Part shown: piece by piece, positions 1 through 64,000 of the stretch | How the letters are laid out: every line of letters starts with the position of its first letter | Numbering within the stretch: position 1 is the first letter of the stretch | Assembly: GCA_027604185.1 (NCBI GenBank) | Contig: JADGKB010000028.1 | Coordinates: forward strand, 62,001 to 126,000 | From: Boothiomyces macroporosus | Taxonomy: Eukaryota > Chytridiomycota > Chytridiomycetes > Rhizophydiales > Terramycetaceae | DNA length: 64,000 nt | Reading direction: 5' to 3' | The notes under the pieces: generated by a model | The model's database searches: none | The model's input: only the letters and a program-made list of their open reading frames with translations | Told to the model about the DNA's origin: nothing | Made by a program: the position numbers and the translations under genes

Positions 1-3000
1 TAATACAGGTAATTCAATACGATTGAATTCGTCGAAACATCCCCAGCATCCGCTCTGCGCAAGACCTTTGTAAATTCGTCCTAGACCACGATAATCCATT
101 TGATCTGAGCAATTGAATACAACTACCCATTTGCCCAAGTTTTTGCCCAAATCCTTTACTGATTCGGTCTTTCCTGTTCCAGCAGGTCCAGCTGGAGAAC
201 CGCCAAGGGACATTCCTAAAGCTTGTGCAAGTGTGATATATACTCGATCTGTCAAAGGAGTAATAACCAATCTATCGGTACAGCCAAGGTATTCGCATTG
301 ATACTGGAAGTCAAAGTTTGTGATGGAAACCATGCAACAGTCTTTCGTCTCGTGCCAGTAGAAACGAGCTTGACGCAACCATTCAAAATCTTCTGGGGTT
401 TTTACGTGAGCCTTCACTAGCTTCTCAAACACATCTCTGTGATGCACCTGGATGGTAATAAGAGTTTCATACTTTACTCTATCCATCTTTGTCAATTCTT
501 TGGTGGTGACTTCAATGAGTGTGTTCAAGATATCAGTAATTCTTTGCATAGTAGCAGCCATTTTCTTTTTGTCAGTTTTTGATAAAGTGAGAGCTTCCTC
601 AGACATCTGAGTCCATTGGATTTGACAACACAAAAGGCCAATTTGTGCTGGATATTCATCCATAAACTTTTGAAGAGGAACATCATTAACTCTACCTGCA
701 GCTTCTCTGATGATGTCATTTACAGATATTTGCATTGATTTAAGAAGTGTTCCCAACCACATTTCCACATTTCCAGCTGCTAGCATAGGGCGACTGAGAG
801 TAACTCTTTCACCTTCAGACGATTCCAAACCAACAATCTTGTCGTATTCTTTATCATGGAATTGTACTTTGTCGACATTATCAAATACACTCTTCAAGTG
901 GGCTTGAATAGTGTGCGAGTCACTGGCCTGTCCCAAAATTTCAAGCAAAGCAGGATCAGAGACAAAGAAGAATCTTGGGAAAATGGCTCTCTTGGATTCA
1001 AGATACCCAGATAAAGATTTTTGACATAGTTCGAGCTGCTCGGTCAAATGTGGAAGCAAGTTTGCAATTGTTTCATCAGCAACACAACATTGAATAACAT
1101 TAGGATGCTCGTTTGCTAATCCCATAATTTTGCACCAAGATTTATCAATGTTGCTGAATCTCTTTGCCTCCTTTGGCATTTGCTTTGCGATATCACCACC
1201 AACAAACACAGCTTCGAGGTAAATCCACAAATTTTGTACAGAGAGCCAGTTTTCGATGACTTCAGAGGCAGTAGAGAGATTGTGAACCCAAGTTTGAATA
1301 GTTGGTTTGAATGGGGCATTGTAGCGATTACTCATCAAGGATGCCAAAGTCATCAAACTATCTTCCATCTGAGAGATGATTTCAGCTGTTGCGGATGGTT
1401 TCAATACCAAATTACCCCTGGTTTTGAATGGACCAAGAGTAAATGCTTTGTCTTCCCAGTCGCTAACGGTAGCTTTTAATTTGATTTCTATTTCTGCTTC
1501 TTTTACGGCCGCAGTACAAATATCTTCGATATCTTCTTGATGTTGGGTCAATGGAGCATCCAAAAGATTCTTGACATAGAACATTTCTGGATCCAAATTT
1601 AATTCCGCTTTGGTAATGTTCATGATGGCGTCCCAGTGACGTTGCTGCATAGACTTGTGGCTCATCATTTCTAGTAAAGGCACCATGGCTGCCAAGTTAT
1701 CTACAATGTTCTTTAGTTCAGTGAAAGAATCCCAGTCTTTAATTGCTTTCGGTAGTTTCTTGATTTTTGATTGGAAATCAGTCATATCAGTGTTGATGTC
1801 TTCCAATTTGATATCCTGCCATAGAGTCTCGCAGTACTGCTGGCGTTTGTTCAAAACATCGTTGTACAAACTGTAAAGGTTTTGCAATAGTTTGAGCTCC
1901 TTCTTGATTCTGACCAAGTTGGGGAACGGAGTAACCGGTAATGAGAATAATTCTTCACCTCCGGAATAGGTTTCCCACTTTCTATTTAATTCATCGAACC
2001 CTCTTTGGAACACAATCAATCTTTCGCTGGCGGTTTTTGGGTTAATTCCTCCAGCCATTGGACCATTTTCAGTATATTCAACAGTAAATTCTTTGACATC
2101 TTGCGAAAACTTTTGGACAGAGCTAATCAAATCGGCTTTGAATACTGGCTGAATAGTGCTCAAATTTTCTTGGGTTTCAATAACCAAGTTCTTCAACTTT
2201 TTCCAGCTGTATCTTAGAGAGTCTACCATTTCGGTCTCTTCTTTGGTGACTGCGACATTGTGTTTAGCCAAAAGCAGATATGCCTCTTCAATTGGTGCGA
2301 CTTTCATGTCTACATCAACTTCGGTTTCCCTAATAGCCGAAAGGGTTTGAACAGCCATACGCAAGTCATCAATATCAACGATTTTTCTGCTAAGCTTGAT
2401 GGTCTTGGTTTCCATATATTCAATGAGCTCTTCCATATCCATTTTCACTTTCTTGTTCAAGTTTAAACCATATTGCTGTTTCCATTCTTTGGTTTCGGAA
2501 AGCAATGCAAGTTTTAGTGGTTCTGCAGAGATCAAAAGTAAGCCAATCTGGGTGGAGCCGGCAATTTCCATAATTTCTCTTTCAATCATTTCATAGCGAT
2601 TGATTTCATTTTCAAAGTCACCGATAGTAGGAGATCCACTCAAAAACTTTTGGATGGTTTCGTTTTTGTCGTCTTTCCACAAAAAGTCGTATTTGCTGAA
2701 TTGTTCTCGGTGCATTTCTACATCTTTCTTCATAGAGTTGACGGTTGAAGAAAGCAGCATCATTACTTTAAGCACGTCCTTGTTATTTGCAACTTGAGAG
2801 TTATCTTCAGGGGAATGAGTAGAAACTGGATCATCAGGGAGGTCCAAGAACGGTTTCCAGTTAGTTACCAGCTTCTTTGAGACGTCAATGATCAACGAAG
2901 CCATTTTGTTTAAAGAGCTTTGTATATCTTCTAGTTTTGGCTGGAGAACAACGTTAGGGATTAAAAGGAGTATTTCAGCTTTAAAGAATGGCTTTTGCGA

Positions 3001-5912
3001 AGGCGGACGATTGTATTGATTAACGGTGTAAGTGCCTAATCTTGAACGTAGCAAGTCCAATGTGCCTTTTGTGTTTTGAACGAGCGCTTCGAAATTTTGA
3101 TAATTGGCATTATAATACACTGCTTCATATGCCAATCGTAATTCTGCATTCATGTACTGTGGCAGGACACGTCTTGATAGTTCAGCAATCATGTCTCTGG
3201 CAGCACTTTCAATAAGATTACTGCGGTTGCTAATGAGTTGAAGCATATTTGCGCATCTCTTTTCTGTCTTTTCTTGGAATATTTCAATGGTCCACTGTTC
3301 ACTATCTTGAGGGACTTCAATCAATGACATTTCCGCTATTTTCTTTACACCAGCTTCAATTCTGCAGTGAGAAATATCTAAAAGTTTTTCAATCAATTCT
3401 TGCAGCTTTGCTAGCTGTTTATGGTTAGCCTGAAGGTAGTCATCAAGGTTTAAAGAAGTCCTAGAAATAAAATAAATAGTTACCATGTAAGCGCAGTGAG
3501 ACCAGGCTGTAAAGTGCGATCTAAATCATCAATATGAGGGGCCAATGCCTTCTTTAAAATTACCGAAACACGGTCCAAAAGGTTCTTCTTGCTCTGTAGA
3601 ATTCTGTGCAGTTCGTTGTTTAAACCGCGATAGTAGAATTCTTTGACACAAACGTTTCTCACAGAAGGAGGTACTTCAAGACCCATTCTTTGCAAGTACT
3701 TTGTCTCCTTGATGAGCTGCAAAATTTGAGGATCAAAGTTTACATAAACTTGCCCTTCGGCAGTAGATACCAAAAGAGTAGCTTGCAGACCAGTTTTTGC
3801 TTGATCTACAATGCTATACCATGATCTATACCAGAGAATTTCGAATTCAATTAACGCACGAGCCAACTTGTTGTAATTTCTAATGTGCTTTTTAGCTTCA
3901 GCAGAATCCAAGACGGTAGTATTTGCCTTGAACTCTTTCATAGGCGATTCAATTCTTCTGTACAGCTGACGAGCCCATGCAATTGCTCCAGCAACAGGCG
4001 GCGTGTTTCTTGGAATGGGAGGGGCATCCTTGAACTTTTGATACATTTTACGGACACCTTCAAGATCTCTTCGCGTATAGTGGACAAAAACAGCGTGATA
4101 TTTTGATTCTAAATCAATCTGCATATCTTTGATCTTTCTGAATTTAGAAAGCAGCTCCAAGGAATTCTCAGTACTGGTGATATGCTCGAAAGAAGAGTCA
4201 ATAAACTGCTGCAAAGTGGTTTCAATGTCTGCAACCTGCTTTTTGAAATTGTTGTAGTCAGTATCATATTCCATCTTTCTATGATCAAGGATATCGTATG
4301 GTTTTCTTTGGAGGGCAGTCAAGACATTGTAGAATCTTCTGACAATCATATCCATCCCTTCAACGCCAAGTTGCTGGAGCAAAGAAAACTTTTGGATAAT
4401 GTTGAACATGTCAATGACTTTTTGGATCCTCTTGCAGAAAGCGTCAAATTTACCAAATATGTACATTTCAGAAAAGTCGAATTGCTTTTCGTTTGGTGTT
4501 TCTTGAAGTTTTTTCTAAGTCAGTAATTGATTTACCTTGATTTCATGGAAGCACCGTTGGTAAGCTTCGTTCAACTTCATGCACTGCATTAGCTTTTGAA
4601 CCAGAATCTGTCTGTCTAAATCCCAGATCTTTGAGCCTCCTTCTTTATATACAAATTCTTTACAGCTGGTGATCATTTGATTGGTGATTTTAACAAACAA
4701 GGAAGTCATTCTTTCAGATGTATTGTAATATCTTGAAATGGAATAAATCATCTTGATGGCGTTGATTAGCCCAGGGATGGCAGGAATCATACCCAAAGGA
4801 TCGCTTTGATAGAGAGGGTCGCAGAAACGATCTAAAGTATATAGATACTTGACATTATCTTTGGATTCGTTGGCAGCATCAGTGACTCTGTCATCCAAGT
4901 CTTTCCATGTCTTTAATAAAGCACGGGATTTGACGGCATTCAGAATCCCAATAACTTTTTTGCAAGACGGACTCTTTAGTTGGTCAGTGATGCTATTGAA
5001 CTTTACCATTCTCGCTTTCCAATGCGCTAACTCGGCATTTGGACCAATATCATCCGCTTCTTTTCTCATTTGCTCACTTTCAGCCAATACTTGCTCGATT
5101 TGCTTGCACCATTCAGTAACAAGAGCTAGATTAGATACAGGGAACCTTCAATTCCGTTGATTACTTCAGGGTCGTGGGCTGCGTTGCTGTATTCGCTTGG
5201 CTTCTTGTAAGCATCCAAGTCGATAGTACATTTATGTAGCTGGACGCTGTCTTGAAGATTTACCATTGCCACGTCCAAGTCGTTGGTAAACTTTTCCAAG
5301 ACTTCCATGAATGTTTTTACGCTTTCGTCCTTGTTCTTTGACAACACACCCCAGGTATCCTGCGGTTAAATAGACTTACCTGAGCTGCCAAAGCAGGGAA
5401 AATTACATGCTTGACCATGGTTGTTAAAGACGGAAGGATATTTGCATTAAGCGGGCCAAAGGAGATGTCTGTGTATATATTTTGAACTGTGATAGGCTTG
5501 GTATTAATTCTAATGAAAAATGCTCCTAATCCAGTCAGTACTTCCTTTTGACCGTGTGTAACTATTAACGTATTTGATTTTGCTTGGTTGGCGTTCACTT
5601 TTCCAATACCTGTGTCTTCCTACTATTAGCGAGTCCAACCTTTTGCCAGTAGAAAATCACCTTTCTGGAACCTCCATCAGCAAAAAAATCATTAACTAAA
5701 TCCAGCTTGTTTCCCATCAACAAAGAATTCTCCAGAACGGATGGTTTCTCGTCAATGAAAACACCAAATTTTTCGAGCAAATATCGATGTCGGATATCCA
5801 ATGATGCTCGTTTCTTTTCTATCGCGTTTTGTGTTGCAGCAGCTTTCTTTTTATCATTCTCGAATGTATTTAAATTCTGCGCACTTCCAGCGTTTGCTGC
5901 TATAGATGCCAT
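1..5912 (-). CDS. Outer-arm axonemal dynein heavy chain (DNAH5/DNAH8, gamma type), N-terminal part
   Basis: Motor subunit of the ciliary outer dynein arm. The window holds roughly the first 1,930 residues and the gene runs off the left edge inside AAA1. Starting at the ATG at 5912, I see the tail domain (DHC_N1), the linker (DHC_N2) and then the AAA1 Walker A motif GPAGTGKTE (near 165-190), followed by [19 protein letters not shown] and CFDEFNRI. This wording is typical of the DNAH5/DNAH8 group rather than cytoplasmic dynein. The N-terminus ([26 protein letters not shown]) also fits that group. Placed introns are 3461-3483, 4515-4535, 5126-5145 and 5360-5379; a fifth junction near 5599-5625 (about 26 nt) is less certain. 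Many plus-strand frames here are antisense shadows. A full chain is about 4,500 aa, so about 40% is present. Confidence 0.93.
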
Positions 5913-6561
5913 TATCGGCTACTGAAAGTTTTTGTAAAAGCTTCAAGAACGCGTTCGAACCCTTTTTGAATGACGTAGTTCAAACATGACTCACTTGTTT
6001 CAAGGAGAAATATATCGTTTAATCATTGCATGGAATGTCTCCATGAGCAGAGCATCTGGTGGGATTGAAATACAAACTCTTTCAAATCGAGTACAGAATC
6101 CAAGCTACTGAATATTCTAGATAGTAATATAGTTGATTCTTGTAAACTGCCTCAAGTCTTGAATATGAACGCGAAACGATATAGATGGCTTTTAGTCGTT
6201 GCTTATTAGCGTAAAGCATTACCACTTTGAGGTTTCAATATATTGGTTCATCTCTCTGGACATTAGGCAGCTTTATAGACAAGCAAGCGTTGGTGATTAC
6301 AAGTTTGGAATGCTTGCAAATAAACGATGGGAACAACATTTTCGCTGTCAATCATACATCACCGTAATGACACACGCTCCTCTAGTACATGTCAAAAATG
6401 ATATTCATGCTCTTGCTAAATGTTTATCCGCATTGATGCCAACCACAAATTCCTCAGGTTTGAACAATTTCCAGGGCAGTGTCACCTTTTCAAAGGCTGA
6501 AGGCGCATGCACTTTGCCCAAAAAATTGGAGGTTTAAAATCTCTCATTTTTACTACGTTGC
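5913..6561. other. Divergent intergenic region between dynein and tetraspanin genes
   Basis: This 649-base gap separates two divergently transcribed genes and presumably holds both promoters. A 112-codon plus-strand frame at 6199-6537 has no recognisable domain, and its composition is not convincing, so I do not call it a gene. I see no repeat or RNA gene. Confidence 0.5.
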
Positions 6562-7327
6562 ATGAGTTCACTCGCAATCTTTATTGGTCAGATATGGCTA
6601 GTACTGTCTAACATGATCTTCCTGGGCCTGTCAATAATGGCGGCAGTTATAGGAGTAGAAGTTATCAAGATCAACACTTCAAATTCGGACTCGGATTACG
6701 TTCAATTCAACCTGGTTTACGTTGCTTATTGTAATCGTTCATTAATTTAGTCCTGTTTACATTTGCTGCACTGTTTGCAATATCCGCCGTTTCTGGGAGT
6801 TTGGTCGCAATATATAGGAAAATCACTGGTGTGCTATGGTTTTACATTATATCAATCGTTGTCGATGTTTTATTGATTTCTGCTGGTGGGATATATGCGC
6901 TGATAAAGCTGTCTAGCAGCCTGAATACTTGGAGAGCCTTTTCCCTCTTTGATTGGCAAAAGTTGAATCCCCAAGTTAAAGATTACATTCAGGTCAAGGT
7001 ATTTACTTGCTAAGATAGATGTACTGCTGCGGATTTAATCCAGGGGATGGAAGCGCTTACACTGGAAAGACTGGGTTTTTCAATCCAGATGGAACAGAAC
7101 TAGTTAATGTGTGCGCAATCAACTCTACTCATCTTCTCGGATGCCACGAAGCCGGGATTTCTTATTTCCAATACTTTTTATACATGACTGCTGGTGCTAC
7201 TATATTTGCGTTCGTCATTGGCGTTTCCTCAATTATATCTGCGTATCTGTTGTATCAAAAACGAACGGCTCGACAGGCTTTCATTCACAAAGGCAAAGGT
7301 CCGTATCAGCCGGTAAAATCCCCATAA
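6562..7327 (+). CDS. Tetraspanin-like four-TM membrane protein
   Basis: Predicted 241-aa membrane protein in three exons, with introns at 6731-6750 and 6999-7018 (20 nt each). TM1 is at about residues 5-30, TM2 at about 50-75, TM3 at about 85-110, then a Cys-containing large loop and TM4 at about 195-225. The loop opens with the tetraspanin signature Cys-Cys-Gly (MYCCGFNPG), which only becomes contiguous once the 20-nt intron at 6999 is removed, and has two further cysteines (NVCAIN, LLGCHEAG). The C-terminal tail is basic. Tetraspanins organise partner proteins in membrane microdomains; no specific role can be read here. The loop is short for the family, so a divergent fungal type is likely. 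Confidence 0.72.
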
Positions 7328-7382
7328 ATAATAAATCTGTTTGTACAATTGAGGAATTTTGATTTTTTCAAAATTTTGAAAA

Positions 7383-10177
7383 ATGTGGCAGCTGCTGATT
7401 CTGCTGATATCCGTTCAATGCATGAGCGAAGCTCGTAGAAAGACCCTAAGGCAAGTATTCGATAATATAGGGACAAGGCATTGGAGATGTTTGACCATGG
7501 TAATATTTGCTAATGCAGCATATTTATCGTATATGAATCACGCATACCCTGAAGACGAATTGAATCCAATCGCATGTAGCGGACGATCTCGAGACCACGA
7601 TGAAACCAATTGGTAACCATCATTGTAATTGTAGGGCTGTCAACGATGTCTTGGGAAACTTTTCATTGACACTCATTGATTCACTCGATACCCTAGCAGT
7701 AAACACCATTTGATATAGATAATGGGCAAGAATGAGGAATTTGGAGATGCGGTGCGCAAAGTAATTTCAACCATTCATTTTGATTTGGATAATAGAGTAC
7801 AAGTTTTTGAAGTTACGATACGTGTACTAGGTGGATTGCTTTCAGCGCATTTGCTCGCTTCTAATCCAAAGCTGGACTGTTATCTGGATTGGTATAATGG
7901 AGAATTATTACACCTTGCCAAGGATTTAGCGGATAGGCTGATGCCTGCTTTTGATACGCCTTTTGGACTACCTTATCCTAGGGTTAATTTAAAATCGGGA
8001 GTGCTGCCATATGAAGTCCAGGAAGCGTGTACTGCTGGTGCTGGGTAAATACTATTTTAGGCTAGTACGCTGTTGTTAGAGTTTGGAACGCTAAGCAGAT
8101 TATTAGGGGATGAAAAGTATGAATTAGCAGCGAAAAGGGTACATTTAACTGATACAGGCTCTGTATGAAATTTGGGCGAGAAGATCGAAGTTAAATTTGG
8201 TGGGAAATACAATGAACTTGTATGATGATAAATGGGTGGACGATATGGCAGGGATCGGAGCTGGAATTGATTCTTTTTATGAATACTTGTTCAAATCGTA
8301 TGTGTTATTTGGAAATGATGAATATTTGAAAATATATAATGAAGCTTATCAAGGAGTGATGACGCATCTAGTAGATGGAGAAGGATTTATATACAAGAAT
8401 GTTAAAATGGGAAGTGGAAAGTTGGCTGCCCCATGGTTAGATTCCCTCTCTGCTTTCTTTCCTGGACTGCAAGTGTTGGCTGGAGATGTTCAAAGTGCTA
8501 TTAGACCGCATTTTCTGTATGCTTCTCTCTGGAAAAGATTTAATTGTATACCGGAAAGATACAATTTTCAAAGTCAAGGGCTCAGTATATCAGCATATCC
8601 TCTAAGACCAGAATTTGTAGAATCAACATACATGTTGTATCAAGTAATCCTGGTCTCATTTAGGCGACTCAAAATCATTACTATTTGGATGTTGGAGAGC
8701 AAATACTGGAAGATTTAAACAAGTATGCAAGAGTGCCATGCGGGTTTTCAGGCTTTTCCGATGTCAACAACAAGCAGTCTTATGATACTCGGATGGAAAG
8801 CTTCTTTCTAAGTGAAACGCTAAAATACTTGTACCTATTGTTTGATACTGGTTCTATTTAGATTTACGGTAGATAATTTTGTAAACAAGATGGATACAAA
8901 TGCTATTTTCACCACAGAAGGACATTTCCTGCTATTGCCGCACAGATATACTGACACTAATGGCTCAAAATCAACACAGACATGTCAAAATATACACCAA
9001 GTTCCATTCAATTCTGGACCCAATATACCACAAGAGCTGCGTTTGATGTGTGAAGTGTTTGTCGGGATAAAAAATGACGGAGTAACGGAAACGATACAGC
9101 CCATCGATCCTGTAGAAGTGATGTATGAAAGTATCTTAAATTTCCTTTTTTATTCTAATCTACCAAGCTTCTTTGTTAGATTAGTAATAATATTTTCCAT
9201 CTTGAACTTATTAAGGAGATTTAATCTAATAAACTAGATTACCTACATTGGATAAGCAAAAGAGTGGAACAATTGTATTGGTAAGAAGAATCTAACTTAG
9301 CATAATGGAAACTTGTTGATTGATCAACTACGAGGTGCTTCGATGACTGTGAAATATGACAGCAAAAAATTGGGTTATGTAGTCACTGCCTTGAATCAAA
9401 TTAATTTGCAAAGTGGAGGTAAAGTATATACTTCTTTGAGAGCACTTTCAGGCACAGATTATATACCTAGCAATCAGTACCTGTCTGCTATATTTAAACT
9501 CAAACAAAAGAGCAAAATTATCAGTGTTTATGCTGTCCCAAGCGTGATTGGGCCATTACTCCACCACGGATTGACAATAACCGGTAAATTGGTGTCCATT
9601 ACTAACACAAAGTCGATTTCTTCTGTCAACGATATAGATTCTGGATGCAAGCCATACACTAATGCTCAGCAGAGTGTAATTGCAGGCTCTTTCGTGATTG
9701 TCAAAAGAGGGGACTGTAATTTCGTTCAAAAAATTGAAAATGCATACTTGGCGGGGGCAAAAGGAGTTCTAGTCCTCTCTCAAACACCGTTTATATCAAT
9801 GACTCGACCAAATCAGCTATATGGTGATGGAATGGTAAATGGAGTGGATACGATCCCCATACCAAGCTTCTTCTTGGACGACAAGGAAACTAAAAGGTTT
9901 TTAAAGTGCTCGTTGGATAAAATCTATATCAAAATTGTTGACAAGGAGGTTTTACACCCACATAAAAAGCTGTATGACCAAGTGTCATATTTCGGTTCAA
10001 GCATCAAGAATGTTGTTATAGGACAAGGCGAGCTCTTGATGAAATCTGAACAGTTCTACAGTAGCGATTACCATCGACCTAGCGAGTTGCGTTGTTCACA
10101 ACAAACCTGTAGTACTCGGTGTTGCAATTAATAAACAGTTCCAAATGCAATTAATAAACAGTTCCAAATGCAATTAA
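7383..10177 (+). CDS. EDEM3-like ER alpha-mannosidase (GH47) with PA domain
   Basis: GH47-family protein that would trim mannose from misfolded ER glycoproteins for ERAD. An N-terminal hydrophobic segment looks like a signal peptide. GH47 landmarks follow: [86 protein letters not shown] and IFTTEGHFL. The downstream protease-associated domain ([29 protein letters not shown]) is the EDEM3/Mnl1 arrangement. Clear introns: 7613-7634, 7699-7718, 8045-8065, 8139-8157, 8644-8663, 8851-8872 and 9281-9300. The segment 9123-9237 must also be removed, but its splicing is unresolved; taken as one intron it is 115 nt, far longer than any other. The uninterrupted last frame stops at 10131; an alternative splice (about 10036-10057, GC donor) gives a more protein-like C-terminus ending at 10177 inside a tandem repeat. 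Catalytic residues were not checked one by one. Confidence 0.85.
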
Positions 10178-10216
10178 TAAACAGTTCCAAATGCAATTCA
10201 TAAACAGTTCCAAATG
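10125..10216. repeat. Four tandem copies of a 23-nt repeat
   Basis: The unit starting CAATTAATAAACAGTTCC occurs four times without spacers (10125, 10148, 10171, 10194); the last copy has one substitution (CAATTCATAA). It overlaps the 3' end of the EDEM3-like gene and supplies its stop codon. The unit contains AATAAA and could double as a polyadenylation signal. Confidence 0.95.
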
Positions 10217-10888
10217 CAATCACTTGATTGGACTGTTGATTTGTACAAAAATTGATCTCAATTTGCGTTAATGACCTGATTTGTGGGCTTTTTGAGATTA
10301 AAATCATCCGTGAACACCTTTGGGAAACACCAATCAAAGATCATTTACGGCCGACTTGAGTCTACTCTGTTTTATCTTGATAGGCGAGTTACAAGGGGAA
10401 AACAATGTAGAATCAATGTAGCCATAGTCAGACTTGCTTACTATTCAAAACTGATCTGTTTGTTAGTTGTGAATTCAAAATTCACTCTGCAATTTCAAGA
10501 TTATAGTGGTTATGGGTCGCATTTGGACATTACAGTGTATTCCGCTTAAATTTTGGTCAAAGCTTACGTTTTCGCAGTCAAAATCTGTATGACAGATTCA
10601 TTGATGAAAGATAATCAATTTCACTTGACCTTGTGTGACTGCTCAGTTGATTGGTTCCTGATTTCACAAATGAAATTAAAAAAGGAATTGATTACATTGA
10701 TTAAGCTTTCAGCACCCGTTAGATGAAATGATCCTTAGGAGAGTTCTTTCCGTTCATTCGCAAACACTTATTTTCACCTACTTTTGGGATATATCGGTAT
10801 GCGGCTACAGTGTTTATGTTTTTGAATTTTCCTTGCCCCAGCAAGACTCGCGACCTTCCTTTTCAAATGTGGACAACGTGCCGTAAAA
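10217..10888. other. Intergenic region upstream of the carboxylesterase
   Basis: This stretch of about 670 bases has no convincing gene. An 88-codon frame at 10283-10549 shows no recognisable domain or signal peptide. The 3' end leads into a TATA-box promoter. Confidence 0.5.
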
Positions 10889-10897
10889 TATAAAAAG
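10889..10897 (+). promoter_or_regulatory. TATA box of the secreted esterase gene
   Basis: TATAAAAAG lies 35 bases before the ATG at 10933. Similar boxes precede several other secreted-protein genes in this window. Confidence 0.6.
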
Positions 10898-10932
10898 CGC
10901 AAAAGACACAGATGATTCAACTTAGATAATAG

Positions 10933-12499
10933 ATGAAATTCAGTTTGCTCGTTTCGTTCATTTCACTCGTCGCTGCGGCTCCAAGACCAAACTTTGAAGT
11001 AGATGCGTTTGGAAGTGCCTTTGCTTTCTTAGATTATGGTGCTTTTAAAGGTATTGTGCAAGATGATACTGTTTCATTCTTGAACATTCCGTTTGCAGCC
11101 CCACCAGTTGGAAACCTTCGCTTTAAAGCTCCGCAGCCTCCAGTTCCTTTCTTTGGAATTCATGATGCAACAAAATATGGAAATATCTGTAAGCAAACTG
11201 GTGCTTTTGGATCAGGCGGTGTTTATGGGGACGAGGACTGTCTGAACTTGAATATTTACGCACCAAGAGATGCTTTTGGTTTGCCAGTTATTGTTTGTAA
11301 GTGTTAAATTTAACCTAGATGTGTTTGGCGGTGGTTTCAATGATGGCAGCAACCAGGAACCAATGTTTGACGGCAGAAATATAATCAAAGAAAACCCAAA
11401 TGCAGTTATTGTCACCATAAACTACCGTGTTAATCTGTTTGGATGGCTGGGTGGTCTAGAATTGGCTCAAGAAGGCTCTGTTAACGCAGGGCTTTTGGAT
11501 CAAGCTGCTGCATTCCAATGGGTCAGAAAGTATATCGATGTTTTTGGTGGTGATTCCTCACAAATCACTGCCATGGGTGAATCAAGTGGTGCTATCAGTA
11601 TTGGTGCTCACTTGCTTGCCAAAGATGGTACACAGACCTTGTTCGATCGTGCTATCCTTTTATCTGGGGCAGCTGGTATGTTCTACAACACTCCTGCCTC
11701 ATTTAACCAACACTTTGTCGACTTTGCAGCTTGTAATTATTGACTAATTGTAGCTGTAAATTGCACTGTAGCTCCTCTACTGCCATGCCTGCGCAAACTA
11801 AGTGCTGATGTTCTTATTGCCCACAAGCCAAACATCCAATGGAACATTATCGCCGATGGCACTTATGTAAAGGACGAATCTCTGGTGGAATTGTATGCAA
11901 AAGATGAGTTCTCCAAAGTCCCTCTCCTTATTAACGGGGATCTGAACGAAGGTACAATCTTTACCACTGGTATTCAAACTGAACAACAATTATTCGGATT
12001 TGAAGCGTCCTTTTTGGGCTTCTTTACTCCAGATAATTTGAAAACCTTGCAGCAAAGCTATCCAGTTGCTGGTAACCCATTAGGAGCTTTTGGTGCAGCG
12101 GCAGATTTCTTTGGTGATGCAATTTTCAACTGCCCTTCAACTCTATTCGCTGAATTCTATTCCAAAGCAAACATTACTGTCTACAAGTCTATTAACAGAC
12201 ACGTTCCAAAGAAACCTGCTTACCAAAACGCTGGTCCATTGGGCGTATACCACGGATCTGAATTGCCATATGTGTTCCAGTACTCTCCACTCATTGACAG
12301 CACTGAAACCGCATTTGCTCGCCAATTTACTGATAGCATCATCAACTTTGCTAGTGGGAATGCACCACAGCCAAACTGGCCAGCTTATGGAAACGTCAGA
12401 GTAGATTTGGAAACTTTGAAACCAGAATCTGATGGGTTATCAAAGAACTGCCAGTTCTTGATTGGTGCAATTCTGCAATTCTTTCAATCTCAACATTAA
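10933..12499 (+). CDS. Secreted type-B carboxylesterase / lipase
   Basis: Predicted 507-aa secreted serine hydrolase of the cholinesterase/carboxylesterase family (alpha/beta fold). The signal peptide is MKFSLLVSFISLVAAAP. Family landmarks in order: FLNIPFAAPPVGNLRF, EDCLNLNIYAP, an oxyanion-hole stretch FGGGF, the nucleophile elbow MGESSGA (catalytic Ser), an acidic residue in NGDLNEGTIF, and the catalytic His region GVYHGSELPYVF. Introns at 11297-11318 (22 nt) and 11733-11753 (21 nt) restore frame. The usual HGGG has Phe in place of His, and the protein is slightly shorter than typical 540-aa members. The natural substrate cannot be inferred; extracellular ester breakdown is likely. Confidence 0.9.
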
Positions 12500-12639
12500 A
12501 TAAATCCTTTTGATCTAATCTAGTTGTCCTGATATCCAGTTCCGGTAACATTTCCCACTGCAGCCATTTGCGGTGTCTGTTTTCAAATCGAACCTGTCTC
12601 GTTTGGTTTCAATTTAGCTTTTTTTCTTTTTTTTTCAAA

Positions 12640-13254
12640 ATGGTTGAAGTTGTAGAATTCAGTTTACCCACCACAAAGCGAACCGCTACCCAGCCAAAGC
12701 ATGAATACAAGCAATTCATGAACAGCAAGATAAAGAAAATATCCGCACCGTTGACCCGGAAAGAAAAAGAACAAGAGGATGAAGATGCAAAGAACGATAT
12801 TGAATTAGCAAACCTAATCAAGACTTCCAATTTGATACAGCAGTATACAGAATCGGAACTCTTTGGAAAGGACCGCTTGGCATTGCTTAGAAAGAAAGCG
12901 GACCAGTTAGCCCCAACAAAACAAAAACAGTCGCTGCCAATGTACCTTGGATTAAAAAAAGCAGCAGAGAATAGAGTAAACTCTAAAATAAGGGAAATGA
13001 AAGATTTGGGAACGTATACTAAAAAGGCAGTTGTAGAATTACGCAAATCAGAAGTAACTTTGAAAGCGAAAAAGAAGGAAAAGATTGATAAAGGGATTGT
13101 TGGGAGTGTTGGTAGGATTAACAAGGGTGTCATGACTGTATCAAAGAGCGTTATTGACAGTGTTGGCGGTGTGAAAAAGAAAGTCTCAATGAGAGGAACT
13201 GGGTTTGGCGGGCACCAAAAGAAGAAGGGAAAATCGAGCAAGTTCTCTTTTTAA
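12640..13254 (+). CDS. Lysine-rich conserved-looking protein of unknown function
   Basis: Single-exon 204-aa protein, not recognised. It is strongly basic with many Lys/Glu stretches, predicted mostly helical, and ends in a Gly/Lys-rich basic tail (GTGFGGHQKKKGK) that would suit nucleolar or nuclear localisation. The start at 12640 follows a pyrimidine-rich leader (TTTTTTTC then AAAATGG); an in-frame upstream extension begins without an ATG. The antisense frame of similar length is a compositional shadow. It converges on the lectin gene with 18 bases between stop codons. A ribosome-biogenesis role is possible but only a guess from composition. Confidence 0.7.
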   Translation: MVEVVEFSLPTTKRTATQPKHEYKQFMNSKIKKISAPLTRKEKEQEDEDAKNDIELANLIKTSNLIQQYTESELFGKDRLALLRKKADQLAPTKQKQSLPMYLGLKKAAENRVNSKIREMKDLGTYTKKAVVELRKSEVTLKAKKKEKIDKGIVGSVGRINKGVMTVSKSVIDSVGGVKKKVSMRGTGFGGHQKKKGKSSKFSF

Positions 13255-13272
13255 TATCATTAAAATTATAGC

Positions 13273-14323
13273 CTAGAATCTTTTATTTGATTTTTGTTGA
13301 GATGTGCGGTAAATGACAAATCCAACGTAAGCTACAATGGCAATCAACACCAAGTAAATAAACATTTGAACCCCGCTGGTTCCTTTCTTTTCAGTTACTG
13401 GTGGCTTGTTGTATTGATTAGAAGTATCGAATTTGTTGTCTGAACTAGATGCATAGGATTTTTGTCTGTTTTCTTCTCCTGATTTCTATCATCAGTTTGA
13501 ATTACCTCGAGAGTTACTGCGTAGGTCTTTGTGTAAATCAAATCGTGCTTAGAAGAAACCCCACCGGTAGCAGCGGTAAATCCTAAAAAGTAGTTTAGCG
13601 GGATTTTCTGTTCAATCTTGAAGCACTGGATCCACTGGCTAGGGTCATGCACACTTGTCAATTCCAACTAGATTAATATTAGATTGCCTTTAAATAATTG
13701 CCATCCAAGTAGGTTACTCTTGCTCTTGTTGGATTTTCTTGATTTCTAAAATCATGAGAACAGCCTCCCAGTTCTACACTATTCCCATCAAAATCATGAT
13801 CGTAACTAGTCTTTCCGTCTCCCATCATCGCCATTACATAAGGATAGGAGTGTCTAACTCTAGAGTTGGCATAGGTATCAAAGAATATCCCTAGCCCTTC
13901 AAAGTTATCTTTAGACCCAAACACAGGACCTGAATTAACTTTTAAATACCTTGAATTTCCTTTTCTTTGGTAACCCAGAAAGCAAACCCATCACCGCTGA
14001 GCGCTCCTTCGTGTTGGACTTTAAATTCAAACTCGACAATCCAAGAACTGTAATACATCGGTGTATTACTCCATAACCATCCAGATTGTGACTGAGTATC
14101 CCTGGTTAATCTAATGTATTCATTAACATTTACAAATGCATCTGTATTAGCAAGATATACCTCCCCCAAATTTCCACCATCGGTTACGAAGCGAATCTTC
14201 CACATATGGCGGCTGAAAACTGAAGGCTTGTAGTTCATGAGTTGATTTAATAAGCGGATCGTCGAATAATGGAGCGTCGTTTGGCTGGCAATTGACAACA
14301 GCAAGCAATAAATGGATGAGCAT
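13273..14323 (-). CDS. L-type lectin cargo receptor (ERGIC-53/VIP36/EMP46-47 family)
   Basis: Predicted 323-aa type-I membrane lectin for glycoprotein cargo in the early secretory pathway. A short signal-like start (MLIHLLLAVVNC) precedes the lectin domain: FSFQPPYVEDSLRNRWWKFG, FGGDAFVNVNEYIRLT, DGFAFWVTKE, LGIFFDTYAN and the metal/sugar-binding type region MMGDGKTSYDHDFDG. A linker, one TM (VQMFIYLVLIAIVAYVGFVI) and a short basic tail ending Asn-Lys-Arg-Phe follow; the terminal Phe may serve ER exit. Introns: 14142-14160, 13930-13949, 13668-13687 (GC-AG) and 13486-13505. Longer upstream frames start at GTG or TTG, so 14323 is the first ATG; an upstream exon is not excluded. Converges on 12640-13254. 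Confidence 0.88.
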
Positions 14324-14631
14324 TTGTATGAAAAAGCAAAAAGGGAAAAAGAATCTCGCAAATTGAAAAGACCAATCAATAGGAAAAAACACTCTATAGT
14401 AACTGATAATTAGCTGATATTAGCTATTGCTTGTCGCCATCTGATTGGTTAATTTCAAAAAATCCAACTCTTTTATTTTCTGTTCAAAAATCAACCGCAT
14501 CTGCGTAATAGTAAGGTGCATGCGGTTTATCTCGCTTGAAACAAGTAGATTCTATTGCTTGATATATTCACTAGGGTTAGGGCTGCTGTCTACAAATTTT
14601 CTTTTTTTTTCTTTTTTTTCTTGTTCAAGTA

Positions 14632-15012
14632 ATGTCTGCACCAAATCCAAAAGCCTTTCCATTAGCTGACGCACAATTAAGCAACAAAATCATTGATCTC
14701 GTCCAACAAGCTTCCCACTACAAACAGCTAAAGAAGGGAGCCAACGAAGCAACCAAAACACTCAACAGAGGGATTGCGGAATTCATTGTCATGGCAGCCG
14801 ACACTGAACCATTGGAAATCTTGTTACACATCCCATTATTGTGCGAAGACAAGAACGTTCCATACGTTTTTGTACCAAGCAGGGCTGCTCTTGGAAGAGC
14901 TTGCGGTGTTTCAAGAGCTGTGGTTGCTTGCTCTGTTACTACCAACGATGCTAGTGAATTGAAATCACAGATTCAAAACATCAAGAATGAAATCGAAAAA
15001 CTTATTATTTAG
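14632..15012 (+). CDS. SNU13: SNU13 / NHP2L1 (15.5K) U4 snRNP and box C/D snoRNP protein
   Basis: Single-exon 126-aa L7Ae-family RNA-binding protein that recognises kink-turns in U4 snRNA and box C/D snoRNAs. The body is nearly textbook: [46 protein letters not shown] and [18 protein letters not shown]. Length equals the family norm (about 126-128). A long pyrimidine tract (TTTTCTTTTTTTTTC) lies just before the ATG, as also before 12640; this resembles leaders of translation and ribosome-related genes. In a genome with 19-23 nt introns this spliceosome component is of interest, but the sequence itself looks ordinary. Confidence 0.97.
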
Positions 15013-15349
15013 ATACCTTTTTAATACACTCTAGTGATCCAAGTGTGAAGAGGTTAATATAATAATATTCACTTTTTTATTTTTCGTGTTGCTCCAAGAT
15101 TTGCTAGTATAGGGAATCATTGCGAGACTTGTTAGTATAGGGAATCATTGCGAGACTTGTTAGTATAGGGAATCATCGCGAGACTTGCTCGTATAGGGAA
15201 TCATTAAGAGAGCGACCTAATACAGACCAATTAGGCGATATTAAATGATTCCGAGATAGATAAATGGTCGATCACTACCATCACCAGTCAGTCCAAATAA
15301 ATCCATATCCATGTGAAATTAGGAAAATTTGGCAAAAAATCTTTTGAAA
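15013..15349. other. Intergenic region with 28-nt tandem repeats
   Basis: This 337-base gap between SNU13 and the HSL-type esterase carries the tandem repeat annotated separately. I see no coding sequence. Confidence 0.6.
15101..15212. repeat. Four tandem copies of a 28-nt repeat
   Basis: Units begin at 15101, 15129, 15157 and 15185 and share TAGTATAGGGAATCAT (the last copy reads TCGTATAGGG). There are no spacers, so this is a minisatellite, not a CRISPR array. It lies about 90 bases past the SNU13 stop. Confidence 0.95.
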
Positions 15350-16318
15350 ATGCAATTGCTCCTGGATATCGTCAAATTCAGCTGCATGGTACCAGTGCTA
15401 CTGCTCTCCCTACCATTCCAGTACTTTGCTTCAACGTCCACATACAGCATCATTCAATATATCCTGATCAACATAACCAGACATGGGAATACTCTGTCAT
15501 TTCATTTCACTAGGCTGATTTTTCGTATCGCCAGTTGTATTGCTTTCACTAGAGTTGAAAAGTGTGAGTTTGGCTATTGGATGGGTGATGAAATCGACTT
15601 GGATGACCCAGAGTCAGTCTTGATATTGTAACTTTGGTTTTATGTTAGGTACATCCATGGCGGCGGGTTTGTAGCTGGCTGTCCTACTCAGTTTAGCTCC
15701 TTCCACTCCAAGCTTTTGGAAATCCCAAGTTCTAGGATTTTATCGATTGATTACCCTCTTGCTCCAGAACAGAGGTTTCCCAGTCAATTAGAATTCATTA
15801 CTACCGTTTATAAGCAGTATGAACATTTGAAGTGTAAGAAGATTATGATGGGTGATAGTGCTGGTGGGAACCTAGTATTGACCAGTTGTATTTACATGTC
15901 TAAACTTGGATTTAAGGTACCCTCAACATTGGTTTGTATTTCCCCATGGGTAGATCTCAGCAGTGATTACGCGGACGTAGAAACTGATGTATTGCACTCT
16001 GAAATCCTTGAATCTTTTCAATCGAATTATTGCACTTTAAGCGACACTGAAAACAAACTGGTGTCTCCGCTATTAATCAAAGATAACGAGATGGATTGCT
16101 TTGTAGGAAAGAATATCATGCTTACTAGTGGAGGAAAGGAGGTTTTAGAGCCTCAAATCAAAGAAATGGCAGACAAGCTTTCAAAAATTACAAATGTGGT
16201 TTACGACTGTGATCCAGAAATGCCGCATATATACCAATGCTTGCCTGAAGGGTTTGGAAAGAATAGCACGAGTGGAACTGAACGAATGATGCAATTCATT
16301 GTCGAGCACGTCAAATAA
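15350..16318 (+). CDS. Hormone-sensitive-lipase-type alpha/beta hydrolase
   Basis: Predicted 315-aa esterase/lipase, probably acting on acyl esters at a membrane. A hydrophobic N-terminus (MQLLLDIVKFSCMVPVLLL) may be a signal anchor. The HSL family motif YIHGGGFVAG (oxyanion hole) spans the 21-nt intron 15628-15648, then SIDYPLAPEQRFPSQL, nucleophile elbow GDSAGGNL (catalytic Ser), SPWVDLS and His in MPHIYQCLPEG. Where the family normally has the catalytic Asp (after G-x-E-x-L), this protein shows GGKEVLEPQIKEM, with Glu residues; an unusual acid or divergence is possible. The start is the first ATG in frame; the frame is open slightly further upstream without an ATG. Confidence 0.87.
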
Positions 16319-16412
16319 AGCACTATGACCTTATTGCCAATAAGCTGAATGTGGAGTTCATAGCCATTACTTTACTGATTTATAAGCTCGTTTTACATTG
16401 AATTAGTACTTT

Positions 16413-17541
16413 TTATTGTGTGGAAAAGTATCGCTGAATGTAGAATTTTAGCATGAATGCAGACGTTGACCATACATAAATATTACAGATAAATTTGAAA
16501 ATCAATTGTGCGAGTCTGTAATCTTGCAGAAATTCATAGAAAATCACAATCCCAAGCATGGCGAAAACGTTGACAAAGTACAACCAAAAAGAGGCAAACA
16601 TGAGCAAACTACCTAGTGATTCATGGCTCTTGTACCCGCTTTTCTTTGCCTTCTGTTTTTCTTTTTTTTCGATTGGCTGGGTGTTTGCTTCTGTCATTGT
16701 AGAACGGATTTCACTTACACATCCAATCTTTGGAAAAGTCCGTATCGTATAACCAAAGTAAAACAATACCGGAAAGGATATGATTAGAGCAGTAAATGCA
16801 AACAAGATGTAAAAGCATCTTCGGTACAGGGTATAAGCTGCCTCGTTGTCATTTAAACCTACATTAGCTTTACTTACCAACTGTACACCACACTGTGTCA
16901 AAGAGAATGTAAAGTGGAATGCTAATTATCCGGATAATCTTTAAAATTTTGCCCAAAGGTATCTCTGTCCCTTTTATAGTAACCTTTTCAAACAGGGCAC
17001 TTTGATCAGCCATTGTCACTATCGAAAATGTGATTAGGCTAGTTAGCAAAACCTTACTTTACAGCGATCCCACCAATTATATAATACAGTAATTCCAAAA
17101 TTACACTTTTAATGATGTACATTTTTAAATCTTGTTCGGTCCAGCTACTCGTGTCAATCCTGTCAATTGAGGAAACTAGATTAGAAAGAAATTACTGTTT
17201 AACAAGTACGCAATTCGTAGACCTTGGAAAACAGGTTGGACAAGTGCAACTGTATCCATATTAGTCCAACAATTCTTGTTGCCTTTCCAGTATCCAGACT
17301 TTTTTAATTGGAGAAGCAAAACAATAATGTAACTGAGGGCAGAGATAAAATACAGTGTGATACATGTATAATCGGCAATAGCAAAATAACGTGTGTATTC
17401 TCCACATCCAGCGTATGTGATATGGAAATCACATATACTAAAAAGGTATGATTGGTTGGTCATAGTGGGGGGTTTCAAAGGCAACATTGTGACGAAATAC
17501 AAAAACTGAAATTGAAGGTTAGATTTGTATTTGAAAACCAT
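16413..17541 (-). CDS. Multipass (about 7 TM) membrane protein, unrecognised
   Basis: Predicted 356-aa membrane protein in four exons with introns 17176-17195, 17039-17057 and 16859-16877 (20, 19, 19 nt). About seven hydrophobic segments are visible, for example YTCITLYFISALSYIIVLL, ILELLYYIIGGIAVNLITF, ISIPLYILFDTVWCTV, CFYILFAFTALIISFPVLF, LLMFASFWLYFVNVFAMLG and FKFICNIYVWSTSAFML. The loop between the fifth and sixth is Lys-rich. The start is ambiguous among in-frame ATGs (17541 and two later ones). I do not recognise the family; it is not an obvious member of the array at 28.8-46.0 kb. A receptor or sensor role is only a topology-based guess. Confidence 0.75.
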
Positions 17542-17556
17542 CCACTGTAGCCGCAA

Positions 17557-17976
17557 ATTAAATGGTTTGGTTTACTAAAGGGCATTGGTATGCCGAAATG
17601 TATCTAATGAGCGTGTTTACCCTCTCTGAAGATACTCGCATTGGCACTAAACTGTTTGTTCAACCATTGTCAATTAGTAGAGAGTCAAGTTGACCAAAAG
17701 CATTTATATCTGTAATGGAATATATGGACGGTTACGTCAATAATGCATGGAGCAGATGCACAGTTTCAAAGGCTATTTCCTCATTTTTGATTGGGCATAC
17801 GAAATTATTTGAAATTTATGGACTACGTACGAGCCTTTTGTTTGAAACCACTATCGTAATGTCAAGATTGCCTCCCTATAGATGCCCCTCTTTTACTCTG
17901 GTTTGAGTAGCCCCTCCATTGAAACCGTTGCGGTCGTTGAGGCGTTTATGGTACAAAGGCTCAGTTTGAAAAAAAT
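17557..17976. other. Intergenic region between divergent genes
   Basis: This stretch of about 420 bases lies between the membrane-protein gene on the minus strand and the DUF3455 gene. A 63-codon frame at 17715-17906 has no support. No repeat is seen. Confidence 0.5.
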
Positions 17977-17984
17977 ATAAATAA
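17977..17984 (+). promoter_or_regulatory. TATA box of the DUF3455 gene
   Basis: TATAAATA lies 23 bases before the ATG at 18008. Confidence 0.55.
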
Positions 17985-18007
17985 GCTTGATTAAAAAAAG
18001 CACTATC

Positions 18008-18769
18008 ATGTTCAAGTACCTTGCAATCACAGCTTCTGCTTTAGCCCTTGTACCTGCCGGCCTGTCTGCTGATTTCGCTCTTCCAGATAATGAAGTTTTG
18101 TTCAACAAGTATTTCGGAAAAGGTACTCAAAACTACAAGTGCAACGGTACTGTTTGGGCATTGGACAGTGCAGATGCTGAGCTGTACTTGGCAAATGACT
18201 ATACTGGCTCTGCTGATATTACGCATTTCTTCTTGCCTACTCCTGACGCAAAAGGTGGAAGACCTTCATGGAAATATCACGCTGATGGGAGTGTAGTTAC
18301 TGGTATAGTCACAAAGAAAGTCAATGCTCCATCTTCAGCAGATATCCAATGGTTGTACATAAACAAGACTTCAAGCACTTCTGGTGTATTGGAAAATGTC
18401 GACTACGTCTTTAGATTATACACTAAATCTGGGATAGCTCCTCCTGCTAGTGAATGTGCTGCTGCGAAAGCAGGTAATATTACAAAGCTCCCATACGAAG
18501 CACAGTACTGGTTCTATAAGGCATCTCCAGCTGCTACAACTACCATTCCTGTTGCAACCACATCCAGTGCTGCCAATTTGCAGCCAGTGATGACAACTGC
18601 TGGTTCGTATTATTCTGATGCTGCAGCTCCAAAAGCTACTACTTCCAATGGCATCAACTATGGAGATGCTCCAATGACAACTACAACAGGCTCTTATCAT
18701 GTTGTATCCTCTGCAAGCAAAGTTGCAGGTAGCTTCATCGGGCTCGTTTTGTTGTTTATAGCTCAATAA
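18008..18769 (+). CDS. Secreted DUF3455 protein, probably GPI-anchored
   Basis: Single-exon protein of about 253 aa. The signal peptide (MFKYLAITASALALVPAGLS) is followed by a DUF3455-like domain: GKGTQNYKCNGTVWAL, EAELYL-like acidic segment, THFFLPTPDAKGGRPSWKY, HADGSVVTG, IQWLYINKT, VDYVFRLYTKSGIAPP and LPYEAQYWFYKA. A Ser/Thr/Ala-rich stalk (VATTSSAANLQP, TTTTGSYH) and a hydrophobic C-terminus (GSFIGLVLLFIAQ) suggest a GPI-anchored cell-surface protein. DUF3455 proteins are common in fungi and of unknown function. The ATG at 18008 is chosen because the upstream in-frame codons lack an ATG and the signal peptide begins there. Confidence 0.85.
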   Translation: MFKYLAITASALALVPAGLSADFALPDNEVLFNKYFGKGTQNYKCNGTVWALDSADAELYLANDYTGSADITHFFLPTPDAKGGRPSWKYHADGSVVTGIVTKKVNAPSSADIQWLYINKTSSTSGVLENVDYVFRLYTKSGIAPPASECAAAKAGNITKLPYEAQYWFYKASPAATTTIPVATTSSAANLQPVMTTAGSYYSDAAAPKATTSNGINYGDAPMTTTTGSYHVVSSASKVAGSFIGLVLLFIAQ

Positions 18770-18881
18770 ATGGTGTATTATTTATCTCTGCGTCATACTA
18801 GCAATCTTGCTCGCCTAGTAACTGCGGACGATTCTCAAATGAATGCTTAGGTACTGGCGAATGACTTTATTCTCCTGAGCC

Positions 18882-19442
18882 ATGCTTGTCCCACCTTGTG
18901 TTCCATTCATAGCTAAAATGGTCAGTGTGGCGCACATAAATATGAAGGGAGAGTTTCAATTTTCTAGAAACATGGTCAACGTTGCGCTGCTCGCAGGTGC
19001 AAATTACACTATTTTCCAAGTAGAAAAGTACTACAAGGGACATTTAGAACTGCTTGTCCCAGTCCCAGACGCATTCATCGTTTACAGAGACCCCTATGAT
19101 ATCCAAGAGAATGGAAAAACCCCAGACCCTTCAACTGTTCATATCGATTACAATGCCGACAACACTTTCCGCTTCAACAAAGTTAGTGACGAACACTACC
19201 AAATTGAAATCAACGACCGGTGTCTTTGGTTTGACAGCGAAAGCTATGTCAGAACTGTCAATTGCGACAGTACCACTGTTTGGAGTGTTCAATGCGGATT
19301 ATTTGACGGTTCTGTATACTCTGAATGCTACATTATTCCAAACTCTGGCGGCCTAGTTCTTCACGGTGGTATCAACGCTGGCCTTATCACCGTCAAGAAT
19401 GACTGGAGCGTTTCCAATTATTGGGCAATAAAACAAGTCTAG
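18882..19442 (+). CDS. Uncharacterised protein
   Basis: Single-exon 186-aa frame, not recognised. It begins MLVPPCVPFIAKMVSV with no clear signal peptide; a second ATG (MVSVAHINM) or third (MKGEF) could be the true start. The body is beta-rich looking, with aromatic residues, several cysteines (DRCLWFD, VNCDSTTVW, VQCGLF, SECYII) and a Gly-rich C-terminal part (SGGLVLHGGINAGLI). The alternation of short strands and Trp might suit a beta-trefoil or similar extracellular fold, but that is weak. Codon use and length support a real gene; it sits 112 bases after the DUF3455 gene on the same strand. Confidence 0.65.
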   Translation: MLVPPCVPFIAKMVSVAHINMKGEFQFSRNMVNVALLAGANYTIFQVEKYYKGHLELLVPVPDAFIVYRDPYDIQENGKTPDPSTVHIDYNADNTFRFNKVSDEHYQIEINDRCLWFDSESYVRTVNCDSTTVWSVQCGLFDGSVYSECYIIPNSGGLVLHGGINAGLITVKNDWSVSNYWAIKQV

Positions 19443-19731
19443 ATTTTTACGTTTTGGGTTCATTAGTGGTATCTCGGATAATCTAGAGTGACTCACTCTT
19501 CGTAAGCTATAGCTCTATCTTCCTAGATGCTACTGCCATACACTACCTACAAAGGCGAGCAGTAGAGATATTTGAGCGCGGCAAGTTTCTAAAATTCAAC
19601 CGCAATTTCTAGTTCGCCTTTCAAGTGCGATATCGATCGCATTATTCCGTCATCAACACGAAACTAATTTTCCATCATGTCTTGTGAGAGCAAACCAGTG
19701 TGATTTTTTTTAGAAATCAAGTCATCTGAAA

Positions 19732-21667
19732 ATGTTTCGATTACAAAAACAACTATCAAAAGTACAATATTACTAACCAAAGCTATCGCTTCGTTCATTT
19801 TCATCCACACCAGCATCCAAATTTGCGGTAATTACTCGTTAATTCCAGGTTGGAAAAACAGCTTATCCAATGATTGATCATACCTACGACGCTATCGTTG
19901 TTGGTGCCGGAGGTGCCGGATTAAGAGCCGCCTTTGGGTTGGCAAAGGAAGGATTGAAGACTGCTTGTATTACCAAGCTTTTCCCAACTCGTTCTCACAC
20001 TGTTGCTGCCCAAGGTGGTGTTAATGCTGCTTTGGGTAATATGTCTGAAGACGACTGGAGGTGGCACATGTATGATACAATTAAAGGATCTGATTGGTTG
20101 GGTGATCAAGATGCAATTCACTACATGTGTAGAGAAGCACCGCAATCTGTTATTGAATTGGAACACTTTGGTGTGCCATTCTCTAGAACCCCAGAAGGAA
20201 AAATATATCAACGTGCATTCGGTGGGCAGTCATTGAACTATGGAGAAGGTGGTCAAGCTCGCCGTTGTGCTGCTGTTGCGGATAGAACAGGACATGCCAT
20301 TTTACACACTCTGTATGGTCAATCTTTAAGATACGATACTACGTTCTTTATTGAATATTTCGCACTTGATTTGATTATGGACAATGGAGTATGTCGTGGT
20401 ATCATTGCCTTGAACATGGAAGACGGTACTCTTCACAGATTCAGAGCACACAAGACTGTTCTTGCAACTGGTGGATACGGACGTGCCTACTTTTCTTGCA
20501 CTTCAGCTCACACTTGTACTGGTGATGGTAACGCCATGGTTTCCAGAGCAGGATTACCACAACAAGATTTAGAATTCGTGCAATTCCACCCTACTGGTAT
20601 CTACGGTGCCGGATGTTTGATTACTGAAGGTTCGCGTGGGGAAGGTGGTTACTTGTTGAACTCACAAGGTGAGCGTTTCATGGAAAGATACGCTCCAAAC
20701 GCAAAGGATTTGGCTTCCAGAGATGTTGTTTCTAGATCAATGACTCTTGAAATTCGTGAAGGACGTGGTGTTGGTCCAGAAAAAGATCACATCTATTTGC
20801 AACTTTCCCACTTGGACCCTGAAACTTTGCACACCCGTTTACCTGGTATTTCTGAAACTGCTGCTATCTTTGCAGGTACGACGCTTTTTGATTGTAGGTG
20901 TTGATGTTACCAAAGAACCAATTCCAGTATTGCCAACTGTCCACTATAACATGGGTGGTATCCCAACAAAGTACACTGGTGAAGTTATCAAGTATGAAAA
21001 CGGTAAAGACGTAGTTGTTCCTGGACTATACGCTGCCGGTGAAGCTGCTTGTGTGTCTGTACACGGTGCCAACAGATTAGGTGCCAACTCCCTTTTAGAT
21101 ATCGTAGTATTTGGAAGAGCTTGCGCACTCCACATTGCTGAAAACTTGAAGCCAAACACTCCACATGCCCCATTACCTGCTGATGCTGGTGAACAAACCA
21201 TTGCCAATTTGGACAAGACCAGATTCGCAAACGGCGGCAACTCTACTGCCAGCGTTCGTTTAGAGATGCAAAAGGTCATGCAAAGTGATGCAGCTGTATT
21301 CAGAACTGAATCTTCACTCCAAGAAGGTGTAAAGAAGATTGATGAAGTCGCCAGAAAGATTCACGATCTCAAAGTCACCGACAGAGGTTTAATCTGGAAT
21401 ACTGATTTGGTTGAAACCCTTGAGCTCCAAAACTTGATGACCTGCGCAGTCCAAACCATGCACTCTGCCGCAGCCCGTAAGGAATCTCGTGGTGCACATG
21501 CCCGTGAAGATTACACTGAGCGTGATGATAAGAACTGGATGAAACACACTCTATCCTACAACAACTTGGAAACTGGCGTTACTCGCTTAGATTACAGACC
21601 AGTTATCTCCACCACTCTGGATGAAAATGAAGCAAAGAGTGTTCCACCAAAGGTCAGATCTTATTAA
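19732..21667 (+). CDS. SDHA: Succinate dehydrogenase flavoprotein subunit, mitochondrial
   Basis: FAD subunit of respiratory complex II, oxidising succinate to fumarate in the mitochondrial matrix. Predicted 623 aa in four exons. The first two exons (10 and 15 codons) encode a mitochondrial presequence rich in Arg/Ser ([13 protein letters not shown]) and are separated by 21-nt introns at 19762-19782 and 19828-19848; a third intron is 20876-20897. Landmarks: FAD-binding [27 protein letters not shown] (His of covalent FAD attachment), [49 protein letters not shown] and [20 protein letters not shown]. The ORF from 19870 alone would miss the presequence. Length matches the family. Confidence 0.97.
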
Positions 21668-21747
21668 ATAATAAACCAAAATTCATTGATCTTGTTTTGC
21701 TTTTATCTGGGTGCTAAGAATTGGCAATTATTCATAAATAGTTTATT

Positions 21748-21897
21748 TCATCCTTGTTTCACAACTGCAGCGATATTCTGTAAAGTAAACGGATGCGATT
21801 GTCCTTCACCAGAATTCCCGCTATTCCCGCTATTTCCGGTATTCAAAGGAGCACCAAAAACCACCAACGCTAGAGCAAGAAACAAAAATTTAGCCAT
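21748..21897 (-). CDS. Small secreted peptide precursor with Asn-Ser-Gly repeats
   Basis: A 49-codon frame on the minus strand: a strong signal peptide (MAKFLFLALALVVFGAP) followed by a 30-residue mature part that opens with a triple Asn-Ser-Gly repeat (NSGNSGNSGEGQ) and ends AAVVKQG. A TATAAAAA box sits 26 bases upstream of the ATG, like those of other secreted-protein genes here, which supports it being real. It is convergent with SDHA (stop at 21667). No family recognised. A longer plus-strand frame across the same bases looks less natural. Confidence 0.55.
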   Translation of the reverse strand: MAKFLFLALALVVFGAPLNTGNSGNSGNSGEGQSHPFTLQNIAAVVKQG

Positions 21898-21923
21898 AGT
21901 TTCTCTCTTTGATTCAAGAACTA

Positions 21924-21931
21924 TTTTTATA
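21924..21931 (-). promoter_or_regulatory. TATA box of the small secreted peptide gene
   Basis: On the minus strand TATAAAAA lies 26 bases before the ATG at 21897, within the sequence CTATAAAAATAG. Confidence 0.5.
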
Positions 21932-22659
21932 GTTGCTTGCAAACTGACCGTCCCTGCGCCTCCATGTCCCGTCCATACAACTTGGGGTAAATTAATAGCA
22001 ATCTATAAATTACGTGATAGACACGTAGATCTGAATTTATTGATGAAATTATGCGTGCAAGAAGCTTCTTTGATACAATAATATTACAGCATAACTCGGA
22101 TTGAAGATGTGTGGTTGATTTGCGGCGTGGCCAACACTGACGGATCTAATCAAAGGGCAACTTTCGAAATTAAAAGGTGATCTAATCCCAGGAGCTAAAA
22201 GAATAACTCTCAGAAGTCACGATTATGTTTCACGATCCAGAAGATTTATCACCGTTTAAACCGATTAAAAGCGTTTAAATTGGCCACCCACACTGAATAT
22301 CTTTTACATACGCGACTATTCGTTCAATTCATGTGATATTGATCCTTTGACAGGATACTTGGAATTAAACTATTAACGTGACCTATCGTTGGCAAGGAAT
22401 GTAAATATGTGGAGGCACAGTTCACACTAAATGTGTTACGTCATGTTCACTGCCTTTGTGCTCAGCCTGGAGGAACATTTGCTCAATTTAATCCACCAGT
22501 TTCAAGCTGATTATCAAGAAATTTCAACGCGAAAGGGTTCAGTTATTGTAAAGGTGTTTCCAAGTTGTTTGATTATGTATATGCAAATCGTAATTTTCAA
22601 GGAATCATTTGTTTGTTTACAAATAGTTCCACGAACCTTGCTATAGTAAACAATACCAT
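21932..22659. other. Intergenic region
   Basis: This stretch of about 730 bases, before two secreted-protein genes, has no convincing coding sequence. A 71-codon frame at 22431 has no recognisable features. CCACTTTAAACG-like AT-rich segments are present but I see no clear repeat. Confidence 0.5.
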
Positions 22660-22667
22660 TATAAAAA
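22660..22667 (+). promoter_or_regulatory. TATA box of the first secreted Cys-rich gene
   Basis: TATAAAAA lies 25 bases before the ATG at 22693. No equivalent box fits between this gene and the next one, which starts only 13 bases after its stop. Confidence 0.55.
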
Positions 22668-22692
22668 CTCTGCAAAGTCGATCCTCTAAACA

Positions 22693-23205
22693 ATGCTCTT
22701 TCAATTACTACTATCTGCTGTTGCTGCTTCAACCTATCCACTTCAATGTACTGAAGAAATCAACTGTGATGCACACGACAACCCAGTTCAAATCACTTGC
22801 CAAAACTCACAATATGATATCCAAAAACCATGTCCTAGTTCAGTATGGTCTTCTGCTTCCAGCCCTCCTACTTCCTTTGACTTGCTTTCTGAAGCAAACT
22901 ATTACTTTAAATCAACTTACTTTGTATTGACAAGCTACTCTGACTCTGCCTGCAACGTCCCTGAAACTGATACTCAATTCGCAAGCACAAGCTTTGCCGC
23001 TTTGGTAAATGCTTGTGCTCAGGCTCAATTTCCAAATGGAGTCAATTCAATAATGATTGACTATGATAACAGCAGTGGCACACGCTTGATCGAATATACC
23101 GATAAAAACTGTCAAAACTTGTATCAAGCTAATCCTGTGGTACCTACTGACACTTGTTTATCTTATGAAAGCTACTACCAACAAATAACAATCTTCTCTC
23201 CTTGA
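22693..23205 (+). CDS. Secreted Cys-rich protein, copy 1 of a tandem pair
   Basis: Single-exon 170-aa protein with a signal peptide (MLFQLLLSAVAASTYP) and about eight cysteines in the mature part. The opening pattern C-x5-NC-x-n-ITC (CTEEINC, VQITCQN) and the ending LSYESYYQQITIF are shared with the next gene, where they read CEKQLNC, EQITCKD and IPYHGYYQKFTLY. The two are therefore diverged tandem paralogs, both about 165 aa. I do not recognise the family; the Cys pattern and a secretion signal suggest an extracellular role. Confidence 0.8.
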   Translation: MLFQLLLSAVAASTYPLQCTEEINCDAHDNPVQITCQNSQYDIQKPCPSSVWSSASSPPTSFDLLSEANYYFKSTYFVLTSYSDSACNVPETDTQFASTSFAALVNACAQAQFPNGVNSIMIDYDNSSGTRLIEYTDKNCQNLYQANPVVPTDTCLSYESYYQQITIFSP

Positions 23206-23218
23206 TTTTTTACAATAA

Positions 23219-23707
23219 ATGTTTACGCGTTTCCTACTCTTAGCAAGTCTATCAGTTAGTTTAAGCTGTGAAAAGCAGTTGAATTGTAACGAATTCGGGC
23301 TGGAACAAATCACTTGTAAAGATGGAATGTACAGTTTGAACAGCACTTGCAATGCTTTATGCTCTGAAGATTTATTACCGGAATTTGATATTGTGACAGA
23401 AGGTGCGATTCTATTTGCTGCTCCGTTTATCCTTTGGACTGTCTATACCGATTCTAGCTGCTACACGGTTGCTGATAATTCACCATACATCAATTCTACC
23501 TATGTAGCAATCTTGAATACTTGCCTCAAAGCAGATTATTACAATGCGAAAGCTATTCAAGTTTTCAGTGACAGTGATTCACAAAGTCCTCATCTTGTGG
23601 GGTTCATCGACAGCGAATGCATCCAACCTGCAGAATCATTTGTTGAGCTAAAGCTAAATGACTGCATTCCTTATCATGGCTACTACCAAAAATTTACTCT
23701 ATACTAG
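23219..23707 (+). CDS. Secreted Cys-rich protein, copy 2 of a tandem pair
   Basis: Single-exon 162-aa paralog of the preceding gene, with its own signal peptide (MFTRFLLLASLSVSLS) and matching cysteines. Its ATG lies 13 bases past the stop of copy 1 and is embedded in the sequence AATAAATG, so the likely polyadenylation signal of copy 1 overlaps the start codon of copy 2. Its own stop is followed by AATAAAAAA and, 30 bases on, by the ATG of the EST1-like gene. One N-glycosylation type site is visible (NSTCNA). Function unknown. Confidence 0.8.
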   Translation: MFTRFLLLASLSVSLSCEKQLNCNEFGLEQITCKDGMYSLNSTCNALCSEDLLPEFDIVTEGAILFAAPFILWTVYTDSSCYTVADNSPYINSTYVAILNTCLKADYYNAKAIQVFSDSDSQSPHLVGFIDSECIQPAESFVELKLNDCIPYHGYYQKFTLY

Positions 23708-23737
23708 CAATAAAAAACTTGCCCTCAATTTTTGAAA

Positions 23738-25127
23738 ATGAAGAGCAGAGACCTTGAGAAACAGTACCGCCAGACATTGAAACAATACGGAATAACAGAT
23801 CATAAAACCACAATAATTGTAAATAAATTCAGAGAGTCGCTGTTGCAAGATTTGCTGGATGATTTCAATGAAGCATTTGACAACAACACAGAGCATTTGA
23901 TTTGGAAGATTTCGACGTACAAGATAATCGAAGAGTACCGCAAGAAGCTAAAGCAAGAAAGGAACAGCCAGCTCTCATCCAGCTTCAGATTATTCTTGAT
24001 TGACGCTTCGGGATACTACTTGAATCTGTTGTTTAAATTGAATCGGCATTATGGACACCTGGATGACCATGTTTTGAACGAGTTGCAGTTGATTAATGAA
24101 AATACTCTGCCTGAACAGGCAGTTTCCGTTGATAAAGAAACACAAGAACGACTGGTGCAGTTTTATTACAAGACATTGATTTATCTAGGAGATTTGGCAA
24201 GGTACAGGGAAACGCACTCGGAAAAGAGAGTCAAGGATTATAAAACTGCTCGCAAGTTTTATAAACTGTCGCTCTTGATCAACCCTAACGTTGGGAACCC
24301 ATTCAACCAATTGGCTGTTCTGGACACTTATGAATCCAAAGAAATCAGTGCGGTAGAAATGTACTTTCGAAGTTTGGTTGTAGAGAGCCCATTTCCAACA
24401 GCTAAAGATAACCTCAAAGTGATGTTTCAAAAAATCAAGCAAAAACAGTACAAGGATGATCAAGAACGATTTATGGCGAATTATATCTGTATTTTAGGTA
24501 AATAATGTTTTTACTTTGGCGCTATTTATCTTCAGGAACCGTATCAATTAAATGATATTTTTGATACCTATCGGTTTCAGCTGAAAAAGGATGAATTGAA
24601 GAGTATTTTGATTGCATCAATTTCTATTCTTTATGTACACCAATCGCCGGATTTAATGGAGCTCACTACAAGGTTTTGCTTGATGACATTGTCAAAACAG
24701 CCTCCAGACGAGATTTATTTGCTAATCTTGAGAATGATTACAAACAAATTGATCACGAATGTTACTGAACTGCTGCCACTTGTTGCGGAAAAGAGTACCG
24801 GATGCAAGAATATGTTTAACGTTCCTACAGAGTATGATTTTAAAGGATTTCTACCTCTCAAACCTCTGGATACCAATGATTTGTACAAGGAAATTGCCAA
24901 CCAGAGTAAACTACTCGTAAATATGGTAAATATTATTAATACAGGGACTGCTATACGAATCGAGACAGGCTTACACTACTACTCCAGCTACACTTGGATT
25001 AACAGGCGACTTGGGGTTTGTCAACCCTTTCAAGCTGCAGCAAGAATGGACTACAGTCTATGAACACGAAGACGACACTGAATACGAAATGAAGCAGGAT
25101 TTCTCATGGGTAGACTCTCTACAATAA
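23738..25127 (+). CDS. EST1/SMG7-like protein (14-3-3-like TPR domain)
   Basis: Resembles the EST1/SMG5-SMG7 family, which acts in nonsense-mediated decay or telomerase recruitment. Characteristic stretches are YYKTLIYLGDLARYRE, ARKFYKLSLLINPNVGNPFNQLAVL and, further on, EYDFKGFLPLKPLD. With introns at about 24498-24518 and 24926-24944 (19 nt) the protein is 449 aa, short for the family. The first junction is odd: an in-frame TAA at 24503 interrupts an otherwise continuous frame, and no GT-AG excision restores it; removing a 21-nt segment with a GT start and TG end does. The start ATG at 23738 is 30 bases after the previous stop, and the stop is 36 bases before the PSF3 ATG. Confidence 0.75.
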
Positions 25128-25163
25128 AGTAAAATTTTGTCCGAAAGGTTTTTGAAAATCAAA

Positions 25164-25614
25164 ATGGACTATTGGGATGCAAACACACTACTTGCTGAAC
25201 AGACGCCATTAAAAGTAACTTTTACCTCGCAACTACCGCACTACGGATTCCTAGTCGGCGAGAAACATATTCATCCCGGAACGACTACTTCAGTGCCAAC
25301 TTGGTTTGCGCTACAAATAGAGTACAATTGCTTAACATAGCGATCTGATTGATTTCAGCATACCGCAGATATTTGAACTACTCAAGGAAGATTTGGAAGC
25401 TTCAGCGGTGTCAGTCAACCTTTCCAAATCCCCATATTTCTATGAATTCTGTATTCTGTTGTCTCAACAAATGCGCATACCAGGAGTACAGAAAGAGTGC
25501 AGAGAAGCGATAAAGCAGAGATTAAAGAGTATATATGACGCCGGAATCACTAATAATAAGAATGACTTTTACTTGTCGCTGTCGGAAGCCGAGAAGGAAT
25601 GTAAGAGGTGTTAA
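25164..25614 (+). CDS. PSF3: GINS complex subunit PSF3
   Basis: Subunit of the GINS tetramer, part of the CMG replicative helicase. Two exons with a 19-nt intron (25322-25340) give 143 aa. Matching features: YWDANTLLAEQTPLKVTF near the start, HYGFLV, GTTTSVPTWFALQ (family: polar-LPLWLA), then DDLIDFSIPQIFELLKEDL and the SPYFYEFC segment, ending in a helix with YDAGITNNKNDFYLSL. It is shorter than most Psf3 proteins (about 180-210 aa). The ATG at 25164 is the first in frame; the open frame continues upstream without another ATG. Confidence 0.85.
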
Positions 25615-25915
25615 TGTAGTGTTTGAACTGGCGAGTGCTAAAAAGAATGAAATGCGTCGGTGGGAAGGGAAGGAAGGGAAGCGGAAGAGAGTTGACTAAT
25701 AATATATCCAAATATAATTCGCCGTGTTCCTTTCGTATATACACTGTCGTGGGCAGGGACAGATGAGTAATCTTGCAGGTAGTACTTGTGCGGTAAAATA
25801 GTATGCTACCAAAGCCAGTTCAGAGATCAATGAAACTGCAGAGTGGCCGAATATAATTCTTGCAGTTCACGGCCGCACCGCTCAAAATGTTGGTCATAGG
25901 TTTTCTTTGCAAATT
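25615..25915. other. Intergenic region upstream of PEX5
   Basis: This 301-base gap contains a purine-rich stretch (GGGAAGGGAAGGAAGGGAAG near 25662-25681) and an out-of-frame ATG at 25886. No gene seen. Confidence 0.5.
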
Positions 25916-27524
25916 ATGACTGAAAAAGGATCCTCCATTCAAAAGCTCACTAATCAAGTACTGAATCCAAATATCCCGCAGAGCTCATTCCAGCAGCAGA
26001 GATCAGAAATCAGCCAAAGGGATCATCAAGAATTCCTACAGCAAAATGGTATTCAGTATGAGATGGATATGAAGATGAACATGACTAATCCCAACTTGAT
26101 TAATGGTCCAATGATGCCTCGCCAAGAATGGGCGGATGAATTCAAGCAAATGCCGATTCAAGAAAGACCTGGAGAGCGACCAATGGAATGGGCAGCAGAA
26201 TTCCAAAAAGAAGACTGGTCCCAGCAATTCCAACGGCAAGAACAAGATTTCGAAACCATTTTTACTCAATCGCAGCAAAAAGAACGGCAATGGATGCAGG
26301 AATTCCAGAATCTAAAGATTAACCAGGATTGGAATCAGGAGTTTGAAAAGATAAAGAATACTCCAGAGTGGAAGGCAGAGTTTGAAAAGATGATGGATCC
26401 TGAAAACACTGATTGGGAAGCTCAGTTTGAAGCGCTCAAGGGTGAGAAACCGCAACAGCAATGGCTGCAAGAATTTGAAAATATATGGTCGACCATGCGT
26501 GAAGCTCAAAACCAAGACTGGCAAACCCAATTTGATGATATTTTCCAGCCAGAAGTTGAAGAAGCTTCGATATCTGAACATTTGGAATATACTTTTGAAA
26601 AGGAAAACCCATACTTGACTCATCCAGATCCTTTCAAAGTGGGGTTGGATATTCTCAATGCGCATGGGAATCTAGCCGAAGCTGCGTTAGCATTTGAAGC
26701 TGCTGTTCAACAAAATACCGGCAATGATGAGGCATGGAGATACTTGGGCATAGTTCAGCAAGAGAATGAAAAGGAAATTCCAGCAATAGCAGCACTACAA
26801 AAAGCAATTGAAGTAAATCCAAAGAATTTGGAAGCGTTAATGGTAACCCAATTTTTACTCAGAATCTCTCTGTTTCTTACATTAATGAAGGACACGAACT
26901 CCAAGCGTATGATGTGTTGGAAAGATGGTTGATTAATTCATACCCTGATGTAAATATACCGCCAAAGGTACCAGGAAAGGAACATGAACGGCTTACACTT
27001 TGGTTCCTGGATGTAATCAAGCAAACTGCAAAGTCAAAGTTTGATGCAAATCTCCAAATCGGGTTAGGATTGCTATTCTACGGTGTACAGGAATTCGACA
27101 AGACAGTTGATTGTTTCAGCAGTGCATTATCAATCCGCCCTGACGACTATATTCTATGGAACAGACTAGGAGCAACTTTATCCAACTCTGGTCAAAGTAA
27201 TCCTAGCTAATACAGGTGAAGCGGCTATTGATGCGTATTATAAAGCACTTCAACTCAACCCAGGGTTTGTACGTGCCAGATATAACCTTGGCGTAGCTTG
27301 TCTCAATATTGGCTGTTACAAAGAAGGAACTGAGCATTTCTTGGGTGCGTTGGCTATTCAAGGTAAAGGAGGTATCAACCAAAGCGCTACTATTTGGGAC
27401 ACACTTCGACGATCTCTACGATTGGTAAGCCTTATTAATGTAGATGGACAGACATGATTTGGCTGAAAAAGTTGATGAACGTGACTTGTCAGTCTTTAGA
27501 AAAGAGTTTGAATTTGACTACTAA
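25916..27524 (+). CDS. PEX5: Peroxisomal PTS1 import receptor PEX5
   Basis: Cycling receptor that binds C-terminal PTS1 signals with its TPR domain and docks at PEX13/PEX14 through WxxxF motifs. Predicted 516 aa in four exons; introns 26843-26862, 27197-27215 and 27425-27443 (20, 19, 19 nt). Nine WxxxF motifs are visible: WADEF, WAAEF, WSQQF, WMQEF, WNQEF, WKAEF, WEAQF, WLQEF and WQTQF. The TPR part follows (AWRYLGIVQQENEKE, ALQKAIEVNPKNLEALM, DDYILWNRLGATLSNSGQS, NPGFVRARYNLGVACLNIG). The C-terminus (DLSVFRKEFEFDY) is typical. The N-terminus (MTEKGSSIQKLTNQV) lacks the conserved Cys used for monoubiquitination; an upstream exon could supply it. Converges on the BTB gene with 25 bases between stops. 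Confidence 0.95.
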
Positions 27525-27549
27525 CTGTTCTAAATAAAATATATATTCT

Positions 27550-28380
27550 TTACAAACTCAATTGTTGCATGATTTGCTCAGACATATCATCCAACTCGTA
27601 GAATTTTGTTTCTTCCAATAACTCGCTCAAGGTAGTTTTATCGCGGATATGAGAGATAGAATCGGCGCCTGAAATTAAATAAAAGTACCACGTAAATGGT
27701 TTAGAATGTGTCTGAAATGCGTGCCATCTCTATCAATAAAAACGGCAGAATTGTTTTTCCTGTTGAAAACCAGTCTGCCCAAATATGTCCTTTTCCTGCT
27801 CATTAGATGCTGTAGCTGGGTAGTAAAAGTTTGACCGCCGACAGAAAAAGTCACTAGGCAGTCGTCGTTATTGATATACGCTGATACTCTAGACTCTGCA
27901 GCAATCATTTTCCTTTCCTCCCTTCCAACACCAGGTGCGTTGTGGTATGCAATCTATATTAGCAAAAGTTACCATCGCTTGGAGAATAGCAGTTATAAAA
28001 GTAGAAAATACTGCTACTAGCGCAGTTACAAACGCATGTCCGATTTGCTTTACTTTTTCTTTTATCGCATAGTGCTGATCCATCACACTCCCAAACTCGA
28101 TGGCGTTCGCAGTCAAATCAGTCAGGATATCAGGGACTTGAGTCGACTTTAAAAAGACTGCGGAATTAATAGCAAAGTTGATAATGAACGACGAAACGTC
28201 GAAATTTGTAAATACAGATTCGTGCTGAGTTTCCTTTAGCTTAAAGTTGTCTGCGTTCGTATATTTTGCTTTTTCGGTATAAATGGTTTCCATAAACAAG
28301 TCCGCTTCTATCTCGCGAGGACCAAATTCAAACTCTGTTGGGGCTAAAAGTAGCTCTGACCAAGTGTAAGTGTTTTTCAT
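27550..28380 (-). CDS. Protein with C-terminal BTB/T1 (KCTD-like) domain
   Basis: Predicted 263-aa protein in three exons; introns 27954-27972 and 27669-27688 (19 and 20 nt) fuse three frames. The last 95 residues form a T1-type BTB domain: LVTFSVGGQTFTTQLQHL, RTYLGRLV, AVFIDRDGTHFRHILNHLR, then KTTLSELLEETKFYELDDM. KCTD-type domains usually sit at the N-terminus and often serve as CUL3 adaptors; here the domain is C-terminal, behind an unrecognised 165-residue region with a hydrophobic/helical segment (VTALVAVFSTFITAILQAM). The start at 28380 (MKNTYTWSEL) is the likely ATG; earlier in-frame ATGs extend into a less natural sequence. Confidence 0.8.
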
Positions 28381-28838
28381 TTTTCTGTGTATGAGGTTTG
28401 AAGAAAAAGTTTTGAAAAAGCCAATTTGTGAGCTGCGGTGAAACAAAAAAATGAGCATGTGCTTTTGGTGATGAGCATTGACAACCAGTATTAAAAAATG
28501 GCGATAAAACAAGTTGGATTAAATTTTCATGTGATTGGAATATTGGTGTTCCGCTAAAGTGTGAAATCCCAAGTTGTTGATGGACAGATTTGGATGTTAT
28601 CGTGTTAAATCCCAGTCAAATATGGTAGTGTTATGGGACCGAAATACATGATGCTGGGACGCCAGAATAACCAAATATCACTTGTCTTTCGGGGAAAACC
28701 CCGTCCCGAGATGATGAAAATACACTTTGTGTACCAATACATGGGTTTTTGAGCATATATTGTACTATAGAAACTCGACTGATTGCATAAGTGTGTGACG
28801 CGAAATTAAAGGTTCACGCCAATCAAATCTAGAATAGA
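28381..28838. other. Divergent intergenic region at the left end of the 7TM array
   Basis: This 458-base gap between the BTB gene and array copy A holds no coding sequence. A TGACGCGA octamer at 28796 is the degenerate CRE-like site of copy A. Confidence 0.5.
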
Positions 28839-30306
28839 ATGAGCGTAAACAAATTCTCAAATGCTGCATTTGCGATTCAATCTCAATGGCTATATAATTA
28901 CTGCACTGGGCCGCCAGACCTAATTACAGGAAACACCGATATCAACGAAACTATTCCCTTTTCGCCACTAGTTTTGACTGGCACGAAAATGTGTGGGCAG
29001 AGTTGGATCGAAGACTGCAGCGGACCTGGTATTTGCACTGCCTCCTTGGATGTAAAAGTGACAGATGGATATCTATCTTTCCAAGACTCTTATTTGTACA
29101 TAGTACCAGATAATTTGTCCCAGTGGTTGTTTCCGTCAGAGGGGAATGGTAACAACTACTGTGTTTTTGTGAAAGACGGGGAAACAAATCTACTCTTGGA
29201 AGGCTCGTCTCTATGCTTCAATAACTTTAAATGTACCACAAATGCGACCATTACCGCCTACAACTCTCCCGAATGTACCGGTAGCAATTCTACATACGCA
29301 ATCAACAAGAACCAACAGAATATCACAATTGGTAATTCAGATTATGTTGTTTATAGCTACAAAATCACAACTGGTGACCAAGATATCGTCTGGACTACCT
29401 TTATTCCTTCAATTGATAATGCTACCCCACTGAAAGAGCCGGAGCCTATCTGGGTATTAGCGCTTGTAATTGGTCTGGTATCTGTTTTAGCTCTCCTGAC
29501 TCATATTCTTATTTCGGTGGCAGAATACGCGGTTACAAAACGCTGGAAATACTTGGGGTATACCATTGGGTACGTGTTTACTATATGTGAATGTGTATTA
29601 ATGTTCCTGTCCGCAATTAACGGTGCCCTCCCTACATACACTGCTAGTCCACTCTTTTGCCTTGGGTCGGCTTTTAATGTTGCGTTGAACGGAATATGTT
29701 TGATGGAAATTGTATTTCAACGGAAATACCAGCAAATCATCATAATTGTGTTCCTGGTACTGACTTTTATATGCTTTGGCCTTCCGTTTTTGTTCAATTC
29801 ATGGTTCGCCACTGACACGACCACTCCATTTGGTATTTGGATAAATTATTACTATAACAGCATTAGCTATCCCGTGTGGCAAACCTTTTGCGTGGCATTT
29901 GATCCAGTTACAGCCGGTAAGGTTTAGCTAATCAGTAATTATTATATTTTTTATTATTCGCCAAACACTGTGGGAGGTGGACGATAGCGTAATGTCCCTG
30001 ATTTACATCATGTTTAGTGATACGAAATTGCTAGTGCTACTTATTATTAGCTTGGTTAACTTTGGAACTAGTGTGTTTCTGCAATTTGCTACCACCTATT
30101 CCTTTTTTGCGCGGAATGACAAGATAATGGTGATGCTTCAGATGGTATTTTCTCTGCAGCATTCCATCAACTCTTGCTGTACGCTGTGGTACAATCTGTA
30201 CTTTCCGCAAGTCCTGGTGACGATGCTTGCATACAAAAAGAATCTAAAATCCAAACGGACCAGACAACCTCTTTTATTACACACTCCACCGGCGGGTGAA
30301 GTTTAG
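28839..30306 (+). CDS. Array copy A: Cys-rich ectodomain plus 7TM protein
   Basis: First of nine tandem paralogs; 482 aa. Residues 1-190 form a Cys-rich domain with the family signatures AIQSQWL, PPDLITG, CGQSWIEDC, GICTASLD, LCFNNFKC and IVWTTFI, plus several N-glycosylation-type sites. Seven hydrophobic segments follow, with family marks NVALNGICLMEIVFQRK (TM3), PVWQTFCVAFDPVTAG (TM5), ATTYSFFARNDK (after TM6) and QHSINSCCTLWY (TM7), then a short basic tail. Its only intron is a 19-nt one at 29917-29935, inside the VTAG motif, a position used by no other copy. No signal peptide is visible. Function unknown; topology suggests a receptor. Confidence 0.85.
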
Positions 30307-30709
30307 ATATGTGGTATAACTGACAGTAAGCAATTGCAGAATGGATCAGTAGGTACTATATTCCTCTATATTGAAATAAACTAATAGTGTTTTGAATATC
30401 TGGTTCTTGATAAACTTTCCATGACACTATCGTTCATAGTGATTCTGATCAGTTTGTAAATTTCAATTCCAATTTATGGAATGATATTTGCAATGTTTAG
30501 CTGTCAACTTTGGGAGATGCAAGCGAACAATAACGCGATTTGACACTTTTGAAAATTACATTTCTGGGAACTACTCCTCTTTGCTAAATTCTATATTATG
30601 AGCACCAGATATATGCATTGACTAAACTTTGTTTATTTACATTGCTTTGCTCGCATATCGATCATTATCACAATGCATGGGTTCATTATGTCATCAATTT
30701 CTTTCTAAA
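30307..30709. other. Spacer between array copies A and B
   Basis: 403 bases. AT-rich; contains AATAAA (30374) behind copy A and TGTCATCA (30689-30696), a degenerate CRE-like site 13 bases before the ATG of copy B. Nothing else supported. Confidence 0.5.
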
Positions 30710-32216
30710 ATGGCAACAAACAAATACGCAGATGCCTTGTATGGGATTCAATCGCAATGGCTGTATTCCAAATGCACCAGCGCTCCTGATGTAGTTGTAG
30801 GATCAAAAAACATTATGGATACAATTCCATTTACTTTGGATATGACAGGTGTAGTCTATTGCGGACAAGAATGTAATGGAATTTAATATAGGGATAGAAG
30901 ATTGTAGTTATCCAGGTATTTGCTCTGCCTCTTTGGATACTTTACTTACATTTGGGTTCCAAAGTTTCCAAAATTCATATTTGTATACCATTCCAAATTC
31001 ACCTTCTGAATGGCTCTTTCCTACCGGTGCCAGTGGCCAAAAATATTGCTCAGTAACAAGCGTGAATGAAACTGATTTGATTTTGGTTGGGTCTTCAGTT
31101 TGTTACAACAGCATGCAATGTGATGCCAATAACAATCTACTATATTTTAGCGATAGCAGCTGCCAGGGCAGTAAACAGACTTACAATCTATCTAGAAACA
31201 TTCAGAATGTCACTATTGGTGGGAATAGCTATGCAGTTTCTACTTTTCAGGTTGGAACGGGAACTGAAGTGGTTACTTGGACCACCTATATATCGCCTAC
31301 AGCAACCACACTCGAACAAGGAGAGGCACTATGGTATATTGCATTGGTACTGGTCATTATTCCTATCTTGATGAATGTATTTCATGGATATATTGCAACC
31401 CAAAAAGCAATACAGCACCGCAACCTCACAAAACGAGCAAAGTTTTTGGCTTACTTGCTGGGATACATTTTGAACATTCTGGAATGCATTGTCGTATTCA
31501 TGTGCTCTATCCAAGGTACTGCTCCAGTTTGGATGGCGGATTTGTTTTATGGTTTAGATTCTGGTTTTACCGCATTCTTGAACGGTGTTTGCTTGATGGA
31601 AATAGTGTACCGCAAGACTTGGGAGCGAGTGTTTATTAGTGTTTCACTACTTGTAGTTTATGTAATCTTTGGGTGGCCATATATGTTTGACTGGGCTTTT
31701 GGTACAGATTATGTTACGGCGGTGGGTATTTGGATGAACTATTACTTTAACAGCTACAGCTTTCCTATTTGGCAAATCATTTGTTTCTTTTTTGATCCAT
31801 TTACCGCTGGTACGATTATCTTCTACATTATCAGAAGCTCAATGACATCCCTCGAGGATAATTTCTTTCACTTGATCTACATTATGTTCAATGACGTGTA
31901 TTTAGTGTGCTTGGCCAGCGTCAGTGTGTTAAATTTCGTAACAAGTGTATGGTTACAGCTTGTGACAACTTACTCTTTGTTTGCACAGAATGACAAAGTA
32001 ATGCAGGTTTACCAAGTGGTTTTTTCACTCCAGCATACAGTCAATTCGTGCTGCACGATTTGGTATTGTCTATACTTTCCTCAAGTGTTAACCAGAATGC
32101 AAGCACTCAAGCATAAAATTAGGACTAGAAAATCAATGAGATCAGCAACTGGGAAATCAAAACATAGTGAATCAAAACCGTCCAAAATGCAAGAGGTCAG
32201 TAATGCCGATCAATAA
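30710..32216 (+). CDS. Array copy B: Cys-rich ectodomain plus 7TM protein
   Basis: Second array paralog, 495 aa. A 19-nt intron at 30873-30891 (phase 1) splits the codon for Trp in the CGQEW-IEDC signature; copies C and H carry an intron at the same codon. Ectodomain marks include IQSQWLYSKC, SAPDVVVG, YPGICSASLD and VVTWTTYI. TM marks: FLNGVCLMEIVYRKT, PIWQIICFFFDPFTAG, VTTYSLFAQNDK and QHTVNSCCTIWY. The basic, Ser-rich C-terminal tail is longer than in copy A. The ATG at 30710 is chosen by alignment with the other copies; the frame is open to an in-frame ATG 36 bases upstream. Function unknown. Confidence 0.85.
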
Positions 32217-32542
32217 ATGTTTATAGATATTGATTAGTCGCGTTTTGTAAGATTCACACGCTCTAAGGGACAGGGTTCTTGTCATAAATAAGCGGTCAGG
32301 AAAACAAAAAGAACAGCTGCCTGAGCTCTACAGGATAAAACTGTAGTAATCACAGCGTACTGCATGAATAGCCTATCAGGTGTATTCCAAATTATCAACA
32401 TTACTTCTCCCAACAGAGATCCCAGGAAGCCACAAACTGCCAAATAATGTCTTTTGAATAGCCATTATTCAAAGTGTCAATCGGTTTTTATCATTGTGAA
32501 GCTGACATCACCTGCGAAATCTTTTGACTTTCTATTGTTGGG
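32217..32542. other. Spacer between array copies B and C
   Basis: 326 bases with TGACATCA (32513-32520, one mismatch to TGACGTCA) 22 bases before the ATG of copy C. No gene seen. Confidence 0.5.
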
Positions 32543-34029
32543 ATGTCAAGTAACAAGTATTCCGATGCCCTGTACTCGATACAATCACAATGGCTTTCAT
32601 CTGAATGTGCAGGTCCACCGGATATTATCATTGGGTCTACTGATATTTCAGCAACTATACCTTTTACCCCTCTCGTATTATCTGGTCAAGGCTATTGTGG
32701 CAATGAATGTAGCTTATTTCTAATGAAGGGTTATTTGACTGCAGTTATCCGGGTATCTGCGCAGCGTCGTTAGATCTTAATATGACAGATGGTTTTAAAA
32801 GCTTCCAGGATTCATATTTGTATTCAATCCCAAAAGATCCCTCTGCTTGGCTGTACCCAATCGGAGCTACTGGTAAATCATACTGTCACATAAGCAGCGG
32901 AAACGAGACATTTCTACTACTTGCAGGCTCACCCCTTTGCTACAATCACTTTCAATGTACTCTCAGCCTAGATATCCAGTATTTTTCACTAGATAAATGC
33001 CAAGGAAGCTTTGTGCTTTACAATCCGCAAAATGCTTCAGTAACACTCCATAATCAATCGTCGTATTTCCTTTCCAAATACAAAGTAATCACTGGCACTG
33101 AAACAGTGGTGTGGACTACCTACATTTCTCCACATTACACCACTTTGCAAGCTCCTGAGTTGCTTTGGATTGTTGCACTGGTCTTAATCGGGTTTTCACT
33201 TCTATTGAACACTTTTCACGCCATCAAGGCTGGAGTATTGCTGGTAAACCATCAAAATACCATTCGCCTAAAGTATCTAGCTTACTTTATTGGTTTTGTT
33301 TTGAATGTAACTGAAAATGTATTTGGTTTTTTGTCATACGCTCAGGGGCAGTTATATGCGGGCTATTTCAACTTGGTCTATGGACTGGATTCTGGATTTA
33401 CAGTCGCGTTAAATGGCTTATGCCTTATGGAAATTGTATTTCAAAGAAAACGGGATAGAATAATTATTTCAGTATTGCTCTTTATCGTCTACGCACTCTT
33501 TGGATTGCCTTATGTATTTGGATTCATATATGGAAATGACTATGAAACGCCAGCAGGAATTTGGATGAATATGTATTTCAATTCTATCAGCTACCCTGTT
33601 TGGCAGATATTTTGCTACGCGTTCGACCCGATAACAGCAGGTATTATCATATTCTTTATCATAAAAAAGTCATTGGACGAAATTGACAATGATATCGGGT
33701 CATTATTGTATATTATGTTTTATGATATCCAACTGATATGTATATCGCTGATAAGTTTGGTGAACTTTGGTTTTAGCGTATTTTTGCAATTGGCCACCAC
33801 CTACACTCTTTTCGCGAGAAATGACAAGCAGATGCAATTATACCAAGTAGTTTTTTCTGTGCAGCACTCAATCAACTCGTGCTGCACGCTTTGGTACTGC
33901 ACGTATTTTCCAGTAGTGTTGAATAGAATGAAAGTCCTTAAAAAGTCCATTAGAACAAGAGGTACTATTCGCACAGACAACTTTAAAAGTTTTAAAGATT
34001 CACTAACTACCCAAAAAATGCAAAGATAA
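32543..34029 (+). CDS. Array copy C: Cys-rich ectodomain plus 7TM protein
   Basis: Third array paralog, 488 aa. The 20-nt intron at 32709-32728 (phase 1) sits at the same codon as in copy B; excision gives CGNEWLFDCSYPGIC. Other marks: SIQSQWLSSEC, PPDIIIGSTD, ESLLCYN-type Cys segment (SPLCYNHFQC), VVWTTYI, GFTVALNGLCLMEIVFQRK, PVWQIFCYAFDPITAG, ATTYTLFARNDK and QHSINSCCTLWYC. The tail has a conserved SFKDS element, also seen as SLKDS in copy E and QFRDS in copy F. Closest in feel to copies B, D, E, F and H. Function unknown. Confidence 0.86.
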
Positions 34030-34216
34030 CGAATTTTGCCCTTTATGGAAGCCGCGTAATTATAATCGAAATAAATAATCAACACTTTTAATCTGATTTT
34101 CAGGGTATTCAAAATTCATCCACTTTGAATTCTAGACCGGAAAATTAAATATTGCACAAATAAATCCATAATTATTGACAGGGAATTCAAATTCGCATTC
34201 GACAATAAAATTGGTT

Positions 34217-34224
34217 TGACGTCA
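34217..34224. promoter_or_regulatory. CRE/ATF-like octamer of array copy D
   Basis: Exact TGACGTCA, 17 bases before the ATG at 34242. Part of a set of sites in the same place upstream of all nine array genes. Confidence 0.6.
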
Positions 34225-34241
34225 CAACTCTCGCATTCTTC

Positions 34242-35723
34242 ATGTCCTCTATCGAAGCGGCTAATGCCGTATTTGCTATACAATCGCAATGGCTCCAATC
34301 TGAATGCAAATCTGCGCCAGATTTGATTATTGGTACTACAAATGTTTATGGTACTGTTCCATTTAGCTCTTTGGTATTTTCAGGACCAGGTTACTGCGGA
34401 AATGAATGGATTGCAGACTGTACCCACCCAGGGATTTGCGCAGCTTCTCTAGACTTGGGAATGACATTTGGATACGAAAGCTTTCAGACCTCGTATCTCT
34501 ATTCTTTACCGGCATCTCCAAAAGATTGGCTATTTCCTATTGGCTCCAAATCAATGTCTTACTGCCAGCTTTCGACTGCAAATGGAACCGATCTATTGCT
34601 GGCTGGTTCTAGTGTCTGCTATAATCAGTGTAAATGTGATCAAAATGCTCAACTCTTGGTTTTCAACGATAATGCCTGTCAACTATTCAATCAAACAGTC
34701 AGCACTGACCAACCTGCTCTCGATCTTCAAATTGGACAAAGTGTGTATAATATTTCGCGTTTTACCGTCCTCAATGCCACAGAAGGGGTTGTATGGACAA
34801 CATACATTACATCAAACACTACACCATTAGTGATTGGGGAGAAACTTTGGGTGCTGGCACTGTTTTTGTTGGTTATTTCTTTGGCGCTTTGCGCGATACA
34901 TGCTGTAATAGCTGCATTCTTAATGTATAAACACAAAGGTACTAGAAGGATGATCTATATGGTATACCTTGTCGGGTTTTTGCTCTGCATCTGCGACAAT
35001 GTAACTTCCTTTTTGGCGTATGCGGATGGTTTTTTCAACTCTGGATACAATGGGATACTTTTTGGATTAGACTCTGGAATCACTTTTGCGCTGAATGGCG
35101 TGTGTTTAATGGAAATAGTATACCATAAAACTTGGCAAAGGGTCCTGATTTCCGTAATATTGATAGCACTCTATGGTATGTTTGGGTTGCCTTACTTGTC
35201 CTACATGCTTTTTGAATATGATTACACCAGCTCCTTTGGCATATGGATCAATGGATATTTCAACAGTGTTGGCTTCCCCGGATGGCAAATTGTTTCAATG
35301 GCTTTGGACCCAATCACTGTAGGAATAATAATGGCTTTTATCATTCGGCAATCTTTGTCTCAATTCAAAATCAAGAGTATGACCATTATCCAAATGTTTT
35401 GGAAAGACACTTACTTGATTTGCCTGATTACCATCAGCTTTATTAATTTCTTGGTATGCGTGTTCTTGGAAATGGCAACCACGTATACCTTCTTTGCCCA
35501 GAACGACAAATTAATGAATGTGTACCAAGTGGTGGCTTCTATTCAGCACTCAATCAACGCGTGCTGTACGATTTGGTTTTGGACCTACTTTCCTAAACTA
35601 TTGACACATATGAAGAACTTGAAAAAAACTAGCCAAGCCAAGAGATCCGACCCATCTGGTAATGGTGCTTCAAGAAAGAATATTACTACTATTATCAAAA
35701 AGATTCTACACAAAACAAAGTAG
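34242..35723 (+). CDS. Array copy D: Cys-rich ectodomain plus 7TM protein
   Basis: Fourth array paralog, 493 aa, intronless. Marks: AIQSQWLQSECKSAPDLIIG, CGNEWIADCTHPGICAASLD, SVCYNQCKC, VVWTTYI, TFALNGVCLMEIVYHKT, PGWQIVSMALDPITVG (Gly for Val and Val for Ala in otherwise conserved places), ATTYTFFAQNDK and QHSINACCTIWFW. The C-terminal tail is Lys-rich. An exact CRE-like octamer lies 17 bases upstream, and no in-frame ATG lies further upstream before a stop, so the start is secure. No signal peptide. Function unknown. Confidence 0.87.
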   Translation: MSSIEAANAVFAIQSQWLQSECKSAPDLIIGTTNVYGTVPFSSLVFSGPGYCGNEWIADCTHPGICAASLDLGMTFGYESFQTSYLYSLPASPKDWLFPIGSKSMSYCQLSTANGTDLLLAGSSVCYNQCKCDQNAQLLVFNDNACQLFNQTVSTDQPALDLQIGQSVYNISRFTVLNATEGVVWTTYITSNTTPLVIGEKLWVLALFLLVISLALCAIHAVIAAFLMYKHKGTRRMIYMVYLVGFLLCICDNVTSFLAYADGFFNSGYNGILFGLDSGITFALNGVCLMEIVYHKTWQRVLISVILIALYGMFGLPYLSYMLFEYDYTSSFGIWINGYFNSVGFPGWQIVSMALDPITVGIIMAFIIRQSLSQFKIKSMTIIQMFWKDTYLICLITISFINFLVCVFLEMATTYTFFAQNDKLMNVYQVVASIQHSINACCTIWFWTYFPKLLTHMKNLKKTSQAKRSDPSGNGASRKNITTIIKKILHKTK

Positions 35724-36796
35724 GGTTGATTGTTTGGGTTAGCATCAATAAAGGGTTTCTATTATAATACTGCCAGTATTATAGTTATATTACCATGTTT
35801 TAAGTAAGATATTCCATTTCGAAACTGAACGGAGATTCCGCCATTAACACTTGAAAAGCCAGCTTTAAAAACAGATTTCAACCAGTATAATGGAATAATT
35901 TCTTGAATCAAGCTATATCGTCTTGGTGATTTCAAGTATATTTTCCTTTTGGCCCGAAAATACAGATAACTGTCAAATTTCTGGCTTTGAGAGCTTTTCA
36001 AAATTTGACTCTAGCAAAGTGCTATATAGCAATACAACTATTAGAGAATATAATGTCCAATAGATAATCCAGCCATTAAATAAATGGTCTAATTTCCACA
36101 TGTTCAGCATGGATCTTTCCAATGTGGGATATTAATTTCTCGCGTCTTATCTTACATTTGCTTGGATATTAAACCAAAATGTATTAGTTAGCACATGGAC
36201 TCCGTGATCGTAGTAGTTTTAATAGATGGTATAACAGTAGGAATGAACGGTGAATACCTGACTGCAACAAAAGTGCTCGACTCCAACTGGATTAGTACTC
36301 TGTTGCTCAGTGCCTTTAGGAGCATATGTAAGTAATTTAAGTTGAACACGTTGTTTATTACGATCAAAACATTTTCTTTTATACTTGTCACAAAGTAACA
36401 CAGGAATCGATTACCACACAAGTAATTTACCACCACCAAATCTGCGGTTAGAGTGATTGTTCTTTAATGGGCGAGGTTTCTTTGACTCCAACTGCATATG
36501 TAAATAATTATCAATTTCTGTATAACCCTGAAAGATTGGATCAATACACACTTGATCTAACAAAGTACGAATTAAAGTTGTTTCGTAAAGAATTTGAAAT
36601 CAGTGATTTAAAGATACTCTTCCAGACCAGTCTTTTCATTCTTTGAAATGCTCTAATTTGGCTAATGTGATTGAATAAAATTATCCTCATCTGAAACCGA
36701 CAGGACTGAGTGAGAATTTGTAATTTAGATGTGTGTTCTATAGTTCTTGTCGCTCATAGCCAACTATTGTGTTTACGTCAGCCAGATGTTTTACAC
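35724..36796. other. Largest spacer of the array, between copies D and E
   Basis: 1,073 bases without a supported gene. Short frames on both strands look random. AATAAAGG follows copy D. Near the right end, TTACGTCA (36773-36780, one mismatch) is 16 bases before the ATG of copy E. I saw no clear remnant of another copy, but a weakly conserved relic could be missed by eye. Confidence 0.45.
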
Positions 36797-38287
36797 ATGT
36801 CAGAAATCGAATTCGCGGATGCTCTATATAGTATACAATCTCAATGGTTGCATTCTGAATGTGTAGGACCGCCAGATGTCATAGTCGGATCTCCAAATAT
36901 TTCCAACACTATTCCATTTGGGTCATTGGTTTGGTCTGGCCCAACATTTTGCGACAACGAATGGTTAGTATCATGCTCTCATCCTGGCATTTGCTCTGCT
37001 TCACTTTCCCTAGATCTAACAGCTGGATACCAGAGTTTCCAGGATTCATACTTGTATCACGTTCCAACATCTCCCGATGAATGGCTTTTTCCTATTGGAG
37101 CCAGTAATAGTCTGTACTGTCAAATAACAGGTGGGAATACGACAAGCTTACTTCTTACTGGATCTACGTTATGTTACAACAACTTTCAGTGTAGCGATAA
37201 TGAATTGCGGTATTTTAATCAATCAGGTTGCGTAGGAAATTATACACGCATTCCATTGACAAAATCAATTTCATTAATTCCAATAGGAAATGCAATTTAT
37301 CAGTCCGCAATGTATTCTGTATCCAAAGGAACTGAATCTATCATTTGGACGACGTATATTACATCGAGTTATCTATTTCTACCATCAGAGCCTCTATGGA
37401 TTATATCCCTTGTCCTGGTACTAGTTTCTTTGACTATTACATTTATTCATATGGGAAAAGCGTTGGTACTAGCATACAACTCAAAGAACGAAAGGCGAAT
37501 ACGGTATTTAGTGTACTTTTTAGGGTTTATACTTACAATGGGGGATGTAATTACCGCATTCTTGTCCTACATTTCAGGTACAATGAACCCAGTTTACAAT
37601 GACCTTATATTTGGAATAGACTCGGGATTCAACATTGCACTGAACGGATGGTGCTTGATGGAAATTGTTTTTACAAAAAAACCTCAAAGATGGGCTCTGT
37701 CATTTGTTTTAGGTGTACTATTCATTGCTTTTGGATTGCCATTCGTATTTTACACTCTTTATGTGAATGATAATGTGACCCCATTTGGAATATGGTTGGT
37801 AAACTATTTTGATGTGGTTTGCTATCCTGTTTGGCAGATTCTGTATATTGCTATGGATCCAATGACAGCTGGCACAATAATATTCTACATCATCAACAAA
37901 TCTCTGGATGAATGTGATAAAGATGTGCTCGGGTTGCTATGGATCATGTTCAGTGATGTCCAATTAATTATGATTGCTGGAGTCAGTTTTTTGAACTTTG
38001 CTATCTGTGTCTTTTTACAATTAGCAACCACTTACACTTTATTTGCCCAGAGCGATAAACATCTTATGGTTTATTTGGTAGTGTTTTCTATACAGCACTC
38101 TATCAATTCATGTTGCACACTATGGTATGCCACCTACTTTCCTGCTGTTCTACTTCGAATGAAGTCCCTGAAAAAGTCAATCAAAGCCAACAAGAATTTG
38201 AACATTGAAAATGCTAAAAGTTTGAAGGATTCAGAAGTTTCAGATACAAAGAAGCCTGCTGATAGTGATGCAACTCAAAAAATGTAG
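36797..38287 (+). CDS. Array copy E: Cys-rich ectodomain plus 7TM protein
   Basis: Fifth array paralog, 496 aa, intronless. Marks: SIQSQWLHSECVGPPDVIVG, CDNEWLVSCSHPGICSASL, LCYNNFQC, IIWTTYI, NIALNGWCLMEIVFTKK, PVWQILYIAMDPMTAG, ATTYTLFAQSDK and QHSINSCCTLWYATYFP. The tail carries SLKDS. The ATG at 36797 aligns with the other copies; the frame is open for 29 codons upstream, with a weakly hydrophobic stretch (VCSIVLVAHSQLLCL), so an N-terminal extension is conceivable. Function unknown. Confidence 0.86.
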   Translation: MSEIEFADALYSIQSQWLHSECVGPPDVIVGSPNISNTIPFGSLVWSGPTFCDNEWLVSCSHPGICSASLSLDLTAGYQSFQDSYLYHVPTSPDEWLFPIGASNSLYCQITGGNTTSLLLTGSTLCYNNFQCSDNELRYFNQSGCVGNYTRIPLTKSISLIPIGNAIYQSAMYSVSKGTESIIWTTYITSSYLFLPSEPLWIISLVLVLVSLTITFIHMGKALVLAYNSKNERRIRYLVYFLGFILTMGDVITAFLSYISGTMNPVYNDLIFGIDSGFNIALNGWCLMEIVFTKKPQRWALSFVLGVLFIAFGLPFVFYTLYVNDNVTPFGIWLVNYFDVVCYPVWQILYIAMDPMTAGTIIFYIINKSLDECDKDVLGLLWIMFSDVQLIMIAGVSFLNFAICVFLQLATTYTLFAQSDKHLMVYLVVFSIQHSINSCCTLWYATYFPAVLLRMKSLKKSIKANKNLNIENAKSLKDSEVSDTKKPADSDATQKM

Positions 38288-38901
38288 TTGAATAAAATTA
38301 GCCAACTAGGCAGATTTCTTTCTTGCTGGTGTTTAATTTTGAAATGGAAAGTAATCCGAAATCGTTTGGTCTAAAATCCTATATTACTACAAAGCCAGTT
38401 GCTTGAAAGTAACACATTGTAATCATGGAATCATGATCCCAGATTTAAATTTCATCTCTTTTAGTACAGAGTTCCTTACACATCGAAATTTCTACTAACA
38501 CTCGAACCGGGTTTCCCTGTTTTTCAAATTACCACAAATATTTTATGACTATTCGCTGTGATTGAAATGCGTTCTATGATAACAAGAATATCATTTCTTG
38601 AAGACTTGCGGTTTCATTTCATGAACTATTCTAGGATGTTGGCACTTCCACTAATTTAGCCTTCTAAGATGAGTTGAAAATATCCCCTTTCAATAATCGA
38701 AATATTCTTTGAAAGTTCTTTGTGTTCAATTAGATAGATCGTCCTAGTTGCTAAATTAGATGGGCTACATCGCATTAACGAAAAAGAAAGAATCCACTGG
38801 AACCCATGTATTCAATGAATAGATAACTATCTAGTTATTGTTTTGTTTTAACAATGTGACTTTTTTAACGATTCGAGCATTCAAAAACCAAACTTGATTT
38901 T
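38288..38901. other. Spacer between array copies E and F
   Basis: About 614 bases, AT-rich, no supported gene or repeat. Confidence 0.5.
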
Positions 38902-38909
38902 TGACGTCA
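38902..38909. promoter_or_regulatory. CRE/ATF-like octamer of array copy F
   Basis: Exact TGACGTCA, 10 bases before the ATG at 38920. Confidence 0.6.
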
Positions 38910-38919
38910 TACTCGTAAT

Positions 38920-40383
38920 ATGTTTGCCGATGCTAGTTATTCAATTCAATCTCAATGGCTTTATTCTGAATGTACAGGCAAACCAGATTTGATAATCGGA
39001 TCCACTGATATATTCTCTACTATTCCTTTCACTTCGCTAGTTAGCTCTGGCCCAGGCTATTGTGGGAATGAGTGGATACAAGACTGCAGTTATCCAGGAA
39101 TATGCACAGCGACATTGGATTTAGATCTAACAAATGGATATCGGAGTTTTCAAGACTCTTATCTTTACTTTGTTCCAGAAACTCCTTCGAAATGGCTGTT
39201 TCCTATCGGTGCTAATAATGGCAATTATTGCAAAGTATCAAGCACGAATTCAACAGTGCTGATTCTTGCAGGATCAAATGTGTGTTATGAAAATTTCAGC
39301 TGTTTATCGAATATTACGCTGGCATATTCAAACGACAAGGCTTGCCAAGAGATATCAAAGAATTATGCTTTAGGCGACTATGAAACTGGTATTCTGGTCA
39401 ATAACTTGGATTTCAATATATCCAAGTTTAATGTCGCATCTGCCACTGAAAAGGTTGTATGGACAACTTATATCAGCCCTTCTGGAACAGTAATATTACC
39501 CGGAGATCCCCTATGGAAGTTGGCAGTCGCTATTATTGCTTTTTCATTGCTTACAAATGTGCTGCATGGAATCAAAGCAGTTTTACAAATTAAATTTCAC
39601 CAGAACTCGAGAAACTTAAAGTACTTGGTATTCACATTGGGCTTTTTGTTGAATATAACAGAAAATATACTGGTATTTTACCTGTACGGAGAAGGCACTG
39701 GCAATGGTGGATACTACACGCTGGTATATGGACTAACTTCTGGATTGAACGTGGCAATGAATGGGCTATGCCTGATGGAAATTGTTTTCCAGACAACGTG
39801 GTCACGATTACTACTTGCATTATTCATGATGATCATGTATTTTCTATTTGGCGTTCCTTATGTGGTATCATTATACTTTGAATTCTATTGCTCCACAGAG
39901 TTTTGCGGATGGCTAAATGGATATTTCAATTCCATAAGCTACCCTCTGTGGCAAATATTTTGCTTTGCGTTCGATCCCATCACTGCCGGAACAATTATAT
40001 TCTACATAATCAGAAAATCATTACATGAATTGGATGAAAAATTGCTCCAGCTTTTCATGATCATGTTTAACGACTACAGACTGGTTGCTATAATGTCAAT
40101 AAGCTTGCTAAATTTTGGGGCGAGCGTTTTCCTCCAACTCGCTACATCCTATTCGTTCTTTGCAGGAAATGACAAAATTATGACCATCTACCAGACATTC
40201 TTTTCCCTACAACATACAGTAAACTCTGCATGTACTCTTTGGTACTACATCTACTTTCCAATTGTTTTGGCGAGAATGAAAGCGCTCAGAAAAACATTAA
40301 AGAACAACCGGAAATCTGTCATTTCCGATAAAACCAAACAATTTCGCGACTCTGTAGTTTCTTCAACACAAAAAATACTATGA
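38920..40383 (+). CDS. Array copy F: Cys-rich ectodomain plus 7TM protein
   Basis: Sixth array paralog, 487 aa, intronless. It begins directly at FADASYSIQSQWLYSEC, about four residues shorter at the N-terminus than its neighbours. Marks: KPDLIIGSTD, CGNEWIQDCSYPGICTATLD, NVCYENFSC, VVWTTYI, NVAMNGLCLMEIVFQTT, PLWQIFCFAFDPITAG, ATSYSFFAGNDK and QHTVNSACTLWYY (one of the paired Cys of the CC motif is Ala). Tail with QFRDS. A CRE-like octamer lies only 10 bases upstream, so the 5' UTR is probably very short or the site lies within it. Function unknown. Confidence 0.86.
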   Translation: MFADASYSIQSQWLYSECTGKPDLIIGSTDIFSTIPFTSLVSSGPGYCGNEWIQDCSYPGICTATLDLDLTNGYRSFQDSYLYFVPETPSKWLFPIGANNGNYCKVSSTNSTVLILAGSNVCYENFSCLSNITLAYSNDKACQEISKNYALGDYETGILVNNLDFNISKFNVASATEKVVWTTYISPSGTVILPGDPLWKLAVAIIAFSLLTNVLHGIKAVLQIKFHQNSRNLKYLVFTLGFLLNITENILVFYLYGEGTGNGGYYTLVYGLTSGLNVAMNGLCLMEIVFQTTWSRLLLALFMMIMYFLFGVPYVVSLYFEFYCSTEFCGWLNGYFNSISYPLWQIFCFAFDPITAGTIIFYIIRKSLHELDEKLLQLFMIMFNDYRLVAIMSISLLNFGASVFLQLATSYSFFAGNDKIMTIYQTFFSLQHTVNSACTLWYYIYFPIVLARMKALRKTLKNNRKSVISDKTKQFRDSVVSSTQKIL

Positions 40384-40495
40384 CTACCAGCAAACTTTTA
40401 CTTGTAAAATAAATGAGCCGAAATTGATTTCAATGTATCTGAAATTCTGATTAGATCACACTTTGAATCTGGTATTTGCCTTTCTAATCGTAGTT

Positions 40496-40503
40496 TGACG
40501 TCA
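40496..40503. promoter_or_regulatory. Orphan CRE/ATF-like octamer
   Basis: Exact TGACGTCA inside the F-G spacer, 422 bases from the next intact ATG. It precedes a probable gene relic (40560 onward). Confidence 0.45.
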
Positions 40504-40559
40504 CAGACCAATCTGGAAGTAGACACTGGGAAATACTACCTATTCAACTATCTCTCAAT

Positions 40560-40770
40560 ATAATGCATTCTCAATCTCAATGCGGACTTGCTTGCTAAAA
40601 GGAATGGTGCTTTTATCTTTGCTTTTTATCTCACAGTCAGCTCTCTTACAGGCAATTTTGGCGATGGATAAGGACTCAATTTATGGACCTGCTAAAATAA
40701 ACAGTTGCACTGTATTTTATGTGAGAGGATTGCTTGACGGTGCCATGACAGGAAATCCTTTAGAAATATA
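40560..40770 (+). pseudogene. Possible 5' remnant of an array gene
   Basis: About 70 bases after the orphan CRE-like octamer, the sequence GCATTCTCAATCTCAATG resembles the start of intact copies (in copy A, GCATTTGCGATTCAATCTCAATGG encodes the conserved AIQSQW, seen here only as shared CAATCTCAATG). The octamer-to-motif spacing is similar to that in copy D. Downstream homology is not evident by eye, so the body has decayed or been deleted. A 63-codon frame here (40580-40771) is probably accidental. Low confidence. Confidence 0.3.
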
Positions 40771-40883
40771 ATGCGCCAGCTGTTGAAAATACTACAACAA
40801 AAGCCGTCAAGCTATCTTGTTATATTCCATTGCCAATTAGTTCTTATCATTGTCCATGGGAAGCTCAAGATTATACAATGGCG

Positions 40884-40891
40884 TGACCTCA
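40884..40891. promoter_or_regulatory. Degenerate CRE-like octamer of array copy G
   Basis: TGACCTCA (one mismatch to TGACGTCA), 33 bases before the ATG at 40925. Confidence 0.4.
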
Positions 40892-40924
40892 CTTTCAAAA
40901 TCCTTATACTTTCATTCCGAGTAA

Positions 40925-42439
40925 ATGGCCAGTCTAGAGAATTCTAACGCTTTATATGCCATACAGTCCCATTGGTTGCACTCATATTGTCAAGCAGCAC
41001 CTGATTTAATAATTGGGACTTTAAATATTACATCTACGATACCATTTACGCCATTAGTTTTCACAGGAATTAGTTATTGCGGGGAAGAATTCATTTATGA
41101 TTGCACTCATCATGGTATATGTATGGCATCATTAGATTTGGGAATGACAAACGGATACACGGGGTTTCAGGATTCATTTCTGGATTTCATTCCGGATTCT
41201 CCATCTCAATGGCTATTCCCAACTACCGCAAATGGAAATACATACTGTGTGGTAACTATGCATGGCAAAGAGTTGTTTATGATTCTGTCGGGATCTGATA
41301 TCTGTCATGAGAATTTCAAATGCGTGGATGATCAATTATTATATTACAGCAGCCCTCAATGTACCGGCGCCTCCATCAAATATACAATCTCTTCATCTCC
41401 TACCGCTCTAAATATAAGCATGTACCCTATATCTATTTTCACAGTTACTAATGGATCAGAGAGGATATACTGGACCACCTTCATTACTAGCCTAAGTACA
41501 GTGCTAGAGCAGCCAGAACCACTATGGATACTTTCTTTATTCATAATTATATTTGCAATGGTAGTGCTTTTGGTTCATTTCTCCATATCTGCTATAAAAT
41601 ATCACCAAACCAGCCGATGGAAATACTTGGCATTTTCAGTTGCATTTATGATTAGTATTACTGAATGCCTAGTTGTAGTGTTTGCTTCATTGCAAGGGTT
41701 AATATCACTATCATACACCAACTTACTGTACGGACTGAACTCTGGTTTCAACTTCGCGTTAAACGGACTGTGTCTGATGGAAATAGTATTTCGTTCGAAA
41801 AAGCAAAGGATTACTCTAGGAATAGCATTGTTTCTAGTCTATGCAGTCTTGGGCTTACCATACGTGTTTTGTTTGTATTTCGTGAATGATGAAGTGACAA
41901 ACTTTGGAATATTCATAAACTATTATTTCGATACATACGCCTATCCTATATGGCAAATTGTTTGCTTTGCATTTGACCCGGTAACTGCAGTGACAATCAT
42001 CCTTTATATTATACGCGTCTCTCTTGTAAATATTGAAAAATCATGGTACGACACTTTTCTTATAGTATTCAACGATTACCAGCTACTTTGGATATCAGTT
42101 ATTAGTGTAATCAATTTCACGTCAAGCGTTATTTTGCAAGTACTGACTACTTACACACTATTTGCGCAAAATGACAAAATGATGATCGTCTTTGAATGCG
42201 TATATGCGCTTCAGCATTCTATCAATATCTGCTGCACCTTTTGGTATTCGCATTACTTTCCTGTGATTCTAAAGAGAATGCTGTCAATAAAACAAGGGAC
42301 TGACGAAGTAAAAGGGATGAAAGGCCCTAGCTCAAAGAAATTGACTGATATTATGAAAATAGACTCTAAAAGAACTGGAGGAACTGGCAAAGTGGAACCA
42401 AAAACGATGTATGGAGAGGCGACTTTCAAGATTGTCTAG
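40925..42439 (+). CDS. Array copy G: Cys-rich ectodomain plus 7TM protein
   Basis: Seventh intact array paralog and the longest (504 aa), intronless. With copy I it forms a visible subgroup: CGEEFIYDCTHHGIC (Phe where others have Trp), GRSK/S-type loop (MEIVFRSKKQR), FDTYAYPIWQIVCFAFDPVTA followed by Val instead of Gly, NDKMMIVFECVYALQHSIN and CCTFWYSHYFP. Ectodomain marks are AIQSHWLHSYC, APDLIIG and IYWTTFI. The Lys-rich tail contains GTGK-type stretches. Function unknown. Confidence 0.86.
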   Translation: MASLENSNALYAIQSHWLHSYCQAAPDLIIGTLNITSTIPFTPLVFTGISYCGEEFIYDCTHHGICMASLDLGMTNGYTGFQDSFLDFIPDSPSQWLFPTTANGNTYCVVTMHGKELFMILSGSDICHENFKCVDDQLLYYSSPQCTGASIKYTISSSPTALNISMYPISIFTVTNGSERIYWTTFITSLSTVLEQPEPLWILSLFIIIFAMVVLLVHFSISAIKYHQTSRWKYLAFSVAFMISITECLVVVFASLQGLISLSYTNLLYGLNSGFNFALNGLCLMEIVFRSKKQRITLGIALFLVYAVLGLPYVFCLYFVNDEVTNFGIFINYYFDTYAYPIWQIVCFAFDPVTAVTIILYIIRVSLVNIEKSWYDTFLIVFNDYQLLWISVISVINFTSSVILQVLTTYTLFAQNDKMMIVFECVYALQHSINICCTFWYSHYFPVILKRMLSIKQGTDEVKGMKGPSSKKLTDIMKIDSKRTGGTGKVEPKTMYGEATFKIV

Positions 42440-42702
42440 CTTGCTCAAAATAAATCATTCAATAACGAATTTCAGTATTTATAATCATCTGAGAGGTATC
42501 ATAATACCGTAGTCTGTGGTTTGGATAAGCTGAATAGTACATGAGGTTGAATACCATACAATCTTGACTACGGAACGTGAGGATTTCTCAATCTCGCAAG
42601 AAACGATATTCCACTTTCATGAAAAGAGTATTTAATTTGAATATGTACATCCTTTTGCTTTTGTGAATGGAACTGGTTTGAATTAAAGGGTGTATTCGAA
42701 TT
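42440..42702. other. Spacer between array copies G and H
   Basis: 263 bases; AATAAA behind copy G (42450). No gene seen. Confidence 0.5.
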
Positions 42703-42710
42703 TGACGTCA
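42703..42710. promoter_or_regulatory. CRE/ATF-like octamer of array copy H
   Basis: Exact TGACGTCA, 27 bases before the ATG at 42738. Confidence 0.6.
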
Positions 42711-42737
42711 CCCAAGTTGGCCCTTTCTTCAGAATCG

Positions 42738-44245
42738 ATGTCGGGAAATAAATTCGCAGATGCTTTATATGCAGTGCAATCTCATTGGCTGTCTACCGAG
42801 TGCGCGAATGCGCCAGATTTGATTGTCGGATCACAAAACGTCTTTGGAACGGTCCCTTTTAGCTCTCTGGTAATGTCTGGACCTGGTTACTGCGGCAGTG
42901 AATGGTGAATGAAACTAATATTAGGATTGAAGACTGTAGCTATCCCGGTATCTGTGCCGCCTCGGAAGACCTGTCCATGACTTTTGGGTTTAGGAGCTTC
43001 CAAGACTCTTACTTTTACAATATACCACAGTCTCCTGCCAGCTGGTTATTCCCCGTAGGCGCAAAGGGCAGCACATACTGTCAAATTTCAAACGTCAACG
43101 AGACTGATTTGCTGCTTGCAGGGTCTAGTGTGTGCTACAATAACTTTCAATGCTCTGCTGCCAAACAACTGCTGTACTTTTCTAGTTCCAATTGCCAGGG
43201 AAGTCCTCATGCTTATTCCACAACTCCTGGTTTAACCAATGTTAGTATTGGCGGCAGTTTTTATGACATTTCCCTATTTACTGTTACAACTGCGACAGAA
43301 GGTGTTTACTGGACTACGTATATCACTTCTTTTGAAACTCCTCTGGTGGCCCCCGAACCACTGTGGATTTTAGGCGTTTGTATCATTGTGTTTGCTCTAT
43401 CGTTGAATTTCATTCACACAGGTTTGGCTGCAATGAAAGCATACAAGTCCGCAAACTACAGACGTGTAAAATATGCAGCGTATGTGGTTGGTTACATTTT
43501 CAATATTCTAGAGTGTATCTGTGTGTTTTTGACGTTTGCTCAAGGTGTTCTTCCTGGTGCGTACTCTGATACTCTGTTTGGTCTCAACTCTGGTTTTAAC
43601 GTTGCTCTAAACGGCGTCTGCTTGATGGAAATTGTGTTCCGTAAACCTTGGCAAAGAGCTGTGATAATCTTTGGATTGATAGTTATGTACGTCTTGTTTG
43701 GGTTCCCATATGTGTTTGACCCAGTATTCTACCAAGATTGGGTTTCCAACTTTGGTGTTTGGCTCAATACCTATTTCAACAGTATTAGTTACCCAGTTTG
43801 GCAAATATTCTGTTTTGCTTTTGATCCTATCACCGCTGGAATAATCATTATCTATATTATTCAAAGCTCAATGCACCAATTGGAAGACAACTTGCCCAAC
43901 TTACTCTACATCATGTTCAACGATGTTCAATTGGTACTTTTGGCAATGATCAGTATCCTCAACTTTGTATGGAGTGTGTTTTCTCAACTTGAGACCACTT
44001 ATACCTTGTTTGCTCGCAGTGACAAGGAAATGGCTATTTACCAAATCGTTTTCTCACTCCAGCATTCAATCAACTCTTGTTGCACCCTCTGGTATTGCTC
44101 GTACTTTCCTCAAGTGTTGACTCGTATGCAAGCATTGAAGAAATCCGTCAAATCAAGAAAGTCTCTCAGGTCTTATGTTGATAAACGGTCTCCTACTATC
44201 AAAGATGGAGTTTCAGAGCCCCAAAAGGAATCTAATCTTCAATGA
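42738..44245 (+). CDS. Array copy H: Cys-rich ectodomain plus 7TM protein
   Basis: Eighth intact array paralog, 495 aa. A 20-nt intron at 42905-42924 interrupts the same Trp codon as in copies B and C but one base later (phase 2 instead of phase 1); excision gives CGSEWIEDCSYPGICAASED. Marks: AVQSHWLSTEC, APDLIVGSQN, SVCYNNFQC, VYWTTYI, NVALNGVCLMEIVFRKP, PVWQIFCFAFDPITAG, ETTYTLFARSDK and QHSINSCCTLWYC. Codon use looks more C-rich than in the neighbours, perhaps reflecting stronger expression. The start at 42738 aligns with other copies. Function unknown. Confidence 0.86.
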
Positions 44246-44489
44246 GCAGTTTTTGAAATAAATTTTTGATTTAAACTTGATAGTTTCAATATTTATATTC
44301 ACACGAATTCAGTGAGCATGAAAGAAAATGTATAGATATTTAGAAACCATCACCAGCAAACGCGCTTCCATCAGTTAGAAATCCATCCAAGCAGTTCCTT
44401 ATACCCGCACCTTTTAATCTCTATATTTTCTAAAGCGTTAATTCAGTTATACCGTCCTTATATTGAATTTTCAGAATGACGTTTGACTT

Positions 44490-45974
44490 ATGCCAAAACA
44501 GTATGAAAATGAAAATGCCCAGTTTGTAGTACAATCACACTGGCTGCACTCTAATTGCGATGCAAATCCTGATCTCATTACAGGCAGCTCGAACATCTTT
44601 ACTTCAATTGCATTTTCAGGACTTTTGGAAGGAGGATTAGGATACTGCGGTGGAGAATTCTTGTATGACTGCACACACAACGGCATTTGTGCTGCCTCAT
44701 TAAATATAAATCTCACTTATGGCTATCAAAGTTTCACTGATACATTTATGAGTGCTGCACCAATATCACTCCAACAATGGGTATTCCCTGAAAAATCAAA
44801 TCAAGGCATGTATTGCACACTTTCTTCCTTTAACAATTCCATCTTATTGCTTTCAGAATCACCGCTTTGTTATCACCAAACTAAATGCACAGATAATCGA
44901 CTCGAGATTTATTCTGATTCTCAGTGCTCTCAGGTAGCAGAGACGTTCCTTCTTGGAAATAATGCAACATCAATCCAAATTAATGATATCAGCTATAACG
45001 CTTTCATGTATACTATAACCAACGGGATCCAGCCAATTGTATGGACAACATTTATCACAGACAAAACGACAGTACTTTCAAACTCTGAACCACTATGGTT
45101 CAGCGCCTTTTTTATGGTCGTATGTGCAATTGCACTAATACTAACTCATTTAACAATCGCTATAGGCAAATACCGCACTACAAGGAGGTATAAATACGCC
45201 GTGTTTGTTGTAGCTTGTTTATTTGCAATATCAGAGTGTATAATGGTAATATTTGCCTCGCTTGAAGGATATGTTGATCTAGGTTATACTAATTTAGCGT
45301 ATGGCCTGGTTTCTTGCTTTAACTTTGGGTTAAATGGACTGTGCTTGATGGAGGTTGTATTCCGTAGCCTCGAATCTAGAATTCAATTGACATTATTGTT
45401 AACTGGGATATATGTAGTCCTGGGATCACCATATCTCTTTTGCGTGTATTTTGTCAATGACCAAACCTCTCTGTTTGGGAGGTTCATCAACTTTTACTTT
45501 GACACATACAGCTACCCCATATGGCAAATTGTTTGTTTTGCGTTTGATCCAATTACAGCCATAATTATAATCACGTACATTGTGCGAGTGTCTCTTTCCT
45601 CAAAGCAAGACAAGTGGTACCCGGCACTAAAGCTTGTATTCAAAGATACGAAACTGCGGTGGATATCGTTGGTTAGTATTGTCAATGTGCTCTCTAGTCT
45701 GTTTCTGCAAGTTGCCACTACTTATACTTTGTACGCAAAAAATGACAAGATGATGATATTTTACGAGTGCGTATTCAATCTCCAGCATTCAGTAAACCTT
45801 TGCTGCACGTTTTGGTACTCGTTTTACTTTCCATTGATACTTCGGCGAATGCTGACTCTCCGTGACGAAGAAGTAACCGCTTCATCCTTGCAAAAGAAAC
45901 CAAACAAGAAGCTATGCGCGCTGAAAAACATGCGTAAAGCGACTTTGAAAACCACGGTTAAACTTGACCATTGA
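44490..45974 (+). CDS. Array copy I: Cys-rich ectodomain plus 7TM protein
   Basis: Last array paralog, 494 aa, intronless. Subgroup partner of copy G: VVQSHWLHSNC, CGGEFLYDCTHNGICAASL, SPLCYHQTKC, NFGLNGLCLMEVVFRSL, YPIWQIVCFAFDPITA, ATTYTLYAKNDKMMIFYECV and QHSVNLCCTFWYSFYFP. It is the most divergent in the ectodomain. The upstream half-site TGACGTTT (44477) lies 5 bases before the ATG, the weakest match in the set along with those of A and B. The C-terminal tail is Lys/Arg-rich. Function unknown. Confidence 0.85.
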   Translation: MPKQYENENAQFVVQSHWLHSNCDANPDLITGSSNIFTSIAFSGLLEGGLGYCGGEFLYDCTHNGICAASLNINLTYGYQSFTDTFMSAAPISLQQWVFPEKSNQGMYCTLSSFNNSILLLSESPLCYHQTKCTDNRLEIYSDSQCSQVAETFLLGNNATSIQINDISYNAFMYTITNGIQPIVWTTFITDKTTVLSNSEPLWFSAFFMVVCAIALILTHLTIAIGKYRTTRRYKYAVFVVACLFAISECIMVIFASLEGYVDLGYTNLAYGLVSCFNFGLNGLCLMEVVFRSLESRIQLTLLLTGIYVVLGSPYLFCVYFVNDQTSLFGRFINFYFDTYSYPIWQIVCFAFDPITAIIIITYIVRVSLSSKQDKWYPALKLVFKDTKLRWISLVSIVNVLSSLFLQVATTYTLYAKNDKMMIFYECVFNLQHSVNLCCTFWYSFYFPLILRRMLTLRDEEVTASSLQKKPNKKLCALKNMRKATLKTTVKLDH

Positions 45975-46121
45975 TGTCCGATTTCCATTTTTTGTCCAGA
46001 ATCTAATGACTGTTGACGAACAGGCACACCATGAAATACTCCTAATAAATCAAATAAAAGATCAAAAACATGTTCGCACCGTAGGAAAGTATCGTATTTC
46101 TAACTAGTCTCATTTCTTACA

Positions 46122-46370
46122 ATGTTCAAACCAATTTGGCAGTGTTGGAGTACAACCAAGCGCAGCTTAGGGTTCACACCACCCTCTTGGGTGTATTTCA
46201 ATACAAGATCAACGATATTTATTACGTTTTGGGAGATATGGTATCTATTGATTAACAAGGAATCTGGTATTTTGAAAGCGAAAATTATCCGGAATTGTAG
46301 AGGATTGGATTTAAAGCTGTTTGAAAAAGTATTGGAAATCAGGAATTTTGCTCAGTCGTTTAACCAGTAA
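46122..46370 (+). CDS. Small uncharacterised protein
   Basis: An 82-codon frame starting MFKPIWQCWSTTKRSLGFTP, with a hydrophobic aromatic centre (FITFWEIWYLLI) and a basic, helical C-terminus. The amphipathic basic N-terminus would suit a mitochondrial protein, but no family is recognised. It lies 147 bases past array copy I and 74 bases before the ankyrin-type gene. No TATA box or other direct support. It may be a real short gene or an accidental frame. Confidence 0.4.
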   Translation: MFKPIWQCWSTTKRSLGFTPPSWVYFNTRSTIFITFWEIWYLLINKESGILKAKIIRNCRGLDLKLFEKVLEIRNFAQSFNQ

Positions 46371-46396
46371 TATATTTCTCTTTTGTGCCTTCAATC

Positions 46397-46421
46397 ATCA
46401 CGTGATTAATTGAATATAAAA
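46397..46421 (+). promoter_or_regulatory. Palindromic E-box plus TATA box of the ankyrin-type gene
   Basis: The 10-base palindrome ATCACGTGAT (46397-46406, core CACGTG, a bHLH site) is followed by TATAAAA at 46415, 23 bases before the ATG at 46445. Confidence 0.5.
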
Positions 46422-46444
46422 CCAACAAAAACCTGCTCTAATAG

Positions 46445-47323
46445 ATGCTGCCAATAGAAATCTGGGATAGGATATGGTTATCATGTGATGAAGCTACTTT
46501 AAAAAGGACTAGAAATCTACAGAGCGAATTTGTAAAGAAATCGACAGAGTCATTCCGAATGAACGACGCAGCAAGCAGAGGAAACTTGGACAATATGAAG
46601 TGGTTAAGAAGGAATGGCTATGCGTGGGATAGATTGACATTCAGATACGCATCAAGAAACGGGAAATTGGAGAATATGAAGTGGTTGCTGGAAAATGAAT
46701 GTTCTTGGAGTGAATTAACATTTGAAGAAGCAGCCGAAAAGGGAGATATTGAAAATCTCAAGTGGTTAAAAGATAATGGATGTCCTTGGAATGCAGATAC
46801 TTTTGAAAAAGCAACAAAGAAAGGAAAGTTGGATATTATGCAGTGGCTCTTGGAGAATCACTGTCCTTGGGATGAACACGCAATCCAGCAAGCTGTATAT
46901 AGTGGAAAATTGGAAATAATGAAATGGCTGAGGCAGAATGGATGTCCTTGGGATGTAGCTACCTTTAGTAGTGCAGCTCAACATGGCAATTTGGAAAATA
47001 TGAAATGGCTTAAAGAGAACGGCTGTCCATGGAACGAAGGGACATTTCATCAGGCAGCAGAGACTGGCATCTTGGCAAATATGAAATGGCTCAAGGAGAG
47101 TGGATGTCCATGGGATGCAGGCACTTTTGAATACGCAACACTCAACGGAAACTTGGAAAACATGAAATGGCTCAAGGAGAGTGGATGTCCGTGGGATGAA
47201 TGGACATTTGAGCGTGCGCTAGACAATGAACATCTTGGAACTGTGAAATGGCTGTTGGCCAATGATTGCCCTTGTACTAAAGAAATGTTTGATCAAGCCA
47301 GCAGATATGGGATCTTGAAATGA
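46445..47323 (+). CDS. Ankyrin-type repeat protein with degenerate F-box-like N-terminus
   Basis: Single-exon 292-aa protein made of about eight repeats of roughly 27 residues, each with the core N(L/M)-x-MKWL(K/R)-x-(N/S)GCPWD followed by TFxxAAxxG. The first 30 residues (LPIEIWDRIWLSCDEATLKR) resemble the F-box-like heads that often precede such repeats. This GCPWD-type ankyrin variant is known in large numbers from giant DNA viruses and from some algae, oomycetes and amoebae. Late repeats share DNA-level identity (CTCAAGGAGAGTGGATGTCC twice), showing recent internal duplication. A substrate-adaptor role is a guess from the family. Confidence 0.85.
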   Translation: MLPIEIWDRIWLSCDEATLKRTRNLQSEFVKKSTESFRMNDAASRGNLDNMKWLRRNGYAWDRLTFRYASRNGKLENMKWLLENECSWSELTFEEAAEKGDIENLKWLKDNGCPWNADTFEKATKKGKLDIMQWLLENHCPWDEHAIQQAVYSGKLEIMKWLRQNGCPWDVATFSSAAQHGNLENMKWLKENGCPWNEGTFHQAAETGILANMKWLKESGCPWDAGTFEYATLNGNLENMKWLKESGCPWDEWTFERALDNEHLGTVKWLLANDCPCTKEMFDQASRYGILK

Positions 47324-48009
47324 ATTGGAGAGAATAATTACTGTGTTGTTAGAGAGAAGGAAAAGGAAACTGAATAAAAGACAGATTCACAGTTTAGCCT
47401 AATTGTCTTTACCCCTTTTCAAAGAACCAATCAATCTAAACCACTACACATAGAATTATAATAATAATTTCCACTGGGATTGCGTGACTGTAAAAGAATC
47501 CAATAATAAGTGTGGTTTTCGAGATTGGTAATGCTGACTGAGTTTTGTTGTTCGCGTATAGTCCTTGAATACAAGGAATCTATTGAAAGGAACTCTTTTA
47601 TTGATTGCTAAATTAAACCCTTCATTTAAACACCTGGAATCATTAGTGTACCATAAAGGACGCACAGACTAATTCCAGAAGTTCTGCGGATTGATGGGCC
47701 ATGTCTAAATACAGAACGCCATCAAATTAACATGACTTTTTAAAAAGGAAAGTTAGTGTTGCACCGTGAAATAGTGAAATACCGAATGGGCAGTTTTAAT
47801 TGGCTGTTCGAATCCAACGAGATTTTTTTCTAGCACAGGAACAACGATGGAACTGTAAGCAAAATAAATAATAAAATCCTAATACTCTGCTCTATTCATT
47901 CGCGCTTAAATCTCAAGTACTTGCCTAGGCTAGCCAACCTTTTTTTAGTTTGAAACAGCACAAGCCCCACGCTTGAAACTAGAAAAACGCTCCGCTAAAT
48001 TTTTCACAA
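47324..48009. other. Intergenic region
   Basis: 686 bases without a supported gene; a 69-codon minus-strand frame (47456-47665) has no recognisable features. AATAAA near 47374 may end the ankyrin transcript. Confidence 0.5.
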
Positions 48010-48894
48010 ATGCAAATAGAATTTATATTCCAGGTAATAACGATATCGCTGGCCATATACAACTCGATAGAGCTAATGTTCATTATAATGACGAAATTCA
48101 ACTCTGGCAAGTCATTGTACTTTAAGAGTATGATGATCAGCAATATTGGGATTTTCTTGTTTTCGGTTGGCTTTTTGATTCTGTTCAATAACTTGCTGCC
48201 TGTCTGGTACCCGCTGTTTATCCTTACCTTTGGCTGGTATGGAATGGTCACTGGCTTCTCGACAGTCTTGTATTCAAGGCTTTTTCTGATTGTTTCAAAC
48301 AAGGACGTTATTAGAAGGTGCAAGTACATGATTATCATGAACGTCATCCTCTTTCACTTTCCCACAACCGTCTTTACGTTTGGCTCAAATCTCAAGGGCG
48401 GCCTTTGGACAGATTACTATGGAATATACGAAGCAATACAAATAACGGCTTTCTTTATCCAGGAAGTCATCCTTGGATGTATTTATTTAAAGCACATTAC
48501 TAAAACTACAAATCAGCTGAAACGAGACAGAGAAACCAAGGACTATGTCATCTTTCACACTGTCTGGATCAACCTCTTTGTTTTCCTCCTGGATATCATA
48601 ATGATCTCGATCGAATACATGAACTTTTACGAATACCAAATCACACTCAAAGCATTCTTATACTCGCTAAAGCTCAAGCTGGAATTCAGTGTTTTAAATC
48701 AGCTCACTTTTCTGTTTGAAAGGGAGAGCTTCCAATTGAAGGAAGATAGCAATGCAGTAGAGGATGAAACTACCTTGGAAAAGGAAGCTGGGGCTTTCTT
48801 TACTGGGTTTACTAGCGGGTTTCCTTCTAGATTTACCAGCAACTCGGAAGAATTCACCAGAGACCCGCTGGGAGACTTGGATAATATACTCTAA
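48010..48894 (+). CDS. Fungal-type multipass membrane protein (DUF7703-like)
   Basis: Single-exon 294-aa protein with about seven hydrophobic segments starting directly at the N-terminus (FQVITISLAIYNSIELMFII; GIFLFSVGFLILFNNLLP; FILTFGWYGMVTGFSTVLYS). The stretch GFSTVLYSRLFLIV and the topology resemble fungal integral membrane proteins of the DUF7703 type; this is from memory of the family and uncertain. The tail is acidic, with FTGFTSGFPSRFTSNSE. No introns. It is not an evident relative of the nine-copy array, although both lack a signal peptide. A sensory role is possible but unproven. Confidence 0.7.
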   Translation: MQIEFIFQVITISLAIYNSIELMFIIMTKFNSGKSLYFKSMMISNIGIFLFSVGFLILFNNLLPVWYPLFILTFGWYGMVTGFSTVLYSRLFLIVSNKDVIRRCKYMIIMNVILFHFPTTVFTFGSNLKGGLWTDYYGIYEAIQITAFFIQEVILGCIYLKHITKTTNQLKRDRETKDYVIFHTVWINLFVFLLDIIMISIEYMNFYEYQITLKAFLYSLKLKLEFSVLNQLTFLFERESFQLKEDSNAVEDETTLEKEAGAFFTGFTSGFPSRFTSNSEEFTRDPLGDLDNIL

Positions 48895-48984
48895 TATAAC
48901 TAATATCTGTATTTTGTGTAACAAGAGTAACTCGGGAGTTCTCTCCAATTTACTCTTACTAAAGATTAATACTTAAAGAGTTAT

Positions 48985-50317
48985 TTATTTGGTTACTTCG
49001 TGAATGGCTTTTGCAAGGTATTCAACGTTTCCGCTGGTGATACCGGCAATAGAGATACGACCATCTTTAGTCAAATAAACACTGAATTCCTTCTTTATGC
49101 GCTCTACTTGATCTGGAGTCATACCAGTGTAGCAGAACATACCAATTTGAGAGGTAACGTGTTCCCAGGATTTCTTTGATCCATATGTGTTTTCCAGGTG
49201 GTGGCGGAGTTGGGTTCTCATGGAAATGATACGATCTGCCATTAACTTGACTTCGGATTTCCATTGAGTAGCAGTCTTTGGGTCTGATAAAACTCCCTTC
49301 ACGATACGAGGCCCGGAAAGTGGAGGGTTAGAGTACATTGGACGAATAAGAATCTTGATTTGAGAATCAGTTCTCTTTTGTTGTTCAGCGGTTTCATTCA
49401 CAACAGAGAACAAACCAACTCTTTCACCGTAAAGACCCATGTTCTTGGAGAAGGACTACTGTTAATCAAATCCTACTTGAGCTAAAAGGATATTGTGTCC
49501 TTGTTCTACAAAGTGACGAACAGCGAATGCGTCAGCATCGCAATCGCCAGAAGCAAATCCTTGATATGCCATGTCAAAGAATGGTGTAAACTTCTTTGCC
49601 TTTGCTAATTTTGATAACTCAATCCATTGCTCTCTAGTTGGATCAACACCGGTTGGGTTGTGTGCGCAAGCGTGGAACAGAACGACAGATTCATCAGGAA
49701 TCTTTTCCAAATCAGCGACCATTCCAGCAAAGTCGAGTCCGTTGGTGTTCTTGTCAAAGTATTTGTATTGAACCACTTCAAGACCAGAGTCTTTGAAAAT
49801 AGGAATGTGGTTTCCCCAAGTAGGAGTTGGCAAGTAGATCTTTTTTCCACCCTTTCCTTCAAAGAATCTGGATAAAAATACACCTCCGATTCTGAGAGCT
49901 CCAGTTCCAGAAATAGATTGAGAAACAGAGACTCTTCCTTCCTTTAAAGGACGTGAATCAGCTCCATAAGCCAATTCCGCAGCAAGTCTGTTATATTCTG
50001 GGTCACCTACAGTCAGTATTTACTCACCAGTGATTCCCAAATATTCTTTATCGTGGAAATTGTTGAAAACACGGGTTTCGGCTTCGATTACGGAAGGTAA
50101 TACAAATGGCTTGTTGTTATCATCTCTGTAAGCGCCGACTCCCAAGTTCATTTTCTTTGGGTTGGTATCGGCTTTGAAAGCTTCGGTTACACCCAAGATT
50201 GGATCAGGAGGACCTATGTCAATGGAGGGTACCTTGCGGGACATTTGCCCATGAATTGATTAGAGCCCTGCGTTGTAATGCACTTCTAAAGACTGATTTT
50301 GAGGTCGCTCTGAACAT
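48985..50317 (-). CDS. Aspartate aminotransferase, mitochondrial
   Basis: PLP enzyme interconverting aspartate/2-oxoglutarate and oxaloacetate/glutamate; part of the malate-aspartate shuttle. Predicted 423 aa in four exons; introns 50214-50232, 50007-50027 and 49456-49476 (19, 21, 21 nt). The first exon encodes an Arg-rich mitochondrial presequence ([19 protein letters not shown]), reached only through the 19-nt intron; a frame starting at 50244 would wrongly read through it. Landmarks: [71 protein letters not shown], and the PLP-lysine stretch [16 protein letters not shown], also formed across an intron. C-terminus [19 protein letters not shown]. Confidence 0.96.
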
Positions 50318-50737
50318 TTTGTTTTGTGATGAGGTTACAAAAAAAATGTTTTCGAGATTTTGAGATGACGATTTTGCACTCGGCTTTCATGCATCTGAGA
50401 ATGTGAATTTGGGTCAGATGATGCCTGCCACAGTTGGTATGACAGCTGCCGCTCATGTCAAAAATAGAGATCTCATAGATAATTCCTTGTAATAGAACAA
50501 GAATTATTTCATGCAAGTAAACCTATTGGATACTTTGGTAGAATTGTCCTAATATTCGGGTGATCGAAACGCGGTGAATTCCAATGTGAATTATTCGTAA
50601 AGTAAAATTCACGCATATCCTAGTGTTTAGAAATCACTAATGCCGCAATTAGCATTGGTATATTTTTGAATGTTCCTGTCATCATAGATTGCATTGTCAG
50701 GTTAAAATGAAAATATCCATGATTCAAGAGTTGGAAA
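50318..50737. other. Divergent intergenic region
   Basis: 420 bases between the aminotransferase and the SH3 gene; presumably both promoters. No gene or repeat supported. Confidence 0.5.
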
Positions 50738-51816
50738 ATGGAGAATGACCAAACGGAGCTGCAAGTACCTGGAGTCAAAACAGATAAGCGGGTACTTCCG
50801 CAGAATTTGAAATTGCCTCAAATGCAATTAGAAATCGATCCTTCAACACCGCGATTATATTCATCTCGTTTAGAATCGCTACCAAGCTCCATTTCAAACA
50901 AGTACGGGTCCTTACCGATTACACCAGCACACCATAAGTTGGGAAATATTCCAAACACACCATTAGCATTTAAATATGGGACTATGCCATATACACCAGG
51001 TAACTTTTCATATGCAAACTCAGTGCCTACTTCTTTCGGTAGTATGCCGCAAACTCCATACATTGCATCATTAAACAGACCAGCTCCTAATTCACCATCT
51101 TATTTGAAAAGCGACCTAGTGGCAAGGAGTTCAGTCCAACCCAGACCTTCTGTTACATCATCAGAAAAGAATACACCTGAAAGAGAAGAATCACTCTCAA
51201 TGCCATCAGATACAGTGGAACGAAGGTACACTGCGTCCAACAAGGAAATTCCTTTTCGAACTATTAGCAGGCGCGGAAATGGCATTGTACCAGCTTCAGA
51301 TACTCTTCAACGGCCATCAATCAATTCAGAGTTACTATCTAAACCAATTGAAGAAATACCAGAGGAAAAGGAACTAGATAAAGATGTACCTGTACTACGT
51401 ATCAGCATTGAACAAGAGATTCCACTATTTGTGGCTATAGAAGATTACATTCCAAATTTACCAGATGAAATACCAATTAGAGTAGGTGACAGGCTCCAAA
51501 TACTAGTTCAGTACCCAGATAGTACCTAATTTTAATGTAGATTGGGCTCTAGGAATTAATACCACTATTGAAAAGCAAGGAGTGTTTCCAATTGTATGTA
51601 TTAGACAAGTACTAGCGAAAAGAAAGCTTGGAACGCCAACAAGTATATTTAAAACTCCAACAGCAATGATCAATTCGAAAGGAGGTACCTCATTCTAACA
51701 AAGATTATGTTGCACCAGGTATAACAGACCATCCGCAGTTTAAATTGGTGGTCAGTATAACAAGCCTGGTTTTAATGGTGCTGATTTGTTTTTTTGGACT
51801 GTATTTTGGGAAATAA
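50738..51816 (+). CDS. SH3-domain protein with C-terminal membrane anchor
   Basis: Predicted 346 aa; introns 51522-51540 and 51685-51703 (19 nt each). The N-terminal 200 residues are disordered, Ser/Pro-rich, with a repeated phosphosite-like unit: KYGSLPITP, KLGNIPNTP, KYGTMPYTP, FGSMPQTP. Then comes an SH3 domain (PLFVAIEDYIPNLPDEIPIR, VGDRLQIL, NWALGINTTIEKQGVFPIVC) assembled across the first intron, and finally a TM helix (LVVSITSLVLMVLICFFGLY) with almost no tail. This is the layout of a tail-anchored or membrane-tethered adaptor, possibly of cortical or septum proteins. The partner is unknown. The stop lies 14 bases from the stop of the convergent NUP42-like gene. Confidence 0.82.
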
Positions 51817-51830
51817 AAGAAATATATTAG

Positions 51831-53078
51831 TTATGTAGGTGGTATTTCTGGTATTTGGCCAAATTCAAATCTTGGGGCTGCAAAGGCTGCAGCAATTTGT
51901 TCTGGAGTCATGCTGGAGTTGATTGGATTTGCTGGTAGTGTCTGCACAGGCTGTGAAGAGTTTGTTATAGGTACTGTATTTGTAGGTTGGCTAGGCACTG
52001 AGTTTGTGTTACTTCCGAAAGCATTACCTGCAGTAGCATTGGGCTGACCAAATGCTGTGGTAGCATTAACTGCTGTATTAGTTCCACCAAACGCAGCAGG
52101 TGCAGGATTGCTACCAAAACCAGGACCAGCATTCTTTCCAAAGGCAGATGTAGTATTTCCAGGGGTGTTTCCAAAAGTTGAAGGAGCAGTGTTTCCTCCA
52201 AAAGCTGAATTGGTGTTTCCTCCAAAGGCTGAATTGGTGTTTCCTCCAAAAGCTGAATTGGTGTTTCCTCCAAAGGCAGAGGTAGTATTGCTTCCTCCAA
52301 AGGCAGATACAGTGGTATTGTTTGCTCCAAAAGTAGATCCAGTGGTATTGTTTGCTCCAAAGGCAGAGATTGGTTTGCTTCCACCAAAAGCACTTGCTTG
52401 ACCATTCCCGAACGCTGAAATAGAGTTTCCTCCAAATGCAGATGTGTTACTACCTCCAAATCCAGTAGTTCCAAAGGCAGATGTAGTTGATGTAGTTGGT
52501 TTAGTAGGTGTAGAAAATGCAGAAGTATTTCCAAATCCAGTAGTTCCGAATGCACTGTTAGTTTTATTCCCAAATCCTGTCTGTCCAAATGCAGATGTTT
52601 GTCCGCCAAAGGTAGTTGGTTTAGCACCAAAGCTGTTGGTAATATTTGAGGTGTTTCCAAATGCTGATTTAGTTGGGGTCGAAAAAGCAGATGCACTAGA
52701 ACCTCCAGCTTCATTAACAGCCAATTGCGGATTCTGTATTACACGCTGTAACTCGCTGGTCATTTTCAACTTCATCTGATTTATGGTGGTAATATAGTTG
52801 TTTATCTGTCCAGTCGTTTTAAGCTCCAATACCGCATTCCACCTCGCTTCATCCTGCGATAAATCCGTTCCTTTAATAACATTTACATCGTACTTGGCAA
52901 GACCAACGCTGGATAGATACCATAGCGGTCGTTCAGATTCTAATTCAGTACGGACGGTATCTCTATCGTAAGCAGATTTGGCAGTTGCTGCTGGCTTGCT
53001 TTCATGAAGAAATTTACAACTATTTCCGTTTCTACATCGTCCTTCCTGAAAGAATTTGCAAGGAACTCTGGTGGCCAT
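51831..53078 (-). CDS. NUP42: NUP42 (NLP1/Rip1-like) CCCH FG-nucleoporin
   Basis: Cytoplasmic nuclear-pore protein working with Gle1 and DBP5 in mRNA export. Single-exon 415 aa. The N-terminus is a CCCH zinc finger (VPCKFFQEGRCRNGNSCKFLH), then a helical region (RPLWYLSSVGLAKYDVNVIKG), about 20 FG repeats of SAFG/TTFG type, and the C-terminal Gle1-binding type segment ending PRFEFGQIPEIPPT. The FG region includes a 24-nt minisatellite (GNTNSAFG) in three near-identical copies at about 52189-52260. Long antisense frames across it are compositional shadows. The DBP5 gene lies 3.3 kb away on the same strand. Confidence 0.92.
   Translation of the reverse strand: MATRVPCKFFQEGRCRNGNSCKFLHESKPAATAKSAYDRDTVRTELESERPLWYLSSVGLAKYDVNVIKGTDLSQDEARWNAVLELKTTGQINNYITTINQMKLKMTSELQRVIQNPQLAVNEAGGSSASAFSTPTKSAFGNTSNITNSFGAKPTTFGGQTSAFGQTGFGNKTNSAFGTTGFGNTSAFSTPTKPTTSTTSAFGTTGFGGSNTSAFGGNSISAFGNGQASAFGGSKPISAFGANNTTGSTFGANNTTVSAFGGSNTTSAFGGNTNSAFGGNTNSAFGGNTNSAFGGNTAPSTFGNTPGNTTSAFGKNAGPGFGSNPAPAAFGGTNTAVNATTAFGQPNATAGNAFGSNTNSVPSQPTNTVPITNSSQPVQTLPANPINSSMTPEQIAAAFAAPRFEFGQIPEIPPT
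52189..52284. repeat. 24-nt tandem repeat inside NUP42
   Basis: Three tandem 24-base copies (starting 52189, 52213, 52237) plus a partial fourth encode the FG unit G-G-N-T-N-S-A-F; the copies differ at one or two bases. In-frame unit length keeps the gene open. Confidence 0.85.
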
Positions 53079-53238
53079 TTCTGATTTGCAAAATGAAAAA
53101 CAGACAAGGCGAAACTCAAGCTTCCAAATTGTCGATATTCGCGGCCGCCTCTACCCTCCCTTCAGGAAATACAAGGTTGGATCCCGCAATTTGAATACCG
53201 GATACACTCAAAATCTCAACTATAAAAAACAAGATATA

Positions 53239-55165
53239 TTACATTTTCTCCTTCATAACTTCAGGGGCGACAAAGGTTCTTCTATTTACAGTTGACATTT
53301 CTCTAATATGTTTGAACTCGTTTCCACACTGTGTAAGTTGGGGGTGTAGATGGTCCTCTATTTGGTCATGAGGAGGATTGAATGGCTTTGGTCTAGGGGC
53401 ATCAAATCCCTTGTACGTTTGCTGAACGGTGGTTTCAAAGGTATCAGTGACAAACGGATACCTTGATTAATCGCGATTACCTAGTAACAGTGTTGTTTAC
53501 AGTAACTTGGAATTGATCATCCTCTCTGGTAACACGATGATTACCGCCATATCCAGCAGGAGCGACTTGCTTTAATTGATTCAGCTTTTCCATATCAAAG
53601 GCATCATCCTTCTTTTCAAAGGTAGATCTTTCATCTGGGCTACTTTCAAAGCTGAAATGACTGTTTCTAAAATCTTTATCAATTTTCGATCTTCCACTGA
53701 AATTCAATAAATCAACTTTTATGTAGTCTTGGCGATGCACTGATTCGTAATTTGGTGCTTCTTCGTTACCAATCAACAACTGGTAAGGTACACATCCAGG
53801 AACTGCATCTATCCGTCCGCCTTTTTCGTACTGGTGCTTTGCAATTTCCGGATTCCTTTCCACAGGTTTCTTAAAGTCGAGATGTGCCAATGATTTTGAC
53901 TCACCCAAACCATCCCCGTTTCCTAAAACAATCGATGAACGACTGTTATTTTTCTAATTTAATACAAAATACCTTGATGGCATTCAAATCCATTTGTCCA
54001 ATTGATTTCAGAGATAGTAGTGGATAATCTACTTTTTGTGAAGAAGTGCCGATTCGTCGATCTTCAAAATCCTCAGCAATGATGCACAGACTGTTGGAGT
54101 TTTCTGCTTTCTTGATCTGGCTCCTAGAGCTTTTCAATGGAACAAATGATTTCTTGTACTCTGAATGTAACTGACTTTCACTTTCATTACCAAGCGAAAA
54201 GTGTGTCCCATTCAAGGCTTTTTTCGAAGTTGAGTTGTCAAACATTAAGGATTTCCAATCTATCTCCGCATTTGGTTTGAATTCTGCATTAGAACCACTT
54301 ACCAGACTGGTGCAAAGTTTGAATCGGATCAAGAACCAAATCAGGGTTATCCAACACTGACGACTTTGTTTTTTCCAGTAATTCGTAATCTGAAGGCTCA
54401 TTTTTTGTGCCAACTGGATGCGATAGTAAAGTCTTTTGGGAGATACTTTGCCAATCATTGCTATCATTTCCTAAAGAGATATGAGAAGTAGATTTGGTGG
54501 AAGCGCTAATTTTACTCCATTGCGGACGCTCATCTAACCGGGTTTTAATTGTAACCTGTATTAAATAGTATTACTAATGGTTTGCGGTTTGCTAAACGCA
54601 AAGGCTCTCCCATTTCTTCGCAATTCAACAAAGGAAACTTTCCTACACCAACAGGATTTGCTCCATACCTTGAAGGAACATGGATATTCAATAGTTAATA
54701 CAAAAATACTTTTAGATCGTACTTTACGTAGTCGGTTTTGATTGAGCTCTTTGAGTTTCTAGGAGGCTGTCCAATCTCCATTGAAAAATGGGTGGAATTC
54801 ATTGACTGAGCAACTACATCAATTTAAACAAACTTTTTTTCGCATTTAGTGTGCTATTAAATGTCAACTGCTTTGACACGTAGTCGTCTCTCATAGTACT
54901 TTTCCATTTGTCCAAAACTTCATCCGCGTAGCTGCATTTAGAGGTATAAAAATTATTATAGTCTGGTTAATTAATAAATACTTTGTTTAGGTTTGAAGTT
55001 CTCTTGTTTGGTGTATATCTTTTTCCTCATTAATTGTCGATGTTCTGGTGAAATGTCGACTAGTGAAGGGTCCAAGTCATGGGGCGATACTTGCAATGGG
55101 TCGCTTAGTAGCAGCTGTGTAATAACATGTTTGGATCTGCAATCTGGAATTATATCTGCCTTCAT
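53239..55165 (-). CDS. Probable axonemal protein with repeated S/T-H-F/I-S motifs
   Basis: Predicted 596-aa protein in eight exons; introns 54963-54981, 54814-54833, about 54689-54709, 54556-54574, 54284-54302, 53954-53972 and 53462-53480. Five dispersed copies of a short motif are visible: STHFSMEIG, TSHISLGND, GTHFSLGNE, RSSIVLGNG and NSHFSFESS. C-terminal parts such as YGGNHRVTREDDQF, FETTVQQTYKGFDAPRPKPF and NRRTFVAPEVM look like the short microtubule-binding elements of axonemal inner-junction and SAXO/PPP1R32-type proteins. I infer a flagellar role, in keeping with the dynein gene here. The third junction is ambiguous: a 21-nt GT-TG segment or a 33-nt GT-AG intron (54669-54701) both keep frame. 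Confidence 0.68.
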
Positions 55166-55214
55166 TAAAAATCTAAAAGTTGATGACGTGGGTTAGTCGT
55201 GATATCAAAGTTTT

Positions 55215-56172
55215 TTATTCTGTATTTCCTTGTACAACTTGAGGTTCTAAACTTTCTACTTGAATATCCAATTCCTCTGGCTCTACCTGTACTTCTTCCT
55301 GGAGCAATCTTTCCTGATCTTCTTGTTTCGCAGCTGGGAAAAAGTAGAAAATAACCCACATGAGCACTAGGATCCCTTGCAGCATCCCGCAGATTACAAA
55401 TGATATCCACGAAGTCCAATTCGTGCCGGGTTGGATGGATAGAGAATACGCGAAAACAAAAGAGCCTACGGTAAGGATAGAGTACCAGGACTTTGCATCA
55501 GTAAGGTAGACAAAGACAGCGCTCCAAACTCTCTTGTAATCCCAGTATGTACAACTTGCGGTACGAATTGAAAGATCCCACTGATTGCACTAATAATTCC
55601 CAATAAAGCTGCCCACCCAAACTTTATGTCTCCAAAATTATCCAGTTGATCCAAAACTAAAACTATAACTACAAGGATAAATACAATAATCAGATAAGAA
55701 ACCATAAAATAAAGCACGTTTTGTGCAACTGCCCAGCTAGTTGTTTTTGGTCTGTCGCTCTCTTCATCCTCAACTGGAAAGTGAGTGTAAAATAACGAAA
55801 CGCTTGATTAGCAATATTTACAATGTGAGAAAGCAAGTGAACTGCACCGCGACTTGAATTATTCCCATTACATCCTGAATACAGTACGCGATCGGCCACT
55901 AAATCAGCGATAGACTTACAACATTAATACAGCACTGAATTGAATCAAATTGCAATATAAATACATTTCCTGCATTAACAAATTGTACCGATGGTAGCGG
56001 TAGCGCCAATGATTCCTAATAGCAAGTACCAAATTGAAATTCCTTGGCTCGTTTTTGTGATGGATAATTTGAGTAGTTGCGGGAGGTAAGAGATCAGCAA
56101 CCCCAAGCAAATGAATACACCGATCACCAATTTTGCAGGGTTGGGGTTTTGCGGACAGCTTTCTTGAAACAT
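55215..56172 (-). CDS. PQ-loop repeat membrane transporter
   Basis: Predicted 292-aa, about seven-TM protein in five exons; introns 55970-55988, 55899-55919, 55803-55821 and 55466-55485 (19, 21, 19, 20 nt). The first PQ-loop motif is SYLPQLLKLSITKTSQGISI, the second QFVPQVVHTGITREFGALSL, each in the expected place at the end of a TM pair. The centre (FDSIQCCINVWP, CIQDVMGIIQVAVQF) is reconstructed only by removing two mini-introns. The tail is acidic. PQ-loop proteins include cystinosin- and YPQ-type vacuolar amino-acid exporters and others; the substrate cannot be told. The start at 56172 is the first ATG (the frame is open upstream from a TTG). Confidence 0.85.
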
Positions 56173-56378
56173 GAAAAAGAAACTTGCTGGCTGAATGTCA
56201 AATGACAAGTCTGTGCCACCAAATTATTGTATGTCACCTCGACTGTCTGGAATATCAAAATGGTCGGGGCAAACAGCGCGGATTGGTCAGATCTCAAGAT
56301 ACAGCGATGTGATGGTACGGGAGCATTTTCTTGGAAGAAAAAGATGGAAGAGTACACTGGAAATGAGTAAAAAATGAA

Positions 56379-57793
56379 TTATATTTCCTTTTTCAAAATC
56401 TTTTCGATATCTGCAATATTATCAGTTGGTACACGGATAATCTCTCTGCCAATATAACTTTCAATCGCTTTCATTTCTTCAAATGACCGTTTATCGTGGC
56501 AGAAATTGATGGATACACCTTGGCGTCCAAATCGACCGGTTCTTCCAATACGGTGAATATATGTCTCTGCGTCTGGTCGCATATCCTTGTCTACAGGCAT
56601 GTCGTAATTAATTACCAAATTAACTTGGAGAATATCAATTCCTCTTGCCAAGACGTTTGTTGTAATAAGCACTTTGGATCTTCCTTCTCTGAAATCATCA
56701 ATCGCTTTGTCTCTATCTGCACCTTCAAAGTCACCATGGAGTGAAGAAACTGAATGCCCTTCGTCAGTCATTCGCTTTTGCAGGTAATCAGCAGTCCTTC
56801 GTGTTCGCACAAAGATGATTGATTGTCCAATGGTAAGCAAGTCATAAATTGAAGAAAGGATTTCTGCTTTGTGCTGTTCATTCTTGCAATCCATGTAAAA
56901 CTGTTTAATAGAATCCACTGACAATTCTTCTTGTTTCAAACTAATGGTGTTTGCATTGACAGCGAATTTGGTGGCATATTCGCGGACATGGTCTGGAAAA
57001 GTAGCAGAGAACAGGACAATTTGACAGGTTTTTGGCATTACACTAGCATTAGAAGAAAATACTTTTTGATGCGGACACTAGTATCTCCTAATCCTTGCTG
57101 ATCCAACATTGAGTCTGCTTCATCCAATACAAAGACAATAATTTTGGAAACATCCAATTGCCGTTTTTTTATCAATTCCATGACAGTACCAGGAGTACCT
57201 ACCACTACATGGGCAGATACCTTTTCGCCACGTTCAATGGCACCAGGAACAGCCAAGCTTGTAACTACTTGGGTGAATTTCCCCATTTCTCTGAGATTAT
57301 CCAAGATTTGTCTAGCCAATTCTCTAGCTGGAGCAATAACCAGTGCTTGAGTAGTTTTTTGCGCAATATTAATCCTGGACAATATATTGAGTGAAAAGGC
57401 AGCTGTTTTCCCAGTACCTGCTTGGGATTGCCCAATCATATTCTTTGGCGGATCAGCCAATAATAATGGGAGAGCTGTAGCTTGAATTTTGGATGGTTTT
57501 TGGTACCCCATTGCGTATACACCTTTAAGCAACTCTTCCTTTAGCTTTAAATCTTCAAACGTCGAAACAGAGTGGTAAATATCATTGGAATCGGCAAGAG
57601 TGACTTGGACATCATGCTCTACTTCAGCAAGATGAGGGTGCTTTTTAATTTCCTTGATTTCCTTTTCAAGCTGATCCATCTTTATAGTCTCAGTAGGTTC
57701 GTCTGCCCAGGATGATTCCTTTTTGATTGGCGTTGGTTCTGGATCCTTTCCCCATGAAGATTCTTTGACATTAGTTTCTCCCCAACCAGACAT
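56379..57793 (-). CDS. DBP5: DEAD-box mRNA-export helicase DBP5 (DDX19)
   Basis: RNA-dependent ATPase that remodels mRNPs at the cytoplasmic face of the nuclear pore. Predicted 464 aa, one 20-nt intron at 57043-57062. DEAD-box motifs: Q motif (YQKPSKIQATALPLLL), motif I AGTGKT, PARELA, TPGT, DEAD (VLDEADSML), SAT (LFSATFP), and in the second domain IIFVRTRRTADYL, TTNVLARGID, and HRIGRTGRFGR. The N-terminal extension and the HDVQVTLADSNDIYHSVSTF segment identify DBP5 rather than eIF4A. Starts MSGWGETNVKESSWG; Trp-containing N-terminal repeats resemble plant and fungal DBP5. NUP42, a partner, is 3.3 kb downstream. Confidence 0.96.
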
Positions 57794-58096
57794 TTTTTAG
57801 ATTCAAAAAAAATGACTCTCCAACCAGAAAAATATTGAGATTATAGCAAGTGGTAGAGTCCCTCTTTTCTGATATCCAAGTACTCCATGGCAGTGTTCAG
57901 ACAGCGGGTGAACTGTACCTGAATTTCTTTTTCGGAAACTTCCAATTATTGAAAAATATTTACCGCCTACGATATCCTAACCCAGATATCCGAATTTAGT
58001 CTCTCAATTGTCATTAGTCATTGGTGATTAAGTAGGTGCAGAGCCTTCACGCCACCAGTTTTATTTGCGGCGTCAAAAGATTTTTTCAGAAAGACA

Positions 58097-59703
58097 ATGG
58101 TTGTTAGTGCTTATTATTCAAGAATGCCCACAATTAGATGCCAGGATTGCAATGCAGTCGTTGAATGGGCAAACGAGCATACCCATGTCTGCGGACAGGA
58201 CGAAAATCCCATGCCATCCCATAAATTTCACAGACCTCCCAGCTCAGTTTATGGAATGAATCAACTGAACGATGGAATGAAGGATATGAAAGTATCTCGA
58301 TTTGAAGAGCGATCCGCTTCAAAAAAGAAAGCCGACCCAATTCAAGCGTTCCAGCAATTCAAAAACAAAAAATCATTTGACGACAGCGATGATTATCACG
58401 GGTATGATGATTTCAAACCGACTCCATACGAAGAACCAAGAAAGAGATATGAAGATAGAAATCCGTATGAAAAGGACCGCAATCATGATAGAAATGAAAG
58501 AAGAAATCAGGACCAGTATGATGACAGGCACCAAAGGGATGACCGTTATCAACAAAGAGATGACCGTTATCAACAAAGAGATGATCGATACCAACCAGCA
58601 GACAGATATGATGACAGATATCAACCAGAGCCAATGCGCAACAACTCCTTTAGGGAAAAAGAACGCTTCCCACAAAATGATTTGCAAAGGAATGATTCTT
58701 ACAAAAACAATATCCAACGCAACGACTCTTTCAAAAACGATTTGCAAAGAAATGATTCATTCAAAGATGATTTCCAACACGACTACAGTCAACCGTATTT
58801 TGAGCCAAGAAAGAATGCTTCACCAGTTGATGAATACGACTTGATTTGTGGTGATTGTAAACAGCCAATTTATGACACTGCTGACGCTTTTGAAATTGAA
58901 GTATTGAACAAGGCAAGTGAAATTCTAATCTAGTGGTACCATGTCGATTGCTTCCGTTGTGAAGTTTGCCATATTCCATTTGATGACAACTTTCCTTATG
59001 TTCCTCATGAAGGAAAAGCCTTCTGCGAGCAACATTATGCAGATAATTTCCTCTCTACTTGTGCAGCTTGGTAAGTTCTTGTTAATCAAAGCAACAAACC
59101 AATTACTGACGGTAAAATCAGCCATGCGTTTGGAAGGGTTTTCCATGCTCGACATTTAAGAGTATTTTCTATTAACTTCAGTGTAATATCTGCAAGCACA
59201 GAATTAGGGGCCCTCATGTGGAGCATAATGGCAAGGCATTTTGTGCAGAGGACTATGAGAGATTAACCCAATCCAATTGTGCAAGATGTCAACAGCCAAT
59301 TGATGGCAACAGTGTTCACGCTTGCGGAGGTAACTTTAGAGTAATTCCAGGAGTGTATCATAGAGATTGCTTTGGTTGTACTACTTGCTACGCGCCGTTC
59401 CCTGACAAAAAGTTTTTCGTTTATGAAGGACAACCTTACTGTTTGATGCATTACCACGAAGCAAGCAACACTCTTTGTGGTGCATGTAGAAACCCAATCC
59501 AAGGACAGTGTGTAGATATCAGGGAAACCAACAAGCGTTACCATCCAGATTGTTGGACTTGCGCAGTGTGCAGAATGAGACTCACAGGTGTCTATTTTTC
59601 ATTCAATGGAAAGCAATATTGCGAAGCAGATATAGATAGAGTATACAAGCAAGGAAACGGTCGTCACAAGCCAAGTAAACGAAATACCTTTTTGCGAGAA
59701 TAA
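58097..59703 (+). CDS. Four-LIM-domain protein with disordered Asp/Arg-rich linker
   Basis: Predicted 514 aa; introns 58913-58933 (21 nt, GC-AG), 59071-59091 and 59162-59181. An N-terminal zinc-ribbon-like element (RCQDCNAVVEWANEHTHVC) precedes a long disordered region with tandem units RDDRYQQ and QRNDSFKN/D. Four LIM domains follow: LICGDCKQPI..., CAACNKPIT..., CARCQQPID..., CGACRNPIQ..., each with paired CxxC and HxxC-type ligands (HVDCFRCEVC, HRDCFGCTTC, HPDCWTCAVC). This is a paxillin/Lrg-like scaffold arrangement used at the cell cortex in fungi. The start may instead be the ATG at 58124 (MPTIRCQDC). Divergent from DBP5. Confidence 0.9.
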
Positions 59704-59805
59704 AAACCAAGTGCGCATATCTATTCCTGATTTATTTGAACACGCATAATCTTATTGCGGAGGATCTCTTGTATTAGACTTGTGAAAAAAGTTGAACTCC
59801 GGCCG

Positions 59806-60769
59806 ATGAAAATCCAAGATACGTTCGAACTTGAAGGTGCTCGATGTTAACGCAGAACTGGATCAAAACCTATACCGCTCCAAAGTCCTTGTCAAGCCTT
59901 TCAGAGCCAGAGGAGTATTTGGAGGAGTACAGTATTTTTAACACAGCATATTTTAGCATTATCAATCCATGCAGCAGCAAAAACAATGGACCCGAAATTT
60001 CACTTTCAGTCTGCTCATTGCTACTTTATACTCGCCGGGGATGATCAAGTACCAGTGGTGTTCAACGTAATCAACGAGCGTACTGGAACTAGTTATGCAA
60101 AGCGGATAGTTAGAGCATCGCAAAACGGAAAGACGATATTTTCGTTGATTGCGTCGTTTGCAGTGCCGGAACAGTCGCAATTAGAATATCAAGTAAAGAT
60201 GCCCAAAGTGCTGTTTCCACACGAGTTCAAATGTGAAATGGAAAGCGGGTTGGCTGGTGACGAGAGATCAATAATGTTTCATAACAGTATTAGATTGCCG
60301 GTAGAGATGGATGTTAAAGTAATCCCAACTGAATATTTGATTGAAAACAGCTTGCCTAGTAATAAATTGTATTACTGGATGAGGAGCAAAGCAGACTTGC
60401 CCCCAGACCAACTGCTACATTCTTTAATCGCCGCTTATATCTCTGACTACGAGATTTTAAACTCTAGTTTAGCTCCGTACGGATTAAGCAAACATGGGAA
60501 CAAGGATAGAAAAGCTTTGACGATGATTGTCAGTCTGGACCATGCTATTTGGCTACACCAGCCTTTTAAAGCTGATGAATGGCACTTGTTTGAACTACAG
60601 GTAAAGCCATCTAATACAGAATACAAGATCAAATAACGGACGGGCATTCTGTAACGCCAAAGTGTTCAATATGAGGGGTGAATTGGTAATGTCGACTGCG
60701 CAAGAAGGTGTAATCAGGATTAAGCTGACCGAGAAGCAGATTAACCAAGCGAAAAACGCCAGATTGTGA
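59806..60769 (+). CDS. Peroxisomal acyl-CoA thioesterase (TesB/ACOT8 type)
   Basis: Hydrolyses acyl-CoA to free acid and CoA; double-hotdog TesB family. Predicted 301 aa in four exons; introns 59837-59855, 59927-59946 and 60601-60619 (19, 20, 19 nt). Landmarks: FELEELDQNLYRSK at the start, ARGVFGGHILALSIHAAA, then KFHFQSAHCYFILAGDDQVP, a central domain ending in SLDHAIWLHQPFKADEWHLF (family His-Ser-type catalytic region), and NNGRAFCNAKVFNMRGELV. The last three residues are Ala-Arg-Leu, an accepted PTS1 peroxisome-targeting tripeptide, so import by the PEX5 encoded at 25.9 kb is likely. All three mini-introns are needed to obtain this C-terminus. Convergent with the branching-enzyme gene, 25 bases apart. 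Confidence 0.93.
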
Positions 60770-60794
60770 TTTGCAAATACATTAATTCTTTTTA

Positions 60795-62919
60795 TTAAGA
60801 TTTGAATTGGAGTACGAATGCAGTGCGACATGGGATATACAACGAAACGCAGTATTCCCTGTTACAGTACGGTCCTTTGAATGGGAAATGCTTTACTGTA
60901 TGGTCGATTCTCCCGTGTCCACCAAAGTACTTGCTATCAGTGTCAAGCACGACGACGTGCTCTGTTTTACCACTCGTTCCTACTCTGTAATCAGTAAAGC
61001 TTTTTGTTGGATGGAAATTAAAGACAAACAACAAATCATCCTTTTCAAAAACGATAATCTTGTCTCCTTCGTGTTTAAGACTGGTGTATTCAGTTTTAGA
61101 TAGGAAGTTGGTTTCTGATTCCAAATGAAGCATTGCTTTGTCGAATTCGTACAAGTATTTGTAACGCAATAGGTGGTCGTCAATCAAGTTGAATTGACGT
61201 CTGGCATGGTGGAAAGAGTTTCCGTTTCCTTCTCTGGGAAAATCTAACCATTCTGGATGGCCAAATTCATTTCCAATAAAGTTGAGATAGCCTTTGCCTC
61301 CCAATGCACACGTAATTAGTCTATTTTAGTTTTTATGTACCTGATCATTTTGTGCAAAGCGATACCTCTATCAATTACTGGAGTCAACGGGCTCAATTCA
61401 GACATGTTAAAGTACATTTCTTGATCCATCAACCAGAACGCTAACGTCTTATCGCCAACCAGTGCTTGATCGTGGCTTTCAGCATACGCAATTGTAGATT
61501 CCTATAATCAGATGCTGCAATTACATTCCAGCGTCTGTTGGTCAGTGTATGAACAATGCTGCCCATATCCCAGTCATCGTCAGACTTTTCCTTCAACAGC
61601 TTAATCCACATGTCTGGAACAGCCATATTTAAACGGTAATCAAATCCGATACCCCCTTCTTCTACTGGACGGCACAAAGCTAATTTAGAAATGATTTACT
61701 AGGCATTCCCGATACATCTTCTGCAATAGTGGTAACATGAGGGAAAAGAGTCTTGAGCATGTAATTAGCAACCATTAAATAGTTGACTGCGTCCAAATCA
61801 ACTTGTTCTCCAAAGTAATCGTTATAGCCACCACCAAAAGCAGTTCCTAATCCATGATGGTGATACAGCATACTAGTAACACCATCGAATCTAAATCCAT
61901 CGAATTTATATTCTTCAATCCAATATCTGAGATTGCACAACAAAAATCTGAGTACTTCATGGTGAGAGTAATTGAACAATCTTGAATCCCACAAATTGTG
62001 GTAACCCCTGCCGCCTTCATGGAAATATTGATGATCTACAGTCAAATAGAGCTTACCAGTTCCATCAAATTGATTCAAGCCATCTAAAACATTCTTGCAA
62101 GCGTGAGAATGGACTACATCAAGTAAAACGGTGATTCCATATGAATGTGCAACATCAATCAGTCTCATCAACTGTTCTGGTGTACCACAGCGACTAGTAG
62201 GAGCAAAAAAGTTTGTAACTTGGTACCCAAATGACGCATAGTAAGGATGCTCCATAATTGCCATTAGCTGAATTGTATTGTATCCTAGATCTCTGATTCT
62301 TGGCAATACATTATCAGTAAAGTTGTCATAGTCTGCTACTTTGTATTCTGGTGAAGCAATACCAACGTGCGACTCGTAAATTTTAAGCGTCTTTGGTTTT
62401 GGAGGAACAGGGTGTTGGAACTTGTACTTTGGAGGGTTCCAAAACACACCGTCGTAAACTGGAGATTTGGACAGATCTTGAACTGCTCTCTTTATCCAAG
62501 CTGGGATTCGTTCAACCCTTTCACCATTCGGCAAAACAAGAGAAATCTTTACTTTGGTGTTGTGAGGAATCGCTGTGGAATTGTTTACATGCGGAAGTCT
62601 GATTTCAAACACCCCAAATTCGTTGCGGGTCATTTCATGTTGGTTGCGATCCCAATTGTTGAAATCACCAATCAAGAAAGCTTGTTTGGCGTTTGGAGCC
62701 CATTCGCGGTAGACGATTTCCTTGTCCTTGATTAAAAACCCTAAAGTTGGTTTAGTAAACTCGTCGATTCCCTTCTCTGTCTCTTGGATCATCTTGATGG
62801 TCTTTTGGAATTGGGAGATTCTAGATATCAGCCAATCTGTACCTGTAGTCAATGTTTCCTTGGAAAGGGGCGAGGTAAGGGTCATCCTTGATCAATTGCG
62901 CAGACGTTATTTGCTCCAT
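60795..62919 (-). CDS. GBE1: 1,4-alpha-glucan (glycogen) branching enzyme
   Basis: Creates alpha-1,6 branches in glycogen (GH13). Predicted 679 aa in five exons; introns 62821-62842, 61680-61699, 61502-61524 and 61321-61340 (22, 20, 23, 20 nt). The N-terminal helix and CBM48 ([20 protein letters not shown]) are followed by the catalytic barrel: [62 protein letters not shown] (nucleophile Asp), [10 protein letters not shown] (acid Glu), [13 protein letters not shown] (transition-state Asp) and [17 protein letters not shown]. The ATG at 62919 ([15 protein letters not shown]) is reached by removing the first intron; a start at 62885 would give a non-homologous N-terminus. Confidence 0.97.
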
Positions 62920-63475
62920 CTCTGAAATTGTGGAAAGAATTTTCAGTTCAATCTCTTTCAATTAAACCCATTAAGGAATTTTGTACAACTCAGCTCATAA
63001 GCCACGTTTAAAAAGTCATGATTACTCAGATACTCTACCAAATAAGGTCGCAATCACATGCAACCACATTGATTTCATTCCATTGTGGGCAAGTTTACCT
63101 GATATTGAAGCAAACACGGATGCAAGGTTTAATCGTGCGTATTTATGCTTCACCATCTCTGTAATCAATGAAGTAGTCCTAAAGTTATAGCTGACTGCTG
63201 GACTACTTTAATCAGCCTCTGATGAGAGAGATAGACGTCAAAATAACAAGGCAGTCAGATCTTGCATCATCGACCAACTCACTTTATCCAGGCAGTATTT
63301 GCAGTTATCCCCTCCCAATAACCACCAAGTAATAGAAAACTCGTCAGAATTACTCACCAGAGTTTTGGCGGTCACATGAAGCAGACACGAAACAAACCCA
63401 TTTGGCGGTCAAACTTTTTACGGGCTATTGTTCTATAACAATAATTAACAAGGATTACTCATCGATATTCACACA
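62920..63475. other. Divergent intergenic region before the oleate hydratase gene
   Basis: About 556 bases between the branching enzyme and oleate hydratase genes. AGACGTCA at 63233 resembles the array octamer but is single and remote from an ATG. No gene or repeat supported. Confidence 0.5.
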
Positions 63476-63484
63476 TATAAATAG
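63476..63484 (+). promoter_or_regulatory. TATA box of the oleate hydratase gene
   Basis: TATAAATAG lies 28 bases before the ATG at 63513. An out-of-frame ATG at 63491 lies between them. Confidence 0.5.
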
Positions 63485-63512
63485 TACACCATGTACGCCG
63501 TATGTATAACAA

Positions 63513-64000
63513 ATGCCTGTTGAAACTGAAAGAAAAGCTTATCTCATTGGTGGTGGAATTGCTTCATTGTCTAGTGCTGTCTACCTCATCAAAGAAGGAT
63601 TCAATGCAAAAAATATTCATATCTTGGAGCACCTCCAAGTAGCCGGTGGTAGTATGGATGCACATCCACACAACGACCCCAAAGGAAGGGGCCACCTATT
63701 TCGTGGTGGGAGAATGTTTGATCAGGAAGCATATACTTGCTTATTTGATATGCTTGAAAATATTCCGTCTCCAGTCAACTCAGGGAAAACTTGCAAAGAC
63801 GATATCTTTGAATTCTCTAAACTTGTGCCAACCAGCGCTAAAAAGAGACTGTTAGACGATCGTGGTGAATTTGACGTTTCTCACTTGGGCTTATCCCTGA
63901 AAGACTCTACCGCTTTATCTGTATTACTGTATATTCCTGAATCACAAATTCAAGACAAGAAGATTAACGATTACTTTTCAGCTGATTTCTTTACAAGCAA
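63513..64000 (+). CDS. Oleate hydratase (fatty-acid double-bond hydratase), 5' part
   Basis: FAD-dependent hydratase adding water to oleate or linoleate to give hydroxy fatty acids; formerly called the 67-kDa myosin-cross-reactive antigen family. The first 162 residues are present: FAD-binding Rossmann motif LIGGGIASLSSAVYLIKEG, NIHILEHLQVAGGSMDAH, then GHLFRGGRMFDQEAYTCLFD and GEFDVSHLGLSLKDSTAL, all typical of the family. The full enzyme is about 570-650 aa, so the rest is beyond the right edge. The frame from 63513 is open to the end without an intron. The family is mainly bacterial, with scattered fungal members, which raises the possibility of old transfer. Confidence 0.93.
   Translation, partial: MPVETERKAYLIGGGIASLSSAVYLIKEGFNAKNIHILEHLQVAGGSMDAHPHNDPKGRGHLFRGGRMFDQEAYTCLFDMLENIPSPVNSGKTCKDDIFEFSKLVPTSAKKRLLDDRGEFDVSHLGLSLKDSTALSVLLYIPESQIQDKKINDYFSADFFTS

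Follow-up and report, generated by a model that had tools for sequence, protein, structure and literature searches.

Mini-introns of 19-23 nt in the chytrid Boothiomyces macroporosus, probably U2-type spliceosomal introns near the lower limit of size

Introns of around 20 nucleotides (nt) were previously known from heterotrich ciliates, mikrocytids, and chlorarachniophyte nucleomorphs, as far as the available excerpts of the literature go (PMC9505925, PMC10245619). The ciliate Stentor coeruleus has introns of 15-16 nt, and all five of its major snRNAs were found (PMC9505925, excerpt). Our own literature search found no fungal report of such introns.

Herein, we analyze a stretch of 64,000 nt (the window; contig JADGKB010000028.1, positions 62,001-126,000) from Boothiomyces macroporosus (Chytridiomycota, Rhizophydiales), a chytrid; a first-pass annotation of the letters alone had supposed a free-living flagellated fungus. 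We take the genus to be free-living and flagellated; a dynein heavy chain gene is present within the window.

Our window set holds about 66 mini-introns of 19-23 nt (25, 23, 11, 5, and 2 at 19, 20, 21, 22, and 23 nt, respectively), where 63 had been claimed, and all but one GC-AG intron have GT-AG ends (Table 1). The six introns that had been singled out as examples all exist and were all recovered by our decoder; the minus strand carries three of the six. For 39 of the 66, the decoder is the sole basis, and three members, marked as possible in the table, are weak. A wide-range decoder run, which used a donor/branch score and weighted lengths of 12-130 nt equally, gave 79 introns in the window. 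These comprise 55 of 19-23 nt, including the two end points of the annotated series (3461-3483 and 62821-62842), and 24 of other lengths, most of which are putative. A narrower run gave 58 short introns, six of which were not recovered by the wide-range run; two extra short introns of the latter (46089-46107 and 46241-46259) were left out of our set.

Table 1. Predicted introns of the window (window coordinates; "de novo" stands for the de novo decoder, "example" for an intron named as such in the first-pass annotation)
Position	Strand	Intron	Basis
3461-3483	-	23 nt, dynein heavy chain	de novo; DHC_N1 domain on adjoining exon
4515-4535	-	21 nt, dynein heavy chain	de novo
5126-5145	-	20 nt, dynein heavy chain	de novo
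5360-5379	-	20 nt, dynein heavy chain	de novo
5620-5639	-	20 nt, dynein heavy chain	de novo; wide-range run picked 41 nt
6731-6750	+	20 nt, tetraspanin-like gene	de novo; Pfam Tetraspanin in spliced protein
6999-7018	+	20 nt, tetraspanin-like gene	de novo
7451-7470	+	20 nt, GC-AG, EDEM mannosidase	homologue alignment
7500-7518	+	19 nt, EDEM	homologue alignment
7613-7634	+	22 nt, EDEM	homologue alignment; JEL0866 public protein +7 residues
7699-7718	+	20 nt, EDEM	homologue alignment
8045-8065	+	21 nt, EDEM	homologue alignment
8139-8157	+	19 nt, EDEM, example	homologue alignment
8644-8663	+	20 nt, EDEM	homologue alignment
8851-8872	+	22 nt, EDEM	homology LLFDT/DNFVNK; JEL0866 +7 residues
9123-9237	+	115 nt, EDEM, sole long one supported	PVEV/ILPTL as in JEL0866
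9281-9300	+	20 nt, EDEM	junction near JEL0866's; gap-free in 9/12 homologues
11297-11318	+	22 nt, carboxylesterase gene	de novo; Pfam COesterase in spliced protein
11733-11753	+	21 nt, carboxylesterase gene	de novo
13486-13505	-	20 nt, L-type lectin gene	de novo; Pfam Lectin_leg-like
13930-13949	-	20 nt, L-type lectin gene	de novo
14142-14160	-	19 nt, L-type lectin gene, example	de novo
15628-15648	+	21 nt, alpha/beta hydrolase gene	de novo; Pfam Abhydrolase_3
16859-16877	-	19 nt	de novo
17039-17057	-	19 nt, example	de novo
17176-17195	-	20 nt	de novo
19762-19782	+	21 nt, SDHA transit peptide	by eye; with 19828-19848 gives 1872-nt open frame
19828-19848	+	21 nt, SDHA transit peptide	by eye
20876-20897	+	22 nt, SDHA	gap-free vs solved SDHA
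24926-24944	+	19 nt	de novo
25322-25340	+	19 nt	de novo
25601-25619	+	19 nt	de novo
26843-26862	+	20 nt, PEX5-like TPR gene	de novo; 1551-nt frame restored
27197-27215	+	19 nt, PEX5-like TPR gene, example	junction aa 420 in gap-free TPR match 407-438
27425-27443	+	19 nt, PEX5-like TPR gene	de novo
27669-27688	-	20 nt	de novo
27954-27972	-	19 nt	de novo
29917-29935	+	19 nt, tandem membrane-protein family	de novo
30873-30891	+	19 nt, tandem membrane-protein family	de novo
42905-42924	+	20 nt, tandem membrane-protein family	de novo
49456-49476	-	21 nt, mitochondrial aspartate aminotransferase (AAT)	gap-free vs solved AAT
50007-50027	-	21 nt, AAT	gap-free vs solved AAT
50214-50232	-	19 nt, AAT, example	gap-free vs solved AAT, close to alignment start
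51522-51540	+	19 nt, SH3-domain gene	de novo; Pfam SH3
51685-51703	+	19 nt, SH3-domain gene	de novo
52002-52021	+	possible, 20 nt, weak, no branch motif	de novo only; doubtful
53462-53480	-	19 nt	de novo
53954-53972	-	19 nt	de novo
54284-54302	-	19 nt	de novo
54556-54574	-	19 nt	de novo
54814-54833	-	possible, 20 nt, weak donor	de novo
54963-54981	-	19 nt	de novo
55533-55552	-	possible, 20 nt, PQ-loop gene, weak	narrower run only
55803-55821	-	19 nt, PQ-loop gene	narrower run only; Pfam PQ-loop in spliced protein
55899-55919	-	21 nt, PQ-loop gene	narrower run only
55970-55988	-	19 nt, PQ-loop gene	narrower run only
57043-57062	-	20 nt, DBP5 RNA helicase	gap-free vs solved yeast DBP5
59071-59091	+	21 nt, LIM-domain gene	de novo; Pfam LIM
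59162-59181	+	20 nt, LIM-domain gene	de novo
59837-59855	+	19 nt, acyl-CoA thioesterase	gap-free vs solved thioesterase
59927-59946	+	20 nt, acyl-CoA thioesterase	gap-free vs solved thioesterase
60601-60619	+	19 nt, acyl-CoA thioesterase, example	gap-free vs solved thioesterase
61321-61340	-	20 nt, GBE1	homologue alignment, gap-free 9/9
61502-61524	-	23 nt, GBE1	homologue alignment, gap-free 9/9
61680-61699	-	20 nt, GBE1	homologues gap-free 8/9; JEL0866 +7 residues
62036-62056	-	21 nt, stop-free, GBE1	7-residue insert vs 4bzy; absent in 8/9 homologues
62821-62842	-	22 nt, GBE1	homologues gap-free 6/9; JEL0866 +7 residues

Segments of the form GTA...YTRAY...AG are in excess at 19-22 nt. The window contains 28 at 19 nt, 16 at 20, and 12 at 21, against 8.0, 8.0, and 9.5 expected from 20 third-order Markov sequences, the next-highest counts being 14 at 32 nt and 14 at 34 nt (expected 7.4 and 8.0). 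In 248 kb outside the window, 87, 121, 75, and 41 segments were counted at 19, 20, 21, and 22 nt (29.6, 28.8, 30.4, and 27.0 in eight Markov sequences), and the top excess among 23-60 nt was found at 31 nt (41 versus 27.9). The genome-wide occurrence that had been proposed agrees with motif-mode decoding of 312 kb from the 15.2-Mb genome, throughout which the mini-introns recur: 317 of 365 predicted introns measure 19-23 nt, with a mode of 20, and the 48 outside this range are mostly putative.

Decoding without motif or length preference, with a coding model that had learned from the motif-mode output of the same decoder, gave the same length peak, which decoy ends did not. At 19-23 nt, 143 introns had GT-AG ends versus 18-26 for each of eight other end pairs, a surplus of about 120, although the 143 may include about 18-26 false introns, judging by these decoy counts. 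GT-AG ends (rarely GC-AG) are thus above chance, as in U2-type introns. As a side observation, GC-AG was itself one of the eight comparison pairs, and a few of its introns seem genuine.

At the level of sequence, the window's mini-introns are confirmed as real. Homology was used to test 29 mini-intron junctions, 23 of them in the window and six in PRP8; all fit, and removal of the segment restores the conserved protein in exact frame, as is characteristic of U2-type introns. These junctions come from EDEM (9/9, among them 8851-8872, which had initially been placed 11 nt upstream and was moved by homology), GBE1 (5/5), aspartate aminotransferase (3/3), acyl-CoA thioesterase (3/3), DBP5 (1/1), PRP8 (6/6), SDHA (one, its two transit-peptide introns being putative ones placed by eye), and PEX5 (one inside the TPR match, the other two resting on decoding and frame). 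Could the segments be artefacts, namely sequencing indels, pseudogenes, or gene-finder overfitting? The decoder does join falsely at times, as the 18-26 decoy introns show, but the GT-AG surplus, the agreement of junctions with many homologues, and the presence of inserts at matching positions in proteins of a sister strain make this reading barely credible.

At six tested intron positions, public proteins have inserts of seven residues, as if introns of 21 nt had been read through. The public B. macroporosus proteins equal our own models at 560/560 shared residues for EDEM and 647/647 for GBE1. In these two public models, one intron has been read through, exons have been skipped, and a neighboring gene has been fused, EDEM being joined to the tetraspanin-like gene. 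Judging from these comparisons, some mini-introns are misread by the species' public gene models, and the protein sets of these species should therefore be checked.

One such case is the stop-free GBE1 intron 62036-62056, which was missed by the first-pass annotation, by our own decoder, and by the public model, where it is retained as GKLYLTV. Its removal gives a coding length of 2019 nt rather than the 2040 claimed with the intron left in; the lengths given for SDHA (1872) and PEX5 (1551) were reproduced. Likewise, the statement that every intron measures 19-23 nt has an exception in EDEM. There, the segment 9123-9237, already suspected to be a long intron, is supported as one of 115 nt by a junction that is gap-free in two of 12 homologues, both proteins of relatives, the others having diverged there (the region of the next intron, 9281-9300, is weakly conserved beyond the genus). 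Longer introns can thus apparently be spliced, and since decoding ended at 200 nt, a sizeable second class of ordinary length might have been missed alongside real mini-introns. We regard this as improbable, as GT-AG segments of 30-200 nt show no surplus (24, against 25, 25, 26, and 27 for four decoy pairs). Apart from the 115-nt exception, the length distribution in the 312 kb is narrow and unimodal, with no ordinary class above the level of decoys.

The anatomy described by the first-pass annotation, a GTA start with a branch-like element near the acceptor, reappears in the neutral decoding. Among introns of 19-23 nt, 145 of 166 start with GTA (40/91 at other lengths) and 116 of 166 have YTRAY 1-7 nt before the AG (18/91), a U2-type feature; 45 of the 166 lack any YTRAY. 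In the 229 introns with exactly one YTRAY, which were preselected by length and partly by motif, its A, the putative branch A, falls at nt 14-16 in 214 (118 at nt 14) and is followed by a tail of 5-6 nt in 195, the typical arrangement being A at nt 14-15 and then 5-6 nt. Loop and tail lengths are uncorrelated (r = -0.03, n = 218). The proposal that donor, branch site, and acceptor are packed into about 20 nt is thereby supported, the segments behaving as spliceosomal introns. Elimination from DNA, as with ciliate internal eliminated sequences, or bypass by the ribosome would likewise involve very short, uniform segments. However, such segments are defined by ends other than GT-AG and a lack of spliceosomal signals, whereas the GT(A)...YTRAY...AG anatomy seen here matches the U1, U2, and U6 motifs of a host in which all splicing factors sought were found. 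DNA elimination of the ciliate kind is not known from fungi, and we consider either process very improbable.

The search for the major spliceosome covered U1, U2, U6, and six proteins. All were found, as U2-type splicing would require: U1 with the motif ACTTACCT (68.8 bits, just under the Rfam cut-off of 69.5), U2 with GTAGTA, and U6 with ACAGAGA, all canonical, together with PRP8, SF1, U2AF65 (a match interrupted by stops and under its curated cut-off), U2AF35, Slu7, and Prp18. As far as presence goes, the idea of unusual machinery thus found no support. With these components found, the most economical reading is that ordinary U2-type splicing operates here at a minimal geometry, and we give a probability of about 0.94 to the segments being U2-type spliceosomal introns shrunk genome-wide to a functional minimum.

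A refinement compatible with that reading is that splicing depends on a spliceosome with special modifications; such changes have been suggested for the branching factors in Stentor, whose Cwc25 and Isy1 N-termini have diverged (PMC9505925, excerpt). The canonical U1, U2, and U6 motifs speak against it, as does PRP8, the one factor compared in sequence (the others by presence), which shows 82-90% identity, across the portion that aligns, to other chytrids' PRP8 among the matches listed. On the other side, usual fungal distances lie far above a 14-nt loop and a 5-nt tail. On balance, we hold this refinement to be conceivable but rather doubtful.

If the segments are removed by ordinary splicing of RNA, the GTA-type donor would pair with U1, and YTRAY, as the likely branch site, would be bound by SF1 and then by U2. 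As the A lies at nt 14 or 15, and occasionally at 16, the lariat formed in the first step would have a loop of roughly 14-16 nt. The acceptor AG would mostly end 5-6 nt further on, leaving no space for a polypyrimidine tract, and intron length would be loop plus tail, 14 + 5 setting a floor of 19 nt. Size would then be set by deletion bias against this steric floor. There is perhaps an even chance that nearly all introns of the Terramycetaceae sit at such a hard floor, loop and tail varying independently by 1-2 nt. Since this intron-rich fungus keeps U2AF and second-step factors, a general, unreduced fungal spliceosome may cope with this size, which may reflect deletion bias and not factor loss. 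At conserved positions intron length differs by about 1 nt between sister strains, so the cause of minimal intron size is testable.

How do these introns compare with the known ones? According to the excerpt of PMC9505925, those of Stentor are likewise uniform, genome-wide, and GT-AG, with a free-living host and a 5-nt tail after the branch A. That A mostly lies at nt 10 in Stentor but at nt 14-15 in Boothiomyces; a Stentor-type position (nt 10-11) was found in 5 of our 229 single-YTRAY introns. Stentor furthermore lacks a strong branch consensus, whereas Boothiomyces has YTRAY, and 18% of Stentor genes carry introns, compared with 123 of 184 predicted genes here. Mikrocytid introns (16-17 nt) are also many, very uniform, and highly conserved in sequence, but their hosts are symbionts with a reduced spliceosome of 17-19 proteins (PMC10245619, excerpt), while all searched splicing factors were found in Boothiomyces. 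Chlorarachniophyte nucleomorph introns, at 18-21 nt, nearly share the length range of Boothiomyces (same excerpt), although a nucleomorph is a relic endosymbiont nucleus and Boothiomyces has a fungal genome of 15.2 Mb. The related chytrids Batrachochytrium and Spizellomyces have many introns as well, by the counts given in PMC5364385. Boothiomyces, which belongs to the same order as its relative Batrachochytrium, shows no obvious loss in the machinery searched and has introns of 19-23 nt, nearly as short as splicing physically permits. It would thus be a new fungal entry among the very few eukaryotes with introns at the splicing minimum.

Segments of the form GTA...YTRAY...AG, where YTRAY is the candidate branch motif, are far more numerous at a few lengths than expected. 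In the window, 28, 16, and 12 of them are found at 19, 20, and 21 nt, versus 8.0, 8.0, and 9.5 in 20 Markov sequences, and the six example introns of the first-pass annotation are all present in the sequence. The assembly comprises 216 contigs and 15,203,306 bases. A sample of 248 kb outside the window, spread over 25 further contigs, contains 87, 121, 75, and 41 such segments at 19 to 22 nt, versus approximately 27–30 in eight Markov sequences. We also decoded the window and this sample (312 kb together) with a self-trained gene finder, hereafter the decoder. In its motif mode, which scores donor and branch and leaves length flat over 12–40 nt, 365 introns were obtained, with 89, 131, 59, 30, and 8 at 19, 20, 21, 22, and 23 nt and only two at 18 nt.

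Because the motif score might bias this result, motif-free and decoy decoders were run as well. With the motif score off (neutral mode) and a range of 12–150 nt, 135 of 237 introns still measured 19–23 nt. At these lengths, 143 GT-AG segments were taken, versus 18–26 for each of eight other end pairs put in their place (one of which, GC-AG, includes a few introns that look real); the motif-mode output of the decoder itself had served to train the coding model, which may introduce a bias, one that is common to the decoys too. At 30–200 nt, the GT-AG count of 24 is no higher than that of four decoys (25, 25, 26, and 27), so that no measurable class of ordinary introns emerges. In wide-range decoding of the window, 24 of 79 putative introns have other lengths, and its sizes are wrong where homology settles the matter (35 instead of 20 nt in GBE1 and 31 instead of 22 nt in EDEM). 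A first decoder, trained on intronless genes and with too strict a penalty on introns, found only 15–26 introns of mixed lengths and was replaced by decoders with a soft donor/branch score, which yielded the length peak. Of the 184 genes predicted to encode 100 aa or more, 123 contain a 19–23-nt intron (mean 1.72 per gene), and extrapolation would put the genome-wide number near 16,000.

Homologues provide a separate view of the junctions, for which we asked that five residues on either side align without a gap. Twelve homologues each of PRP8 and EDEM and nine of GBE1 were used, from 120 listed. In PRP8, the decoder splices six introns (20, 19, 21, 21, 22, and 22 nt), and their junctions are gap-free in 11, 12, 12, 12, 12, and 11 of the 12 homologues. 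The nine EDEM mini-introns are gap-free in 9, 8, 9, 10, 11, 11, 11, 8, and 9 of 12, and the five GBE1 junctions in 6, 8, 8, 9, and 9 of 9. Gapped cases are either putative read-through inserts or relatives with a different gene model at that position. Beyond the genus, conservation of the last EDEM region is poor. After splicing, the EDEM protein carries an unbroken GH47 domain (29–462) and a PA domain, and its length is the same with either placement of the shifted intron (see the table). That every intron measures 19–23 nt, as had been proposed, holds for the 66 mini-introns of the window set but not for a 115-nt EDEM intron, which is gap-free in 2 of 12 homologues. Against solved structures, with alignments read by eye, the junctions of AAT (3 of 3), DBP5 (1 of 1), thioesterase (3 of 3), and SDHA (one) fit, and one of three PEX5 junctions falls within a gap-free TPR match. 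The predicted SDHA coding length of 1872 nt was reproduced with two transit-peptide introns placed by eye. The remaining 39 of the 66 window introns are decoder predictions, and three of the 66 are weak calls.

Features of the window and their positions
Feature	Position	Observation
Public B. macroporosus EDEM model	7019–10131	Begins in adjoining tetraspanin-like gene; exon sequence skipped
First EDEM intron	7451–7470	10-residue insert here in Kappamyces homologue
Part of EDEM missing from public model	between 8643 and 9301	Everything in between left out
EDEM intron	8851–8872	Fits only after 11-nt shift from first placement
EDEM 115-nt intron	9123–9237	Internal inverted repeat CTAATCTA / TTAGATTAG (by eye)
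End of EDEM frame	about 10125–10215	~23-base unit AATAAACAGTTCCAAATGCAATT, four head-to-tail copies (by eye)
Tandem array	28839–45974	Nine proteins of ~480–500 aa, alike and membrane-bound by eye; 5 of 9 genes intronless in decoder output
Ankyrin-repeat protein	46445–47323	Intronless; repeated GCPWD-like motifs
GBE1 intron	62036–62056	Retained in public model as GKLYLTV

Two tandem-array proteins, one of them a partial reading frame, were submitted to Pfam and gave no match. A search of the assembly for a conserved 18S stretch returned zero matches, which in a search without a positive control is no sign of absence.

Boothiomyces belongs to the Terramycetaceae (Rhizophydiales, Chytridiomycota), and its public gene models and those of its relatives suggest where such introns escape notice. 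A gene finder easily overlooks a 21-nt intron that contains no in-frame stop. The spliced PRP8 matches that of the sister strain Boothiomyces sp. JEL0866 at 99% (82–90% over the aligned part for the other listed chytrids), and public JEL0866 proteins carry 7-residue inserts at B. macroporosus intron positions where the latter's own introns are 20 or 22 nt, namely at PRP8 intron 1, two EDEM introns, and GBE1 introns 1 and 3. As the basis here is protein sequence, we infer rather than read a length of 21 nt for the JEL0866 introns at these sites. By its length, the Kappamyces insert hints that an intron of 30 nt was read through in a second chytrid genus. The heptapeptide of the public B. macroporosus GBE1 is absent from the other eight of nine homologues compared; the GBE1 intron set of the first-pass annotation lacked this intron, and the decoder overlooked it too. 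Moreover, strong-motif segments left in predicted coding sequence number 12 at 21 nt (11 of them in phase 1), versus 2 at 19 and 6 at 20 nt, so that the decoder's tally of 21-nt introns is too low. The public EDEM model, although damaged, is identical to our spliced EDEM over 560 of 560 aligned residues from residue 86 on; public GBE1 is identical over 647 of 647 from residue 26 on, with an N-terminus that differs from ours. A public Terramyces model fuses parts of the tetraspanin-like, EDEM, and carboxylesterase genes.

The anatomy was measured on introns chosen by length and partly by motif. Among 166 neutral-mode introns of 19–23 nt, the donor is GTA in 145 and the acceptor TAG in 111 and CAG in 34. 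One YTRAY is found in 229 of 317 motif-mode introns, several in 20, and none in 68. In the 229, the A of this motif, the presumed branch A, lies at nt 14 (118), 15 (75), 16 (21), 17 (3), or earlier (12), and 195 have a tail (from after this A through the acceptor AG) of 5 or 6 nt. The lengths of loop (donor to this A) and tail are uncorrelated (r = −0.03, n = 218). Introns of 18 nt are nearly absent even though 4-nt tails are paired with longer loops (11 of 229), which would disfavor loop and tail as fully free rulers; alternatively, these 4-nt tails may reflect mis-assigned branch points.

The splicing machinery appears conventional. U2 retains GTAGTA, U6 retains ACAGAGA, and U1 (a match slightly below the Rfam cut-off) retains ACTTACCT. 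The short branch-to-acceptor distance had raised the loss of U2AF, Slu7, or Prp18 as a possibility, which we reject on the basis of matches in the genome to U2AF65 (below the curated cut-off), U2AF35, Slu7, and Prp18, alongside PRP8 and SF1. Several of these matches are split or contain in-frame stops, as expected if mini-introns interrupt the genes themselves. We conclude that the introns would be removed by a normal U2-type spliceosome at minimal geometry, their removal from RNA being what the genomic sequence leads us to expect.

Our searches of the open-access literature turned up no report of such introns in any fungus, and the papers found that mention Boothiomyces include, judging by title or start of abstract, none about introns. 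Elsewhere, nucleomorph introns measure 18–21 nt and those of mikrocytids, which have a reduced spliceosome, 16–17 nt (PMC10245619). Stentor introns are described as 15–16 nt long; their branch A is mostly nt 10, and the tail behind it measures 5 nt (PMC9505925). On that description, the Boothiomyces tail is alike, whereas its loop is about four nucleotides longer.
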